DNA of 64,000 nt from Candidatus Thalassarchaeum sp. (GTDB taxonomy: Archaea; Thermoplasmatota; Poseidoniia; Poseidoniales; Thalassarchaeaceae): contig JAKURL010000009.1 in assembly GCA_022449345.1 (NCBI GenBank), positions 1 through 64,000 on the forward strand. The letters are read 5' to 3'. Made by a program: the position numbers and the translations under genes. Positions 1 to 64,000 of this stretch are shown piece by piece. Under the pieces are notes generated by a model. That model was not told the DNA's origin and did not search any database. It was given only the letters and a program-made list of their open reading frames with translations. Every line of letters begins with the position of its first letter. Position 1 is the first letter of the stretch.

Positions 1-390
1 GAATCTGTCACAAAGCCATATCATTTGCATGTACGGGGCTTTCACCCTCTATGGCCCGCCATTCCCGGCGATTTCCACTTCCATGATTTAGGCTGAGACA
101 GTCCATACCCCACATCTCTCCAAGGTTTCCCTAGGAGAGTCGGTTTGTCCGATTCCGTTTTCATTCGCCACTACTTACGGCATCTCGTTTGATTTCGTTT
201 CCTCCCCCTACTGAGATGCTTCAGTTCGGGGGGTTCCCTTTCCTGTTGAGGAATGGCGCCTAGCGCCAGGAGGTCCCATTCGGCAATTCGCGGATCCATG
301 AGATTCATGCCTCTCCCCGCGACTTTTCGCAGCTTGTCACGACCTTCTTCGGCTCTCTAGCCGAGCCATCCCCCAGTCGGGTTGTAGCAT
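1..390 (-). rRNA. 23S ribosomal RNA, 5' portion (gene continues beyond the left window edge)
   Basis: Reverse complement reads ...GGGGATGGCTCGGCTAGAGAGCCGAAGAAGGTCGTGACAAGCTGCGAAAAG...GGAAACGAAATCAAACGAGATGCCGTAAGTAGTGGCGAA..., typical of archaeal 23S domain I. The mature 5' end near 385-395 is estimated. Confidence 0.93.
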
Positions 391-462
391 TTTTATTTCT
401 ACATACCCACTCTTCTGTGAGTCCTCTGGTGTCCAGGCATATCGATTCTATCTGGTCTCTCA

Positions 463-495
463 GAACACTCCGTCTCCCCGCAGGGCGGAGCGTTC
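463..495 (-). other. Hairpin in the 23S 5' leader
   Basis: GAACACTCCG (463-472) pairs with CGGAGCGTTC (486-495); one G-U wobble on the minus strand. Confidence 0.5.
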
Positions 496-625
496 TCGAC
501 CACTTCCCCCTGTATGTGCCCATACAAGGGTGCACCAAAAGCAGGCGTGCGACCTACCTTCGGTATATGAACGATGCGGGTCATCCCAATAGGGGTAAGA
601 ACGCAGTATAGAGAGCCGGATTTAC

Positions 626-1090
626 TCATTTTTGAGTGCTATCAAAAATATGTTCAGTTCCAAAGGGTAAATTTTGACGTGCTTTATTTGAAGATTTAGA
701 GGTAATTTTCTGCGAATTTTGCTTGTTTTCAGGGGGTGCATCTTCAATTCCAAAAGGAAGTGAGTTTTCCTGCGCGATCTCTTCAACCATCTCGGGTTCA
801 GAATTAGTGGTCTCTTGAGCGTGTACTAAGCCAAATGGCAGCCCACTATTTCCTAACTCTCCAAGGCCTTCCAAGGGTTCATCTTTAGCAGTTTTAGGAG
901 AATTATCGATACCAAATGGTAAACTCGATTGTTCCTGACTAGGCTCATCGCCTAGCCCAAAAGGTAGGTCAACCGAATCAGTACTTGCCTGCCCAAGTGA
1001 AGTTTCTATTGAATCCTCAGCTTTGCTTCCGCAAAGTGAGCATACCCTTGACTCACTGAGGACCATGTGACACACAGAGCAGGTGAGCAT
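626..1090 (-). CDS. Zinc-ribbon protein with five LPFG motifs
   Basis: ORF 626..1156; likely start at MLTCSVC (1090). CxxC...CxxC near the N-terminus, then five LPFG[LIT] motifs. Confidence 0.75.
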   Translation of the reverse strand: MLTCSVCHMVLSESRVCSLCGSKAEDSIETSLGQASTDSVDLPFGLGDEPSQEQSSLPFGIDNSPKTAKDEPLEGLGELGNSGLPFGLVHAQETTNSEPEMVEEIAQENSLPFGIEDAPPENKQNSQKITSKSSNKARQNLPFGTEHIFDSTQK

Positions 1091-1187
1091 GATGCTTGCC
1101 TGAGACTTCACGGCTTGATGCTGTCGCCCTAAAGTTCGCTGAACACTGAGATTCAACGGGGTTGCCCACTACAACAATGTCGAAAAT

Positions 1188-2588
1188 TCAGGAATACAGT
1201 GTTCCATGGAATAGCATCATGAAAATCGTAGCCACGATGCAAGTGATGAACATCACAGGCAATCCAGCCCGAACCCATTCTTTGGTGGTAATCGGGTAAG
1301 GGCCTCTTTCGCTGATTGCAACAGTCATCACGTTTGCACTCGATCCAATTGGAGTAGCGTTTCCTCCGAATCCGGCGCCCATCGCTAGAGCCCATAACAG
1401 GGGCTCTGGGCTTAAGACTCCGCCGCTGGCTTCCGTAATACTGAAAATTACAGGAATCATTGCTGCGGTGAAAGGAATGTTATCAATCAAGGCACTGGCA
1501 ATTGCTGAGACCCAAATAATCGCAACTGCCAACTTTACCTCGTCGTCACCAAAGTTGTCAAAAATCCAATTAGCGACTTTGTCAAGATAGCCCACATCTC
1601 CAACAGCTCCGACCAGTAGGAATAGACCTGCGAAGAATAGTAGCGCTTGCCATTCTACTTTATCCACAACGTCGTTGATGAACCCCTCCCGGAGGTCCTC
1701 GTTTTTCGGTTTTGCAAAAATCAATGCAAAGCCGGCTCCAGCCAAAGCAATACCATCAATTTCAATTTCTAAATCTAGAAATGACTTGGCTGAAAATGCG
1801 ACTACAGTTAGTCCTAAAATGATTAGTGTAGAGAACATCAATCGTTTGTCATTAATTGCATCCCACTCATCTTCCTCCATCAACAAGTCAACATGTGGTG
1901 GCTTCTGTTCCGACCAATCTCGATAGTACCATCTGAAGTAACCCAATGTTGCCACCCAAGCGAAGAAAGTCAGTATTCCAAGTCTGAATAAAAATCCATT
2001 GAACGAAAATGCAAGAAGTGCCTCGTCAGCCGCAGCGGCTGCAATCATTACATTTGGTGGATCTCCAACCATAGAGGCCACCCCACCAGTATCCGAAAGT
2101 ATGGCCTCGGCCAACAATGGAGGGACTGGGTTAATCTCCAACTTATTGCAAATTCTGAGTGTTACTGGCGCGATGATGATGATTGCTGTGACGTTGTCGA
2201 TTACAAGAGAGAGAAGAGTGGTGAAAGTACCGAGGAGAACAATTAGCCTCCAGGGATCTCCCTTGCTCATCTTGGCGGCCTTGATGGCGACATACTCAAA
2301 GAAGCCACATAACTCGAGGATAGATGCAAAAATCATCATTCCAAGGAGCAGCCCAATTACTTCCCACTCTATCCAACCCAACATCGTGTGTTCCAAAGTG
2401 TAGGTTTTGACTAACTCACCAGCGGCGTTGTATTGCTCGTGTAAGTGGAATACACCGGTGTAGTGACCATAGAGCAACATTAGCACGGAACCAAACCATG
2501 CGGCTATCGTCCTATGCACAACCTCAGAGAGAATTAAGGCAAAAGAGAGTACAAAGATAGCCAGTACAACTTGTGCTTCGGTCACCAT
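1188..2588 (-). CDS. NhaD/ArsB-like Na+/H+ antiporter or permease
   Basis: 466 aa, many TM segments. DNVTAIIIIAPVTLRIC and GDPPNVMIA / GGNATPIGSSANV motifs of the ion transporter superfamily. Confidence 0.85.
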   Translation of the reverse strand: MVTEAQVVLAIFVLSFALILSEVVHRTIAAWFGSVLMLLYGHYTGVFHLHEQYNAAGELVKTYTLEHTMLGWIEWEVIGLLLGMMIFASILELCGFFEYVAIKAAKMSKGDPWRLIVLLGTFTTLLSLVIDNVTAIIIIAPVTLRICNKLEINPVPPLLAEAILSDTGGVASMVGDPPNVMIAAAAADEALLAFSFNGFLFRLGILTFFAWVATLGYFRWYYRDWSEQKPPHVDLLMEEDEWDAINDKRLMFSTLIILGLTVVAFSAKSFLDLEIEIDGIALAGAGFALIFAKPKNEDLREGFINDVVDKVEWQALLFFAGLFLLVGAVGDVGYLDKVANWIFDNFGDDEVKLAVAIIWVSAIASALIDNIPFTAAMIPVIFSITEASGGVLSPEPLLWALAMGAGFGGNATPIGSSANVMTVAISERGPYPITTKEWVRAGLPVMFITCIVATIFMMLFHGTLYS

Positions 2589-2660
2589 TAATTCGTCCGA
2601 ACTTTGATGAGGCTAAATAAGTCACTATCACGAATGCAAAAAAACAGCAATGCTTGACCC

Positions 2661-2942
2661 TCAATTACCGGACCAGAATACAGCAACGTTGCCTCTTTGG
2701 AAAACCAGTTTTGATTGTGTAGATTCAGCCATTTCTGAGAACAAACCTATTCTTTCATTTGAGCCCTCGAGAACTCCTCTATTAGCCTTGACCTTGACCA
2801 AATTTCTCTTGTTTAATTGGTCATTGAGTTCCTCAACAATGGCCTCAGTCAAACCATTTCTTCCAACCCTTACCGAGACCAGCAAATCCCTATCCATTGC
2901 CATGCGTTTGATGTGGTTGGGAATTGAAGACATTTTACTCAT
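2661..2942 (-). CDS. YhbY/CRS1 (CRM-domain) RNA-binding protein
   Basis: VSVRVGRNGLTEAIVEELNDQLNKRNLVKVKANRG... matches the YhbY fold pattern. Start overlaps the Rpp21 stop. Confidence 0.8.
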   Translation of the reverse strand: MSKMSSIPNHIKRMAMDRDLLVSVRVGRNGLTEAIVEELNDQLNKRNLVKVKANRGVLEGSNERIGLFSEMAESTQSKLVFQRGNVAVFWSGN

Positions 2943-3252
2943 CCTCCGCAAGCATTTTACGACGATGAACCCTATTGCAATCAAGGCAGGTAACCTTGCG
3001 AAATCCACCTTCGATTCTAACTCTGGCATTCTGACCGGGTCTTAATTTAGATTTACAGGTTCTACAGATTAAATCGCGGATTTTTCGATTTGCCCTTACC
3101 CCATGTCTCTTCGAAATTCGAAGTAAATCTCGGGCCGCTAAATCCGCTAGATCCTTTTCGGAATCAACCATCACCTTAGAGAGATGCGAAATTGATTCAT
3201 CTGCTCTTTTCTTTCGGCTCTCAGAGTCGCGGCCTTTCCTGCGACCTGACAT
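2935..3252 (-). CDS. rnp4: RNase P protein component 4 (Rpp21/Rpr2)
   Basis: 105 aa; AARDLLRISKRHGVRANRKIRDLICRTCKSKLRPGQNARVRI...VTCLDCNRVHR, Zn-binding Rpr2 family. Confidence 0.88.
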   Translation of the reverse strand: MSGRRKGRDSESRKKRADESISHLSKVMVDSEKDLADLAARDLLRISKRHGVRANRKIRDLICRTCKSKLRPGQNARVRIEGGFRKVTCLDCNRVHRRKMLAEDE

Positions 3253-3261
3253 ATTCCCGCC

Positions 3262-3888
3262 TCATGAAATGGATGCTATAGCTTCCTCTACAGAAGCCCC
3301 AACCTGTTCGATTGATGCGTCTCCATCTATTCTTATGAGTAAGCCTCTCTCTGAGTACCAATCTGCTAACGGGGCGGTTTGGGTGTGATAAGCCCCTAAT
3401 CTAGCCCTCACAGTTTCTTCCGTATCATCTGGTCGTTGAACCAACCTGTCTTGAATTTCAGTAGGAGCGGGTTTGAATGACACATGATATATTTCTCCGG
3501 TTTCTGGATCCATTCTTCTACCAACGATTCGGTCGACAATAGCATCATCGGGCACTTCTATGGAAATGACTGAAGATACGGTGGCTATCTCCTCTAGAGA
3601 TTCAGCCTGAGGAATGGTTCGAGGGAAGCCATCAAACAAAACGCCTTGACCAGCATCATCGTTTTGTAATCGTTCTTCTATAAGTCCGATGATGACTTCA
3701 TCGGAAACCAATAATCCTGCATCCATGTACTCCTTCGCAGCCAATCCCATAGGTGAGCCTGCTTTTACGGCAGCACGCAACATGTCTCCTGTAGAGATTT
3801 GGGGTTTACCGGTGAGTTCCACTATCCTACCGGCTTGTGTGCCCTTTCCAGCACCGGGTGGCCCAAAGAGTACTATCGACTCTGTCAT
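3262..3888 (-). CDS. adk: Adenylate kinase
   Basis: MTESIVLFGPPGAGKGTQAGRI P-loop; FDGFPRTIPQAESL; GRRMDPETGEIYH LID region. Confidence 0.93.
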   Translation of the reverse strand: MTESIVLFGPPGAGKGTQAGRIVELTGKPQISTGDMLRAAVKAGSPMGLAAKEYMDAGLLVSDEVIIGLIEERLQNDDAGQGVLFDGFPRTIPQAESLEEIATVSSVISIEVPDDAIVDRIVGRRMDPETGEIYHVSFKPAPTEIQDRLVQRPDDTEETVRARLGAYHTQTAPLADWYSERGLLIRIDGDASIEQVGASVEEAIASIS

Positions 3889-3935
3889 CGGCTCATCCAG
3901 CCGCCTCGTAGTCTTAAGACAGTCCCTGAGACCGC

Positions 3936-6900
3936 TCAAGTATTCTGTTCGTACCAAAGATGGCCATAAGCCACCCATTGGTCCATTGTCCAGCCTTCAG
4001 GTAAACCGCCGGGAGGTAAAGGCATAGCGCCGGGTGGAACTGGCACTGGAGGTGGTAAAGATGGAGCAGAGGAGGAGATTACATCGGAGATTTCGTCGAC
4101 ACTAACCGACTTGCTCAATACCTCACCTGCTGAACTTGTTTCTAGAGCCATAACCCTGCGTTCTGTTTGTGATCCGGAATGAAGTGCTGAACCAACAGGA
4201 ATTAACTCCTCATCCGGACTCATGGAAGTGGCTGATTCTCTACGCATCCTAACTAGAACAACTCCCAAACCTGAGAGAATCACCAGGAAGACAATCGCTA
4301 ATGTCCACTTTGGTAAACCAAGTGAAACCATGACGCAGCCAATACCACTGCAAGAGTCATCTCTGGCTCGAGAAACTTCCAAGTTGATTTCGGCATTTGT
4401 AATTGCATTAGATTCACCACTATCTGTAGAGTTGGCCCAAATCACGAAACTCGCCAAGCCAGGGGGTGCTGAGGATTCTGGTGAGGCTTTGACACTGATT
4501 TCCACCGATTCACCAACCGCAATCAGGCCCACTGATATGGGATTAATTTCAATATTCCAATTTTCCAAATCGCTCGCTTCGAAATTAAATCCAGAAGGTT
4601 GGTTGCCTAGGTTGGTCACTGTGATTGTGAAGATTCCGGATGAGTCGGATTGAATATCATTCAAGGTCATCGAATCTGGAGTTAAATCAACAAATATCGA
4701 GGGAGTAATTTCGACGCTCAATTCGAATGTATGAGTTACAGTTTCCATTCCAGGTGTAACCGCCTCGACGATTACAGGAACTGTTGCCTCCATCATTCCA
4801 ACGGGTAAATTTCCAGGTACATCCAATCCAACTGTCACCAAGGCTTCACGATTCATGTCTAGTGTGGATGGAATAAGAGATTGGAATCCCCCAACCCAAT
4901 TCATTGGCAGGCTTCCAATACTCCAAGTGAGGGAAAGAGGAACGTTTCCAGCATTTCTTACCCATACATCGGCTGTACCGGTTTGGCCTAATGAAACGAT
5001 AATTGTACTATCCTCGGAGGCCTCAAGTGCAGCGATTTCCTGAACGATAAATCGGGTTGCATTCACAACCATGTCTCCGCCTACTAAAGTAGTTCGGAGT
5101 GTCAAGGTATTCCTAGTGTTCATCTCGGCATTCATTGGCACCATCATTTGAACTGAAACTGTGGCACTATCTCCCGCGTCGATTGAAATCTGCAATTCTT
5201 CATTCGTCTCAATCTGGCCGTGAACAAACTGCGCTGCCCACGTATTCAGGGAGGAACTGACCGTCATTGTGAAGTCCATTGGAACGTTTCCATCGTTCGA
5301 GACCATTACACTGGTTTCAGACAAATCTCCGTTTAGTACTGCTCTATCTTCCGCTAGGGCAATAGCTCCCAAGGTATTGCCTTGTTCATCGAATAAATCC
5401 ACTGTGAAATCGAAACTCTCAAACACCTTGACAGAGGCTGTGTCGGTAGCAGAGACAGTAGAATCTTGCACGGATGTTGTTACACAAGTAATGTCCTCAG
5501 TCACCCCTGCAGCGGGCTCTCCACCATCAGCGGCAGGAACTCGGACATGAATCGGTAATGGCAAGAATTGTAGTCTGCTTAGAGGGTCCAATACTACCGA
5601 TGAAGAACCGCTACTACCGATATTTACTATCCATTGACTGGGACTGTCACAGGTGACAGAGTATTGTGTATCCCCATTTCCAGTGTTCCTAATCGAGAGG
5701 GAATAAGTCGCAGTTTGTCCCGGCTTTGCTCCGAGATCATCGCCGGTACCAGCAAGGATCGTGAATAGACCTTCTACCCTCTCCACTACAGAGGTAATTC
5801 TGATTGTATGGGATACCGTGGGGGCATCCTTGTCAAACAAATTCAAGTCATTTACGAAGTTACCGGGTAGGGCATATCTTGCACCTGCAGGATCTTCCAA
5901 ATCTGCGTCGACATCTTCCAAAGTAAGAGTTACAATCCTTGAGTCTTCATCTTCACCTAATGCTGCGAGATCCCAAGGTCCTGTTTCATTGAGTAATTTC
6001 CACCATTCGTCCGCGGGTGACTGCAGGATACCCTGCTCATCCACTCTTTGAACTGGGGTAACTGACAAGCCAACTGAAATCGCAGATGTTCCTTCATTTT
6101 GCAACATGAATTCGTAGGTTAGCATACTACCTGTTCTAGGGTCTAATGTCCTCGTAAAGGCCTGCTCTAATTCCGAAGTAGTAATCGGAAGAGAGCCGTC
6201 TTCCAACAGTGGCGTAATTCTGACCCCGATTTGGGAAATCTGGACCGTAAGCTGATAGTGATTATTGTTCACACCATTGTTCTCATCGTTTAACTCTACA
6301 ACAGAATCTCCTGTATCGAGTCTCAATTCGAGTAAATGATCTCCTGTGGTCTGGAAGACATGAGGGAAGGATAGTGATGTTGTAACTCCGCCGCCTAATG
6401 AAGTCCTGTCGGAGGTATAGAGAATTATTCCTTCAGTCAAATCCTCAATTTCGATTGTGTAAGCGCCGCTGGCTTGCGATGCTTGGTTTCGCCAAGCGGC
6501 TTCTACAAGTACAGTATCTCCTTGCAAAGGCGCTAAAATCGATGTACTTAGGGAGCCTTCAAAGACGGTTAGATCGGCTGTCGATTGTTCTTGTAGCAAC
6601 CCACTTGCAACCAAAGCAAAACTTTGCGTCATTCCACCTGCGTGACCGACGGAAATAGTCCACAATCCACTATTTCCTGCTGGAATCTTTACTCTCTCGA
6701 CATTGTTCAAACGGTCAGCAGTTCCTCCTGTTGAAGAGAAACCATTTGAGAATACATTTCCGTAGTACACCGTGCCATCCGGCGCAATTACTGTTAGATC
6801 TAGGTCATTGACCAATTTTGCAGCGCTTTGGTTTGCAATAGTAGATGCTTCCAAATCGACCCAAGCGAGGGTGATATCAAAATCGGTTGTTGAATCAACG

Positions 6901-8726
6901 GTAAATGTGTAGACAAAACTGTGTGCAGGATCCAGCTCTCGAGAATCATCGAATAAAAGATCTAGATCGATTTCACCTTCACTAGGAGTAATCGAATTTG
7001 CAACGTTGATCTGCCCCCATCCCTCAGATGGATTAGGAATATTTGCAGTGCCGAGGTCATCTGCTCCATTGATTAGCAGTGCCTTGATTAAATCCGACCT
7101 TGGCTCGGTAATTCCAACATCTGTTCGCAGATATTGCCTAACCATCGCAGCGCCGCCGGCGGCCACTGCAGTAGACATGGAAGAACCGTTCAATGCCATG
7201 TAAAGAGGTGTAGTTCCGTCAGAATGAGTCGTCGTTGAGCAGGCTTGTCCTTGAACGCTACTTGCTTCCTCGGCACGAGCAGAACAAAGCATTACACCTG
7301 GAGCAACCAAATCTGGTTTTATTCGGCCATCAAGACTCGTGCCCTTGGAAGAAAAAGAAGGAACGCTACCTTCAGGGTCTGAGCCCATCGATCCGGTTGT
7401 TGAGGCTCCAATGGTTAGGACATTCTTTGCTGAGCCTGGAGGGGTGACTGTGTTGCTGCCACCTTCACCAAGATCTCCTGAAGAAAATAAAACCAAGAAG
7501 CGAGGATTATCGACAATGAATGCATCCGCAGAGCGGGAGTCTGAACTGTATTCGCCTACTAAATTCTCATTACCCCAAGAGTTTGTTTGTATCCTAGCAG
7601 AATTTTGCCAAGCATGTGTGAACATATCGTAAAGAGAACCCCATCTAGCCAAAATTCCAGAAGAGTCTACTTCTAGTTGGTAGAAATGGAACGTAGCTGC
7701 GGGAATCATTCCCAAGGCGGACATATCACCTGAGCCGTCGCCCAGTAGGGTAGCGGTAACATGTGTGCCATGGCCAGAATTGCTATCGAGCGCTGAATTA
7801 TCCGGGCCGAACTGATGGTAAATCCCACGGACTCGGCCATCGAAATCACCGTGATCTGCATCTAATCCTGTGTCCGAGATAGCAATTACCTCTCCACTTC
7901 CATTCAGAGTGTTTCCGGAATTCACAAGGGCTTGGTTGATTCCTGCAATATCACTTGCCAGCGAATTGTGAATTGTTAATTTAGAAGCATGATGAATTTG
8001 CAATATTCTACCGTCCATCGCTAGAAGAGGGATCCAAATTGCATTGACAGATTGTGGCTGACAGAGATGAGAGTCACAAATCCCTCTAGGCCCGATTTTT
8101 CCAGAGATGGATGCAAGGTCCGATTCCAATCGCTGGAGTTCTTGGCTAGAAAGGTCAGGGGATGGAATTAGATCTATGTCTACAGTTATTGCCTCTCTCC
8201 CAGCAATAGCGGCCACCTCAGGACTTACCCTCCATGCAATTGGCAGTTCTCCAGCCCACCTAACCTCATCCATTGAGTTCAATTCAAAGATAGTTTTTGC
8301 AGGATTGAATTGGATTGGTATTCTTATCAGAAGCGTATCATCGGGGATGGTTTCAATAACAATCAAACCCATCTCTTGCAGGTTTTGTTGGATTGTAGTC
8401 AAATCTGCCGAGTTAGATTGTACAAGTGCGAATCTAGTTCTATCAAGTGCTTGATAATCAAAGATATTCTCTGGGCCTAACGGCATTGGTTGTAGAATTG
8501 GGTCAAACGAACCGTATGGGGAATGAATCAGCCCTGATGTTAACCTCAATTGATGAGTGCTGGAAGACACACTTGAAAATGACTGGAATAACACATCTCC
8601 TTCTTCGGATTCGATATACTCAGAAGCAGTTTCACCATTTTCAGCAGAAGCAGATGTTACCCCTATTGACCAACCACTCAAAACGAGCATGAACAGGGTA
8701 ATTAGAACCAGCCGGCGGTCATTCAC
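3936..8726 (-). CDS. Giant secreted S8 subtilisin-family protease with repeated Ig-like/CARDB/NEW3-type domains, C-terminal TM and cytoplasmic tail
   Basis: 1596 aa; signal peptide; AISDTGLDADHGD (Asp), SGHGTHVTATLLG (His), LNGSSMSTAVAAGGAAM (Ser); C-terminal TM and Pro-rich tail ending GGLPEGWTMDQWVAYGHLWYEQNT. Confidence 0.9.
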   Translation of the reverse strand: MNDRRLVLITLFMLVLSGWSIGVTSASAENGETASEYIESEEGDVLFQSFSSVSSSTHQLRLTSGLIHSPYGSFDPILQPMPLGPENIFDYQALDRTRFALVQSNSADLTTIQQNLQEMGLIVIETIPDDTLLIRIPIQFNPAKTIFELNSMDEVRWAGELPIAWRVSPEVAAIAGREAITVDIDLIPSPDLSSQELQRLESDLASISGKIGPRGICDSHLCQPQSVNAIWIPLLAMDGRILQIHHASKLTIHNSLASDIAGINQALVNSGNTLNGSGEVIAISDTGLDADHGDFDGRVRGIYHQFGPDNSALDSNSGHGTHVTATLLGDGSGDMSALGMIPAATFHFYQLEVDSSGILARWGSLYDMFTHAWQNSARIQTNSWGNENLVGEYSSDSRSADAFIVDNPRFLVLFSSGDLGEGGSNTVTPPGSAKNVLTIGASTTGSMGSDPEGSVPSFSSKGTSLDGRIKPDLVAPGVMLCSARAEEASSVQGQACSTTTHSDGTTPLYMALNGSSMSTAVAAGGAAMVRQYLRTDVGITEPRSDLIKALLINGADDLGTANIPNPSEGWGQINVANSITPSEGEIDLDLLFDDSRELDPAHSFVYTFTVDSTTDFDITLAWVDLEASTIANQSAAKLVNDLDLTVIAPDGTVYYGNVFSNGFSSTGGTADRLNNVERVKIPAGNSGLWTISVGHAGGMTQSFALVASGLLQEQSTADLTVFEGSLSTSILAPLQGDTVLVEAAWRNQASQASGAYTIEIEDLTEGIILYTSDRTSLGGGVTTSLSFPHVFQTTGDHLLELRLDTGDSVVELNDENNGVNNNHYQLTVQISQIGVRITPLLEDGSLPITTSELEQAFTRTLDPRTGSMLTYEFMLQNEGTSAISVGLSVTPVQRVDEQGILQSPADEWWKLLNETGPWDLAALGEDEDSRIVTLTLEDVDADLEDPAGARYALPGNFVNDLNLFDKDAPTVSHTIRITSVVERVEGLFTILAGTGDDLGAKPGQTATYSLSIRNTGNGDTQYSVTCDSPSQWIVNIGSSGSSSVVLDPLSRLQFLPLPIHVRVPAADGGEPAAGVTEDITCVTTSVQDSTVSATDTASVKVFESFDFTVDLFDEQGNTLGAIALAEDRAVLNGDLSETSVMVSNDGNVPMDFTMTVSSSLNTWAAQFVHGQIETNEELQISIDAGDSATVSVQMMVPMNAEMNTRNTLTLRTTLVGGDMVVNATRFIVQEIAALEASEDSTIIVSLGQTGTADVWVRNAGNVPLSLTWSIGSLPMNWVGGFQSLIPSTLDMNREALVTVGLDVPGNLPVGMMEATVPVIVEAVTPGMETVTHTFELSVEITPSIFVDLTPDSMTLNDIQSDSSGIFTITVTNLGNQPSGFNFEASDLENWNIEINPISVGLIAVGESVEISVKASPESSAPPGLASFVIWANSTDSGESNAITNAEINLEVSRARDDSCSGIGCVMVSLGLPKWTLAIVFLVILSGLGVVLVRMRRESATSMSPDEELIPVGSALHSGSQTERRVMALETSSAGEVLSKSVSVDEISDVISSSAPSLPPPVPVPPGAMPLPPGGLPEGWTMDQWVAYGHLWYEQNT

Positions 8727-8767
8727 GAGATTATCGGAGAATGAGGGGCTTTTGACCGTTCATGTTG

Positions 8768-8784
8768 ATTGACCTACGGTCAAT
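8768..8784. repeat. Perfect hairpin ATTGACC-TAC-GGTCAAT, 26 nt after the GAPDH stop
   Basis: Direct reading: 7-bp arms, 3-nt loop. Confidence 0.85.
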
Positions 8785-8810
8785 TCAAAAAGCGATTGAG
8801 ATGATTCGAT

Positions 8811-9851
8811 TCAAAGACCGTAGTAAGTATCGATTGCAGAATCGGTTTTTGCAACCGATTTTCGCCAATCCGACTCAGTACCCATGAGGGCACGAATACA
8901 ATCGATGTTCTCTGGAATTACATCACTTTCTTGATGAATTGCTTGGAAATAGTATAGTCGATTTTCCACTAATTTCACCCCGTCTTCCCAAACAAAGATT
9001 TCGTGTAAATCGCCCCACTTTCTTCCAATATCACGAGCCATCTCCATGACCTCTGCAGTAGTTGTAATTCGATTCTGCTCACCGTGCATTACAATCACTC
9101 TAGGTTGATTCTTCCACATCTCAATAATCGATTCTGTAGTTAGCCCATGTCCTTCAGGTAGATCAGCGATTATTGAATGGACATGCATTATTGTCGTCGG
9201 GACTGCAACCGCTAGAGAGTTGATTTCGATTTCGGGCTTTACGGTCATGACATCTGGGCCGTGGTGGCTTGGAACATTGAGAACTGGTTTGATGGCGTTG
9301 ATTGGACCTTTCTTTGAGTCACCGGGGTCGGCTGCGCGGCGAACCATTGTACATTCGACCTTTAGTGAGCCACAGTGATCGTAGAGTGGCACCAAAGTTC
9401 GGGAAAGTCCTGTAGTGTTGCAAGACACCACTCTTGTTCCGTCTGCGTTCAAATTAGCAGCATGATTGGCGCAAGAAGTGTATGACATACCTGTAAGATC
9501 GTGCTTCTCTCCACCTTGGAAGATATGCTTGATTCCTGCGGCCCTGTATTTAGCAAGATTGCCTGCTCCCATCTTTCCAGGAGCACAATCGATTACAACA
9601 TCTGCCGCCGCTAATAGGTCTGAGAGACCGCCTTTGCAGTCGTATCCTTGCTCGGCGAAGGCAGCAATTCTGTCTGCATCATCAAATGTGCAGTACAATG
9701 GAAAGCCCTTCTTTACGGCTAAATCACAACCAAAGGAAGGGCCGGTTTTTGACACTCCAATTATTTCCATGTCGTCCTGCGCATCTACCGCATCAGCAAC
9801 ACGTTTACCTATCGTTCCAAATCCGTTGATTGCGACCTTAATTGTCCCCAT
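8811..9851 (-). CDS. gap: Type II (archaeal) glyceraldehyde-3-phosphate dehydrogenase
   Basis: MGTIKVAINGFGTIGKRVADAV; VVSCNTTGLSRTL catalytic Cys region; archaeal-type GAPDH. Confidence 0.93.
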   Translation of the reverse strand: MGTIKVAINGFGTIGKRVADAVDAQDDMEIIGVSKTGPSFGCDLAVKKGFPLYCTFDDADRIAAFAEQGYDCKGGLSDLLAAADVVIDCAPGKMGAGNLAKYRAAGIKHIFQGGEKHDLTGMSYTSCANHAANLNADGTRVVSCNTTGLSRTLVPLYDHCGSLKVECTMVRRAADPGDSKKGPINAIKPVLNVPSHHGPDVMTVKPEIEINSLAVAVPTTIMHVHSIIADLPEGHGLTTESIIEMWKNQPRVIVMHGEQNRITTTAEVMEMARDIGRKWGDLHEIFVWEDGVKLVENRLYYFQAIHQESDVIPENIDCIRALMGTESDWRKSVAKTDSAIDTYYGL

Positions 9852-9979
9852 GGTGTAGCCCCATACGCCCTTTGGGCAAACTAACGCCGTAATCGAACCT
9901 CTATCAATAATGCTCTCACGAGGCGGAGTTCCAAAAACCATAGATTATTGCAATATTCCGTATCTTGGCGCCCGTCAGA

Positions 9980-11560
9980 ATGAAGACCGTATCCATTCCG
10001 TCAATGTATGAGAGTGCCATGCGCGACATCACTGTGAAGAGCGTCAAACTAAATCGAGACCTTGACAAGATGCTTGAGCAGGCACTTGAGAGGGACTTGC
10101 TGGTTCGCATAGGCTGGGGTAAACAAGGCGATGAAAAACCCAAGAAAGGGGAGATTGGGGTAATCACCCACCTTCCTGAAAATTCCAGAGTTTTGCTACT
10201 TGGAGATCTAGGTGAGTGTGCTGGTGCAATGAATGATGGCGGGACCTTCACCCTGCAAGGCGGATGCAGTTCGATGCTAGGCGCTTTCCAAAAGTCTGGT
10301 AGAATTACAATCGAGAGTGATGCTGGAGATCGTGCGGGACACAGAATGAATGGAGGCGAGATTATCATTCAAGGTTCTGTAGGGGATGAAACAGGGGCGG
10401 GAATGCAAGGTGGATCCATCATTGTCAGAGGTCACTCAGGTGAGGCAACCGGATCTGGAATGGCAGGAGGTACTGTGGTTGTCCTTGGAAACACAGGAAA
10501 TGAACCTGGCAGAGGTATGGTTGGAGGCCGTGTAATCATCTCCGGCTCTTGCCCCCCACCAGGTGAGGGGGCAACAATGAGGTCGATCGAAGCCAGTGAA
10601 TTAGATGAACTGGCTGAACATCTTGAACCATTAGGATTGCACATAGATTCAGATGCTCTAGTAATTGTACCAAGCGAAGATGGCCCCCCAGAAGCAGAAT
10701 TTCCCGAGACTTCCATCACTGAAGGATTCGAGGGGATTACCCTAGTTCCTTCGGCAAGAGACAGACTTCCAACCCATTCACCAATAGACACCAGTTCGCC
10801 ACTACGCCCCGCTGGACAAGACGAATATGCCTTGATTGCCCCCCTTCCTTGGATAATTGAAACCGATAGGATGACTGCAAATACTGGCACTTATGGCACT
10901 AGCCAACCCGGATTGGTCACTACTGAACCTAGGGCTAATGATCTAATGTTAATCACCGAAGACAATCTTCTCGAAGCTGCTGGGCTCATCCACAATTGTT
11001 CGGGGATGGTCCTAGATCTAACCCAAATGCCTGTAATTAACGATGCAGAGATTGAAGCACTGCTAGTCTCTCTATACAGTAGGATGGCTGATGATTCACT
11101 AGTATTCCTGAAAGATAGCGTTTCAAGGGTTGAACACCTGTTCCGACTGGTTGTGGACTTGGATCTTGACGGTGCATTAGTCGACGTTGCCACTGCCGGA
11201 GGTTCTAGGGCGGCAGCGGCCTTACCAAGAATTGGTCTTGTTGCACAAGCCATGAGCCTACCAAAACAAGGTAGGAAGATTATGCTTAAGTTGGATGAAG
11301 CACCTTCGGCAGAGGACCTCCTAATTGCAATTGCAGCCGGATGTTCAGCGATTGTTGCACCGGCGGCGGACGATGATGTAGAGGCTGCCTTGACTTGGAT
11401 TGATGGAATCATGAGAGGTTGGATGTTAGAATTGGGAATAAGCAACCTTTCTGAATTAACTAGGCGAAACTTGCGTGCTCTTGATCATGACACAGCGGCA
11501 ATTTCTGGCCTCCGCTTAATCGGATATGATAGGCCGCTTCCAATGTGGTTGAGAAATTGA
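9980..11560 (+). CDS. GXGXG (glutamate synthase alpha-like) domain protein with degenerate GltS-like C-terminal region
   Basis: Repeats GAMNDGGTFTLQG / GHRMNGGEIIIQG / GAGMQGGSIIVRG / GSGMAGGTVVVLG / GRGMVGGRVIISG; C-terminal LELGISNLSELTRRNLRAL resembles the end of GltB FMN domains. Confidence 0.75.
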   Translation: MKTVSIPSMYESAMRDITVKSVKLNRDLDKMLEQALERDLLVRIGWGKQGDEKPKKGEIGVITHLPENSRVLLLGDLGECAGAMNDGGTFTLQGGCSSMLGAFQKSGRITIESDAGDRAGHRMNGGEIIIQGSVGDETGAGMQGGSIIVRGHSGEATGSGMAGGTVVVLGNTGNEPGRGMVGGRVIISGSCPPPGEGATMRSIEASELDELAEHLEPLGLHIDSDALVIVPSEDGPPEAEFPETSITEGFEGITLVPSARDRLPTHSPIDTSSPLRPAGQDEYALIAPLPWIIETDRMTANTGTYGTSQPGLVTTEPRANDLMLITEDNLLEAAGLIHNCSGMVLDLTQMPVINDAEIEALLVSLYSRMADDSLVFLKDSVSRVEHLFRLVVDLDLDGALVDVATAGGSRAAAALPRIGLVAQAMSLPKQGRKIMLKLDEAPSAEDLLIAIAAGCSAIVAPAADDDVEAALTWIDGIMRGWMLELGISNLSELTRRNLRALDHDTAAISGLRLIGYDRPLPMWLRN

Positions 11561-11569
11561 GGTGTTAGC

Positions 11570-13324
11570 ATGCCGACTCTAAATCTGCAGCATAGCCTGC
11601 TTGAATACATACAGAATCTCAACGGCTCGGAGCACTCTCCGGAGTCTTGGTCTGAATGGCTGCCGGCTATCGGATGCCCAGTAGAAGGAAGTGATGAGGA
11701 GGTCCTTGAGGTCGAGGTGTTTCCCGACCGCCCAGACTTGCTAAGTCATGAAACAATGGCAAGGGCCGGACGAGCATTCTTGCAAGGCGAAATTCAAGAC
11801 CAATCCATTCAAACATCCGACAGTGGTATGGTGCTGGATGTTGACTCCAGTCTCAAATCTGTCAGACCGGTTATCATGGCAGCAATCGTTAGGTGTGTAA
11901 ACAACGGTGAGACTACTGAGGGAAGAGATGAATTCATTCAATCCCTAATGGATCACCAAGAGAAATTACATCTAAGCCTCGGGCGAAGAAGGAGATTTTC
12001 TTCTATTGGAGTCCACGACCTTTCGACTTTGAGTCCTCCATTCAGAGTCATTACCGTCCCCGGTTCACACTCATTTGTACCACTAGCAATGGATGAAAAA
12101 ATGACTATAGACGCGATACTTACTGAGCATCCAAAGGGTGTCGAATATGCTCATTTAATGGAAGAACTGGAAGTTTATCCTGTAATTATTGACTCTAATG
12201 ACGATATCCTTTCCTTCCCTCCAATAATTAACGGAGACCACACTACAGTTACCGATTCGACGACTGATTTCTTCATCGATGTCACGGGCTGGGATGAACG
12301 CGCTGTTGAAGCCTGTTTGCTTCTAGTATGCCTTTCTTTGGCTGAGCGAGGAGGGACAATAGAGCAAGTTCAGGTGAATGGTTGTGATGGACAGGTTCGA
12401 TTAACTCCGAATATGGAGGCAAAAGAACACAGAGTTTCTGACCGATTAATCAATCGCGTTCTCGGATTGACTCTCGATAGTGAAGAGATTTCCTCGGCCA
12501 TCCAAAGAATGGGAGGAACTCTGATGACGTCCCGCGCCGTAACAGACGGAGTAAACAAAGCCGAGCGCTGGGCTGACCTAGAGGTCGGTGAGCGAGAACA
12601 TGTAATCGCAATGCCACGATGGCGATTTGACATTATGCACCCAGTTGATATCGTCGAAGATATCGCCATCGGCTATGGTTACAAGAATATGCCAAATATA
12701 CTCTCATCAGTTCACTTAGATGCCATTCCATTACCCTCTGCCCACCTGCATAGAAGGGTGCGTGAGAGTTTACGCTCACTAAATCTGCAGGAGACTCAAA
12801 GCCTAACTCTATCCAATGACAGAGTCCAGTTCGACAATACCCGATGGTATAGATTAGCCGAGACTACCGAATTGGCTAACCCGATTACCATTGACCATAC
12901 AATGATGCGTCAAAGGATTCTTCCAAGTTTATTGCAACTACTCGCAGCCAATCGTCATCACGAATTGCCTCAACGGGTTTACGAGCTTGGAACTGTTGTG
13001 TTGGATTCACACAATGCGACAAGGGCCGCTTGGGCCTGTGCTGAGGTGGGGGGTGGTTTCTCCGCAGCCAAAGGATTTGCCCAAGCACTACTGAGAGATA
13101 TTGGAGCTGACCTAGATAATGTTGTTTGGGAAGCCACTGAATCAGATGAAGGGCCTTGGTTAGCAGGTAGAGGTGCTAAGGTTCTGATCTCTGGAGAAGA
13201 AGTAGGTCAAATTGGAGAATTAGACCCCGTAATCGCTTCTGAATTCGGCCTTAGAGTGCCAATTCAAGCGGGTGATTTTGACATCGATGCGCTAGGCAGT
13301 CTAATCCCTGACCCAGTTCTCTGA
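11570..13324 (+). CDS. pheT: Phenylalanyl-tRNA synthetase beta subunit
   Basis: 584 aa; EVEVFPDRPDLLSHETMARAGRAFL; DIMHPVDIVEDIAIGYGYKNM; QAGDFDIDAL. Confidence 0.93.
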   Translation: MPTLNLQHSLLEYIQNLNGSEHSPESWSEWLPAIGCPVEGSDEEVLEVEVFPDRPDLLSHETMARAGRAFLQGEIQDQSIQTSDSGMVLDVDSSLKSVRPVIMAAIVRCVNNGETTEGRDEFIQSLMDHQEKLHLSLGRRRRFSSIGVHDLSTLSPPFRVITVPGSHSFVPLAMDEKMTIDAILTEHPKGVEYAHLMEELEVYPVIIDSNDDILSFPPIINGDHTTVTDSTTDFFIDVTGWDERAVEACLLLVCLSLAERGGTIEQVQVNGCDGQVRLTPNMEAKEHRVSDRLINRVLGLTLDSEEISSAIQRMGGTLMTSRAVTDGVNKAERWADLEVGEREHVIAMPRWRFDIMHPVDIVEDIAIGYGYKNMPNILSSVHLDAIPLPSAHLHRRVRESLRSLNLQETQSLTLSNDRVQFDNTRWYRLAETTELANPITIDHTMMRQRILPSLLQLLAANRHHELPQRVYELGTVVLDSHNATRAAWACAEVGGGFSAAKGFAQALLRDIGADLDNVVWEATESDEGPWLAGRGAKVLISGEEVGQIGELDPVIASEFGLRVPIQAGDFDIDALGSLIPDPVL

Positions 13325-13334
13325 GTCCATAACT

Positions 13335-13520
13335 TCAGTCGTCGCCTAAAAGCGCCATAGCATCAAGGAAAGACTTGTCTTCGAGATGACTTTTATCTTC
13401 AATCAAATCCTTTTGTTCATCTTTTTCTTTCCTCTCATATTCCACAACTTCAGCTTTTTTCGGTTTCACCTTTGGTACGGCGGGGGTACTTTTCTTGCTG
13501 AACGGCCACTTGGGCGCCAT
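13335..13520 (-). CDS. Small Lys/Glu-rich hypothetical protein (61 aa)
   Basis: ORF MAPKWPFSKKSTPAVPKVKPKKAEVVEYERKEKDEQKD...; fills the gap between pheT and the divergent 13615 gene. Confidence 0.45.
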   Translation of the reverse strand: MAPKWPFSKKSTPAVPKVKPKKAEVVEYERKEKDEQKDLIEDKSHLEDKSFLDAMALLGDD

Positions 13521-13614
13521 GGAGGACGAACAGCACCCCAGACCATAGTCCCTTCGTTTATGCGATTCATCAAGAAAGGGTAGAAATCAAAGGCGAGAAC
13601 GATGAGCGTCTCCC

Positions 13615-16431
13615 ATGCGAGGCAGGGCTTTGGCCATGATAGTGATTCTCATATTTCTGTCAATTTCGACTTCGCCGAGCATGTTAATTGACATCCCGAA
13701 ACATTCCGAGACAGCCTCAAACGATTCAACTCTAGACCTAGTTTTCCTCGGAAATTCATACACCTCAAACAATCAATTACATGTGAGAGTAAACAATTTG
13801 TTGGATGCTGCAGGATTCGACCCCGAAGTGCAAGCTTTCACAAGCGGAGGGAAGACGCTCGCATGGCACGGAGAACAAGCAGAAACAGAGGGGTCTGAAT
13901 GGTACGATGCCTTGCGGACACCTCACGATTTTATTCTGCTTCAAGACCAAAGTCAAGTTCCTGGATTTCCCACTACAACGTCCTATTGGCAAGACAGTTT
14001 ACAAGGAGCGGAAATTATCGATGGATTGGTTGACGATAATGGAGGTGACACCTTCTTTGTCATGACATGGGGTTACAGGTTTGGTGATGAGGGGAATAGT
14101 TGGAGATATCCAGATTACGAAACCATGCAAAATCATCTACAAACCGGATATTTGGCTTATGCAGAGAATCTGTCATCTGAAGAAAGACCTGTCTTTATTG
14201 CCCCAGTTGGATTGGCATTTGAGAACATCTTCAACTCCCTAACAAATGCCACTGAAGATGGAACTATTTTCTCCGACTTGTACGCGTCAGATGGTAAACA
14301 CCCTTCAATCCAAGGAACATATTTGGCCGCCTGTGTAATTCACGTTTCAGTTACGGGTACAGATTCGGTTGGTTTGCCCTCCACTGGTGGAATTAATGCT
14401 ACTAGAACCCTAGAACTGCAACAATGGGCAGACCACACTGTGCTCAATACATCGGGTTTAACCTACCCTTGGCAATTACAGGACCTAGGCGTTGAGTTCG
14501 GTGTAGATTCCGGTTCAATTTTCAATATCGAGTCTGGTCTGGCGATTGGGATAGCTGCTAACTTCACCAATCTAGCAGAGGTAAATACGACCGCACTGAT
14601 AGAAATCTCTGGCCCAGAGGGTTGGGGGGTTTCTTGGGATTATCCTACAAGTCCAGAAGTTGGACACTCCTTTGAGGCTCCAAGCGATGTAGTGCAATGG
14701 ATGCAATTTACGGTAACTGCGCCAGAGGTTTCCGCCGGTTACCCTCTAGCAAATTCGATACATGACTTCAGTGTAAGTTTGTTGGGAGACCATACTGGAA
14801 ATGAGGATTGGTGGAATTTCTCATTGCGTTACGGTGAATGGAAGGGGATGCAAATAATCGTAGGAGGCGGGACTGCTTCAATTGACCCTGGAGGTGTAGT
14901 CGACCTAGAATTCGTTCTACAGAATATTGGTAACTCGATTAACTCACTTGGAATCAATATCGCAGCCTTGCACGAAAATGGCTCACCTGTTGAAACTCCA
15001 AGCCTCTCCTTTGCTCATGAGGGATGGACGGCTATAGTCTACGACCGAGCAGGTTTGGAAGACATGAATCCAGGGGAAATGACGACGGTTCGGATGCAAG
15101 TCCAATCGCCGATAAGTACCTCTGGAAGATTGGATATGATGGTGCAATTTTGGGCAGAGGGAGTCGAAGAAGTCGAGAGACTGAATCAATCGGTTAGTAT
15201 CGTGCCACGCTCGGGTGGAGAATTAGTACTGACAAATGTCGATTGTATGTTCGATGTTAGTCCAGGAGAATCTTGTTTCGTAGAATTGTACATTGAAAAT
15301 ACAGGAGATGCCGCATACTTATTCAATCTGAGTGTCGCAGAGAAGCCAGATTGGTTGGTTGTCAATATTACCAATTACACCCGTTATCTAGGACCGGGTC
15401 AAACTGTCCATGGAATCGATGTTTCAGCTTGGACCGCGATCGGCCTAGCAGCAGGACTTTCTGGAGAAGTTAGAATAGAGTTGGAAGTTGATGGCTGGAT
15501 TCCGGCTGAGGTGACTTTCGACGTCTCAATTGATGCTGTTAACGCTTGGGAAATAGTCCGTTCTGATGCCGAGGTAATGGATGGAAGATTGACAGGATAT
15601 TGGGAAGTGAAGAATATCGGCAATAGTCCAGACGGATTGGTAGTCAGTGTAGAATGTACAGATTTCACAGGCTTTGGGGTGTTAGCACCTTGGGATGATT
15701 TACCAGATGAGGAAACTAGGTCATTTGAAATCCTAAATGTACCTATTGACGGAACTGTATTGTTCGAAGTTTGGATGGATGTCCCAGAGGAAGTCCCGAT
15801 TGCAACGGATGCAATATTGACTGTTGAAGTTCGATCTGTCCGTGACCCCTCCGTCCTACATATTGTTGAACATTCAGCACAGATTGACGGTGAGGAGCCT
15901 AGTGACCCATCTGAACCCGATGAGCCTAGTGCTTTTAGCAAGTTCATGCAGAGATGGTTGCAAACAATTTTGATTGTCATTGTCAGTATTGTAGGCACGG
16001 TGGCAGTTGCCTTTGCAATACGGTATAGAATCGAAGTCGACCGTGAGTATTACCGAAGTAAGAATCCACAAGTTGTAGTTGAGGAAGTAGGAGACTGGAT
16101 GTCTAAATTCGAAGAAGGGGATGAGGGGACACCAGAAATTATCGAAAGCCCAACTACCGATTCGGCATCATTCAAACAGGAATTCATGGAGAAGTCGGGG
16201 GACCATTCAAGGGAGGTCTCACCCGCTCCTGATTCAGAAGTCATAGATGAGGCTGGAGATGTGCTTGACGAGGCTCAAGCAGAAGATGCGATATTTGACG
16301 CAATCGAAATCGCTGATAAATTGCAAGAAAGCGATATTATCCATCCGGATAACATAGTATTGGACTTAGATGACTTCGATGAAAAATTGGATTCTTTAGG
16401 TCGAGAATTGCGTGATGATGAAGACCCGTGA
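13615..16431 (+). CDS. Secreted SGNH-hydrolase-like protein with Ig-like/NEW3-type repeats and C-terminal TM
   Basis: LVFLGNSYTSNN (block I) and SDGKHPSIQGTYLAACV (block V); TM LQTILIVIVSIVGTVAVAFAI; acidic cytoplasmic tail. Confidence 0.78.
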   Translation: MRGRALAMIVILIFLSISTSPSMLIDIPKHSETASNDSTLDLVFLGNSYTSNNQLHVRVNNLLDAAGFDPEVQAFTSGGKTLAWHGEQAETEGSEWYDALRTPHDFILLQDQSQVPGFPTTTSYWQDSLQGAEIIDGLVDDNGGDTFFVMTWGYRFGDEGNSWRYPDYETMQNHLQTGYLAYAENLSSEERPVFIAPVGLAFENIFNSLTNATEDGTIFSDLYASDGKHPSIQGTYLAACVIHVSVTGTDSVGLPSTGGINATRTLELQQWADHTVLNTSGLTYPWQLQDLGVEFGVDSGSIFNIESGLAIGIAANFTNLAEVNTTALIEISGPEGWGVSWDYPTSPEVGHSFEAPSDVVQWMQFTVTAPEVSAGYPLANSIHDFSVSLLGDHTGNEDWWNFSLRYGEWKGMQIIVGGGTASIDPGGVVDLEFVLQNIGNSINSLGINIAALHENGSPVETPSLSFAHEGWTAIVYDRAGLEDMNPGEMTTVRMQVQSPISTSGRLDMMVQFWAEGVEEVERLNQSVSIVPRSGGELVLTNVDCMFDVSPGESCFVELYIENTGDAAYLFNLSVAEKPDWLVVNITNYTRYLGPGQTVHGIDVSAWTAIGLAAGLSGEVRIELEVDGWIPAEVTFDVSIDAVNAWEIVRSDAEVMDGRLTGYWEVKNIGNSPDGLVVSVECTDFTGFGVLAPWDDLPDEETRSFEILNVPIDGTVLFEVWMDVPEEVPIATDAILTVEVRSVRDPSVLHIVEHSAQIDGEEPSDPSEPDEPSAFSKFMQRWLQTILIVIVSIVGTVAVAFAIRYRIEVDREYYRSKNPQVVVEEVGDWMSKFEEGDEGTPEIIESPTTDSASFKQEFMEKSGDHSREVSPAPDSEVIDEAGDVLDEAQAEDAIFDAIEIADKLQESDIIHPDNIVLDLDDFDEKLDSLGRELRDDEDP

Positions 16432-16446
16432 AGTTGCCGACGGTTC

Positions 16447-17184
16447 GTGGATGGCCACTGGATCATTGGAGTTGACGAGGCTGGTAGAGGCCCAGTCATC
16501 GGCCCATTAGTAGTTGGAGCATTAGCGATTCCATCAGGGGATATAGATGAATTATCTAAAATGGGAGTTAAGGATTCAAAGGAGATTCCAAGCCATAAGC
16601 GAGTTCGTATTTCTGAACAAATCACCCAGACCATAGAGCAGGGTCGATGGAAATCCGGACTCATTGTCTGTAAACCAAATCGAATCGATATCAATAGCAT
16701 ATCTTCGGATTTGAATAGTCTTGAAATCGAGTTGTTTTCTGAGGCGATATCGGCCACCAAATTATTTACCCAATCAGGAGTAATTAGAGCAGATGCTTGT
16801 GATGTGAGTGAAGAGAGATTTAGAAGTCGCTTGGCTTCATGTCTAGGAGATGATTGGAAAGAGTGGAATATCGAGGCTGAGCATGGTATGGACTCGAAGG
16901 ATGTTGTTGCTGGTGGCGCCTCAATTATTGCCAAAGTTGCTAGGGATTTAGCCATCGAAGAAATATCAGCCCGTACAGGTATAGATGTAGGTTCAGGATA
17001 CCCTTCTGACCAAACCACTAGAATAGCTGTTGAGAGCCTCCTATCTAATGGTAAGCCACATGACTCTCTCAGGTGGAGTTGGGCCACAGTCTCTGACATT
17101 TGGCAGAAGTTGCATAGCACCCCTGTTCCGGTCCGCTCGAAGAATGGTGGTTCGGTTGTACAATCCTCACTTGATGACTGGTAA
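16447..17184 (+). CDS. rnhB: Ribonuclease HII (GTG start)
   Basis: WIIGVDEAGRGPVIGPLVVGAL; DACDV; ehgmDSKDVVAGGASIIAKVARD. Confidence 0.93.
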   Translation: MDGHWIIGVDEAGRGPVIGPLVVGALAIPSGDIDELSKMGVKDSKEIPSHKRVRISEQITQTIEQGRWKSGLIVCKPNRIDINSISSDLNSLEIELFSEAISATKLFTQSGVIRADACDVSEERFRSRLASCLGDDWKEWNIEAEHGMDSKDVVAGGASIIAKVARDLAIEEISARTGIDVGSGYPSDQTTRIAVESLLSNGKPHDSLRWSWATVSDIWQKLHSTPVPVRSKNGGSVVQSSLDDW

Positions 17185-17209
17185 GTGTGAGAAGCGTCAA
17201 ATGCCTCAC

Positions 17210-17228
17210 ATCGGGCCGAAGGCCCGAT
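17210..17228. repeat. Perfect hairpin ATCGGGCC-GAA-GGCCCGAT, 25 nt after the rnhB stop
   Basis: Direct reading: 8-bp arms, 3-nt loop. Confidence 0.85.
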
Positions 17229-17231
17229 AGC

Positions 17232-18947
17232 ATGGCTGATTCTGGGTGGGATTCGGAGACCGTAGCGACGGTTCGAAAGTATGCCATGCAAAATACGGTG
17301 GAATACGATGGAGCGGGGCAAGCTGGATCGGTATTAGGTCGTTTACTGGGTGAAAGAGGCGACCTAAGACCTCGTGCTAGGGAACTCAAATCTCTGGTCG
17401 AGAAAGAAGTGGAGGCGGCCAATCAAATGGCTCAGAAGAACGGAGTCGAAGCGGTTAGAGAAGCATTAGCAGCGACAAACCCTGAGGCCCTAGAAAGGCA
17501 GAAGCAACAGAAGAGAGTTGGACTCAAACCACTGCCTAATGCAACCGAGGGTGAAGTCGTATTGCGATTTGCACCAAATCCCAACGGGCCGTTGACTATT
17601 GGACACTCAAGAGGAGTTGTGATTAATTCTGAATTTGCCTCAATTTATTCCGGCAAGGTTGTGCTGCGTTACGACGATACCGATACAAGAGTTAAGCCTC
17701 CATTACCCGAAGCCTACGACTGGATAGAAAAAGAATACGAATGGCTAGCTGGACGGCCTGCCGACATTATCATTCGCGCAAGTGAAAGAATGCCGATTTA
17801 TCTTGAATACGCCAAACGTATGCTCGAAGGTGGATTTGGCTATGTTTGTCGATGCACTGCTGCAGAATTCAAGACTCTCAGGGATAATTCCCATGTCTGC
17901 CCCTGCAGGGCTAGGAGTGTAGAGGAAAATATTGCTGATTGGGTTTCTATGAATGATGGAGATATCGAAGAAGGTGAGGCAGTTGTTAGAGTCATAACCG
18001 ACCTAGAATTGCCCAATCCAGCTCTTCGTGATTGGCCAGCATTACGGATACAACACACCCCACATCCGATGGTTGGAGATGAATACAAGGTCTGGCCCTT
18101 ACTTGACTTCCAGAGCGCCATAGAAGACCATCTGCAGGGAGTTACTCACATCGTACGCGGAAAGGATCTGATGGATTCAACTAGGAAACAGACTCTGTTG
18201 TACGAACACTTTGGTTGGACCTATCCAGAAACTCTCTACTGGGGGCGGGTAAAGGTTCACGAGTTTGGAGGCTTCTCAACTTCCGGAATGAGAGCAGATA
18301 TTGCCGATGGAAAATTCGAGGGATGGGGGGATTCTAGGTTACCTACAATAGCCGCGTTAAGTCGACGTGGATTCAAGTCACAAGCAATACGTGATTTTTG
18401 GATGGATCTTGGATTGACACAGAAGGACATATCTATCTCAATGCAAACCATTGAATCATTCAACTCCTCGGTAATCGATTCAGATTGTGAAAGGAGATCC
18501 TTCGTTCGAAATCCAAGAAATTTATCCTTAAACACAAACGACTTACCATTACCAGAAACTCTGCAAATTCCGCGCCATCCAGATGGTGAAATCAAAGGGA
18601 GTCGACAGTGGTTACTCTCTGACAAATTAGTAATCGAGGAGGAAGATTCTGCTGCGCAAATTCGCTTGAAGGATTTTGCAGATGTGTCAATTAACAAAAA
18701 AGATGCTATTGTTGAATCACTTGAGAAGCGGGGCAATAGAGCAATAGTCCATTGGCTACCGGTAAATCAAGGAAGAATTGCTCGGCTAACTACACCCTCT
18801 GGTGATGGATTTAGAATAGACGATGGACTAATCGAGAATGTAGATTTAGTCGAAGGGGCGATTGTTCAATTGGAAAGGGTTGGATTTGCTAGAATAGAGT
18901 CAATTCCAGAAAATGGACCTGTAGAATTACTATTCCTACATAGATAA
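17232..18947 (+). CDS. gltX: Glutamyl-tRNA synthetase (archaeal type)
   Basis: VVLRFAPNPNGPLTIGHSRGVVINSEFA; RYDDTDTRVKPP; start at MADSGWDSE. Confidence 0.93.
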   Translation: MADSGWDSETVATVRKYAMQNTVEYDGAGQAGSVLGRLLGERGDLRPRARELKSLVEKEVEAANQMAQKNGVEAVREALAATNPEALERQKQQKRVGLKPLPNATEGEVVLRFAPNPNGPLTIGHSRGVVINSEFASIYSGKVVLRYDDTDTRVKPPLPEAYDWIEKEYEWLAGRPADIIIRASERMPIYLEYAKRMLEGGFGYVCRCTAAEFKTLRDNSHVCPCRARSVEENIADWVSMNDGDIEEGEAVVRVITDLELPNPALRDWPALRIQHTPHPMVGDEYKVWPLLDFQSAIEDHLQGVTHIVRGKDLMDSTRKQTLLYEHFGWTYPETLYWGRVKVHEFGGFSTSGMRADIADGKFEGWGDSRLPTIAALSRRGFKSQAIRDFWMDLGLTQKDISISMQTIESFNSSVIDSDCERRSFVRNPRNLSLNTNDLPLPETLQIPRHPDGEIKGSRQWLLSDKLVIEEEDSAAQIRLKDFADVSINKKDAIVESLEKRGNRAIVHWLPVNQGRIARLTTPSGDGFRIDDGLIENVDLVEGAIVQLERVGFARIESIPENGPVELLFLHR

Positions 18948-18950
18948 GAT

Positions 18951-18990
18951 AAATTTAGCTCCTCGCACGTGGGCGGCGCCTACGGCGCCG
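18951..18990 (+). repeat. Intergenic module A: AAATTTAGCTCCTCGCACGTGGG + hairpin CGGCGCC-TAC-GGCGCCG (18974-18990)
   Basis: Direct reading; related to the 37759-37797 module on the opposite strand. Hairpin is 26 nt after the gltX stop. Confidence 0.75.
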
Positions 18991-19063
18991 ACATCAGAAA
19001 ATCAAGTCAATAGGACTCCCATAAGGGTCGCATTCAAGGACATAAAGCGAGTCAGCGTGCATT

Positions 19064-21067
19064 ATGGAGGGCGCTCAGAGAGGGAGTGGGGTGCTAATTG
19101 TAGCACTGCTAATGATGGTTAGTTTGCCATATTCGCCAGCAGCGGCTGAAGAAGATGGAGCTTGCTGCGAATCGCAGGATTTTGAGCTATATTTACTCGG
19201 TAGCGCCGATGATGGATCTCTTTCTCCATTTGATTCGGACCTTGATGAGGAATTCGAACAATTTGTCACACCTTCAATCCAAGGATTAGTAGAAATCGGT
19301 ACTTGGGAAATCACTTGGGGTTTACTGGGAAATTACCCAGATGCTACTTGGGAGTTCCGCATTCCATACGAAGTTGAATCTGCAGCTGGAATTCAGATTA
19401 ACGCCACAGTTGGAGTAAACATCGGCAGTACATACTTCGAAGGAGATGCGGGTGCTGGTTTGTTCCTAACTAATGAGGGGGAGGTGGTAATTCCTGTCGA
19501 AGTACTGGCGGGTGAAGTTAGGTCTGGTGATAAGGTAAAACTGACCTTCTCGGTTCGAAGTTTGTCATTCTCCAGCCCTGGCGACGATGCAGGTATTCGA
19601 TTTGTTTGGGGCACAGATGAATTCACTGGACGGATTTCAATGAAATTCCCCTTGGTCAGTATCGACATGAAGGAGCCGAGTGTCAATGGTAGACTAGTAT
19701 ATTTCCCCATTCTGCTAAAGTCCGGATTTGGTGACAGGATGTGGTCAGCATCAAGTGGGGGTCTGACTGTAGCAAGCGACACGATTCCAGATAGTCCAAT
19801 AGCAACCCCCACAAATAATGGAGTTGAGGTGACATTTGCTTGGCAAATTCCTGAATCTGCAGAATCTGGAACATACCTTGTGGCATTTCATCTAACTCCA
19901 CAAACATCTCTGAGAATAGAGGCTAATCGGACCTATGATATTGCTGCGGGCGAAGGTGGATCGAACACCGGAGGATGGTATCCTGCAGTAGAACCTCTGC
20001 GAACAGGAGGCACAAGCCTAATGGTTGATGTAGAGGCAAAATTCGATGGCGATTCGGTTGAAAGAGAAGTTACAATCGAATTTGATGGGGCAATGTCTCA
20101 ATGGGTTCGGTGGGGCTTGGACAATATTGGAAACAATAGCCTATCCTCGAATAGTTGGTGGCGCAATCTACGAACTTACTCGGATAGCATCCCAAATTCA
20201 GAGTTCAACAATGGACAAGTGGACGACTCAGAAATTGCAGCTCTAAATAGCCATCTTGTGGGCTCAGCATCGGACATGAAATCATTCCTAGCCAATGGAC
20301 TGTATCTCGATGCTGAGTCGATACTTGGGGTTAATCCAGTAAACCTAGGGCCAACCGAGATTTCAATTGATTTAGGTCACACTCGAGCATTTAGTGCAGA
20401 GAGTGTAACAATTAGGATAGATACTTCCCATCAGGTAGATGCTGGAGAAAGACAGCAACTGATTGAATCATTTATTCGCCCAAGCGATGACGAGTTGTAC
20501 ACAAATGTTGAGTTGAAGGTGGAAATTCGCTCAACTGCTCTGCAAGGACTTGGTGGTGTCGCGGCTGAAGATATTGAAGCTAAGCACCGACGTTGGATTT
20601 TGTTGGAGGTAGTAACCATTGATGAGGAGGATCTAGATCCTGAGGCCTCATTCCGAGTCGAGTTCGTGCCAACTGGTGGCGCGCTATATTCCCCATTAGT
20701 TTCAGCCATGGTCTCTGTATTCATGCTAGTTTTAGCTCTAGGGTTGGGCATGGTGATGACAAGAAAGCGTGCAAGGGTTCCTTCTATGCTCACAGTCGTA
20801 GTTCTCGGTGGCCTATCCTTAGCATTGTATGTGTTGGGCCTTGATATGCCATTTGTTCTAGGTGTAGTAGCATCTAGTATGTTGTTGGTTTTCCCCGTGG
20901 CACTAGTATCACCGAGATCGGATTTTGCGGAGAGGACTGGTGGGGCTAAACGAGCTAATGCCCATGTGAATTGTCCAAATTGTGGAGATTCGAATCCGGT
21001 AGAATCTGACGTTAGGCCACTAAGGTTGGAATGCGTTGGCTGCGGATCTACCTTGCGTCTAGAATGA
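19064..21067 (+). CDS. Secreted/membrane protein with C-terminal TM segments and cytoplasmic zinc ribbon
   Basis: Signal peptide; TM hairpins; C-terminal NCPNCGDSNPV...LECVGCGSTLRLE. Confidence 0.78.
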   Translation: MEGAQRGSGVLIVALLMMVSLPYSPAAAEEDGACCESQDFELYLLGSADDGSLSPFDSDLDEEFEQFVTPSIQGLVEIGTWEITWGLLGNYPDATWEFRIPYEVESAAGIQINATVGVNIGSTYFEGDAGAGLFLTNEGEVVIPVEVLAGEVRSGDKVKLTFSVRSLSFSSPGDDAGIRFVWGTDEFTGRISMKFPLVSIDMKEPSVNGRLVYFPILLKSGFGDRMWSASSGGLTVASDTIPDSPIATPTNNGVEVTFAWQIPESAESGTYLVAFHLTPQTSLRIEANRTYDIAAGEGGSNTGGWYPAVEPLRTGGTSLMVDVEAKFDGDSVEREVTIEFDGAMSQWVRWGLDNIGNNSLSSNSWWRNLRTYSDSIPNSEFNNGQVDDSEIAALNSHLVGSASDMKSFLANGLYLDAESILGVNPVNLGPTEISIDLGHTRAFSAESVTIRIDTSHQVDAGERQQLIESFIRPSDDELYTNVELKVEIRSTALQGLGGVAAEDIEAKHRRWILLEVVTIDEEDLDPEASFRVEFVPTGGALYSPLVSAMVSVFMLVLALGLGMVMTRKRARVPSMLTVVVLGGLSLALYVLGLDMPFVLGVVASSMLLVFPVALVSPRSDFAERTGGAKRANAHVNCPNCGDSNPVESDVRPLRLECVGCGSTLRLE

Positions 21068-21982
21068 TTATTCGGGAGAAGGTGCCCTTCCAGTAGTCAA
21101 TAATAAGTCCACAAAGGAATGAGCAGCGGCAATCGCTGACCCTTGTTTCCATAATCTGGCGGCTCGCAGAATTTCCGAGGCTAGATCACTATCCCAATTT
21201 GGACCAATGACTCGATGCCAACCTAATTCTTCCATCCTAGCGGTTGATGGAGTGGAGCGAGAAAGAGCTGGACGCATTAGGTGAGAAAGTGCTCGAGCGC
21301 GCCCCTCAATATCCAATTCCGGCCACTTCGAAGATACCGCTTCAAGGGCCAATTCCTCTATCCAAGGTGTGTTTGATAATTCGATTGAGGGTACTTCAGG
21401 CATTGTAGCGATTCTAACACTGCCCTCTTCCACCAACAAATCCCTAAGTGATGTGAAAACAGGGTCGTAGGTAGTGTCCAGTGCGGAATGTAACCAATTG
21501 CCGGAAATTAACCAAGGTCGTAATCGCCTCACTCTGACTCCTTCTGGTGCTAACGACTGAGCGATCGCATGAGCCTGTGCAACGGTTGTCAAAGGGCCTC
21601 TACGTGTATCGCCGGATGATGCGACTAATCCATCCACCAATGCCAATCCTAAACTCAAGCGGGGTGGATCTGAGAAATATTCTGGACCGGTGTCCTGAGC
21701 AGGTCCCAAAACGTGAATCCAAGAGCCTTCGGAAGGAGATTCCAACTTGAAGCGACGGCGGTAGGGCAAACCAAGGTCGAGGAAGGCCGCTTCAATCGGT
21801 GCTATCGTAAGGGCGCCAATTAATGAGGGAGCGGCGAGTAGCATTACTGGACCGTTATGAGTTCGTAAACCTGATACTGCTCGGTTGAGGCTAGACGCCA
21901 CTGAGGAGAACTGTTCAGCCTCAAGCAGTTGCCGCATCATGCCTGCTTGCCAGTGGTGGTTCAAATCCCCATCGCCTTGCAA
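21068..21982 (-). CDS. Uncharacterised protein, possibly a degenerate RecJ/DHH (GAN/Cdc45-like) protein next to rpS15
   Basis: 304 aa; GPVMLLAAPSLIGALTIAPIEAAFLDLGLPYRRRF and DLGPAQD-like strand; located where archaeal RecJ-like genes often follow rps15. No DHH motif. Confidence 0.5.
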   Translation of the reverse strand: MQGDGDLNHHWQAGMMRQLLEAEQFSSVASSLNRAVSGLRTHNGPVMLLAAPSLIGALTIAPIEAAFLDLGLPYRRRFKLESPSEGSWIHVLGPAQDTGPEYFSDPPRLSLGLALVDGLVASSGDTRRGPLTTVAQAHAIAQSLAPEGVRVRRLRPWLISGNWLHSALDTTYDPVFTSLRDLLVEEGSVRIATMPEVPSIELSNTPWIEELALEAVSSKWPELDIEGRARALSHLMRPALSRSTPSTARMEELGWHRVIGPNWDSDLASEILRAARLWKQGSAIAAAHSFVDLLLTTGRAPSPE

Positions 21983-22016
21983 ATATGCAATGGCTTACTG
22001 AATTGAGTAAGTATAC

Positions 22017-22472
22017 TCACTCAACCATTAGGCGAAGTTGTTCGCGCTTGTAGGTCCAATCAGAGTCTAGCTTCCCTGTGCTTCTGTAGTACTTGGCCAA
22101 GCGGCGAATCCTAGATTCGGTTAACTCTAGTTGGCGACGGTTGTGTAAGTCCTTGTGGTTTCTGTTGAGGTGATCGATCATCCTCAATGCTTGTCGCATT
22201 AGATTCATCATGTCCTCAGGATACTTGCCGCCAATCCCATTACGCTCAAGAGTTTCAGCGATTCTTTCACCGGTAACCAACCTGACGTCGGGGACTGCGT
22301 GTTGGTCTCGAAGAATTGTACCAATCATCGCTGTTGAGTGACCTTCGCCAGCTAACTTGAGAATTGATTCCTCAACGGCCTTTTTATCGGATTCAGACCA
22401 TTCAGGAGCAGCGGAAACATTCGGCCTATCCGAGCCGCTCTTTCCCTTGCCTTTACTGTGCATTCTTGCCAC
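22017..22472 (-). CDS. rps15: 30S ribosomal protein S15P/S13e
   Basis: MARMHSKGKGKSGSDRP...; IGTILRDQHAVPDVRLVTG; DHLNRNHKDLHNRRQLELTESRIRRLAKYYRSTGKL. Confidence 0.93.
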   Translation of the reverse strand: MARMHSKGKGKSGSDRPNVSAAPEWSESDKKAVEESILKLAGEGHSTAMIGTILRDQHAVPDVRLVTGERIAETLERNGIGGKYPEDMMNLMRQALRMIDHLNRNHKDLHNRRQLELTESRIRRLAKYYRSTGKLDSDWTYKREQLRLMVE

Positions 22473-22529
22473 TTAGGTCACCTCAAGCGGCTCGCCGACC
22501 TGCTGCCCCTCTTTAATCGCTACGCATGT

Positions 22530-22542
22530 CACCCAGAGGGTG
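22530..22542. repeat. Short hairpin CACCC-AGA-GGGTG just after the arcS stop
   Basis: 5-bp perfect arms, 3-nt loop; gap of 5 nt to the stop. Confidence 0.5.
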
Positions 22543-22547
22543 TTTAC

Positions 22548-24353
22548 TCACAAACGGTGTTTGGCCTTAGCCAATCTTCCAGGTCCATGCGGCCATTCCC
22601 AACCTGCAGCTTCTGCCCTAGCACTACCGACTAGAGTCCCATCTTGGAAGACAAGAAGTTCATCTCCAGAACGAATGTTTGAGTCCGCATTTGTAACATT
22701 GGTTGAGAATAAATCACCACGCCAGTCAAATTGAGGGACTAATTCTACTCTCGGTAAAACATTGCAGGCATCAAGAATGGGTAATGACGCTTTTGAGAAG
22801 GAAAAACGACCGGAGCGAGGATTCCACAAGGCAATTTGTACTCCGTCCTTAGCGATACGGAAAATTGGTGGTCTTCCACTCACCTTTACTCCATCTAACC
22901 AAGCGTCTGTTCCATGTTGAAATCGAGAGGCGGATTTTAGTTTTTCAAGCCGATGCTGACTTTCCTTTGGATTCAATAAACCAAATTCTTTACTGGCATT
23001 TTCGATTGCTTGCTGTAACCTATCAAGTGATTCCTGCGAGCCCGCGGATTCACCCTGTCGAGTATCAATGACCTGAATATTTTCAATCTCAATCTCTATT
23101 CCCGAGTGGTTGAGGATTAATTCAAACCCATTCCTTTCAGCATATTGTGTAACCATTTCTCGAATTACTTTCAATTCGTCAATATCCCAGTCACCCGTAA
23201 CCGGAATATCGTAATGAGCTGAAGGCCATAAGTCCTCCAACTCCCTAGGCACAAGACCCAATGGCGCAGTGACCATTACTTCGTGCACACTTCTAGTTGG
23301 TATTGCTCGTTGGAATCTTCTATGAGATTGAGACAGGCGGTATGGTTTTTTAGCCGAACAAGGCAGTAATACCATCACTTTTGTTTGATGACTTGGTGGT
23401 TTATGTAATTCGGAAACTTTGCGTCTCCAATCTCTGATAATAGGGTCATCTCTGCTTGTAAACGAGTGGCAGAGAAGCCGAGTACCTTCCCGAACGACAC
23501 TTTCTAAAGCGGCCGAACCAGCATCGTTTTCGGCTTTTACAGTCATCATTGCATCGTGCCGTCGCAGTCGCTCAACCGACCTAGGGCTAGAGAGAGCCTG
23601 TCGTTCAGCAAGTTGCCGAATCGTACCATCTCTGATGGCCGATCTTGTAGCGGCTAGTGCCCTGTTCCAAGCCTCAATTTGGGTTTGTAAATCGGCTTTC
23701 TCACCTGCCGTCATTTCGGGTTCGCGAGGACCATCCTCGGTAAGCAATACTCCTCGAGCTGCAGCTTCTTGAGATCTTGATAGGTCGAACAGGTCTACAC
23801 CCATCCAAGAGAGCAAGGCACAATTGTCCGGACCCCCTATTCCGGGAGTCCAAATCAGAGATGTTGTGAATCGTCGTCGAAGCGCATCGAGGGCCTCGAC
23901 CAATCTGCCGGGACGCTCGGCTAGCTGCGGAGCATCGATTAGAACAATAACTGAAGGTTCTAATGTATCATCCAATAGATTCGGGTCATGATGTAGAGAT
24001 TGCCAAGAAACTGGTAATAATTGCCCCCCTGACGATTTCTTTCCACTATCTGATTCGACTAGGCTCGATGGGAGAATGAGGCCTTCTTCTGCTAGCCAAA
24101 CTTCTTTTTTTCCGAAAGGTAGGCATAAATCACCTAGAATTTTCATCGACATAGTTGCAGGAATTGAATCCGAATCTCTTTCAATTCTGAACGCAGCAAA
24201 AGAAAGGTCAACTTCAGGGTCTTTGGCTGAAAGAACCAAACCTGGAGTCCAAGAGGAGGGGGATGCCCTATCTCCAAGGGAAAAAATACGCGAAAAACGC
24301 TGTCTTGAAGCAATACTGCGCGCCAGCGGACGCTCCGTAGCACCCTTACTCAT
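22548..24353 (-). CDS. arcS: Archaeosine synthase ArcS (TgtA2-like)
   Basis: VMVLLPCSAKKPYRLSQSHRRF signature, TAPLGLVPRELEDLWPSAHYDIPVTGDWD, C-terminal PUA-like region. Confidence 0.85.
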   Translation of the reverse strand: MSKGATERPLARSIASRQRFSRIFSLGDRASPSSWTPGLVLSAKDPEVDLSFAAFRIERDSDSIPATMSMKILGDLCLPFGKKEVWLAEEGLILPSSLVESDSGKKSSGGQLLPVSWQSLHHDPNLLDDTLEPSVIVLIDAPQLAERPGRLVEALDALRRRFTTSLIWTPGIGGPDNCALLSWMGVDLFDLSRSQEAAARGVLLTEDGPREPEMTAGEKADLQTQIEAWNRALAATRSAIRDGTIRQLAERQALSSPRSVERLRRHDAMMTVKAENDAGSAALESVVREGTRLLCHSFTSRDDPIIRDWRRKVSELHKPPSHQTKVMVLLPCSAKKPYRLSQSHRRFQRAIPTRSVHEVMVTAPLGLVPRELEDLWPSAHYDIPVTGDWDIDELKVIREMVTQYAERNGFELILNHSGIEIEIENIQVIDTRQGESAGSQESLDRLQQAIENASKEFGLLNPKESQHRLEKLKSASRFQHGTDAWLDGVKVSGRPPIFRIAKDGVQIALWNPRSGRFSFSKASLPILDACNVLPRVELVPQFDWRGDLFSTNVTNADSNIRSGDELLVFQDGTLVGSARAEAAGWEWPHGPGRLAKAKHRL

Positions 24354-24414
24354 CGATGCCGCTAACGATGCGTTTCGCTTGAAGCATTCTAAGGTGAAGT
24401 GGTGTCGGACCGAT

Positions 24415-26535
24415 GTGCGAGAAGTCAGAGCAGGCCTATTGGCTGTGTTATTTGTGCTGGCTGCGCTCAGCGCTGCCGTCAGCGCCGACGATGACCCCGA
24501 GGTTGTACTCAGCGACGAGTCGTTCAGCACCATTGGACCCGTCTGGATCCAGGTTGAGTGCCTGAAAGTCGGCTGTCTTGGGATGGAGCTCGTTGTTCTG
24601 GCTGACGGGGGTGAGCAGAGTCACGAAGACCCTCATCTCGTGGAATGGTCGGGCTGGGTGGATGGCAACGTGTCCTGGAGGCTGTTCGTCGAATCCGGGA
24701 CGGAACACTCAGACGTGCGAATAGAAGTGATACTCAGCAGGATGGATGAATGGACCGAGCACGAGGACCTGCCTAACATCGTCCCACCACCGGGAGGTCA
24801 GGGGGATTACCCGGTGATAGACACGGCTTCGCCGTGCCAGATGAACTTCTGCGGCGCGATTGACCTCATCTCCGAGGGGGTCCTGTACGTCGGGGCGTTG
24901 GAGAACGAGAGTGACAAGGACTCCGTGATGATCGCAGGTGACCCAGGGGACGTAATCCTGCTCAACAGCCTGAGGGGGCCGAGTGATGTCAGTATCGAGA
25001 TATGGCATAGGAGGAGTGAGTCGAAGTCGCTCGTGGACACCCTCGAGAAAGCGGATATGGAACACTACTTCGAGTACCCGGCCGAGGGGGAGCTGTGGAT
25101 ACGCCTGATTCACTCGGCCGAGGAGGGCTACTCGCCGTACGAGTTCGAGATCATTCGCTACGATGACGAAACCGAGGCCCCTGACGGAGGGGAGTTGAGT
25201 AACCCGTGGAGTCACGGCGAAGCCATGCCCTTCTACGGGGACTCGTCTCTACTCTACTACGGGCACATTGCTGGCTCGGACTCGCAGGGTGACTCCCTGC
25301 TCATAGTCTCCGGATCCAAGATGCGTCTCGATCCGCACTGCTCGTTCACAGATGATGTCGCAGTTGTAGTCACGCTGCACCAGATGGACGGCACGAGTCT
25401 GGCAGTGGAGAGCGGTTGCGAGGGCGTGTTTGAGACCACCTCACACACGGTCTCGGTAGAATTCGGCCTGACGACTCAGGGCGTTACCTCTGCCTGGGCC
25501 ATCATGCTCAGTTCACTCGACCCAGGTGATGGGAATCATATAGGAGACGCGCCTGACTTCCTATGGACTGAATCTGACGATCTAAATCGATGGCCACTAA
25601 TTGAATTCAACGTTAGCAACGGCGCAAGCATGCTAGAGGATGAATTTGTAGATGTATTCGCTTTTGAGGTCACTTCGCCAAATGGATCCAGAGTACAAAT
25701 TGATGGAGTTAATTCTCAACCAGTAGATTATCAAATTTTTATCCTGGATCAGCAATCATGGGCCATCATGAACTCTTCGAATGGAGGATTGATTGATGTG
25801 CCGCCAGGAATACACGCTATTCGCGTAGAAAAAATTGGCGAGGCAAGTTTGACCTATTATGATTTCAAACTGGTCAATGGTGGAGATATAATCGAGATTG
25901 ACCCCGATTTATTCACTGATCAATCAGAACTCTTCACAAATTACTACATCTTTGCAGGAGTTTTCCTTTTGACTCCTGCTCTACTAGTGGTATTCTGGAA
26001 TCGTAACCGTTGGCGAAATGGAGTTAGCCAAATTGAAATTGAACAACATGAATTACGCAGATTGAGGCGATTGCGTGAACGCTTGACTGTACTATTGTCA
26101 GAAGATGAGACCAATGAGCAGGTTATCGATTCCGCATTGCATCAACTCGGCGATAGCCCTTGGCAGGCTGTGGTTGATGATTGGGGGGAGCCTCTCCTTA
26201 GGCACAATACAGAGCAGGTGGAGATTTGTGCTTGGAGGATTTCAGAAGGGCTGGCTACGATGTTAATTGGCATTAGAATCGCAGACTCGCCTTGGGAGTT
26301 AGCAGCAATGCGAGTTTATGCCCCAGAAGGTGCAGGAGTTGGTATCGCTGAGGTTTCACCTCAACATCTATTCAATGGTGATGAAATCTTCTTGGATACT
26401 TTAGCACCTCAAAGTAGGACTTTCCTTCGATTAACTATTTCAGGAGAACCGTCGAACATTGGATTCCACCTTTCTGGTTTAGTAGACGGAGAACCACTAG
26501 CAGCGGTTCCAAATCGCGCACTCGACTGGTCATGA
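24415..26535 (+). CDS. Secreted/membrane protein with N-terminal signal and single C-terminal TM
   Basis: GTG start giving VREVRAGLLAVLFVLAALSAAVSA; TM YYIFAGVFLLTPALLVVFW; continuous ORF to 26535. Confidence 0.7.
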   Translation: MREVRAGLLAVLFVLAALSAAVSADDDPEVVLSDESFSTIGPVWIQVECLKVGCLGMELVVLADGGEQSHEDPHLVEWSGWVDGNVSWRLFVESGTEHSDVRIEVILSRMDEWTEHEDLPNIVPPPGGQGDYPVIDTASPCQMNFCGAIDLISEGVLYVGALENESDKDSVMIAGDPGDVILLNSLRGPSDVSIEIWHRRSESKSLVDTLEKADMEHYFEYPAEGELWIRLIHSAEEGYSPYEFEIIRYDDETEAPDGGELSNPWSHGEAMPFYGDSSLLYYGHIAGSDSQGDSLLIVSGSKMRLDPHCSFTDDVAVVVTLHQMDGTSLAVESGCEGVFETTSHTVSVEFGLTTQGVTSAWAIMLSSLDPGDGNHIGDAPDFLWTESDDLNRWPLIEFNVSNGASMLEDEFVDVFAFEVTSPNGSRVQIDGVNSQPVDYQIFILDQQSWAIMNSSNGGLIDVPPGIHAIRVEKIGEASLTYYDFKLVNGGDIIEIDPDLFTDQSELFTNYYIFAGVFLLTPALLVVFWNRNRWRNGVSQIEIEQHELRRLRRLRERLTVLLSEDETNEQVIDSALHQLGDSPWQAVVDDWGEPLLRHNTEQVEICAWRISEGLATMLIGIRIADSPWELAAMRVYAPEGAGVGIAEVSPQHLFNGDEIFLDTLAPQSRTFLRLTISGEPSNIGFHLSGLVDGEPLAAVPNRALDWS

Positions 26536-27672
26536 ACGACGTCTGTCGCGTGCCTCGTCGATTATATCCCCAGTAACCGAGACGCCACTACCCAAATCAT
26601 CCCGCAATTCTTGCAGCTGCTTTTTCGCGGAGCGGGACAACTTTTCTGGCATTGCAAGTTTGAGCAAGACCATCACAGCACCTCTACCTCTTCCGCCTCG
26701 AGGAAAAGGCAGGCCTCGATTTAGGATGGTGATAGTTTCCCCCGGCTTTGAGCCTGCCTTGATGTTGACTTTCAGAGGTGAACCATCGATGTGGGGAATC
26801 TCAATTTTCGCACCTAAGACCAAATCAACATAACTTACTGGAAGAGCCATAAGAAGGTCTGAGCCATCTCGCTCAAACCAATCATGCTCCTCAACCTCTA
26901 TTTCGATGTAGAGATTACCGGGTTTTCCATTTTGATTCCTAGGGGATTCACCATGACCACTCAATCTAAGTCTTGTTCCGCTATCTATCCCTGCAGGGAC
27001 ACTGAATTTGACTTTCTTTGACTGCTCTGCGCGACCCTCTCCAGAGCAACTCTTACAAGGATTCTGAACGATTCTACCACCTCCACGGCATGCCCTACAA
27101 TCCTGTGTAACCTGCTGTTGGAATGGGCCGATTCTTTCCACTCGAGTAAGTCGCCCTCTCCCATCACAGGTGGGACAGACTCTGACCCCGTCAGGGGTCT
27201 GTGAACCGCTACCATCGCAACTTGAACAACGGTTCAATACATCGATTTCTAGTTCATCATCAATTCCGGTAAATGCGTCCTCAAAACTAATCGTCTGGCG
27301 AACTAGAAGGTCGGCGCCTCTAGATGATCTTTGTCGAGAACCGCCTCCGAATAAAGAGGAGAATATCGAATCGAATCCACCACCGAATATATCGTCGATG
27401 CTGATATTGACTCCTTGGAATCCTCCAGCACCCCAAGGAGAACCGCCTGGGCGGTCATGGCCAAACATGTCGTATTTTCGTCTCTCATCAGGGTTCGAGA
27501 GAATAGCATAGGCTTCCTGAACCTCCTTGAAGCGTGCCTCGGCTTCTGGGTCATCAGGGTTCTTGTCTGGATGAAATTCTCTCGCCTTTGAACGGAATGC
27601 TTTCTTAAGATCTGAATCCGATGCTTTTCGGTTGACTCCCAGAACCTCATAGTAATCCCTCTTCTGACTCAA
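26530..27672 (-). CDS. dnaJ: Chaperone DnaJ
   Basis: YYEVLGVNRKASDSDLKKAFRSKAREFHPDKNP; four CxxCxGxG-type Zn motifs. Confidence 0.95.
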   Translation of the reverse strand: MSQKRDYYEVLGVNRKASDSDLKKAFRSKAREFHPDKNPDDPEAEARFKEVQEAYAILSNPDERRKYDMFGHDRPGGSPWGAGGFQGVNISIDDIFGGGFDSIFSSLFGGGSRQRSSRGADLLVRQTISFEDAFTGIDDELEIDVLNRCSSCDGSGSQTPDGVRVCPTCDGRGRLTRVERIGPFQQQVTQDCRACRGGGRIVQNPCKSCSGEGRAEQSKKVKFSVPAGIDSGTRLRLSGHGESPRNQNGKPGNLYIEIEVEEHDWFERDGSDLLMALPVSYVDLVLGAKIEIPHIDGSPLKVNIKAGSKPGETITILNRGLPFPRGGRGRGAVMVLLKLAMPEKLSRSAKKQLQELRDDLGSGVSVTGDIIDEARDRRRS

Positions 27673-27684
27673 GTGACCACCACA

Positions 27685-27722
27685 TCCAATGGCTCTCGCG
27701 CGACTGTTTTCAACCCATTGGA
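27685..27722. promoter_or_regulatory. Inverted repeat TCCAATGG-N22-CCATTGGA upstream of dnaJ
   Basis: Perfect 8-bp arms at 27685-27692 and 27715-27722, 13-50 nt upstream of the dnaJ start. Confidence 0.5.
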
Positions 27723-27726
27723 CTGC

Positions 27727-28590
27727 TCAGAGAAAAGCGCCGCAACTACTACAGTATGCAGTGCCGCTGTTGTTCACAGCACCGCACTCTTGGCAAGAAA
27801 TCACAGATTGTGCAATCGATGATGGAATTGGCGGCAACCTTTGTTTATCTTCTTCATCCCAATTAGTTTGATTTGAGGGGGGATTTGCGGCTCTTTTCGC
27901 CGCTGCTTTCTCGGCTTTTGCCGCGGCTTTAACAGCAGCCTTCTCTGCCTTTGCAGCTGCCTTGGCTTCCTTAGCAGCCTGCTTTATTGCTCGCTTTTCC
28001 TCTCTGGCTGCTTGCTTTTCTCGGCGAGCGAGTTCCTTGGCAAGGCGACGCTGGGCCGATGCTTCTGCACTGACTCCTAAGGTACCTGTTAGCTTGCTCG
28101 AATCCTCTGATTCGGCTGAGTTTGTCTCATTCGGGGTTGCCCTCCCTTGCACATCAACTTCGATGTCCATTCGAGAGTCTTCTATATTCAATTCAAGTTC
28201 AGTTCCTTCCTTATTGAGATCGGATATACTTCCACCCATTCTTTGTTTGAATCGTATTCCCGCTCTACCTCTTGGTTTAGTACGGGCCTGAGCCTCTAGC
28301 TTTTCCAATGCAGCATCACCACGACTCCAGAGGCCTTTATCTTCGAGTCGATACATATTCGATAGGCCTTTGATGGCACTTGAGCGGTGATATTCATGGT
28401 CCTCTACTACTCGATATCTCAAGTACATGATAATCCCCAAAATAATAGCGATTCCGTGAATTATTGCCTGTGCAAGGAGGTCTCCCTTGAGTAACACCTC
28501 AATGTTTGGTAAGCCAAACCTCAGAGCGACTACGCAGAGTGTGGGGGCTAAAAGCAACCCTGCACTAATCATCGGAGAGCGCTGTACCAT
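27727..28590 (-). CDS. Membrane protein with Ala/Lys/Glu-rich coiled coil and C-terminal zinc ribbon
   Basis: TM segments at the N-terminus; KELARREKQAAREEKRAIKQAAKEAKAAAKAEKAAVKAAAKAEKAAAKRAA; SCQECGAVNNSGTAYCSSCGAFL. Confidence 0.75.
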   Translation of the reverse strand: MVQRSPMISAGLLLAPTLCVVALRFGLPNIEVLLKGDLLAQAIIHGIAIILGIIMYLRYRVVEDHEYHRSSAIKGLSNMYRLEDKGLWSRGDAALEKLEAQARTKPRGRAGIRFKQRMGGSISDLNKEGTELELNIEDSRMDIEVDVQGRATPNETNSAESEDSSKLTGTLGVSAEASAQRRLAKELARREKQAAREEKRAIKQAAKEAKAAAKAEKAAVKAAAKAEKAAAKRAANPPSNQTNWDEEDKQRLPPIPSSIAQSVISCQECGAVNNSGTAYCSSCGAFL

Positions 28591-28685
28591 GTCAGCGGCT
28601 CCTAAATCACTGGTTTGAATGATTCGCGAACTTGGGAGCGGACTCAGCCATAGCAATCATGACCTGCCTTTGGCCTCGGCAGGGC

Positions 28686-29204
28686 ATGGAACCGAAGATT
28701 ACAGTCTCCACTGTAGTCCAAAATCATGAGGATGTCTCTTTAGTCGAGAGAACAGTAAAGTTACTATTCCCAGATTGGGATTGCAAAATTAATCTAGAGG
28801 AGGGGGAGTTCCCAATGGAACGTGAAGCAGTCAATCTTTCTGGAAGTTCTCAATCCCTTGGAGTTGTAATGGGACATTGCATAAAAAATCGTATTCTCGA
28901 TACGGCATTTGATGCAATGACGATGAATCTGAAAAAGAATTCTACGCATTTTCTACTTTCTAGACAAGCCGCCTACGTTGGAAAGGTTGCATTTGTTGTT
29001 GAAGAGATGCCACTTGGGGGTATAATGGAAGTTAGGTTGCAGGGCGAAGATCTCGGACTTTGGTTGGAACAACAAACTTGGCATGAGGGAAGACATGCTG
29101 TGCCTAGAAGTCTAGGGGATGAATTACGCATTGAGCAAGATGGGACTCCTGTCGAATGGTTTGACAATAAGGGAAGAAAAACCATCAATTTGGATCAGGA
29201 TTGA
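28686..29204 (+). CDS. UPF0201 family protein
   Basis: ITVSTVVQNHEDVSLVERTVKLLFPDW; SLGVVMGHCIKNRILDTAFDAM; STHFLLSRQAAYVGKVAFV. Confidence 0.8.
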   Translation: MEPKITVSTVVQNHEDVSLVERTVKLLFPDWDCKINLEEGEFPMEREAVNLSGSSQSLGVVMGHCIKNRILDTAFDAMTMNLKKNSTHFLLSRQAAYVGKVAFVVEEMPLGGIMEVRLQGEDLGLWLEQQTWHEGRHAVPRSLGDELRIEQDGTPVEWFDNKGRKTINLDQD

Positions 29205-30175
29205 GGGATCCCTGAATTCATCCATTCTTCAATTAGAGGTTCATCAGCAGGTAGCCACTTTACCGAATTTAGAGAAGATTGGTCTAACCAACTAACCATA
29301 TCGTGTTCCTTAGCAACAACAGTTTGGGGGTCAACTTTACCACAATCCCAAATGTCTAGAGAGACAAATCGATCCTCGTATTCATGATTTATAGAAGCTA
29401 CAATTCGCTTGGGATTAACCAAAATTCCCAATTCTTCGAAAATTTCCCTCCGTAACGCTTCCTCTGCGGATTCGCCGTCGTCTACCTTCCCACCTGGGAA
29501 TTCCCACCAGCCAGCCCAGACATCCTCGGGTGGTCTCCTGCATGCTAATATTCGTCCTTGGGAATTGAATAACAAAGCCCCTACGACCTCTAATTTAGGC
29601 TTGGCTGCCAAAGTTTGAATAACGCGAGAAACTACCTCAATTTGCCTGGATAGTAATACTTCTGTCTCTTGTGGTAAATGGATGAAAATTGCAGGAATTT
29701 TTTCAGATTCGGCATAAATCGAGTCTAGAGTCCGAAATATCGTTTCATTACAGACAAATTGACCAGCACTTTCACTCCAAACGACATCGTCTTCATGTTC
29801 AAATTCTTCGTCGAGAATATGCTTTGAAACTGTAGTTTCATACCTCGATGGACCTCTCTCAACAACAGCCTCTTCGACTATTCTACCAGAATTGTCGGCG
29901 GTTCTGAACTTAGATTGGTTATGAGCCCAGCGTTCAAGCGAAATTACCTTTCGGGATTCTGCTAGCCCCAACTGGATAATTGCGTCAAATTTCTCTCTGG
30001 ATTGGATTAATTCTGAAACCCTTCGTGATCCTGCTTCATCACAAGTCAACAATTCTGTTTGTAACGAAATTCCATCAATTCCTTGAGATTCTAAAGCCAT
30101 CATGACCGTGCTTGAAACATTCTCTTTGAGACCTCCGAATGGTGGGAATGAGGTTAGCAAAACCTTCGGGTGCAC
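29195..30175 (-). CDS. Fusion of pyrrolidone-carboxylate peptidase-like (C15) domain and Nudix hydrolase domain
   Basis: N-terminus VLLTSFPPFGGLKENVSS; ISLERWAHN, AGQFVCNETIF, AIFIHLP fit Glu/Cys/His of Pcp. C-terminus GALLFNSQGRILACRR...WWEFPGGKVDDGESAEEALRREIFEELGI is a Nudix box. GTG start assumed. Confidence 0.85.
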   Translation of the reverse strand: MHPKVLLTSFPPFGGLKENVSSTVMMALESQGIDGISLQTELLTCDEAGSRRVSELIQSREKFDAIIQLGLAESRKVISLERWAHNQSKFRTADNSGRIVEEAVVERGPSRYETTVSKHILDEEFEHEDDVVWSESAGQFVCNETIFRTLDSIYAESEKIPAIFIHLPQETEVLLSRQIEVVSRVIQTLAAKPKLEVVGALLFNSQGRILACRRPPEDVWAGWWEFPGGKVDDGESAEEALRREIFEELGILVNPKRIVASINHEYEDRFVSLDIWDCGKVDPQTVVAKEHDMVSWLDQSSLNSVKWLPADEPLIEEWMNSGIPQS

Positions 30176-30177
30176 AA

Positions 30178-30215
30178 ACCACGCAAGGGCTCTCTCTAGT
30201 TGTGCCTTGCGTGGT
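30178..30215. promoter_or_regulatory. Inverted repeat ACCACGCAAGG-N16-CCTTGCGTGGT between divergent genes
   Basis: Perfect 11-bp arms at 30178-30188 and 30205-30215. Confidence 0.55.
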
Positions 30216-30260
30216 CGGGGCGTCGTCAGATTCATTCACCACAGGCCCGACGAAGGGGCG

Positions 30261-30590
30261 ATGAGCGCGGATTACGTTGTTCAGGTCGTCGACGAGGACG
30301 AAGATGGTGCAGGCCCTCTAGGAGTCGTCAGAGTGATTTGGTACGAAATCAGTGGGGGCATCGGTCCTTGGGGTGCTCTAAGACCACTAATCGCCATCGC
30401 ATTGGCCATGATTCCATTCTTGTTCATAGGCCAGCATTTCAATAGGCAACATCGCAAAGCTGCTGGTTGGTTTGCAGTTCAATTCCCGCTTATTCTAACT
30501 GTAGTTTTGTGGCCGGTACTCTACATTTGGTCGATAGGTGATGCATGGTGGGTTTCAAGCGGGATAGTCGCGCGCGCTGAATCCGGATAG
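30261..30590 (+). CDS. Small membrane protein
   Basis: MSADYVVQVVDEDEDGAGPLGVVRVIWYEISGG...; two predicted TM segments. Confidence 0.65.
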   Translation: MSADYVVQVVDEDEDGAGPLGVVRVIWYEISGGIGPWGALRPLIAIALAMIPFLFIGQHFNRQHRKAAGWFAVQFPLILTVVLWPVLYIWSIGDAWWVSSGIVARAESG

Positions 30591-30598
30591 GTGGGCGC

Positions 30599-31414
30599 AT
30601 GTCAGGTGTGATAGTCAATATCGCAGGATATCGCTTCGTTGAACTACCGGACCGAGATAATCTTCGGGTGCCCTTCAAATCCGCTTGTGACGAAGCGGGA
30701 CTGTTAGGAACAATTCTGTTAAGTTATGAGGGAATCAACTTCTTCCTTTCCGGCAATCAGTCAGCAATAGACCAATTTCTACAATTCCTTGAGAGAGACG
30801 AAAGATTCCTCGACATGCCACTGAAGGTATCCTATAGCGAAAGAATGTCGTTTAGGAGGATGAATGTTAGATTGAAGAAAGAAATAATCTCTCTTGGCCT
30901 AGATTCAATACGCCCAGTTGAAATGACTGGTGAGACGATTACCCCTACTGAATTCAAAACTTGGTTAGACGAGGGGCGGGAGATTGTTGTTCTAGATACT
31001 AGGAATGATTACGAGGTCAGATTGGGCACCTTTGAGAAAGCCATCGACCTCAATTTATCCACATTCAGAGGGTTTCCTGATGCCGTTGGAGGCTCAGATA
31101 TTGACAAAAATCTGACAGTAGTGATGTTTTGTACGGGAGGTATTCGATGCGAGAAGGCAAGTGCTGTGATGATGCAGCAAGGCTGGTCCGATGTCAGACA
31201 ACTGGAAGGTGGAATCCTTGGGTACTTCGAAGACGTTGGAGGAGCCCATTGGAATGGTGATTGCTTCGTTTTCGATAGTAGAGTTGCACTCGACCCAGCC
31301 TTAGAAGAGACTACAACTGAGATGTGTTGGGCTTGTAGAGAGCCACTGACCGAAGAAGAGATGGAAAGTGAGCAATATGTTGTTGCGAAGTCCTGCCCTC
31401 ACTGTATTGAATGA
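30599..31414 (+). CDS. trhO: TrhO/UPF0176 rhodanese-related tRNA uridine hydroxylase
   Basis: Rhodanese loop VVMFCTGGIRCEKASAVM; YEGINFFLSGN; C-terminal CWACR...CPHC. Confidence 0.88.
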   Translation: MSGVIVNIAGYRFVELPDRDNLRVPFKSACDEAGLLGTILLSYEGINFFLSGNQSAIDQFLQFLERDERFLDMPLKVSYSERMSFRRMNVRLKKEIISLGLDSIRPVEMTGETITPTEFKTWLDEGREIVVLDTRNDYEVRLGTFEKAIDLNLSTFRGFPDAVGGSDIDKNLTVVMFCTGGIRCEKASAVMMQQGWSDVRQLEGGILGYFEDVGGAHWNGDCFVFDSRVALDPALEETTTEMCWACREPLTEEEMESEQYVVAKSCPHCIE

Positions 31415-31416
31415 TG

Positions 31417-31893
31417 TTAGAACCCATCGGGTAGTTCCATTGGACTGAACAGATGGCCGGGGCTTGTAGCATTGGCAATCTGAACTCTCAATCGCATCTC
31501 CCAATCTCTAAGCAAGGTTAGCGTCGAGGAAAATGGTATCTCTGCACCATTGATGATGACTCTCAACATTGTATCGAGAATGTCCATCCTTTCTTCGTCA
31601 AGTGTCCCTAGTAGTTTGTCGAGAGGAAAGGAATCAATTGTTGACGCACTCAATTCTGATTCAATTTCCCAAGGCTGGGCAATATTCTCTGGGATTATCT
31701 CACCACTCTCCAAAGCAGCCTTTTCCAGTGATTCTAGCAATAGACGAATGTATTTCGAAACCACCAATGAAACCTCGATTACGGGCAAACTGTATTGCTT
31801 GACGAAATTGACCATGTTTTCTTGCAGGAATAGCAATCTTTCCTCAACCGGAGCATCTGCCCCTGGTATCTTGGCATTCTCGTCCACGGTCAT
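31417..31893 (-). CDS. Hypothetical protein (158 aa)
   Basis: ORF between convergent trhO and the giant 31936 gene; soluble, helical sequence. Confidence 0.55.
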   Translation of the reverse strand: MTVDENAKIPGADAPVEERLLFLQENMVNFVKQYSLPVIEVSLVVSKYIRLLLESLEKAALESGEIIPENIAQPWEIESELSASTIDSFPLDKLLGTLDEERMDILDTMLRVIINGAEIPFSSTLTLLRDWEMRLRVQIANATSPGHLFSPMELPDGF

Positions 31894-31935
31894 TCCTCGT
31901 GAGACTTACTGATGAAGCAACCGAATCGGCCGTCC

Positions 31936-34900
31936 TCAATCTGTTGTTCGGTCGTCGTATCGAATCGGGGAGCCAGAGTTGCCGCGAACTCCATCCAACA
32001 TATCATCCTCGATTTCGAAGTAATCATTGGCCCAATCACCATCTGTGTCCCAATTTGTGGGGTCGGTTCCATCGGCTATTTGGTCTCCATCTATATCTAT
32101 CACCCACCATCCCCAGACATACTCACCTAGGCCGGTGTTTGGGTAATGATAGCGATCACCAGCAAAGCGTTGGTACCCGTCTGCCCAGGCACCGTTGACG
32201 AGAATCTCGTCGTCAGATTCGTCTAGAAGTTGGTAATCAACGTCGTTGTCTTCGACGATGTAGGCATAGAGTAAATCGTTGTTATTGACTTTGTACATTC
32301 TCATGTAATTGCTTTGCAATGCAGCAGCGCCACCACAGATTCCAAGCAGCGATTCCCTTAGCTGCCACCACTCCTCGACAATATTCCCTGAACAATCATA
32401 GAGGTTGGCCTGTCTGACCAATGTGGGGGAAGAAAGGGTTGCATTTACTACTCCATAATACTCTTGGAAATTATTGTAAGGAATATATACACAATTTCCT
32501 CCCGTACAATCCCAACCACCATCATTGTCTGCGTCTTGCCCCGCATCGTTGGGATCGGTCGCATCGTGTGTGAACCAAGTCCAATCGAGATCTGGTCGGG
32601 CAATGGCACCCCCATTGACCGTAACCGGTTTGAGAACGTTCGGAGTCACTTGATACCAAACAACTGAGATTTCTAGGTAAGATGACCAATTATCGTTGGT
32701 TTCGTTCCAACCTCGATAATACTCGTAGAAGTCCGGCATCATGTCTCCGTCGGTATCGTTATCAAGTGGGTTGGTGCCATATTTGAACACCTCACGACCA
32801 TCTGATAGGTTGAGGTTCTGAACATAATCAATGACAATGCCACCGCTGAACACAGGCTCCATTACCTTTGAATCATCATCACTATCCAATTCTAATGGAT
32901 GAGTTCCGTTGTTGTATTCCATAAGGTTGGTGAAGTATAACTCTGTGTTGGAAGGAAGAATTTGTTCATTCGCCGGAGCCGATGTGAATTCTCTATTTTC
33001 CCAGCTACCTTGTTCCGCCGGAATATCGAATATTGTGCGATCGTACCAACCATCAGCATCTGGGTCATAATTAATGTCCAAAGGATTTAGTGGATTGAGA
33101 GACCAACGATAGTCGTTAACCGGTAACCATTCACCGTAGATTGAGTAGCAGAATTCCCAGCCATCTGGTAAACCATCACTGTCTGAATCCGAATGGGTTG
33201 GGTCGGAAACTCCTGCTAGACTGAAATTGAAATTATCTGAATCTATGGCATTAATCAGCCCAGCCCTATCGCTAGAATCTATGTCCTTGGTTGAAAACAG
33301 AATCCAAAGTTGATCTGCTGCAGCCTGTTCAGACATACCCCTCTCCTGTATGTATGCCGTGATGGTATCTTGACCGTAGGAAACTAAGCCTGTACCATTT
33401 GGAATTGTGTCAATTGCAGAGCGTTTACCATATACACGAGCATCGTATTCGGCGAGGTTATCGTATGATTCAGAATCGGAGATATATCCATCTCCATTAC
33501 AATCGAATGAGTCCTCATCACTATCCTCGTGAACATCTGTGTCAGTTAGTGGATTCATCGTCCAAATGTTATCCTCCAAATCCCATTCTGTGAACCAATA
33601 CTCGTATCCGTCACTCATGCCGTCACGATCGGTATCGTCGGAATTTGGATCAGTTATTCCTAGGAGGGCTAGTAGAAGGGGTTTGGCAGGCTCTCCATTT
33701 TGCCATTCGTCAAATTGGTCTAGTGCGATCTCTGCTCTGCCTTCCTTATTGAAAAGAATTCGATATACACGATTAACAGCTTCATCTGGATCTAAAGATT
33801 CGGCCTCTTCCCATAATCGAGGTGCATCTGGAGGAGAAAGGCCTCCATTCTGGGGGTTTTTGTTGGTTAGGTTTAGTTCCACTAAGTCTGTTATACCATC
33901 ACGATCGGAATCATAGTTTCCGTCACCTGCAATTAACGGATTGAGTGTCCAAGTCTCATCGGTTGAATTCCATCTCGTGAACATCAGTTCAATTCCATCG
34001 AGCAAGCCGTCCCCATCTGTATCCGGTTCATTGGGGTCGGCGGTAAATCCTGAACGTTGTATGTCTTCGTCGGTAACGAAAGTACCGAAGGATAGTGTCG
34101 ATTCAGCAGACAGCCAAGGGGTCGCCAATAACTCTCCTCCGACATGTAGAAGATAGAATTGTGGCACAGTGGTAAGATCGTTGATTTCACTCAAATCACC
34201 GTCGATAACATTGTACTCCTCCCAGTTATTCATCCCATCTCCATCTGGGTCGCCAACCTGGTCGCCTTCATCTACAGGATTGAGTGTCCAAGACTCATCG
34301 TACAAACTCCAGCGTGCATGGAAGAATTCCCAGCCGTCTGGGATTCCATCTCTATCGGAATCCGAATCCAGTGGGTTGGCCGCACCCACATCCTCGCTTG
34401 TTGTACCGTTGATTAGGCTGCGATATGCTGTACTAGTGTGAGCACCGAAAGAATCGCCAGCAAAACCCAGCCAAGACTCGTGGGCTAGCAAGGTAGTGAA
34501 GTTCTCGGGGAAACTTAAGCCAGAATCGGTTGTATCTGAATATAGGATTTGGTCCTTTAGATGGTATTCAAGCCAATTAACTAGACTTTCATTTAGATCT
34601 AAGATTCCATCGTGGTTGACATCAAAGCCATCATCATCTGGGTTGTTTAGAGCGTCTGAACCATTTAGTGGATTAATTCCACGATTATTTCTACCCCATG
34701 TACATTGGTAGCGTGCTTCCCATCCATCTGGTAAGGAATCGCCATCGGAATCGGGATTATTTGGGTCAGTCTTGGCCCAATTCTCTGCAGCACTGGCATT
34801 CTCTCCGTGGGTGGGTAGTCCCTCGATTAACACGGTTTCCAGCAAGTTTCCCCACATGTATTCACAGAGATTCTCCAGACCATCGCCGTCAGCATCCATG

Positions 34901-37689
34901 GTTGCATCGGACGGATCTCGAGGGTCTAATGTCCAAAGATTGCCACCGGTGTAGACATCTCCTATCCAGCGACGATGCTCAATCTCCCAACCATCGGGCA
35001 TTCCATCTCCATCGCTATCTTGACTTGTCGGGTCAGTAGGGCCGTCAGTTCCACCTCCAGCCCCAGAGTTCAACCAACCAGAAAGATGAACATCGAGAGC
35101 AGCCTCTCCATCTTCTTCATCACAGACATATTCCTCATTTAGATAATGGCAGGAAAAATCTGTAGAGTCTGCAAACCAACCCCAATATTCCTCCCCATCA
35201 GTTAAACCGTCACCATCTGTGTCTATGTTTCTTGGATCAGTGCCATTAAATCCACCTTCACTTGTATTGATAAATCTGTACTCATCAAGGTTAGACCATT
35301 CACGGTTGAAACTGATTCCATTAACATCGAAGTATACGCCGTCAGCATCTTCATCCCTATCTCGGTCGTATGGGTCAGTGGGATCAAGTCCGTAGGCAAA
35401 TTCCCAACCGTCGGGCATTCCATCAAGGTCCGAATCGATAGATTGAGGATTGATTGGCATGATGTTCATGTATTCGCCAGGAGAAACTCCTGCGAATAAA
35501 TACTGATTACCATCGTGAATGGAAGTTGTTAGTGATGTAACTAGGCCAGGCATTCTAGTTTGGTTTTCAAATATCCCCAGAACGCCCTGCGAGCCACCCT
35601 CAAGAGCCCAAGTTCCATCTCTTGAACCTATCAAGATTTGATCGTCGATTGCAAGAATTGAGCGGACGTCGTTGGCACCTTCCTCCCAACGCTCTAAGTT
35701 GAACATTCGATCGGTGTTGAATGCCTGTTTAGGTAGGCCGACAAACAGTTCTAAATCAATCAGATGGACCCCCCCGGGTGTGCCTAACCAGACTCCAGTT
35801 ACCTCTTCTAAGGAGCCATCCGTGGCTAATGGCCCAGCTAACTCCATGACGTTTACGACTGCTGACTTGGATTGATTGAGAAGGTCCGCGAATTGGACAT
35901 ATTCCTCTGCGTTTTCAGTTGTGTAAATCCAGAACGGTTGGCCAATCGAAGGCGTGCCATCTGTGGTATCCCAGCGAATCATTCCACGGTCGGTCCCAAC
36001 AATCATCATCGGACCTCTACCTGCCATCGGAACGTGGATTACTTCTGTGAATGAAGCGTCCACTTCGTCTAACATTTCAGTAAGGGTTTCTATAGCGATG
36101 GCTTCTGTAAAATCAGGATTACCAGTGCCAGAGGATGGTTCGGAAATTGTAATTCTCCATGCCTTTGAACCGTGCCCTAGTAAAATCAGATCTAAATCTC
36201 CACTGCCGGTTTGTAGCGGTTTCATAACTTGAATGGAGCCGAGGTCTGATTCGGTTAATGTTTGCATTTGTGGTAAGCCATTCTCAAGTATCAAAGAATG
36301 AATGCCATGATTGGTTCCGAGAATTAGGTAATCCTCAGAAGCGGGATTCCAACGCATCATGGTAAACATCTCCATTCCTGTAGGTAAATCAAAAGTCATT
36401 GAAATGCCACCAAATGGATCGATCGCTGTGATTCCATATGCAGACCCTATCAACAGGCGATCTCGTGCGTTGTCAGATAGAACAGTGTGTACTCTTCCAT
36501 CTACTAACATGGGATTGGTTCCTTGGTCGAATAGCATAACCTCATCGGATTCTCCAGTTAACATGAGGCCCCTTAAACCAGGGCGAACCCAATTACCGCT
36601 GTCGATGTGAATCAAGTATTCCTCGTAATTGCTGAATGCCTCTCCCCAGCGAGCAGTTGCAATAGATGAATCGGGAATGATAAATCCGTCTCTATCAACA
36701 TCCCAGCCGTCCGAATCTGAGTCTAAGATAGCATCACTAGCATTTCTTGGATCAAGCCCATGATATGCTTCCCAACCGTCAGGAATTCCATCGCCAGGTA
36801 CAGCGAGACTGGTTGGAATTAACTCGCTCCAAGTATAGTGATCCGAGTCCATACGACGAGGATCACTTCCTAGCCATCCATCGTCACTAGTTGGCCTCTC
36901 AACCTCATCTTGACAGGCTTCGGGATGTAGATTAGGCATTTTTCCTGAACACCACAAACCATCCCTTTCAGTAACCCAATCCGCTGGTGCCCCAAACCAA
37001 TATTCTTCGGAATTGGTGTATCTTTCGTCGAGGTCGATTTCTCCGTCACGGTTTACATCGAAACCGTCCCCACAACCCCATTCACTAGCCTGTTCTATAC
37101 ACAAATCAGCATCTTCCAAGGCGTCTGAATCATCCAATGGATCGAAGTAAAGACAGTGCCATTCGCTAGTTGCTTGATTTTGGTAACCTGCTCCACCTTC
37201 GGTGCACATGTAAATTTCATATCCATCTGGAAGGCCGTCGCCATCGGTATCTGATTCCCTAGGGTCAAGATACTCTCTAAATCCCGAATCGGTTTCATCC
37301 GGCGATTTGCCAGTTAAGGAGAGACGCTCTGTAAAGCAAGTGTCTAAAGTCCACGGCCAACAATATTCCAACAAAGCACTGGCTCCATCTCGATCAAAGT
37401 CGGTGACGTTATCCGAACCATTCATCGGATCTAAACCATTAACAACGATTACACCAAATGGGGTGTCGATATTTCTTGCCTCACCAAATATTACTTCGTG
37501 AATGTCTGGGATTAAATCCTCATCTTGATCCACAGCCATTGGTCCTGAACCGGGTAAATCAGGAGGGTCAACAGATGATACTGGTGCTTGAGGCCTTGTT
37601 TGGGAGACGAAGACTAGGCTGCTCAGAATCAACAAGGTAACGAAGAACGCAGTCTGCTTACGTCGCATGGTATGACCTCTTGTGGACAT
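31936..37689 (-). CDS. Giant secreted protein with ~10 TSP3-like Ca-binding DxDxDGxxDGWE repeats
   Basis: Signal MRRKQTAFFVTLLILSSLVFVSQ; recurrent D.D.DG.PDGWE....W.LNP....D blocks. ORF extends to 37740; start at 37689 or 37668 likely. Confidence 0.85.
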   Translation of the reverse strand: MSTRGHTMRRKQTAFFVTLLILSSLVFVSQTRPQAPVSSVDPPDLPGSGPMAVDQDEDLIPDIHEVIFGEARNIDTPFGVIVVNGLDPMNGSDNVTDFDRDGASALLEYCWPWTLDTCFTERLSLTGKSPDETDSGFREYLDPRESDTDGDGLPDGYEIYMCTEGGAGYQNQATSEWHCLYFDPLDDSDALEDADLCIEQASEWGCGDGFDVNRDGEIDLDERYTNSEEYWFGAPADWVTERDGLWCSGKMPNLHPEACQDEVERPTSDDGWLGSDPRRMDSDHYTWSELIPTSLAVPGDGIPDGWEAYHGLDPRNASDAILDSDSDGWDVDRDGFIIPDSSIATARWGEAFSNYEEYLIHIDSGNWVRPGLRGLMLTGESDEVMLFDQGTNPMLVDGRVHTVLSDNARDRLLIGSAYGITAIDPFGGISMTFDLPTGMEMFTMMRWNPASEDYLILGTNHGIHSLILENGLPQMQTLTESDLGSIQVMKPLQTGSGDLDLILLGHGSKAWRITISEPSSGTGNPDFTEAIAIETLTEMLDEVDASFTEVIHVPMAGRGPMMIVGTDRGMIRWDTTDGTPSIGQPFWIYTTENAEEYVQFADLLNQSKSAVVNVMELAGPLATDGSLEEVTGVWLGTPGGVHLIDLELFVGLPKQAFNTDRMFNLERWEEGANDVRSILAIDDQILIGSRDGTWALEGGSQGVLGIFENQTRMPGLVTSLTTSIHDGNQYLFAGVSPGEYMNIMPINPQSIDSDLDGMPDGWEFAYGLDPTDPYDRDRDEDADGVYFDVNGISFNREWSNLDEYRFINTSEGGFNGTDPRNIDTDGDGLTDGEEYWGWFADSTDFSCHYLNEEYVCDEEDGEAALDVHLSGWLNSGAGGGTDGPTDPTSQDSDGDGMPDGWEIEHRRWIGDVYTGGNLWTLDPRDPSDATMDADGDGLENLCEYMWGNLLETVLIEGLPTHGENASAAENWAKTDPNNPDSDGDSLPDGWEARYQCTWGRNNRGINPLNGSDALNNPDDDGFDVNHDGILDLNESLVNWLEYHLKDQILYSDTTDSGLSFPENFTTLLAHESWLGFAGDSFGAHTSTAYRSLINGTTSEDVGAANPLDSDSDRDGIPDGWEFFHARWSLYDESWTLNPVDEGDQVGDPDGDGMNNWEEYNVIDGDLSEINDLTTVPQFYLLHVGGELLATPWLSAESTLSFGTFVTDEDIQRSGFTADPNEPDTDGDGLLDGIELMFTRWNSTDETWTLNPLIAGDGNYDSDRDGITDLVELNLTNKNPQNGGLSPPDAPRLWEEAESLDPDEAVNRVYRILFNKEGRAEIALDQFDEWQNGEPAKPLLLALLGITDPNSDDTDRDGMSDGYEYWFTEWDLEDNIWTMNPLTDTDVHEDSDEDSFDCNGDGYISDSESYDNLAEYDARVYGKRSAIDTIPNGTGLVSYGQDTITAYIQERGMSEQAAADQLWILFSTKDIDSSDRAGLINAIDSDNFNFSLAGVSDPTHSDSDSDGLPDGWEFCYSIYGEWLPVNDYRWSLNPLNPLDINYDPDADGWYDRTIFDIPAEQGSWENREFTSAPANEQILPSNTELYFTNLMEYNNGTHPLELDSDDDSKVMEPVFSGGIVIDYVQNLNLSDGREVFKYGTNPLDNDTDGDMMPDFYEYYRGWNETNDNWSSYLEISVVWYQVTPNVLKPVTVNGGAIARPDLDWTWFTHDATDPNDAGQDADNDGGWDCTGGNCVYIPYNNFQEYYGVVNATLSSPTLVRQANLYDCSGNIVEEWWQLRESLLGICGGAAALQSNYMRMYKVNNNDLLYAYIVEDNDVDYQLLDESDDEILVNGAWADGYQRFAGDRYHYPNTGLGEYVWGWWVIDIDGDQIADGTDPTNWDTDGDWANDYFEIEDDMLDGVRGNSGSPIRYDDRTTD

Positions 37690-37758
37690 TGTCAGCGCTC
37701 TTGTTTGACTTATGACGGTGATGGAGCGTCGTTCGGACACCCTAACGATGGTATTGGC

Positions 37759-37797
37759 CGACGGCTACGCCGTCGCACACGTGTGTGAGGAGCAAAA
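37759..37797 (-). repeat. Intergenic module B (read on minus): AAATTTTGCTCCTCACACACGTGTG + hairpin CGACGGC-GTA-GCCGTCG (37759-37775)
   Basis: Direct reading; also holds palindrome CACACGTGTG at 37776-37785. Confidence 0.75.
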
Positions 37798-37867
37798 TTT
37801 GCAGGTTATCTCCACCTAATTGGGGTTGCATTGAAGACCTGACCGTTCCGCCCTTGATACTGGTTCT

Positions 37868-38677
37868 ATGGGCTTGGAGATTACTCACCTAGGAAGCGGT
37901 AGTCGTGGAAATGCCACGCTACTCTCTACAGGTGAGACCAGAGTTGTTGTGGATTGTGGATTTTCACTAAAGCAAATGGAAGAACGATTAGTTTTGGCAG
38001 GTGTTGAGGCATCTTCAATAGATGCAATTATCGTAAGTCATCATCACTCTGATCATTCAAAATCTGCAGGTCGGGCTTCAAAAAAATGGGATGCAAGACT
38101 TTACGCCAATCTTGAGACCACTATGCGTTTGGGATTAGAGCCAATTTCGGATGTTAGAACCTTTGAAGGGTTGGAGAGATTGCATATTTCTAACGACTTG
38201 AGTCTACTACCTGTACCCGTACCTCACGATGATGCAGATAATGTAGCGATTATCGCCAGCAACGGGGACGGAAGGCGAGCCGCTATTGCAACAGATTTAG
38301 GAGAAGCAACAATTGAGTTGATGAAACATTTAGCAGGCTGTGAACATATCTCCATCGAGGCAAATTATGATCTAAACCGATTGATTTCTGGTCCATATCC
38401 ACCAGCTCTAAAGAAGCGAATTTCAGGTCGAGGTGGGCACCTTTCAAATGAGCAGACTGCTGACATATTGACTGAAATTCTGCATCCTAAATTGAGTAGC
38501 ATTGTACTCTGCCACCTTTCTGAGAAGAATAACGCACCCCACTTAGCAGAATCAGAGGTATTGCACCAAATCGGAGAGAAGTTCAATGGTGTTCTTTCGA
38601 TTTCAAATCAAGATGGGCCAGAGTTTTCCAATTGGCTTGGACAGGATGAACCAGAACCAATTAGTTCTAGCATTTGA
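37868..38677 (+). CDS. MBL-fold metallohydrolase (YycJ/WalJ-like)
   Basis: ITHLGSGSRGNATLLSTGETRVVVDCGFSLKQMEERL; IIVSHHHSDHSKSAG. Confidence 0.88.
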   Translation: MGLEITHLGSGSRGNATLLSTGETRVVVDCGFSLKQMEERLVLAGVEASSIDAIIVSHHHSDHSKSAGRASKKWDARLYANLETTMRLGLEPISDVRTFEGLERLHISNDLSLLPVPVPHDDADNVAIIASNGDGRRAAIATDLGEATIELMKHLAGCEHISIEANYDLNRLISGPYPPALKKRISGRGGHLSNEQTADILTEILHPKLSSIVLCHLSEKNNAPHLAESEVLHQIGEKFNGVLSISNQDGPEFSNWLGQDEPEPISSSI

Positions 38678-38690
38678 AAAGAGGAGGATT

Positions 38691-41219
38691 TCAATGACCC
38701 ATGATTGCTCGATGAACCGCAGTTTGGACATCCCGCATACGGTCGACTGCACCTAATTCACGGAATACTGTTAGTGAACGTTGTAGGTAATTCATTCGAG
38801 TCGAACGGTCGCTCTCAACTTCTCCTAACCTTGCCAGTAATTCGCCCTGAAGCAATCTGAAATCGTTGGCTTCTGCAACGGCAAGACCATCCAGATAACG
38901 CTCCGCAGCCTCTGCTTTTCTGCCAGCGTCGCTGAGCACTTGGCCCAGTAGCATTTCAACCTCAACGGCACTATGTGGATCGGTTGCCTCTGAGAGGATT
39001 TCTAGAGCCGCCGAATAGTGAAGTAAAGCCAAGTCATTATCCTTCATTCTGGCATAATATCTCCCCAATACCGCTCTACTACGAGCATGAAGTGCATCCA
39101 TTCCGGTATCCTTGGTTTCATCATGAGCAGCCATAGCGTGGTCTCTAGCGCGATCTAATTCACCCATCTCAAGGAAAGCTGAGGCGAGACGTACTCTTGC
39201 ATCCATCAAACTTGGGTCAGTTTCTGCCTCGAGCAATTCTTCGACATTGCCATAGACCTCCAATGCGTGTCTTGTATCCCTGCGTCTACGAAATATGTAT
39301 CCCATGTTGATGTATGACCTCGAAGCACCAACAGCATCCCTTTTTGCGATTTGAATATCTAGTGCTTGCCGGTGTAATTCGAGGGCGTCGTCCATCGCTC
39401 CTCGTTTAATCGCGATATCAGCACGAGCAGTAAGTAGGCGAGCAAGTGTCTCTGCTTCCTTGTGTTTTTTTGCGGTTGGAATAGCTGCCGCGTATTCCTC
39501 TTCAGCCTCATCCCATCGACCCTGAATAGAGAGAATATCACCTCTAAGTTCGCGGATTAACCCCCATTGAATCGCATTGAATCCTTCAGATTCTAGACCG
39601 CGGAGAATACCGAGAAGTTCGATGTGACCTGACTTAACCAATCCTCTACCATCTTTTTGCAATACTTCGGCAAGAGTGTCCATATCTCCAGAGGCATTTA
39701 GATGATGAATAAATTCGATCTTCTCGACCGCGGTTGCAGTCCTTGTTCGATACCATGCAACAGCATTACTGTGAAGTTCTGCCTTAAGCGACTCATCCAT
39801 TGAGCGGACGAGGAATTCACGGACCAAATCGTGAACATCGTAGTTATCGGAGTCAATCCTTCTGGCCAGTCCTTTCTCAACCAAGTCATCCAATAAATCT
39901 AGATCTGCATCTAGGCTACTTAGTGAGGCCAAAGGCATTGGTTCACGGAATACCGCAATAGCACCGAGTAGACGCTTTTGAGGGCCGGATAATTTACTGA
40001 AAATTTCCTTTTCCACGAAAGCCTCAAGTGTTGAGTGGAAGGTCTCTCCAACGCTTCCTCGATTAATCAACTCAAGTACCAGAGGATGACCTCTTGATAG
40101 CGTATAGATGTGAAGGAATTGTTGAAGGTCGATATCGGGCATAGCAGTGAGAATTTGCCTACTCGAATCTTGGTCAAGACCCTCGAGTGGTAGGAAATGT
40201 GCTGTAGTGTTTCCACTTGAATCGGCTTCTGGGACTACCATTCTAAATGAACGAGAGAACATTACTAGGCCCAATTCGTCGGCTTCTGGAACACGAAGTG
40301 TAAGTCCTCGCAGTATTGCTACAAAGTTATCATCGGCAACCTTGTGTAAATCATCGACAACGATAAGGGCGGGGGAATTCTTCAGAGCGTCGACTATGAT
40401 ATTCACTGCCATGGTAACTTGTGGGACTGGTGTCGATGAGACATAATCGCTCAAGTCGTTGTTCCCTATCATCGCAAGCCATTCTGAACATGCTTCTAGG
40501 AATGCTCTGGAACCTTCCCAATCCTGACACCTATGGTAGAGAAGGTTTCTTCGATGAGTGAAGCGCTCCAGTAATTTAGCCGCTAATGCGGTTTTTCCAA
40601 TTCCTGCAATACCTGGAACTAGTAAAGTTGTAGATTCTGATTCCAAAACGTCGGCCATTCTAGTGATTTCATCGCTTCGGCCATAGAATCGGCGTAATCT
40701 TGGCAGGTCATTTAATGAGTTGACAAGTTGTTTCTCAATATGTTTAGAGAGGTCTCTTTCAATCAAATCTGGCGATAATGTGGATAAATCGAGGGTGCCA
40801 CTATCGTCTAGATAACGTAGAATATCTACGTGCCTCAGTGGTAGCTCGGTGCTTTCTAATGCACTTCTAAGGTCTAGATTTTCAGCCCTACCATCTGGGT
40901 GGATTAATCGTACGGGTTGTTCACGAGCCTTATCCCAGATGCTATCTGCTAAACTAACACCGTCTGAGGTTAGAAAGTATGCTTTCCTTTTTCGGGAAAC
41001 ACCGGTGACGTGAGCTTGGCGTTCAATTAGGTGTCCAGACTCCTTCATTCCGGAAATTGCACGAGGTACGTTTGAGCGAGCGATCGATACAGCATTTGCT
41101 ATACCCATTTGGGAGATTGCAAAGGGCACCTCGACTTTGTCGGCATAATCCACGTAATCTCTGAGATGTAGTAAAATTCGTTCCTGAACACCAGGACGTG
41201 TCGCAGCCATGGACGCCAT
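38691..41219 (-). CDS. STAND-type ATPase with N-terminal winged helix and C-terminal TPR repeats
   Basis: wHTH IANAVSIARSNVPRAISGMKESGHL; Walker A VPGIAGIGKTALA; Walker B ALIVVDDLHK; TPR-like C-terminal half. Confidence 0.82.
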   Translation of the reverse strand: MASMAATRPGVQERILLHLRDYVDYADKVEVPFAISQMGIANAVSIARSNVPRAISGMKESGHLIERQAHVTGVSRKRKAYFLTSDGVSLADSIWDKAREQPVRLIHPDGRAENLDLRSALESTELPLRHVDILRYLDDSGTLDLSTLSPDLIERDLSKHIEKQLVNSLNDLPRLRRFYGRSDEITRMADVLESESTTLLVPGIAGIGKTALAAKLLERFTHRRNLLYHRCQDWEGSRAFLEACSEWLAMIGNNDLSDYVSSTPVPQVTMAVNIIVDALKNSPALIVVDDLHKVADDNFVAILRGLTLRVPEADELGLVMFSRSFRMVVPEADSSGNTTAHFLPLEGLDQDSSRQILTAMPDIDLQQFLHIYTLSRGHPLVLELINRGSVGETFHSTLEAFVEKEIFSKLSGPQKRLLGAIAVFREPMPLASLSSLDADLDLLDDLVEKGLARRIDSDNYDVHDLVREFLVRSMDESLKAELHSNAVAWYRTRTATAVEKIEFIHHLNASGDMDTLAEVLQKDGRGLVKSGHIELLGILRGLESEGFNAIQWGLIRELRGDILSIQGRWDEAEEEYAAAIPTAKKHKEAETLARLLTARADIAIKRGAMDDALELHRQALDIQIAKRDAVGASRSYINMGYIFRRRRDTRHALEVYGNVEELLEAETDPSLMDARVRLASAFLEMGELDRARDHAMAAHDETKDTGMDALHARSRAVLGRYYARMKDNDLALLHYSAALEILSEATDPHSAVEVEMLLGQVLSDAGRKAEAAERYLDGLAVAEANDFRLLQGELLARLGEVESDRSTRMNYLQRSLTVFRELGAVDRMRDVQTAVHRAIMGH

Positions 41220-41277
41220 TATAGGCAGTGCGATTCCATTCACTCAAGAAATTAACCGAACGATGGGCTATATTGCT

Positions 41278-44200
41278 TCATTCACCGGTATGGTCGGGAT
41301 CAGGTACCCAGTCTTCCTTTGCTGAGTCCCAAAGCCAACCAGGGTGCTCATCACTTCTTACCAATTCACCTGAAGATTTGGCTGCAGTTGATTCATCTCC
41401 CTCGTCTTCTTCATCTTCTTCCAACGAGATTACTCCACTAAAGAATAGTGTAGCCCCTAGTAAGGCGATTAGAACGACAATAATGACGATGACCATGATT
41501 GCACTTATTCCGCTGTCATCAGCGTGTGGTGAGATCTCTGCACCCTGAATGGGTTCGGATCCGCTAATCGAAAACACGGGAGATACCGGCTTGCTTAGCA
41601 TCGAACCGGGAATTCCTAATTCCCATGTCGAATCATCATTTACTACGGTAGAATTGACTTGAGTTCCGCCCAGTGTAACCCTAACTGTCTTGCCGGGCAA
41701 ACCAGAACCTGTGAAGGTGATTAGTTCACCATTACCTGCCGTAGTTTGATCTGGAGGACCCACGTAGAATTCAATTGGGACCACATTGAAAGATACAGGT
41801 GTTGAAATCTCCTTTGAACCGTGTGGGTCTGTGGCGAGGAAAATGACATTACTCAAAGACCAAGTCTCCATATCTTCATTGTAGAATCCCATCGATTTAG
41901 GATCATAAAACGCCATTCCATCTATTCCAATATTGATTACTAATCCAAATTCATCATCAGATGATCTAGCTGGGTCGTCGTATACCGACAGGATGAGGGA
42001 ATTTACTCCATCTACATCATCGAAGAATTCCAACAAGTCGATTTCGATGGTTGTGCATGGGTTTTGTGACGTTGTATCAAATTCACAATATAATGTAATC
42101 TCAGTTTCCCAATTCGTTCCATCGAATGTTGGTCTATTATTATCTGCATCTGGCGGGTTGTCTGCGACGATTTGGACCTCTATCCAATCGCTATATTCGT
42201 AACCGTCGTAGGATCTTGCTTTGATGAGATATTGCATATTGTGTGCCAATACTGTGGAGTCCCACTCCATCTCCCAATAACCATTCGATGCGATATCCGT
42301 AACGGCTCCTGTGAAGATATTCATGTACCCGTTTGCTACATCAAGAACTTCCACGTCAACTCGGGTAATTTCTCCGTCATTATCTCGTGCTACTCCACTG
42401 ATGATTGATTCCTCGCTAACGGAATATATTTGGCCACTTTGTGGGGAGGTTAGACTGACAAAAGGACGCGAGTTTTGGTTATCTACTTGCAAATCGATTA
42501 CTACAACTTCGCACTCATCAATTTCTCCTTTGCAGAAGTCAGAATCTGAGGCCCAAATTGTGAAGGTGTAGGTGGCCAATTCACGTGGAAGCCCGCTGAA
42601 ATCCCAAGTCCAAGACCATTCGGTACTACCTTCTGTTGAAGTTACAACATTGTAGTTTGGCCCATCAATTTGGAAATAAATTTGGTCAATATCGGTACCG
42701 CAGTCGAATGGGCATCCATAAGGATCGTGTGCAGTTCCTTCGAATGTAACAGTACCATCTGAGTGAGTTGATTGGCCGCTCGGAGAAGTAACCGAGATTG
42801 TTGGAGCCTCGGTGTTGACCTTAATCGACCTAGTTACAATTGGAGAGTACTCCAAGCCGTCAAATGCCCTGAATTCGAATGTATAGTCACCTTCCTGACG
42901 TCCTGACATATCATACTCGTAATACCAACTGCTGAATGGATGATTGTTTCGGGAGACATATCCAGGTTCTGCGCCACTTGCATCAATTGCATGACCAGCA
43001 GCACTCCAATCGCTTGTGAATGGATCTTTGATCTCTACAGCGTGGACAAATCCTTTCTGATCCCATTGGGCTAACTCATCTGTTTCGTAAATTCCCGCCC
43101 AAGTACCATCATTAGCCGAACCCGTCAGATTAACTACTCTCCTAAAGGAGTCCCCATCATCTTGGATAACCGAGATGCTCGGAGGGTCATTTTCTAAGAA
43201 AAGTGTGTCTTGATATGTTGTATCTAAAAGAGTAAACTCTCCACTATCTAGACCATAACCGAAGCGATATGCGGTATATCTGTAAAGAGATAGTTCTCGA
43301 GTACCAGCAGAATAATCACAATCTGGGTCGTCAGTATCTAGCAACAAGTCGCCGTCATTATCTTCCCCATCGGAACAAGAATCTTCGTATTCATCATCGG
43401 CAAAACCATCAGGATTATCCCCATTACCCAAGCCTCTGAAATCCAAATGGAAATTAGAGGCTAAAGAGAACCAAGGGGTGTAGCCATCGACATCGGTTTC
43501 TAGGCTGTAGAGGTCATTGCCTAGTGCATCCTCAATCAGAACGTTTGCGTTTTCGACGCGCTGACCGTTGACTAGGGTTTGGAATCGAACAAGCTCAGCC
43601 CTCTGGACCTGAACCGCATATCTTGTTGGTTGAGTTTCAATCTTCACCTTGGATAAGTCCAAGTTTGAGAGATTTGAGAAGGTGAAAATCGTGGAATTGT
43701 TGTCCATATTGATAGCTAGAGGGAAATTATAGGGGGTGTAATCATCACAGGTGGCACAAGCTTTCACTTCATGGGGGACGACCCCATTTTGCCATCCATT
43801 GTGAACCCATGCTTCTTGATCAGACCAACTGAGTAACACAGGGTATTCATCTGGCGGAGGGCTTGGGATATATTCCGATTGAACAGTTACAGAAGACTTC
43901 GAAATATTGTAAGTAACGCCTACTCCGTTCCATTCATTATTGCTGAAGAATGCCAATGTACCGTACTGTTGAGAATCAGCAAAACCACTGTCATAGTTCT
44001 GCAATATAGCACCTGTGCCCTGGACATTGAAGGTGTTCCTTCTTACATCAAGAAGCGCCCCAGTTGCACGTATTCCATCAGCGGTCCCAGCGGCATTAAT
44101 TTCGTTGTCTACAATCGTCACACCCGATCTATGTGCCATGATAGCAGGGCAGGTGAAAGATCCACCCCACCACCTTGTGGAAGAGCATGCTCCACTTCCC

Positions 44201-45516
44201 TGAGTTGAGATAGTATTGTTCGCCAAGTATAGTCTTGCGGGAGTGGGAGAAGGTGCTTGTGTACCATATTCCCCTGCAAGAATAGGTTCCCTAGTTGTTT
44301 CGAAAATCGAATTATTTTCAGCAATCACATCAAAACTACCCAATAACCAAAGTCCATTCCAGCCGCCAATCGGTCCAATCTCGTTATTGTGGATTTCTGC
44401 TTTGGAGGAATAAATCGCAATTCCAGAGCCTTCACCAGCTCCAGCCAGTTCATTATGATGAATGAATACGTCCGCGCCAGAATAGGCTGTGATTGGAGTT
44501 CGCTGGCTTGTTGTAATGATATTATGTGCTATCTCAACATCGTATTCAGTATTCCCAATCGCCTTCAGGCTGTTAACGTCGATGCCATTGCAGGTTACCG
44601 ATATTGTTGAATTGGTTACTTTACCAGCTGAGTTTCTTATACTTAGACCAAAATCTCCGCTTATAACTTGGGAGTTTTGAACTCTAATGAAGGTCTGAGA
44701 AGCCCAAATTGCGGACCTGCCTCCGTCTCTATTTCCACAGCCCTTGTTTGTTGATTGGAAAGTAGCATCTTTGAAAATCATAGGGGAAATAGGGGTTCCA
44801 CCACCGTAAATCTGTACGGCTTGACCGGTTACTCCACTTTCATCATCATTACCAGCAACGTACTCACCACCAATGAAAGTAGGTTGTGCTAAATTAGCCG
44901 CTAGAACGCTAGTTGTGTTGATATCGGAAAATCTCATGTCACGAAGAGTAGGGCTTGCCCCGTCGAGAACAAGTGCTCCATATCTATACTCGTACTCCAA
45001 TTGGACGTAGAAAGGAATACCCCACGCACCCTCAAAGTGCATACTTCTCATACCTGATTGTGACAAATCCATTGTGTCTCGAAGAATTACCCCTTCTCCG
45101 CAAGAGGGGTCTTCAATCCAAATTTGTGAGTTTCCAGTTCCAAGACCGTAACACTCTCCGGTTGCGTTTGATACTGCAGGATCTGTCCATGTCAGAGTAA
45201 TTGGGTTACCTGAAGCAGCATTGCCGTTTGAACCACATGAAGAGAGCCCAGCACAGAGATTGCCCCGAACATCGAGCATCGTTCCATTGGGAAATGAAAT
45301 GTCAGTACCCGGGTCGATAATCAGTTTAGCGCCTGCCGCGACAGTTACGTCTCCGGTGAGTTGGTGTGTACCACTCCAGGTCTCAATACCAGTAATTGTA
45401 CCACTAGTTGTTTCATTATTCGCAGACACCGATGAAGCAGGGCCGATTAGAGCCACCATAGTACTCATCAGCATTAGAAATACTAGGAACTGGCTTCTTG
45501 CTCGGGCACTCATCAT
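41278..45516 (-). CDS. Giant secreted right-handed beta-helix and Ig-like domain protein with C-terminal TM and cytoplasmic aromatic motif
   Basis: Signal peptide; IHNNEIG / AENNSIF / LANNTIS / VDNEINA repeats; TM ISAIMVIVIIVVLIALLGATLFF; tail HPGWLWDSAKEDWVPDPDHTGE. Confidence 0.83.
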   Translation of the reverse strand: MMSARARSQFLVFLMLMSTMVALIGPASSVSANNETTSGTITGIETWSGTHQLTGDVTVAAGAKLIIDPGTDISFPNGTMLDVRGNLCAGLSSCGSNGNAASGNPITLTWTDPAVSNATGECYGLGTGNSQIWIEDPSCGEGVILRDTMDLSQSGMRSMHFEGAWGIPFYVQLEYEYRYGALVLDGASPTLRDMRFSDINTTSVLAANLAQPTFIGGEYVAGNDDESGVTGQAVQIYGGGTPISPMIFKDATFQSTNKGCGNRDGGRSAIWASQTFIRVQNSQVISGDFGLSIRNSAGKVTNSTISVTCNGIDVNSLKAIGNTEYDVEIAHNIITTSQRTPITAYSGADVFIHHNELAGAGEGSGIAIYSSKAEIHNNEIGPIGGWNGLWLLGSFDVIAENNSIFETTREPILAGEYGTQAPSPTPARLYLANNTISTQGSGACSSTRWWGGSFTCPAIMAHRSGVTIVDNEINAAGTADGIRATGALLDVRRNTFNVQGTGAILQNYDSGFADSQQYGTLAFFSNNEWNGVGVTYNISKSSVTVQSEYIPSPPPDEYPVLLSWSDQEAWVHNGWQNGVVPHEVKACATCDDYTPYNFPLAINMDNNSTIFTFSNLSNLDLSKVKIETQPTRYAVQVQRAELVRFQTLVNGQRVENANVLIEDALGNDLYSLETDVDGYTPWFSLASNFHLDFRGLGNGDNPDGFADDEYEDSCSDGEDNDGDLLLDTDDPDCDYSAGTRELSLYRYTAYRFGYGLDSGEFTLLDTTYQDTLFLENDPPSISVIQDDGDSFRRVVNLTGSANDGTWAGIYETDELAQWDQKGFVHAVEIKDPFTSDWSAAGHAIDASGAEPGYVSRNNHPFSSWYYEYDMSGRQEGDYTFEFRAFDGLEYSPIVTRSIKVNTEAPTISVTSPSGQSTHSDGTVTFEGTAHDPYGCPFDCGTDIDQIYFQIDGPNYNVVTSTEGSTEWSWTWDFSGLPRELATYTFTIWASDSDFCKGEIDECEVVVIDLQVDNQNSRPFVSLTSPQSGQIYSVSEESIISGVARDNDGEITRVDVEVLDVANGYMNIFTGAVTDIASNGYWEMEWDSTVLAHNMQYLIKARSYDGYEYSDWIEVQIVADNPPDADNNRPTFDGTNWETEITLYCEFDTTSQNPCTTIEIDLLEFFDDVDGVNSLILSVYDDPARSSDDEFGLVINIGIDGMAFYDPKSMGFYNEDMETWSLSNVIFLATDPHGSKEISTPVSFNVVPIEFYVGPPDQTTAGNGELITFTGSGLPGKTVRVTLGGTQVNSTVVNDDSTWELGIPGSMLSKPVSPVFSISGSEPIQGAEISPHADDSGISAIMVIVIIVVLIALLGATLFFSGVISLEEDEEDEGDESTAAKSSGELVRSDEHPGWLWDSAKEDWVPDPDHTGE

Positions 45517-45558
45517 ATGGCTGGGGCATCTCAAACTGATTTAATCATAGGGTTGTAT

Positions 45559-45573
45559 CGAGCCGTAGGCTCG
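45559..45573. repeat. Perfect hairpin CGAGCC-GTA-GGCTCG, 28 nt after the 45602 gene stop
   Basis: Direct reading: 6-bp arms, 3-nt loop. Confidence 0.8.
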
Positions 45574-45601
45574 GCTGGTGGTTTTCCTATCCTATCAAAT
45601 A

Positions 45602-46840
45602 TTATTTGTCAAGGTTGAATTCAATTTTTATCTCTTCTAGCCATGCCACCGCATCCAATTCACCGTAGCCTGCTTTATTGGAATGAGTAGAATCTTCTAA
45701 CTGCCCATCTAGCGATGAATTTGCAAGGGCACGCTTAACCTTGGTCATCTCTTTATTATCGAAATTTCCATCGGCGCCTTGCATGGCATCTCCGTGAATC
45801 TGTAGAATCAGGGCTAGTGCACCAACGACAATTACGGTTGAGTCTGAGGTGCCGGTTGAATAAGCGTATGGAGGGGTAATTTCCGTTGAGGCCGTTGAGA
45901 ACATTCTGACACCTGGAGCTGTAACCTCCGGCTTCTGATTAGGAAAACTGCGCTCTTCACTTGAGTATGGATCAATTGCCGAGCCAATCGAACTATTGGC
46001 CCAAATACTTCCGTCGCTAGTCGAGGCACCAACGGCAATTACCCCTAGTATATTTGCGGGAATTGAAACGTCATTTATTGTTGATTCCTTTCCGTTATTC
46101 CCTGCAGCAGCGACAACAAAGATTCCCGCGTCCAGTGCTTCGTTTACGGCTTCAACGGTACCCGATTGCAGATTGCTCATTCCATCCTCTGGATTACCGC
46201 CTAGGCTAAGACTGATGATATCCACATCCTGAGAAATTCTACACCACCGAATTGCGAGAGCGACTCTGTCTGCTTGTCCAGCTTCTCCTTTAGGCCCTAG
46301 GGCTAAGGCAACGGAGAGAGAGACGCTTGGAGCAGCACCCACATAGGTGCCATTTCCGGCCAATAAACCAGCCATTAGAGTCCCATGATAATCTTCGCCA
46401 ATATCTCGAATATTGTCATGGTCTCCTGAGTAAAAGTCTCGAAATCCAACTAAATTCAATCCCTCAAAATCAGGATGGGAACGATCGATGCCTGTGTCCA
46501 CTATGCAAACGTGCACTCCGTCGCCATAGTAACCCTGTGTTTGCAGTTGACGAATTCCTGAGGTCTCGTAGGCCCACTCAGAATTAGGTAGATAAGGAAT
46601 CAAATATGCCTGAATAAATGGCCATGTCATCAACAATAGGACTGTACCAATTGCAAAACTAGCAGCCCCCCATGGCCAAAGAAATTCCTTCATTGGACCC
46701 AATGGCCATCGAAGTTCTCTGGCTTCTTCATCTGTCAGACCATAATCCGAACCAGGATATCCAGGAGCTTCGGGGTCGACAGCGGTTAGCAGCCGACCAT
46801 CTTCAGGTTCGGGCATCAACTCAAGATCTTCTAGAGTCAT
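45602..46840 (-). CDS. Membrane-anchored S8 subtilase
   Basis: HVCIVDTGIDRSHPDFEGL (Asp), DYHGTLMAGLLAG (His), YSTGTSDSTVIVVGAL (Ser); N-terminal TM. Confidence 0.88.
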   Translation of the reverse strand: MTLEDLELMPEPEDGRLLTAVDPEAPGYPGSDYGLTDEEARELRWPLGPMKEFLWPWGAASFAIGTVLLLMTWPFIQAYLIPYLPNSEWAYETSGIRQLQTQGYYGDGVHVCIVDTGIDRSHPDFEGLNLVGFRDFYSGDHDNIRDIGEDYHGTLMAGLLAGNGTYVGAAPSVSLSVALALGPKGEAGQADRVALAIRWCRISQDVDIISLSLGGNPEDGMSNLQSGTVEAVNEALDAGIFVVAAAGNNGKESTINDVSIPANILGVIAVGASTSDGSIWANSSIGSAIDPYSSEERSFPNQKPEVTAPGVRMFSTASTEITPPYAYSTGTSDSTVIVVGALALILQIHGDAMQGADGNFDNKEMTKVKRALANSSLDGQLEDSTHSNKAGYGELDAVAWLEEIKIEFNLDK

Positions 46841-46924
46841 TTGCCAATCACCTAATCGCTTGTGGCCCGTTTTCACCTATGAGGTCTTGTCTTGACCAAG
46901 GTTGGAATATTGGGCTTAGTTAAG

Positions 46925-49900
46925 TCAGAATGGCGCGCCGGGCCTTCTAGGGCCAGAGCGTGTGAAGTACCACAACACAAACACTAGAATAACTGCAAGA
47001 ATTATTCCAATTACCGTTGTTGGGGTTGAATCTTCGAAGGCTTGAGCCTTAAGTGTGTATCTCTCGCTTACAGTTTCAGGCTCTTGACCGAATTCTTGCC
47101 CCTCGCTTGAAATTTCAAAGTCAAACCATTCCGGTGATGGGCCAAAGTCGGTCAGATCGATGTCGATTAGATAGGTGACCGTATCGCCAGATAACACATC
47201 TTGAGTAACACTGGCGTTAACATTAGTTCCACGAACCGTGGCGACCAATTTCACGCTCTCAGCATCCACCAAACCGGTATTTTCCACCTGTACTGTGAAT
47301 GTGTGGATTGTCCCGAACTGCGGGTCGCCGTTAGAAAATACATTGCTTATCTCAAGTACTGGTAGTGAGGTCTTCACTCGAATTGCTATTGGTGGATAGG
47401 TCCCGTTATTCTTGTCTTTAACCGAGATAGTGATGATGAAGTCCTCATCTCCAGTAGCGTTTTCAGGTGCGATGACCTTGATTGTGTGGGTTGTATCCGT
47501 GAATGCTCCTACCGTGTGCGATGTGGCACCTGTTCGCTGCCAATCGGGAGGAAGTTGAGAGTCATCGAATTCAAATTCAAATCTCTCGTCTCCATTTCCA
47601 CTATTTGTGAATAGTATCGGAATTGACAATTCCTCACTTGGTCTAACTCCATATACATCAAGCAATGGCTCCCTAAGTTCGAAATTATGGAATTGAGGAA
47701 TTCGAACGATTACTTCCTGTTCAAATTGATAGCCGTCTGCAGATGTGAATCTGATGTCGACGGTGTGGCCATTAGCTAGGGATTGAGCAATCGATTGGTT
47801 GGCTGGAGTGACTCGTAGGCGCAGATTGTCATAGGTTGTACTATTGTTACTGTCTAGACCGAATTCAAAGGTGAAGGGGGTGGTCCAATTTTCAACTGAT
47901 GAATCCCAAGCCTCGACCATCCAAGATTGGCCATCAGTACCTGCTACATTACCTGAAACGGTGTAACTCGATACGGTTTCATGACCTAGATAATCTAGTG
48001 AAATGGTGAATTCAATTGAATCATATTCTCCGTCTTCTCTGAGCGATGTTTGGACATCATCAAATTCTTCTTCTTCAGTCAGGGCTCCACCGGTGACAGC
48101 CACAATCGTGGCATTGATGGTGTGGTTAGAAATACGGTCGAATAGTAAGTCCTGAGTAACTGAGGCAGTAAGGTCGGTTCCCGATCCTGGGATACTAATT
48201 GACTTGGCAGCAGTATATTCCATTAGACGATCCATTTGCTCGACCGAGAATCCTCCTTCAACCTCAATCACACCACTTGGCATTAGGATAGATATCTCGC
48301 CTTCTTCACTCAACATAGCATCCCATCGAACACCAGCTCCAGAAGATAGGATGAATTCGACTTCATCTACAATATCTGCACCTTCAACGTCAGTCTCGGA
48401 AGCATGGTGCTGAGTTCCCTCGAAGTCAATCCATTGAGTTGAAAGGTAGAGCCATCCACCGTATACCAGATCGACGTCAACATTGCCACCATCATTGATA
48501 TCAGCCTCGATGCTTGCCATTCCAACGAGATTTGAATCCCCAAATGTCGCTCTAATTATCCAGCGACCGGGTTCTACAGAAGCAGTCCATTGACCGTTCC
48601 ATACGCCATCATCGTAGACCTTGTGAGGTACAACACGCTCACGGACCATGCCATGTGTTGGAATCAATATCAGTTCGACTTGTTGACCGATATTTGCTAA
48701 ATCAGAATGGCTAACATTTCCATAAATGTCTACGTGACCTGCTGTCAATTCTATTTCCACTGAATTTGGAGCATTGACTGCTACAGATTCATTTTCTTCA
48801 TCAAATCCGGCCCTCATGGTTGAGATTTGCCAAGTTGTTCCTGCGGGTACGAAAACATTCCATTCTCCCGCCGAATCAGTGGTTTGAGTTATGTTATCGT
48901 GGCCCTCACTTGTCATGTATATTTCCACATCTGGCACACCCTCCCCTACATCTGCATCGTCGTCATCATCGTGATCCCAGAATATTGTACCAGACAATTC
49001 GTAGTATGTTGAGGAAACGATATCGATTAGTTCGTTTTCTCCTGCAACCAAACCACCATCGACTAATTCAACTGACTCGATGATATATCGAGCCCCATCA
49101 TCAGTCTGGTTAAGTTCGACATTCCACGAACCAGAAGTTATGATTCCAGAGGTTTGGCCGGAATCAGCAGTCATGTCAAGATATATGCTTCCTAATCCAT
49201 CATTGGATGTTAGAATTAATTCCATGTCCTGTAGATAGAGGCCATCTTCATCTGAAATTCTAATTGAAAATGATGCAAGTTCGCTAGTTGAGATTGTATG
49301 TGCATCGTTAGCATTTTGCTCAGCTACGGTAATCGTAGTTCTAACTCCTTCAATAATACCTGCCCCAGTAGTAACTGAATCGATTGCAACAATCCAGTCT
49401 CCGTCCGGCAAGTGATCGATTAGAGTACCATTCATGTCGGTCTTTCGAGAAATTATTACACCGCTGTTTTCGATATCAATGAATCTAACTAACTGATCTA
49501 CGAGTGGCCCACCGCTTTCGTTAGTAAATGTCAGATCCACCTTCCATTCTGGGTCAAAGCCAATACTTCTAGTAACGACTTCACCACCAAAACCAACATC
49601 GAAGTAGGCATCTCCAGTCATTATTCTGGTACCGAAGAGGTCTCCGGCGCGAGCGTTGGAAATTTCTACATCGATACGATACGAACCAGCCTCAATCGGA
49701 ACGCGCGCGAAACCGTCGAATATCCACTCACTACCATCGGCCTCTACATCTAATGTCAACCCAGCACTGTTTTCCACAGGTACAATCGAGAACCTATATT
49801 CTACAGGTGTTCCATTGGCGACGTCATTATTTCCATTGTAATCGAGGAAGAAATCTATCTCAACATATGATGGATCTGGGTAAAGATACATGTTTACAGT

Positions 49901-52900
49901 GTCATTATCTCCATCCACCTCAAGTGTGGCCTCGCTTGCATTCAACCAATCTAAATTGGTTGTAAATGTCCAGTTTCCTTGAGGTAGAATAGTATTGAAA
50001 GAGCCAAATTCAGTAACTTCGATGTGCCAGACTGCATCAATGCTCTCGTGCATAGCGTATACGATAACTGGCTCCCAGCCATCTATATTGGAGGTGTAGT
50101 AATTTCCTAATCTATTGACATTTAGAGCACCGGAGACCTCGCTTCCTGGACGGGCAACCATGGTTACGTTGTCCATTCCCTCCTCGACAGTAAATCGAGT
50201 ACCGTTGACTATGTTCAGAACATTACCAAACACAGTAGCGTCAACAACAGAACCAATTGGTAAAACAACATTGAATACACCTTGTGCATTAGTTGTTACA
50301 GTGGTTGTGAAATTGTCCCAGTGGAAAAATACTGAAGTAAAGTCGACTTCCTCTGCACCAATTATTGAATCAGAAACCTCCGAATTGGTTGCGTTGTAGT
50401 AGACTGTTCCTACAACATTCATTGAATCTCTAAACGCAAATGAAGTGTTTATGTCGGATTCAATGTCTATTTGCTCCCATAGTTGCTCGGAATCACTTAA
50501 TGTATGGCTGAGTACCCACTCGCCTTCTGGCAATTCAACTAGGTATTCACCCGTGTCATTATCGTAGATTGCAAGAATGGATGGAATCGAACTGTCGGTG
50601 CTCGATAGAGTCAAGTTTAGATTCTCAACAGGGGTTTCTGTTCCATCTGAAATTTGAGTTAGTGAGAATCTCATATCATACACGGTCGGAACAGGAGTAG
50701 GGAAGTTTACTTCTGAGTCAATATCTGCTTCAAATTCATGGATTAGCTCTACCTCATTGAATCCATCTTCATCCATGTCTAGTTCAAAGATGTACTCACC
50801 TGGCACAATTGGGCCAAACTCGAACGAGCCATTCTGATCAGCAGTCATTTGACAAGGAGCGTACATTACCTCACTACATTCTCCGAGTAAAGTATCATTT
50901 TCGGAGTCAACCAGCATCATTGACACAGATCCAGACAGTGGATTACCATCAGTGTCGGTCAAGATTCCAGAAATTGCCCCACCAGCCACATCGATTTCGT
51001 GAAGCGATGGAACACCTTGGAAGGGTACATAGAATCCATCATTAATGTCAATTTGAGTTCCATCAGAGAATACAATTGTTACATCGTATTTTCCAGGTAT
51101 CGCGTCGATTAGGTGGAAGGTTCCAGCTTGTACCATAGGTCCACTAAATTCACCTTCTCCTGTGAAAGTACCAGTTCCATTTAGTGTGCCGAAGGATACT
51201 AGATTCTCATTGCTGGCATCGATTGTGAACATTCCGGCTCCAGTTAGAGAAGACCCATTATGTTCTTGCGAGAAAGAAGATGTTCCATTGGATGTAAATC
51301 TACCAGTTGCGTTGATAGCTCCATCGATTAGGAAGTCACCATCCGCAAATGAACAAACAGAGAAGTTCTCAGGCATTGTTCCATTCTCATTACAATCACC
51401 ATTAACGACACCCTCTCCATCGATAACGCCGGAAAGAGTTCCTCGCCCAGTAAATTCACCAGAGCCAGCAAGGCTGTGTCCGTGAAGAATAGTCTGGGTG
51501 TGTGTGCCAACGAAATCAGTCACAGTCATCAGACCGTTGCTAATCACCTCTCCCTCACCGGTAAAGGTCACTTGACCAATTCCTTGGAAAGATAGGTCTG
51601 GACCGATTACGCTTCCTGTAGAAGTCTCTAGGTTAATCGGTTGCATCTGAATTTGATCCCAAGAAGGTGTCAATTCAACAACTGCGTTTGTGATTGCTTG
51701 TCTATCAAATGAATCAACACCATTCCAAATTAGACGGCCAGTGGAGAATGATGGTTCAACTATAATATCAGCATCAACCTGAATCTGGCCATTTGAATGG
51801 CCTGCTTCGCCAGACACGTTTACAATAGTCTCCGATAGCCATTGGGCACCGGTTACATTTCCTAGAATTCCGGTGATTAAGTTGACACTGCGTACTCCGG
51901 TATTTGATTCGGTGGCTACGTCTTGCAACATACCACCGGAGCCGCTGGATAATTCATCGCGGGCAGCTCTCACATCTGGTTCCCCAAAGAAGGCTGAGAC
52001 TCTGATTTTTCCTGCTGGAACGGTAAAAGAGAACTCTCCGTTTTCATCTGCGTCAACTGTTCCTATCGGAATCCAATAGGTTCTAGGGTCGCGGTCGATA
52101 ACGGTACCGTTCTCATCGGCGACTTCTTCGCCACTAAAGGCGTCTCGCTCAATCAAAATACGAGCATTAGGAACAGGCCCTATCCCGTCCAATTCGACTG
52201 TTCCTTCTAGGGTTGCGCCACTGTAATATTTGACGACCTTAACGTTTGTATTGGCTCGACCAATTGCAGCATATCCTCCATCGAATATGTCTGGTACACT
52301 GTTATTGTCTTCATCTGGTGAGTCGGTTCCATCATTGTACCAATTTGCAATGACAAAGTGATTCATCATTGCACCAGGAAGAGGGAAGGCATTCTCAAGA
52401 GGAGAACCAGGGGTTCCACTGATTGCCCATGTAGGCCCGGGCTGAGATGGATCTACTGTTAATCCTAAGCTTGAGGTGCCGTATCCGACGTAAATTCTAG
52501 CAACCATAGTTTCGAAGAATGATTCCGTTTGTTGATACTGAATGTCGACAAGTTGAATCATATCAGAAGAATCTTGCATTGCGCCTGATTGCTGCTTTAC
52601 GACGTCTGTCATATACTCCTGCTCATAGCGCTCCGCGCTCATGAACACTGTGGGAACTAATGAAGGGTCACCTCTTTGAGTCTCGTAAACCGACTCAATG
52701 TAATGACTAGGATCTAGCCCAGAGAGGGTAGTTGGAGCATAGAAAATCCCAGTAGTTTGGCCGCGGTGGTAACTTTGGTCAGCGTAATATGCTCCGCCGA
52801 GTGGATACAATCTATCGTCAATTGCGAAGTAGCGAATCTCGTTGTTTCGGTTAATTGTTTCACCCAAACTACCTTCGTAATCTTGAACTTCATACTCAAC

Positions 52901-55900
52901 CATAGTAGTTATCTCATGATAGAGTTGTACGAGTTCATCTAAAGTTAATGCAGAAGTTAGGAAAGCCCGAGAGAGGCCGAGCTTTGCATTTGCCCGATGA
53001 AGGTTGGTTGAGACATCATCGTAGTCTTCAATTAAATCCGCTGTGTATCTGTATCCACCAATCTCGTAGTGAGTTGTGTCTTCCTCATAGGGTTGGCTAG
53101 AACCGCGTGCTTGGTTGAATAGTGTCTTGGCTTCAGTCTCGTTGGTGGTCGCATTTCCAACCTGTTCTCCATCTTTGAAAACGAACCACATTTCATCCGT
53201 AGGTAGTCCATTTTCATCAAGAACAGTTCCTCGCATCAAATCAGTGGTAATCTTGAGATTTCCATCAGTGAAGGATGAATCTTGTATCTCCTGAACATTC
53301 TGATATACGAGAACCAATGAACGGTCAATGACAAATTGTTTTTCGCCCGGTCCGATTGACAGAATGTTGTGGAATTCTTCAACTTGGTCCACTGAGAAAT
53401 GGTTAGCAAGAATCTCCTTGAATTCCTCACCAAATTCTCCATCTCCAGAATACTGTCGGTCACCTTGTGCAAGAGTTGCGATAAACATCGCAAGTGTATC
53501 CTCTTGTCCGGAAGATAGCAACATAGCACCACTGTGTGGAATTCCTGACTGGAAGTTGTCAGCAACTGTGGGATGTTCTCCGGAATCTAAGGCTTGGAAA
53601 CCATAATCCCACCAAGAGACAAATGCAGGTCTTTCCCCAAAGGACTCGTCAGAATCTTGTTCGGAAAGCCATTCGTAAGCCATATTCCAACCTCCGCCGT
53701 TGAATCCTGGACCGAAGGTCCCCATATACCAGCAACCACTTCCACAATTCGCGGATGGATTGTAGGAACTGCTATCCAATAACGAAATGCCTCCTACATC
53801 GTACCTCATTACGTCTGGAGTCATGTCGTAAATTACCTGATCCACATCTCCGGATGCAGTCTCTCCACGGGGGATACCCGAGTCGATACCATAGGTTGCA
53901 TGTTGTGTTGCTACGAGCATGAATACTAGCACGAGGGCTGGAATCATCGGCTTCTTGGCGCTAGCAGTTCTAACCGAACGGAAGCGAGCTCTTGGAGTAC
54001 CTATTCCAGCACGACGCCATTCCTTGACAAAACTAGAGAAATCGGCCATCTTCCAAAGTGCTGCAATGCCGATTGCACCGACAACTGCCATGGCTGGTGT
54101 TGCGTTGAAAATGAATCTACCAGCAGTCCAAGCCATGTAAGCGGCAATAATTACCCAAAGGCCAACTAGAGACAGTCCTTGCTTCTCCTCTCGGGCACCC
54201 CGCCAGAGAAGGATAAATGCATATCCAAGGGCAATCAATGTAACAATTGGGCCATAGGAAGCGAATAGCACACCTCTGCTCGGTGCCTGTGCCTCACCAA
54301 TAGTTCCGAAAATCTTGTTCTTTGAGAAGTAGAACCCACCTGTGAATAGGATATCCCAGCCATCGTAGATTTCTGCTGTCTGTAGAACCCATAGAGCGGA
54401 AAGAATTCCCCCGAAGAGTAAGACGCCGCTACCCAATACCAACAGCCATGGCTTGTCTCGGAAGCTGGAGGCGACCCACCCTAGGGCAATCGTGAATCCA
54501 ACGATATAGAACATTGGCTGAAATCCACTTGGAGCCCATAATAGGTTCAGACCTGGCCAGATGTAGAAGGGCAATGGAATTAGGAAAGTTGTGAGCATCA
54601 TTTGCAATGCTGCGGAAGTCAATGGAAGACTGTCACGTCGACGGAACATATTGAGGACAATCTGAAAAGCAAAGGCAAGGAATAGAATTCCAGGGCCGTA
54701 AACGAATCCCTTCCAACCCAACGCTACTGTTGAGAAACTGATTCCAGCTAGGGTTGCGTAGGACATCATGATAGCATTACGATTCCACATCTCTCGTATT
54801 CCCGCAATCAAATAAAGCGGATTCGGGCTTGGATTTCGGAAAATACGTTCGCTACCAATCTCGCCTAGAGCTCTAACCCAGAAATAGAATGCCATTGTTA
54901 AGAATAACAAAGCGAAGGAGTCGTGATCTGCTAGACCAAATGTTGAGTGGCTAACATGACCAGGCATCAAAGCCATCAGCCAAGCTGCGACAATTCCGGC
55001 TTGGGAGCTGTGGAGACGATTTGCAATCCCTGATACTGGCAAGACGATTAGTGCACCAAAGATTGCAGGGAATCCTGCAACTGACCACCAAACAATTTCA
55101 TCAGCCGTAATTCCAGTCAACCATTCCAGTGCTAATCCACCGAGTGCAAGACACCATGAGAATAGAGGGGGTCGCGGATTGATTCCACCGCTTGGATAAG
55201 ATCGATCAGCATCGAAAATGAAATGGGAATGCTCTGCGACAATATAGTCAACAACTCTCTTCATGTACCAAGGGTCAGAACCTCCAGTCATATCCCAAAG
55301 TCCAGTGACATTTGCGTTCATTGCTGGAAGTACATTCCAACCAGTTCTAATCAACAAACCAACAAGAACCGCCGAACCTACTAGTATGGAATAGGAATTA
55401 TCTCGCCACCATAAGCGGAACTCACTAGGTTCGCGACGTGGAGCGATTTCACCGAATCTACCGCTTGAAGCGAGCATAATCGCTAATACATTCAACCAGA
55501 ATGTGATGAAGAACCACGAGAATGCCCCGCCGAAATCATTTCCGGCAAGGAATTCCAATTGTTCAGGGAGACTAACTCCTATCTCGACCATGTGTGAAAG
55601 AGTGTAAATTAGCCAATTTACGGCAACAACGGATCCTAGTACATGCCATCTTTCCGCACGGCAGAAGGAAACAAACAGGACTACAATTGAAGTGACTAAA
55701 GCCCAAACTCCGCCAAGATAATGATGTTCTTCAAAAGCAGAAGCATCGGAAATAGTTGCCAACGAATAGAGAGGGACCAAGTTCACCAACAAAAGAACAA
55801 TTCCAGTGATGACTATGTCACGATGCCCAGAGAAGCCAATCTTGGATGGTAGTCTTTCGAATAGAGGTCCAATCCCTCCTCCGTATAGAATCCCTCTGAA

Positions 55901-56467
55901 AGCGATGGCTAGGATAGTTCCTAGCATCATCGATGCAACATAGAAAGCAAAGAAGTTTGCAGCGATTCCAGCCCTTTGGACATCGATAAGCAGATTCTGC
56001 AAAGTTGCTCCCTCTGAGAGAGTTAATTCTGGCATTGTTGCAGCATATGCAACAGAAACATGGAATCCTGCGACCATTGTGAATAGAATCGTCGCCTCCT
56101 CATTTCTATTGGATTTAACAAGAATCAAGGTTGATATCGCCATGAATGCAAAAGTTGTCGCTAGTATGGCGTCAATAAATCCGAGAGCTTCCAAAGCGAT
56201 TGTCGAAATCGCTACGAGAACTGAGAACACAGAGGTTCTCTTCACGACTGAATCATCAGGAAGGGCAGATACCCATATCCTTCCCAAAACAGCCGCGGTA
56301 GCGGCTGCGACGGGAAGGATAACCAACTTTCCTGTGTCAATCATCGCATCATCAGCGAAGGTTGTAGCGGAGAAAAATAGCAGGAGCAGTCCTGCTAGTA
56401 CCGCCGGTGTCGAAACCAGTCCATTGAACTGGCCGACGTCCTTCGTATTCCCGTTTTCGTAAGACAT
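46925..56467 (-). CDS. aglB: Giant AglB/STT3-like oligosaccharyltransferase fused to a very long extracellular repeat region and a C-terminal TM
   Basis: 3180-aa continuous ORF; multi-TM N-terminus; FVSWWDYGFQALDSGEHPTVADN catalytic motif; DPWYMKRVVDYIV; later CarboxypepD_reg-like, Gly-rich and NEW3-like segments. Confidence 0.87.
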   Translation of the reverse strand: MSYENGNTKDVGQFNGLVSTPAVLAGLLLLFFSATTFADDAMIDTGKLVILPVAAATAAVLGRIWVSALPDDSVVKRTSVFSVLVAISTIALEALGFIDAILATTFAFMAISTLILVKSNRNEEATILFTMVAGFHVSVAYAATMPELTLSEGATLQNLLIDVQRAGIAANFFAFYVASMMLGTILAIAFRGILYGGGIGPLFERLPSKIGFSGHRDIVITGIVLLLVNLVPLYSLATISDASAFEEHHYLGGVWALVTSIVVLFVSFCRAERWHVLGSVVAVNWLIYTLSHMVEIGVSLPEQLEFLAGNDFGGAFSWFFITFWLNVLAIMLASSGRFGEIAPRREPSEFRLWWRDNSYSILVGSAVLVGLLIRTGWNVLPAMNANVTGLWDMTGGSDPWYMKRVVDYIVAEHSHFIFDADRSYPSGGINPRPPLFSWCLALGGLALEWLTGITADEIVWWSVAGFPAIFGALIVLPVSGIANRLHSSQAGIVAAWLMALMPGHVSHSTFGLADHDSFALLFLTMAFYFWVRALGEIGSERIFRNPSPNPLYLIAGIREMWNRNAIMMSYATLAGISFSTVALGWKGFVYGPGILFLAFAFQIVLNMFRRRDSLPLTSAALQMMLTTFLIPLPFYIWPGLNLLWAPSGFQPMFYIVGFTIALGWVASSFRDKPWLLVLGSGVLLFGGILSALWVLQTAEIYDGWDILFTGGFYFSKNKIFGTIGEAQAPSRGVLFASYGPIVTLIALGYAFILLWRGAREEKQGLSLVGLWVIIAAYMAWTAGRFIFNATPAMAVVGAIGIAALWKMADFSSFVKEWRRAGIGTPRARFRSVRTASAKKPMIPALVLVFMLVATQHATYGIDSGIPRGETASGDVDQVIYDMTPDVMRYDVGGISLLDSSSYNPSANCGSGCWYMGTFGPGFNGGGWNMAYEWLSEQDSDESFGERPAFVSWWDYGFQALDSGEHPTVADNFQSGIPHSGAMLLSSGQEDTLAMFIATLAQGDRQYSGDGEFGEEFKEILANHFSVDQVEEFHNILSIGPGEKQFVIDRSLVLVYQNVQEIQDSSFTDGNLKITTDLMRGTVLDENGLPTDEMWFVFKDGEQVGNATTNETEAKTLFNQARGSSQPYEEDTTHYEIGGYRYTADLIEDYDDVSTNLHRANAKLGLSRAFLTSALTLDELVQLYHEITTMVEYEVQDYEGSLGETINRNNEIRYFAIDDRLYPLGGAYYADQSYHRGQTTGIFYAPTTLSGLDPSHYIESVYETQRGDPSLVPTVFMSAERYEQEYMTDVVKQQSGAMQDSSDMIQLVDIQYQQTESFFETMVARIYVGYGTSSLGLTVDPSQPGPTWAISGTPGSPLENAFPLPGAMMNHFVIANWYNDGTDSPDEDNNSVPDIFDGGYAAIGRANTNVKVVKYYSGATLEGTVELDGIGPVPNARILIERDAFSGEEVADENGTVIDRDPRTYWIPIGTVDADENGEFSFTVPAGKIRVSAFFGEPDVRAARDELSSGSGGMLQDVATESNTGVRSVNLITGILGNVTGAQWLSETIVNVSGEAGHSNGQIQVDADIIVEPSFSTGRLIWNGVDSFDRQAITNAVVELTPSWDQIQMQPINLETSTGSVIGPDLSFQGIGQVTFTGEGEVISNGLMTVTDFVGTHTQTILHGHSLAGSGEFTGRGTLSGVIDGEGVVNGDCNENGTMPENFSVCSFADGDFLIDGAINATGRFTSNGTSSFSQEHNGSSLTGAGMFTIDASNENLVSFGTLNGTGTFTGEGEFSGPMVQAGTFHLIDAIPGKYDVTIVFSDGTQIDINDGFYVPFQGVPSLHEIDVAGGAISGILTDTDGNPLSGSVSMMLVDSENDTLLGECSEVMYAPCQMTADQNGSFEFGPIVPGEYIFELDMDEDGFNEVELIHEFEADIDSEVNFPTPVPTVYDMRFSLTQISDGTETPVENLNLTLSSTDSSIPSILAIYDNDTGEYLVELPEGEWVLSHTLSDSEQLWEQIDIESDINTSFAFRDSMNVVGTVYYNATNSEVSDSIIGAEEVDFTSVFFHWDNFTTTVTTNAQGVFNVVLPIGSVVDATVFGNVLNIVNGTRFTVEEGMDNVTMVARPGSEVSGALNVNRLGNYYTSNIDGWEPVIVYAMHESIDAVWHIEVTEFGSFNTILPQGNWTFTTNLDWLNASEATLEVDGDNDTVNMYLYPDPSYVEIDFFLDYNGNNDVANGTPVEYRFSIVPVENSAGLTLDVEADGSEWIFDGFARVPIEAGSYRIDVEISNARAGDLFGTRIMTGDAYFDVGFGGEVVTRSIGFDPEWKVDLTFTNESGGPLVDQLVRFIDIENSGVIISRKTDMNGTLIDHLPDGDWIVAIDSVTTGAGIIEGVRTTITVAEQNANDAHTISTSELASFSIRISDEDGLYLQDMELILTSNDGLGSIYLDMTADSGQTSGIITSGSWNVELNQTDDGARYIIESVELVDGGLVAGENELIDIVSSTYYELSGTIFWDHDDDDDADVGEGVPDVEIYMTSEGHDNITQTTDSAGEWNVFVPAGTTWQISTMRAGFDEENESVAVNAPNSVEIELTAGHVDIYGNVSHSDLANIGQQVELILIPTHGMVRERVVPHKVYDDGVWNGQWTASVEPGRWIIRATFGDSNLVGMASIEADINDGGNVDVDLVYGGWLYLSTQWIDFEGTQHHASETDVEGADIVDEVEFILSSGAGVRWDAMLSEEGEISILMPSGVIEVEGGFSVEQMDRLMEYTAAKSISIPGSGTDLTASVTQDLLFDRISNHTINATIVAVTGGALTEEEEFDDVQTSLREDGEYDSIEFTISLDYLGHETVSSYTVSGNVAGTDGQSWMVEAWDSSVENWTTPFTFEFGLDSNNSTTYDNLRLRVTPANQSIAQSLANGHTVDIRFTSADGYQFEQEVIVRIPQFHNFELREPLLDVYGVRPSEELSIPILFTNSGNGDERFEFEFDDSQLPPDWQRTGATSHTVGAFTDTTHTIKVIAPENATGDEDFIITISVKDKNNGTYPPIAIRVKTSLPVLEISNVFSNGDPQFGTIHTFTVQVENTGLVDAESVKLVATVRGTNVNASVTQDVLSGDTVTYLIDIDLTDFGPSPEWFDFEISSEGQEFGQEPETVSERYTLKAQAFEDSTPTTVIGIILAVILVFVLWYFTRSGPRRPGAPF

Positions 56468-56549
56468 TATTTCATCACCGTCTAATTGCAGCCTGAAGGC
56501 TCAGCGTCGCGGCGACCTAAACTTCTGTTATAACCGTTCTCGGAAGAGA

Positions 56550-56564
56550 CGCTACGTAGTAGCG
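56550..56564. repeat. Perfect hairpin CGCTAC-GTA-GTAGCG, 24 nt after the purD stop
   Basis: Direct reading: 6-bp arms, 3-nt loop. Confidence 0.8.
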
Positions 56565-56588
56565 GCACTCCTGCTGAGAAAATTCTGT

Positions 56589-57857
56589 TCAAAGAGCCCG
56601 ATATGCGATATCCCTTCTATAGTGTGAGCCATCAAGTTGAATTTCATCTATGACAGCATAAGCCGCGCCGACAGCACTGGGAAGATTGTTTGCAATAGCG
56701 GTTGCTGACAGTACTCTTCCACCATTCGAAAGCAGTATTCCATCATCATCCCGAACTGTGCCCGCCTGATGGATGAATGCGGTGATTTCTCCCTCTTCGA
56801 TTCTAGTCTCTTCCCCTGAAATTCGTCGGCCGGTTTTTGACGGGCCGGGGTAGCCTTCTGAAGCCAAAACCACGGTAACTGCGGACCTTTTTGAGAAAAC
56901 AGGTTCCATGCCACTTATCCTACCCTCTGCTGCCGCTAGAAGAATCAATCCAAGGTCGCTATCGATTAAGGGAATAGTGACCTGTGTTTCAGGATCTCCG
57001 AACCTGACATTGTATTCGACGACGCTTGGAGCACCTTCCTCGTCAATCATCAAACCGACGTATAGAACCCCTCGATATGGAGTCGGTTGATTTCTCAGAT
57101 GATGATGCATTGGATTGACGATTTGCTCAATCACCCTTTGTCGGACTGTCGGGGTTACAACGGGAGCAGGGGCATATGCACCCATTCCTCCGGTATTTGG
57201 TCCGGTATCACCTTCTCCGACCCTCTTATGATCTTGGCTTGCCGGTAAGCAAATGAATCCTGATTCATCCATTATCACTAACATCGAGGCTTCCTCGCCG
57301 GTGAGAAATTCCTCTAACAGAACAAATCCATCCGTTGAAATTGAATCTTCGATGAAACTCCTCGCATCTTCAACGTCCTCTGTTACAACAACTCCCTTTC
57401 CCGCCGCTAATACATCTCGCTTGATTACCCATGGTGGAGAATATCGAGCGAGGGCGGCATCGATATCGGAATCAGCCCTCAAAATCTGGACTCCGCCAGT
57501 TGGGATTCCTAAGGATTCCATAACTCGTTTTGCATGTAGTTTTGAACCTTCCAATTCGGCTCCTTCTGAGTGTGGACCAAAACTAGGAATTCCTTTCTCC
57601 CTCAAGGAATCTGACAGTCCCGCTACAAGAGGGGCTTCTGGTCCGACTACAACTAGATCGACAGATAATTCGCTTGCGAGAGCAACAACACCGTCAACAT
57701 CGGTAGCAGAGACATTGTGATTGATTCCCACCATTGAGGTTCCCGCATTTCCTGGACAGGTATGAATTGAGTCGACTGAATTGCTTTCTGAAAGGCCGAT
57801 TGCGAGAGCGTGCTCTCTTCCACCTCCACCTACGACGAGCACCTTCATTCCTGCCAT
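56589..57857 (-). CDS. purD: Phosphoribosylamine--glycine ligase
   Basis: MKVLVVGGGGREHALAIGLS; GPEAPLVAGLSD; VEYNVRFGDPETQ. Confidence 0.95.
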   Translation of the reverse strand: MAGMKVLVVGGGGREHALAIGLSESNSVDSIHTCPGNAGTSMVGINHNVSATDVDGVVALASELSVDLVVVGPEAPLVAGLSDSLREKGIPSFGPHSEGAELEGSKLHAKRVMESLGIPTGGVQILRADSDIDAALARYSPPWVIKRDVLAAGKGVVVTEDVEDARSFIEDSISTDGFVLLEEFLTGEEASMLVIMDESGFICLPASQDHKRVGEGDTGPNTGGMGAYAPAPVVTPTVRQRVIEQIVNPMHHHLRNQPTPYRGVLYVGLMIDEEGAPSVVEYNVRFGDPETQVTIPLIDSDLGLILLAAAEGRISGMEPVFSKRSAVTVVLASEGYPGPSKTGRRISGEETRIEEGEITAFIHQAGTVRDDDGILLSNGGRVLSATAIANNLPSAVGAAYAVIDEIQLDGSHYRRDIAYRAL

Positions 57858-57885
57858 ATTGCATACGCAATCGGCGAGGGAGATA

Positions 57886-57901
57886 ATGCATTCCGATGCA
57901 T
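57886..57901. repeat. Hairpin ATGCAT-TCCG-ATGCAT downstream of carS
   Basis: Direct reading: 6-bp arms, 4-nt loop. Confidence 0.55.
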
Positions 57902-57936
57902 GGTCTCTTGACTCAGATTAGTAAACAAGCCAGCAA

Positions 57937-58635
57937 TCAGTATGGTACGGACTTCAATCCAAGTCTGTATCCCAAGACATTGAATGAGCGATGGATAATT
58001 GGAGTTAGGATAATTATCGCAATAATTGCCGACTTGAGGTCATCATGCATCATCACCTCATCGCTGTAGAGCAAAGCTGCTGCGATAAAGATGAAAATTG
58101 CAAATGGGAGAGTGTCCAGTAATGGTGCCTTAGAACTTACTTCACCCTCTCTCCTCAGACCTCTCCGTCGCTTGATGAATGAACCAGCCATATCACCTAA
58201 CATACAGGCACATCCTAGGGTGACCCCCACAATAAATGCCGCTCCCCATTCACCGCCAATCCAGAACCAATCGACTGAATCAGCGGTCAGAATTGGGTCG
58301 ATGAATGGGCGATTGGAAGGCTCTGCATTTCCACCCCATAACCAATGTGCAATTATAACTAAAATTCCAGAAAAACATGCTCCTCCGAACAGACCCTCCC
58401 AAGATTTGCCGTCACCGAGAAGCCTATTCCCGTCGGAATGAATCCTACCCCCGTCAATCTTGTGATTTTCATAACCGAATTTATCTGGAAGCCATTTACC
58501 AAAAAGCATGGCCCCAGTATTCGCCAAATATGCTGGACCATAGATGATTAGAACCGTTAGTACATTCAAACCAAATTCCGCAGGACCTGCGTTGGGAAAA
58601 GCAAGGGCGGACAAGTCAGACATTGTTCTGGCCAT
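57937..58635 (-). CDS. carS: CDP-archaeol synthase (DUF46/CarS)
   Basis: YGPAYLANTGAMLFGKW; IDGGRIHSDGNRLLGDGKSWEGLFGG; LGDMAGSFIKRRRGLRREGE. Confidence 0.9.
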   Translation of the reverse strand: MARTMSDLSALAFPNAGPAEFGLNVLTVLIIYGPAYLANTGAMLFGKWLPDKFGYENHKIDGGRIHSDGNRLLGDGKSWEGLFGGACFSGILVIIAHWLWGGNAEPSNRPFIDPILTADSVDWFWIGGEWGAAFIVGVTLGCACMLGDMAGSFIKRRRGLRREGEVSSKAPLLDTLPFAIFIFIAAALLYSDEVMMHDDLKSAIIAIIILTPIIHRSFNVLGYRLGLKSVPY

Positions 58636-58714
58636 TCGCTCATGCGAGAAGAACTCTCGGTTTCTTACTCATGCCGCCGATTCCTTCATTGATGACTGGT
58701 TGTACGACCCATTG

Positions 58715-60406
58715 ATGAGCAAATCTAAGACCGCGCTATTGGGAATATTACTTCTTACTTCTCTAGCCTCAACAACCTCACTGAACGTTGGGGCACAATC
58801 AGCAGAAATTGTCATCGATTCGCAAGTTGAATGGATCGAAGATCGGTCTTTAGAAGGTGACTTGCGTATTGTTTCCGGAGGTGATTTGACTCTAAATGGC
58901 TTGAAACTTAGTATTTCAGATGGCGTCACCATATTGGTAGAGGAAGGGGGGATATTAAACGTCCAAAGTTCAGAGATTGAAGACACAAATCCACCCACTG
59001 GATTGGCAGGATACGGATATTGGGATGAAGTAAATCGTTCTGCTATATTGATTCCTGGTTCAGATTACGATGGCCCATTTGATGCTACTTTTCACTCTGG
59101 AGAAACCGGCTCATTCTATGGTGGTCAAGCAATAATAGAAGGTCGGGACGCAATCGACCTAAACGGTAGCGAATTTACACTCTCCTTCGATGCAGATACA
59201 GATGATGTTTGGGTTGGGTTAGTTGGTTATGGCCATCAATCAGTCCATCTTGCTACTGTTACGATGATTCCAGACCTAGGTTCATCCATCACTTACAACG
59301 CGATTGATTTGCAATATCAAAACATGATGGCATTAGATAACGATGGAACGACCTGTGACATAGAAATCGCTGGATCCGCGGATTTTGATGACTCCTCAAT
59401 ACTAGGCTGTAAGATCGTCGTCGATGGGATGATGACTATTCATTCAACCTCAATCGACCGTACAGGCCCAATTATTTCCAACGAGAATTCAGACTTGGTT
59501 CTTAGTGGACAAACGGCATTTTCCATGAGTAAAGCCGACCACGATGTTCGTGCACATGCAAATTCTAGACTACATTGGGGAGAGGATGTACTAGGTAGTG
59601 GAGGTCACACAGATCGATGGGAGAGGGTAATTGGCTCCCAGGAATTACACTTCGATGCAGCCGGCGTCTTGTTCAGAATACTCAACTTTGGCCAATACGA
59701 AATCACCTCCTCGACATATTTCAGTGATGAAAATGGTGTAGGGATTATTGATTCAGGCAATTCGAGAACAGTAGAAATTGGCTGGGCGGATGGAAGCGAA
59801 CCCTGGACCGAATCAGCCAGTATCGAAATCATTGAGTATCGAACAGGATGGAATATGGATGCATCAATGGATGATTACGGTGGAGGAATTATTCCGCTAA
59901 CTTGGGATGAAGTGACTGTAATCGATGGAAACACTCCGTTCATCGAATTTGTTTCCGTAGATTTCCAGAACCCAACCGAGTCTATCTCTAGAGGCAGTGG
60001 AGGAGTTGGACTACTAGCTACCATCGCAAACCGCGGAACTGCTCCCGCTACCGTGTATTTCACGTGCGATGTAAGCGAGTCTGGAGTCGCTGCACAAATG
60101 ACAAGTTATCCAGGTGGATTAATTGAGGCGGGCGAAGAAATAGCCATTCAATTCTCATGGATGAATAGCGACACAGATTTGGCAAGTCTAACCTGTGAGA
60201 TACTCACGCCAACCCAATTAGTCGAAGAGGATGCATTCGGTGGAGGAATCGCTTCAACTGGTCAAATTACTTGGTTTGATCCACCTGATGAAGAGGGGTC
60301 GATAATACCGATTGTTGTGGCAATATTCATTGCCATAGCAACGATGGCAGCATTCTTCTTCAGAATGACAAAGTCATCTGAGGACGAAGAGGAAGAACTG
60401 TACTAG
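58715..60406 (+). CDS. Secreted protein with C-terminal TM
   Basis: MSKSKTALLGILLLTSLASTTSLNVGAQS signal; TM IIPIVVAIFIAIATMAAFFF; acidic tail. Confidence 0.75.
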   Translation: MSKSKTALLGILLLTSLASTTSLNVGAQSAEIVIDSQVEWIEDRSLEGDLRIVSGGDLTLNGLKLSISDGVTILVEEGGILNVQSSEIEDTNPPTGLAGYGYWDEVNRSAILIPGSDYDGPFDATFHSGETGSFYGGQAIIEGRDAIDLNGSEFTLSFDADTDDVWVGLVGYGHQSVHLATVTMIPDLGSSITYNAIDLQYQNMMALDNDGTTCDIEIAGSADFDDSSILGCKIVVDGMMTIHSTSIDRTGPIISNENSDLVLSGQTAFSMSKADHDVRAHANSRLHWGEDVLGSGGHTDRWERVIGSQELHFDAAGVLFRILNFGQYEITSSTYFSDENGVGIIDSGNSRTVEIGWADGSEPWTESASIEIIEYRTGWNMDASMDDYGGGIIPLTWDEVTVIDGNTPFIEFVSVDFQNPTESISRGSGGVGLLATIANRGTAPATVYFTCDVSESGVAAQMTSYPGGLIEAGEEIAIQFSWMNSDTDLASLTCEILTPTQLVEEDAFGGGIASTGQITWFDPPDEEGSIIPIVVAIFIAIATMAAFFFRMTKSSEDEEEELY

Positions 60407-61608
60407 CAACTTGAGACTTGAGTCCAAGACTCCTCAGTATCTTGAGGATTATCCTCATCTCCACCAAATTCTGCAAGTTCGTAATATGTAGTTGACACAT
60501 GAGCTGTACGATCGCCCCATGGTGGACTTTGAGTTACTGAGACGGTGAATTCGTAGCAGCCGTAATCAGATTCCTGCCAATCTTCTCTTGGGATGTAATA
60601 CATATTGATCGCAAAGTCTTCTAATGAACCATCGAGAATCAATTCTGAGCCGAAATCACCAACTGTTGCAGATCCAGAACCATACTGTCCGGACATAGAA
60701 TCCCATGACGCCTCTCCGTTAACCACAGTTACTGAAGGATAGGAAATTGCCGTAGTGCCGTCTTTGGATAACACCGCAGTTAATTCGAAATCGGCATGAG
60801 AAAGAGGTGCTGGCGGGTTTCCGATAAATGTTTCAAGACCAATCCAAGCCTTTAGACCGACTCCTATAACACAGTTATCATGACCTTCGTCACAATCATT
60901 TCCTTGTCCCATGGCTGGCATCGCTTGATTTTTTGTGGCTGTTATCGTTCTCTCTAGATGTGCTGAGTTCAATATGAAAGAATCCGATGAGTCTCCTGAA
61001 TCTACAGAAACAACGTACCTAAATCCATCGGCTGCATTACCTGAATAGAACTCGGAAATTGGAAGAACCAATCTACCATATTCCCCAAATCCATCCTTTA
61101 GGTTAATTGACAACGGCATGACTGATTCCCAGACTTTTTCTCCTCCATAGGTTATCGAGACGTCGGCATCTCCAGATGAACCTCCAAATAAGCCTCCAGA
61201 TTCTCTAATTGTCAGAGTTATCGTTTGGGCGTCTGAAGATAAATCGCCGTCTGTTATTGTAATTGAACCGGAGAATAGGCTACTCGCGATGAATGGGGAC
61301 GCTAGAAGGAGTAAAAGAGTAACAGAAATGACTTGGATGTATTTTCTATTCAAGCCATCCCAAATTAGGAAAAATCCTACGCCACCGAATAATATTGGAA
61401 GAATTATCGCAAATGCAAAATCGCTCTGTATTGATGGAAGAGAATATACCCACATCGAAATTACAGATATAATTGCAGCTCCGATTCCGATGAAGAGAGA
61501 ATTGGGGATTAGACTCTTTTTTTCTGGATCGGCGACCGCTACCGCTACTACTTCATCCGCTGGTTGTTGAACGTCCATCGCCTTCTGAAGCAATCCACCA
61601 TCACTCAT
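60403..61608 (-). CDS. Membrane protein with extracellular C-terminal domain
   Basis: 401 aa; three N-terminal TM segments followed by a beta-rich domain. Confidence 0.72.
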   Translation of the reverse strand: MSDGGLLQKAMDVQQPADEVVAVAVADPEKKSLIPNSLFIGIGAAIISVISMWVYSLPSIQSDFAFAIILPILFGGVGFFLIWDGLNRKYIQVISVTLLLLLASPFIASSLFSGSITITDGDLSSDAQTITLTIRESGGLFGGSSGDADVSITYGGEKVWESVMPLSINLKDGFGEYGRLVLPISEFYSGNAADGFRYVVSVDSGDSSDSFILNSAHLERTITATKNQAMPAMGQGNDCDEGHDNCVIGVGLKAWIGLETFIGNPPAPLSHADFELTAVLSKDGTTAISYPSVTVVNGEASWDSMSGQYGSGSATVGDFGSELILDGSLEDFAINMYYIPREDWQESDYGCYEFTVSVTQSPPWGDRTAHVSTTYYELAEFGGDEDNPQDTEESWTQVSSC

Positions 61609-61661
61609 GCCACTAACCTCTCAGGTCAGCAAGGCGTCGGCTGCGTCGGTTATCAACCCGT

Positions 61662-61678
61662 TGCCACCTACGGTGGCA
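61662..61678. repeat. Perfect hairpin TGCCACC-TAC-GGTGGCA, 20 nt after the 61699 gene stop
   Basis: Direct reading: 7-bp arms, 3-nt loop. Confidence 0.82.
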
Positions 61679-61698
61679 GAAAAGACACTCTCGTAAGA

Positions 61699-62640
61699 TT
61701 AGAATAGACGGGCATCTAAAGGTTCTAACTCATCGGATTCTTCATCATAGGTTACTCTCGGAGTTCGCCCAGCGAAGGCAGCTGCTGCTAGAGCAGTTAT
61801 CATTAAAGTTCCAATCAACTCAAAGCCTGGAAGGTATACTCCGCGAATGTAGATTGTCATTGTCTGGATTTGGTAATTCGGAATTCCTTCAGTTCTTATC
61901 GAATATTCCGAAGTCGCCTTGAATTGTAAGGAGAAGTATGTGTCAGTCCAGCCTTGATTCTTTGGAGTTCTCATTTGAACTCTAATCTTCTCTGGGGGTG
62001 CCATAGATTCAATCTCCACGCTTACTAAAGGAATACTAAGTTGGAATCCGTCATCGTTCAATTGATCGTAGTTCTCGACCTCAATATTGAAACGATCGAG
62101 GGCATTACCATCGTTGTATACATCGAAAATTAGGTTGTAATCTACCTTAGGGCGTAATTGAAGGAAGGCTACTTCAGAAGCAACTCGAAGGCGGCTGAAC
62201 TGGCGGATAATTGCCATGACGTTCGCGGCCGATGGTTCACTTGTTACTGGAATGCCATTGGCCATGGTGACTTCAGCACTGATGGTTACCTGATGCTGTC
62301 CTTCAGGAGCGCGTAGTTCGGCTCTGACCAGAACTTGGAATGAAACTTCGGAGCCACCGCCTATCGACATGGTGGCTGGTCCTGAGAAGGCAAGAACTCC
62401 TGCCTGAATCTGGATTCTAACCTTCTCTTGATGAACGGTTGGGTTTTCGAGTCTACAGTTGATAATACTGGATCTAGTTGCTCCTGGATTGACATCAATT
62501 GGTTGTGGTTGATCACAAGTTAGTGTGATGTCAGGGACCGCTCCCTGAGCCTGCACCGGCGCTGCAGCAGCCCACGTGCTGAGGAAGTAGACCACCAGAA
62601 TCATCAGGGCAGGTCGAACCTTACTTGCAGTGCTCATCAT
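61699..62640 (-). CDS. Secreted protein with Ig-like fold and C-terminal TM
   Basis: Signal VRPALMILVVYFLSTWAAAAPVQAQ; TM ELIGTLMITALAAAAFAG. Confidence 0.75.
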   Translation of the reverse strand: MMSTASKVRPALMILVVYFLSTWAAAAPVQAQGAVPDITLTCDQPQPIDVNPGATRSSIINCRLENPTVHQEKVRIQIQAGVLAFSGPATMSIGGGSEVSFQVLVRAELRAPEGQHQVTISAEVTMANGIPVTSEPSAANVMAIIRQFSRLRVASEVAFLQLRPKVDYNLIFDVYNDGNALDRFNIEVENYDQLNDDGFQLSIPLVSVEIESMAPPEKIRVQMRTPKNQGWTDTYFSLQFKATSEYSIRTEGIPNYQIQTMTIYIRGVYLPGFELIGTLMITALAAAAFAGRTPRVTYDEESDELEPLDARLF

Positions 62641-62762
62641 CTTTCGGCCACCTCAGGCCATATTTAGGGGTTAGCACCGTCGGTATCGCTGTATTGCGTT
62701 TTAGCACTGCTTTATCAAGGCTCAAATTGAATGTGAAAATCGTCCGTAATTATGTAAGGAAA

Positions 62763-62839
62763 TGGTGGACCCGACCGGATTTGAACCGATGGCCACTCGG
62801 TTATGAGCCGAGCGCTCTAACCAACTGAGCTACGGGTCC
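62763..62839 (-). tRNA. tRNA with CAU anticodon (Met or Ile2), CCA encoded
   Basis: Reverse complement GGACCCGTAGCTCAGTTGGTTAGAGCGCTCGGCTCATAACCGAGTGGCCATCGGTTCAAATCCGGTCGGGTCCACCA folds as a canonical cloverleaf; anticodon loop CTCATAA. Confidence 0.94.
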
Positions 62840-62994
62840 TACTCTACCCTCGACAGCATCTGCGAGATGAACCTTATTCCCTAGATACAAGCCACAAAAT
62901 CGCCTTGAAAGCCGCAGAGTAGAACAGATTCGATTACAAAATTCCCTGTTCCCGCCCACTGAAAATTCAAGCAGGAGCAACCCATCCCGAACTC

Positions 62995-64000
62995 ATGGCG
63001 AAGCTTTGGGTTATGTTCTTCACTTCCCTTCTACTTGTATCAACAATGAATTTCTATGCAGTTATTCGCGAACCCGATATGATTGACATTGACGAAATTC
63101 ATGAATATCCTAGGGAGACTGTCAAGGTAAAAGGAGTACTGACCAGTTTCGTGGTAGACCCGTATGGTGAACAAGCAGATAGAATCGATTTACAAGTCCG
63201 AGAGGTTGATGGCCACTCGGTTGTGGAGGTGCGTTGGTACGTGGACCGAGATAACGAGATTCCTCCCATTGGAACAATAATTACAGTCGAAGGAGAAGTC
63301 ACTGAATGGAATGGTCGGATTTGGTTGTCTTCAAACGGTTATGGTGCAATCAAATGTGCCGACTCAGATTGTGATGCAGTAGAATACACTGCAATGCAAT
63401 TAGTTGAGGTTGCGATGAATCCTCAAGCCTTCGCAAATATGTCTGTCAAGGTGGATGGATACCTCTCGGAATCCCTTGAACCAGATGTCACCTATCATTC
63501 ATTGAGTTTAATGGACAACCCTTCGTATGGGAATGCCGACCATCTATTGTATATGCAAATCGAGGGCCGTGTGATTGATTGGATAGAATCAGGAAGCCAT
63601 GTAGAAATTTCTGGCTGGCTCCAATATGACCAACGTTCACTACGATGGAGACTACTCGTTCAAGCGACCGCGGTTGAGGTTCTAAACAACGGATCAGTTG
63701 TTGATTTATCATGGGAATTAGAACCCTATACATTGACTTACGAAGTCGGTAAGCGAGTGTCGATTGATGGAACTGCAACTCAGTCAGCGGGCGGTTGGTG
63801 GTTGACTGGAGATTCACCCACAGACCGCCTTTGTCTACTTCCTTCTCAGGAGGATCTAGATGTTGGACTGGAGGGCCTTGAACAATCTTGGACTGGACGT
63901 TTAGTTTGGTCTACTGATGAAGCGATTATCTGCTTGGACAGAAGTTACAACTTTGCCGTGGACAATTCTGCAGGGGAATTTGGAGATGATGTGACTCCAC
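62995..64000 (+). CDS. Membrane-anchored protein with repeated OB-fold-like domains, truncated by the window end
   Basis: Open frame from ATG 62995 to the window end (MAKLWVMFFTSLLLVSTMNFYAVIREPDMIDI...VKVKGVLTSFVVD...GTIITVEGEV...); absent from the ORF track because no stop lies in the window. Confidence 0.7.
   Translation, partial: MAKLWVMFFTSLLLVSTMNFYAVIREPDMIDIDEIHEYPRETVKVKGVLTSFVVDPYGEQADRIDLQVREVDGHSVVEVRWYVDRDNEIPPIGTIITVEGEVTEWNGRIWLSSNGYGAIKCADSDCDAVEYTAMQLVEVAMNPQAFANMSVKVDGYLSESLEPDVTYHSLSLMDNPSYGNADHLLYMQIEGRVIDWIESGSHVEISGWLQYDQRSLRWRLLVQATAVEVLNNGSVVDLSWELEPYTLTYEVGKRVSIDGTATQSAGGWWLTGDSPTDRLCLLPSQEDLDVGLEGLEQSWTGRLVWSTDEAIICLDRSYNFAVDNSAGEFGDDVTP

Follow-up and report, generated by a model that had tools for sequence, protein, structure and literature searches.

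The intergenic palindromes described here, which belong to a Poseidoniales archaeon of Marine Group II, close to Candidatus Thalassarchaeum, are, judged from sequence, a real and sharply bounded class of elements associated with promoters and not with 3' ends. The best explanation, to which we give roughly even chances, is a DNA mini-hairpin or small cruciform that supercoiling would extrude beside archaeal promoters. The marine group of the host is among the most abundant archaeal ones and, to our knowledge, has no cultured member. Seven palindromes lie in the window (the whole 64-kb stretch of DNA analysed; Table 1). The hairpins listed there by the first-pass annotation were all exact in sequence and coordinates, and its stop-to-hairpin distances of 26, 25, 26, 28, 24 and 20 nt were reproduced upon re-measurement. 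The census covered the intergenic part of 822 kb of the host genome (56%), some counts being taken from the first 422 kb only.

Table 1. Palindromes of the 64-kb window and candidate promoter elements near them.
Feature	Position	Strand	Context or basis
Mini-palindrome ATTGACC-TAC-GGTCAAT	8768..8784	none	between GAPDH gene (8811-9941, -) and subtilase gene (3936-8726, -)
Putative promoter box GGTCAAAAG	8749..8757	-	conservation
Mini-palindrome ATCGGGCC-GAA-GGCCCGAT	17210..17228	none	between RNase HII (16447-17184) and GluRS (ATG 17232)
Putative promoter box GCGTCAAATGC	17194..17204	+	conservation
Mini-palindrome CGGCGCC-TAC-GGCGCCG	18974..18990	none	3' of GluRS
Putative promoter block GGGTCGCATTCAAGG of downstream gene	19025..19039	+	conservation
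Mini-palindrome CGACGGC-TAC-GCCGTCG	37759..37775	none	divergent gap
Mini-palindrome CGAGCC-GTA-GGCTCG	45559..45573	none	
Putative promoter block CCCTATGATTAAATCA	45537..45552	-	conservation; downstream of 45559..45573 palindrome
Mini-palindrome CGCTAC-GTA-GTAGCG	56550..56564	none	
Putative promoter block GAACGGTTATAACA	56526..56539	-	conservation
Mini-palindrome TGCCACC-TAC-GGTGGCA	61662..61678	none	
Putative promoter block GGTTGATAACC	61648..61658	-	conservation

A single pattern defines the class: a C-[RWA or TWY]-G centre in a stem of 6 or more perfect Watson-Crick pairs, the spacer being exactly 3 nt. It was found at 38 intergenic sites in the 822 kb versus 0.6 expected. Among spacers of 0 to 12, only 3 was strongly enriched (22 versus 1.6 expected for arms of at least 7), the others remaining about expectation with a slight excess at spacer 1. 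Counting triloop inverted repeats with arms of 6 or more in the first 422 kb gave 26 in co-directional gaps (4.2 expected) and 14 in divergent gaps (2.25 expected). Pairing is all-or-none in this genome: beyond the closing C-G of intergenic C-RWA-G centres in the 822 kb, runs of 3 and 4 pairs occurred 4 and 2 times (6.4 and 1.7 expected), whereas runs of 5, 6 and at least 7 pairs occurred 17, 11 and 10 times (0.5, 0.1 and 0.0 expected). Shorter arms and single mismatches were found at chance level only, and other closing pairs or other loops at about chance. In a 150-kb E. coli control, a comparable excess of C-RWA-G perfect pairing was not seen. The arms of core sites measure 6-9 bp with C-G closure, in agreement with the short (5-7 bp) stem and 3-nt loop of the bacteriophage N4 type, and extrapolation suggests about 80 sites in the whole genome.

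The loop is restricted too. Read on one strand, core-site loops are GTA or GAA in 33/45 cases and ATA or AAA in 12/45. A shared GNA triloop had been proposed; the single structural family with differing arms, the special C-loop-G triloop and the GNA mini-hairpin lead were retained, but the rule had to be rewritten as RWA, with ATA and AAA present. A palindrome of at least 6 bp is borne by 26 of 94 intergenic C-GTA/TAC-G centres and by 0/88 C-GCA-G centres of the same genome. GCA and GGA DNA loops have the same stability as GTA and GAA, and their avoidance therefore indicates that the loop rule is not fixed by stability alone. In DNA folding, all triloops tried received equal energy under the parameters used.

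Most palindromes are located just upstream of putative promoters, which are candidates deduced from conservation; scanning for promoter words brought up no more than a weak TTSAAR signal. Divergent and co-directional gaps are occupied with equal frequency and convergent gaps are empty (0 sites versus 5.6 expected, P=0.004). Across relatives, the distance from palindrome to downstream promoter is constant whereas that to the upstream stop drifts. At the GAPDH site, the TCAAAA of GGTCAAAAG stands 11-13 nt past the TTGACC palindrome within the genus and 5 nt past the GACGCYC palindrome of another clade, versus 14-94 nt from stop to palindrome; at 18974..18990 the next start lies at 73-85 nt versus 8-60 nt for the stop. 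The 17210..17228 palindrome is downstream of its box GCGTCAAATGC, between the box and the GluRS start codon, and the 37759..37775 palindrome is separated by 19 nt from the minus-strand gene (GTG start at 37740) and by 92 nt from the plus-strand gene. Neither the orthologous spacing, which follows the downstream promoter, nor this distribution over gaps supports the link to stop codons or 3' ends that was first suggested. The distance past the stop codon is a side effect of short gaps.

The view that structure and not sequence is kept proved correct between sites and between clades; within the genus, the arms of a given site are mostly conserved in sequence, with few compensated changes (59 identical versus 3 compensated), and they stay conserved where the flanks are saturated. 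Such conservation exceeds what a pure pairing constraint would demand and counts against the mini-hairpin explanation. At 8768..8784, TTGACC/GGTCAA is unchanged at 13/15 genus loci around loops GTA, ATA, TAC, TAT and TCT. Most of the genus, and also two species belonging to another genus, have identical 18974..18990 arms (relatives' loops TAC, TAT, TTC, TTT, TGT and GTA), and the 37759..37775 palindrome was found at 12/16 genus loci. Relatives have GAA, GTA or GCA as the loop at 17210..17228, and compensated pairs, CACTAC/GTAGTG and TGCTAC/GTAGCA, at 56550..56564. Between clades the arms are swapped outright: other palindromes take the place of the 8768..8784 one, giving eight different palindromes 3' of the same GAPDH gene. 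In Poseidoniaceae genome G036, 38.6 kb of intergenic sequence contains just 2 core sites, indicating that abundance is uneven across the order, and several AT-richer relatives have lost most sites, so individual genes can do without the element.

First among the alternatives, though unlikely, are ordinary operators for many dimeric transcription factors with a shared 3-nt spacing, each gene having one site and one specificity. The fixed promoter spacing expected of transcription-factor operators is present and the arms are sequence-conserved within the genus, but the core arms are all distinct (45/45 in 822 kb, about 80 per genome by extrapolation); none is shared, and no sequence motif common to several genes was found among them. 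A regulon search with CGGCGCCNNNGGCGCCG returned one exact site, its other matches being near the reversed control (69 versus 54). The commonest HTH families each match just 3/150 sampled small proteins, a single gene (GAPDH) has eight different arms across clades, and imperfect dyads, typical of operators, are not above chance. Furthermore, the loop is confined to the non-complementary RWA/TWY, whereas a symmetric dimer should take TWA or RWY too. The downstream genes are assorted, unrelated housekeeping genes and form no regulon; the remark that six of seven hairpins precede a secreted or membrane protein gene fails beyond the window.

Ranking next, and quite unlikely, are RNA hairpins acting as archaeal terminators, as 3'-end or processing signals, or as post-transcriptional insulators of upstream read-through. 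Such a role would suit the majority of sites, which follow a stop codon and precede the next promoter, the palindromes of some Poseidoniaceae, which begin at the GAPDH stop or at most 15 nt from it, and the GC-richer arms (about 0.73 versus about 0.51 in gaps). Wobble, however, is not tolerated: in this genome no G.T replaces an inner pair on either strand, unlike the control of crude E. coli terminator hairpins, 13/27 of which include one. Either strand sense of the loop can replace the other, with 20 RWA and 13 TWY relative to mRNA and orthologous sites that flip the loop on unchanged arms, which upholds the annotated independence of loop strand from transcription. A consistent T run 3' of the palindromes is absent, as expected from the initial statement that they are not bacterial-type intrinsic terminators, and an Rfam search of the window yielded rRNA and tRNA only, without match at the palindrome sites. 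The occupied divergent gaps, the empty convergent gaps and a spacing that is tied to the downstream promoter instead of the stop codon also argue against RNA.

It is improbable that the class reflects a duplex reader of the CGTAG/CTACG core needing a perfectly self-complementary flank, or a template-switch hotspot making palindromes that persist: the CGTAG pentamer is very strongly preferred (26/94 centres), but we know of no duplex-reading mechanism requiring arbitrary yet perfect arms. Loop flips do resemble template-switch footprints (PMC8794818), but a hotspot alone leaves conserved arms amid saturated flanks, and fixed promoter spacing, unexplained.

RNA terminators and ordinary operators thus appear a poorer fit than the DNA mini-hairpin. 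According to the latter explanation, negative supercoiling would extrude the short inverted repeat, either as a triloop mini-hairpin or as a small cruciform, extrusion in the cell being presumably driven by gyrase (gyrA is encoded by the host genome) or by transcription supercoiling. Loop and stem might then be recognised, or torsion absorbed, and the adjacent housekeeping promoter would be tuned or insulated. Template-switch mutation, in which a loop is inverted or an arm rewritten in a single step (PMC8794818), would account for the loop flips and for the birth of new perfect palindromes. A wider proposition is conceivable, at somewhat less than even chances: that in Poseidoniales supercoil-extruded mini-hairpins with arbitrary stems, read by loop and structure, are genome-wide a part of housekeeping promoter architecture, a structural (non-sequence) code known in no cellular genome.

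If the mini-hairpin reading is true, a promoter-linked element of a cellular genome would be defined by DNA shape instead of sequence, and torsional control of archaeal promoters would be directly testable in a highly abundant marine group. Whatever the mechanism, all-or-none, arm-independent palindromes at housekeeping promoters are unaccounted for by described terminators, operators or repeats; a literature search gave no description of these elements, which appear to be a DNA-hairpin switch or landmark of a new type.

REP and IS200/IS605-type palindromes may resemble them in being short and intergenic with a GTAG motif, but the Poseidoniales copies have unrelated arms, form no repeat family and showed no mobility signal. 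With intrinsic terminators they share a hairpin frequently found past a stop codon, from which they differ by the lack of U-tract and wobble, by promoter anchoring and by their presence in divergent gaps. Perfect cruciform-capable inverted repeats are enriched near gene boundaries and promoters in E. coli and other genomes, with mixed spacers, unlike the present ones, and largely as terminators; arms had to exceed nine bp in the 118,019-genome survey, a limit that elements of the Poseidoniales kind do not reach (PMC6060812, PMC13155455). The early promoters of bacteriophage N4 require a short stem closed by a C-G pair and a loop 5'G...3'A, allow any non-conserved stem bases if the hairpin is kept, and extrude at sigma -0.035 with Mg2+ (PMC4496689). 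A search for single-subunit RNA polymerase (PF00940; N4-like virion enzyme) gave no match in the host genome, and none in control genomes either. Unlike N4, the Poseidoniales elements are chromosomal, number about 80 per genome (extrapolated) at cellular archaeal promoters, and have loops with centre T or A, ATA and AAA allowed, in both orientations. As in N4, a short stem with free uncontacted bases, a 3-nt purine...A loop and a C-G closing pair are found next to promoters in a host with gyrase, a likeness that would be one of rule and not of kinship.

The first-pass annotation had described seven intergenic perfect palindromes with a 3-nt loop, and their sequences, coordinates and distances to the upstream stop codons proved exact. 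The feature is also enriched over shuffled controls: in the initial 422 kb of the archaeal host's genome (1.47 Mb, 31 contigs), triloop inverted repeats with arms of at least 6 bp gave counts of 26 in co-directional gaps and 14 in divergent ones, for 4.2 and 2.25 expected from dinucleotide shuffles. When spacers of 0 to 12 nt were compared, strong enrichment was restricted to spacer 3 (36 vs 5.8 expected for arms of at least 6 bp; 22 vs 1.6 for at least 7 bp). In the 822 kb of genome read, 55 of the 84 intergenic spacer-3 repeats are closed by C...G, and 45 of these 55 possess an RWA-type loop (R = A/G, W = A/T; GTA/TAC 26, ATA/TAT 9, GAA/TTC 7, AAA/TTT 3). The latter define the core site, C-RWA-G (C-TWY-G on the other strand, Y = C/T), for which totals of 45, 41 and 38 describe a single set of sites, the gap ends having been handled slightly differently in each count. 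Core-site density is 32 times higher in intergenic than in intragenic DNA. A perfect palindrome of at least 6 bp surrounds 26 of 94 intergenic C-GTA/TAC-G centres and 0 of 88 C-GCA-G centres.

Positions of the palindromes and neighbouring features (window coordinates except for GyrA), with distances in orthologs
Feature	Position	Context	To next start	To stop
Box GGTCAAAAG	8749-8757	promoter-like		
Palindrome	from 8768	GAPDH-downstream	mostly 76-79 nt (one 55)	26-94 nt
Palindrome	17210-17228	before GluRS, between promoter-like box and start codon	constant	constant
Palindrome	18974-18990	GluRS-downstream	73-85 nt	8-60 nt
Palindrome	37759-37775	divergent gap		
Palindrome	from 45559		variable, about as stop	variable, about as start
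Palindrome	from 56550		constant	constant
Palindrome	from 61662			
Open reading frame	46925-56467	3180 codons, window's largest, kept across genus		
GyrA, full-length	G000:C6:28537-31122	host genome profile search, above NCBIfam family cut-off		

Pairing at C-RWA-G is all-or-none. The number of consecutive Watson-Crick pairs past the closing pair is chance-like up to 4 (3 pairs, 4 observed vs 6.4 expected; 4 pairs, 2 vs 1.7) and then rises to 17 vs 0.5 for 5 pairs, 11 vs 0.1 for 6 and 10 vs 0.0 for at least 7. Sites bearing one inner mismatch occur at the frequency of chance, the inner pairs of C-RWA-G palindromes in this genome include no G.T wobble, and repeats with different closing pairs or loops are close to chance there. 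In the E. coli control (150 kb), no C-RWA-G excess was detected; of 27 terminator hairpins picked out by a crude criterion, 13 contained G.T among their six inner pairs.

Core sites are found in 33 of 245 co-directional, 12 of 111 divergent and 0 of 28 convergent gaps (0 sites in convergent DNA vs 5.6 expected, P=0.004). Between orthologous gaps, it is usually the spacing to the downstream gene that holds steady; the reported placement 20-28 nt after stop codons, accurate as a measurement, is therefore a by-product of short gaps. At the GAPDH junction, a conserved TCAAAA box begins 11-13 nt past the palindrome end in the genus (5 nt in GACGCYC-type loci), whereas the stop lies 14-94 nt away. 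By their position, the conserved boxes near palindromes are read as putative promoters.

Within the genus, the palindrome arm GGTCAA recurs in box GGTCAAAAG, which is kept even in relatives without the palindrome. A weak promoter-like word, TTSAAR (TTCAAG, TTGAAG, TTCAAA), peaks about 25-55 nt upstream of start codons in stretches of the host genome, and CCTCGC is over-represented upstream of genes. The GluRS-downstream and divergent-gap palindromes, and also their orthologs, are flanked by a CCTC-preceded alternating purine-pyrimidine, Z-DNA-like stretch (CCTCGTGTACGCG-like); in one relative (G025) stretch and palindrome appear inverted together.

For five window sites compared at 85 ortholog loci, the inner arms are identical in 59, and 3 differ by one compensated pair with pairing still perfect (CGCTAC replaced by CACTAC/GTAGTG in two loci and TGCTAC/GTAGCA in one). 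The other 23, mainly from AT-rich relatives and some other genera, mostly have no palindrome. Loops interchange freely between RWA and TWY types, even by full flips, such as GTA to TAC, in which the arms stay unaltered. At the GAPDH-subtilase junction the palindrome differs by clade (TTGACC, GACGCCC, GACGCTC, ACACCTC, TGGGTCC, GGTTCC, TGCCCC, TGAGCCC); these eight, listed by palindrome presence and thus describing turnover rather than an unbiased covariation test, each show a C-NNN-G triloop in one species or more, GACGCCC and GACGCTC being one compensated pair apart. Perfect palindromes with a 4-nt TATA centre follow GAPDH in the loci of some relatives (TGAGCCCTATAGGGCTCA in L296, L300, L307, L309, L311, L312 and L316; GAGCCCTATAGGGCTC in L317), where the GAPDH stop codon mostly forms their first bases.

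Strict Watson-Crick pairing, loop-orientation symmetry and indifference to which strand is transcribed argue for DNA over RNA, and supercoil-extruded mini-hairpins are therefore favoured. The palindrome would be extruded by negative supercoiling, the mini-hairpin would be recognised, and it might then mark or tune the adjoining promoter and alter transcription, a reading for which we judge the chances to be even. GCA-type loops are very stable. Their avoidance and the strong arm conservation inside the genus are awkward for mini-hairpins and leave room for a protein reading part of the sequence. As to private operators, we infer that the genome encodes some tens of factors, which is too few for about 80 sites (extrapolated from 45 in 822 kb); the commonest HTH families were each matched by just 3 of 150 sampled small proteins. 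Concerning an RNA family, Rfam returned rRNA and tRNA only over the window, with archaeal 23S rRNA at its edge. A regulon is ruled out by the 45 core arms, all distinct, in line with the differing arms of the first-pass annotation, and by the single exact copy found when one pattern was searched genome-wide. Genes downstream of core sites include those for ribosomal proteins S13 and S8e, EF-1 alpha, Rpb6 (RNA polymerase subunit), GluRS, pyruvate dehydrogenase E1, a DNA polymerase small-subunit family protein, acyl-CoA dehydrogenases and subtilases.

Cruciform-capable repeats have been surveyed in E. coli (PMC6060812) and, with arms longer than nine bp, in 118,019 genomes (PMC13155455); none of the papers found describes an all-or-none C-RWA-G class with spacer 3 at archaeal promoters. 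The palindromes may constitute a categorically new promoter code of cells; we rate the class as an addition to a known kind, hairpin-forming promoter DNA. Phage N4 early promoters obey a rule similar to C-RWA-G: their hairpins need a short stem with a C-G closing pair and a 3-nt loop of the form 5'G...3'A, the stem bases being free provided that pairing holds, and are extruded at a superhelical density of -0.035 with Mg2+ and gyrase-dependent in vivo (PMC4496689).
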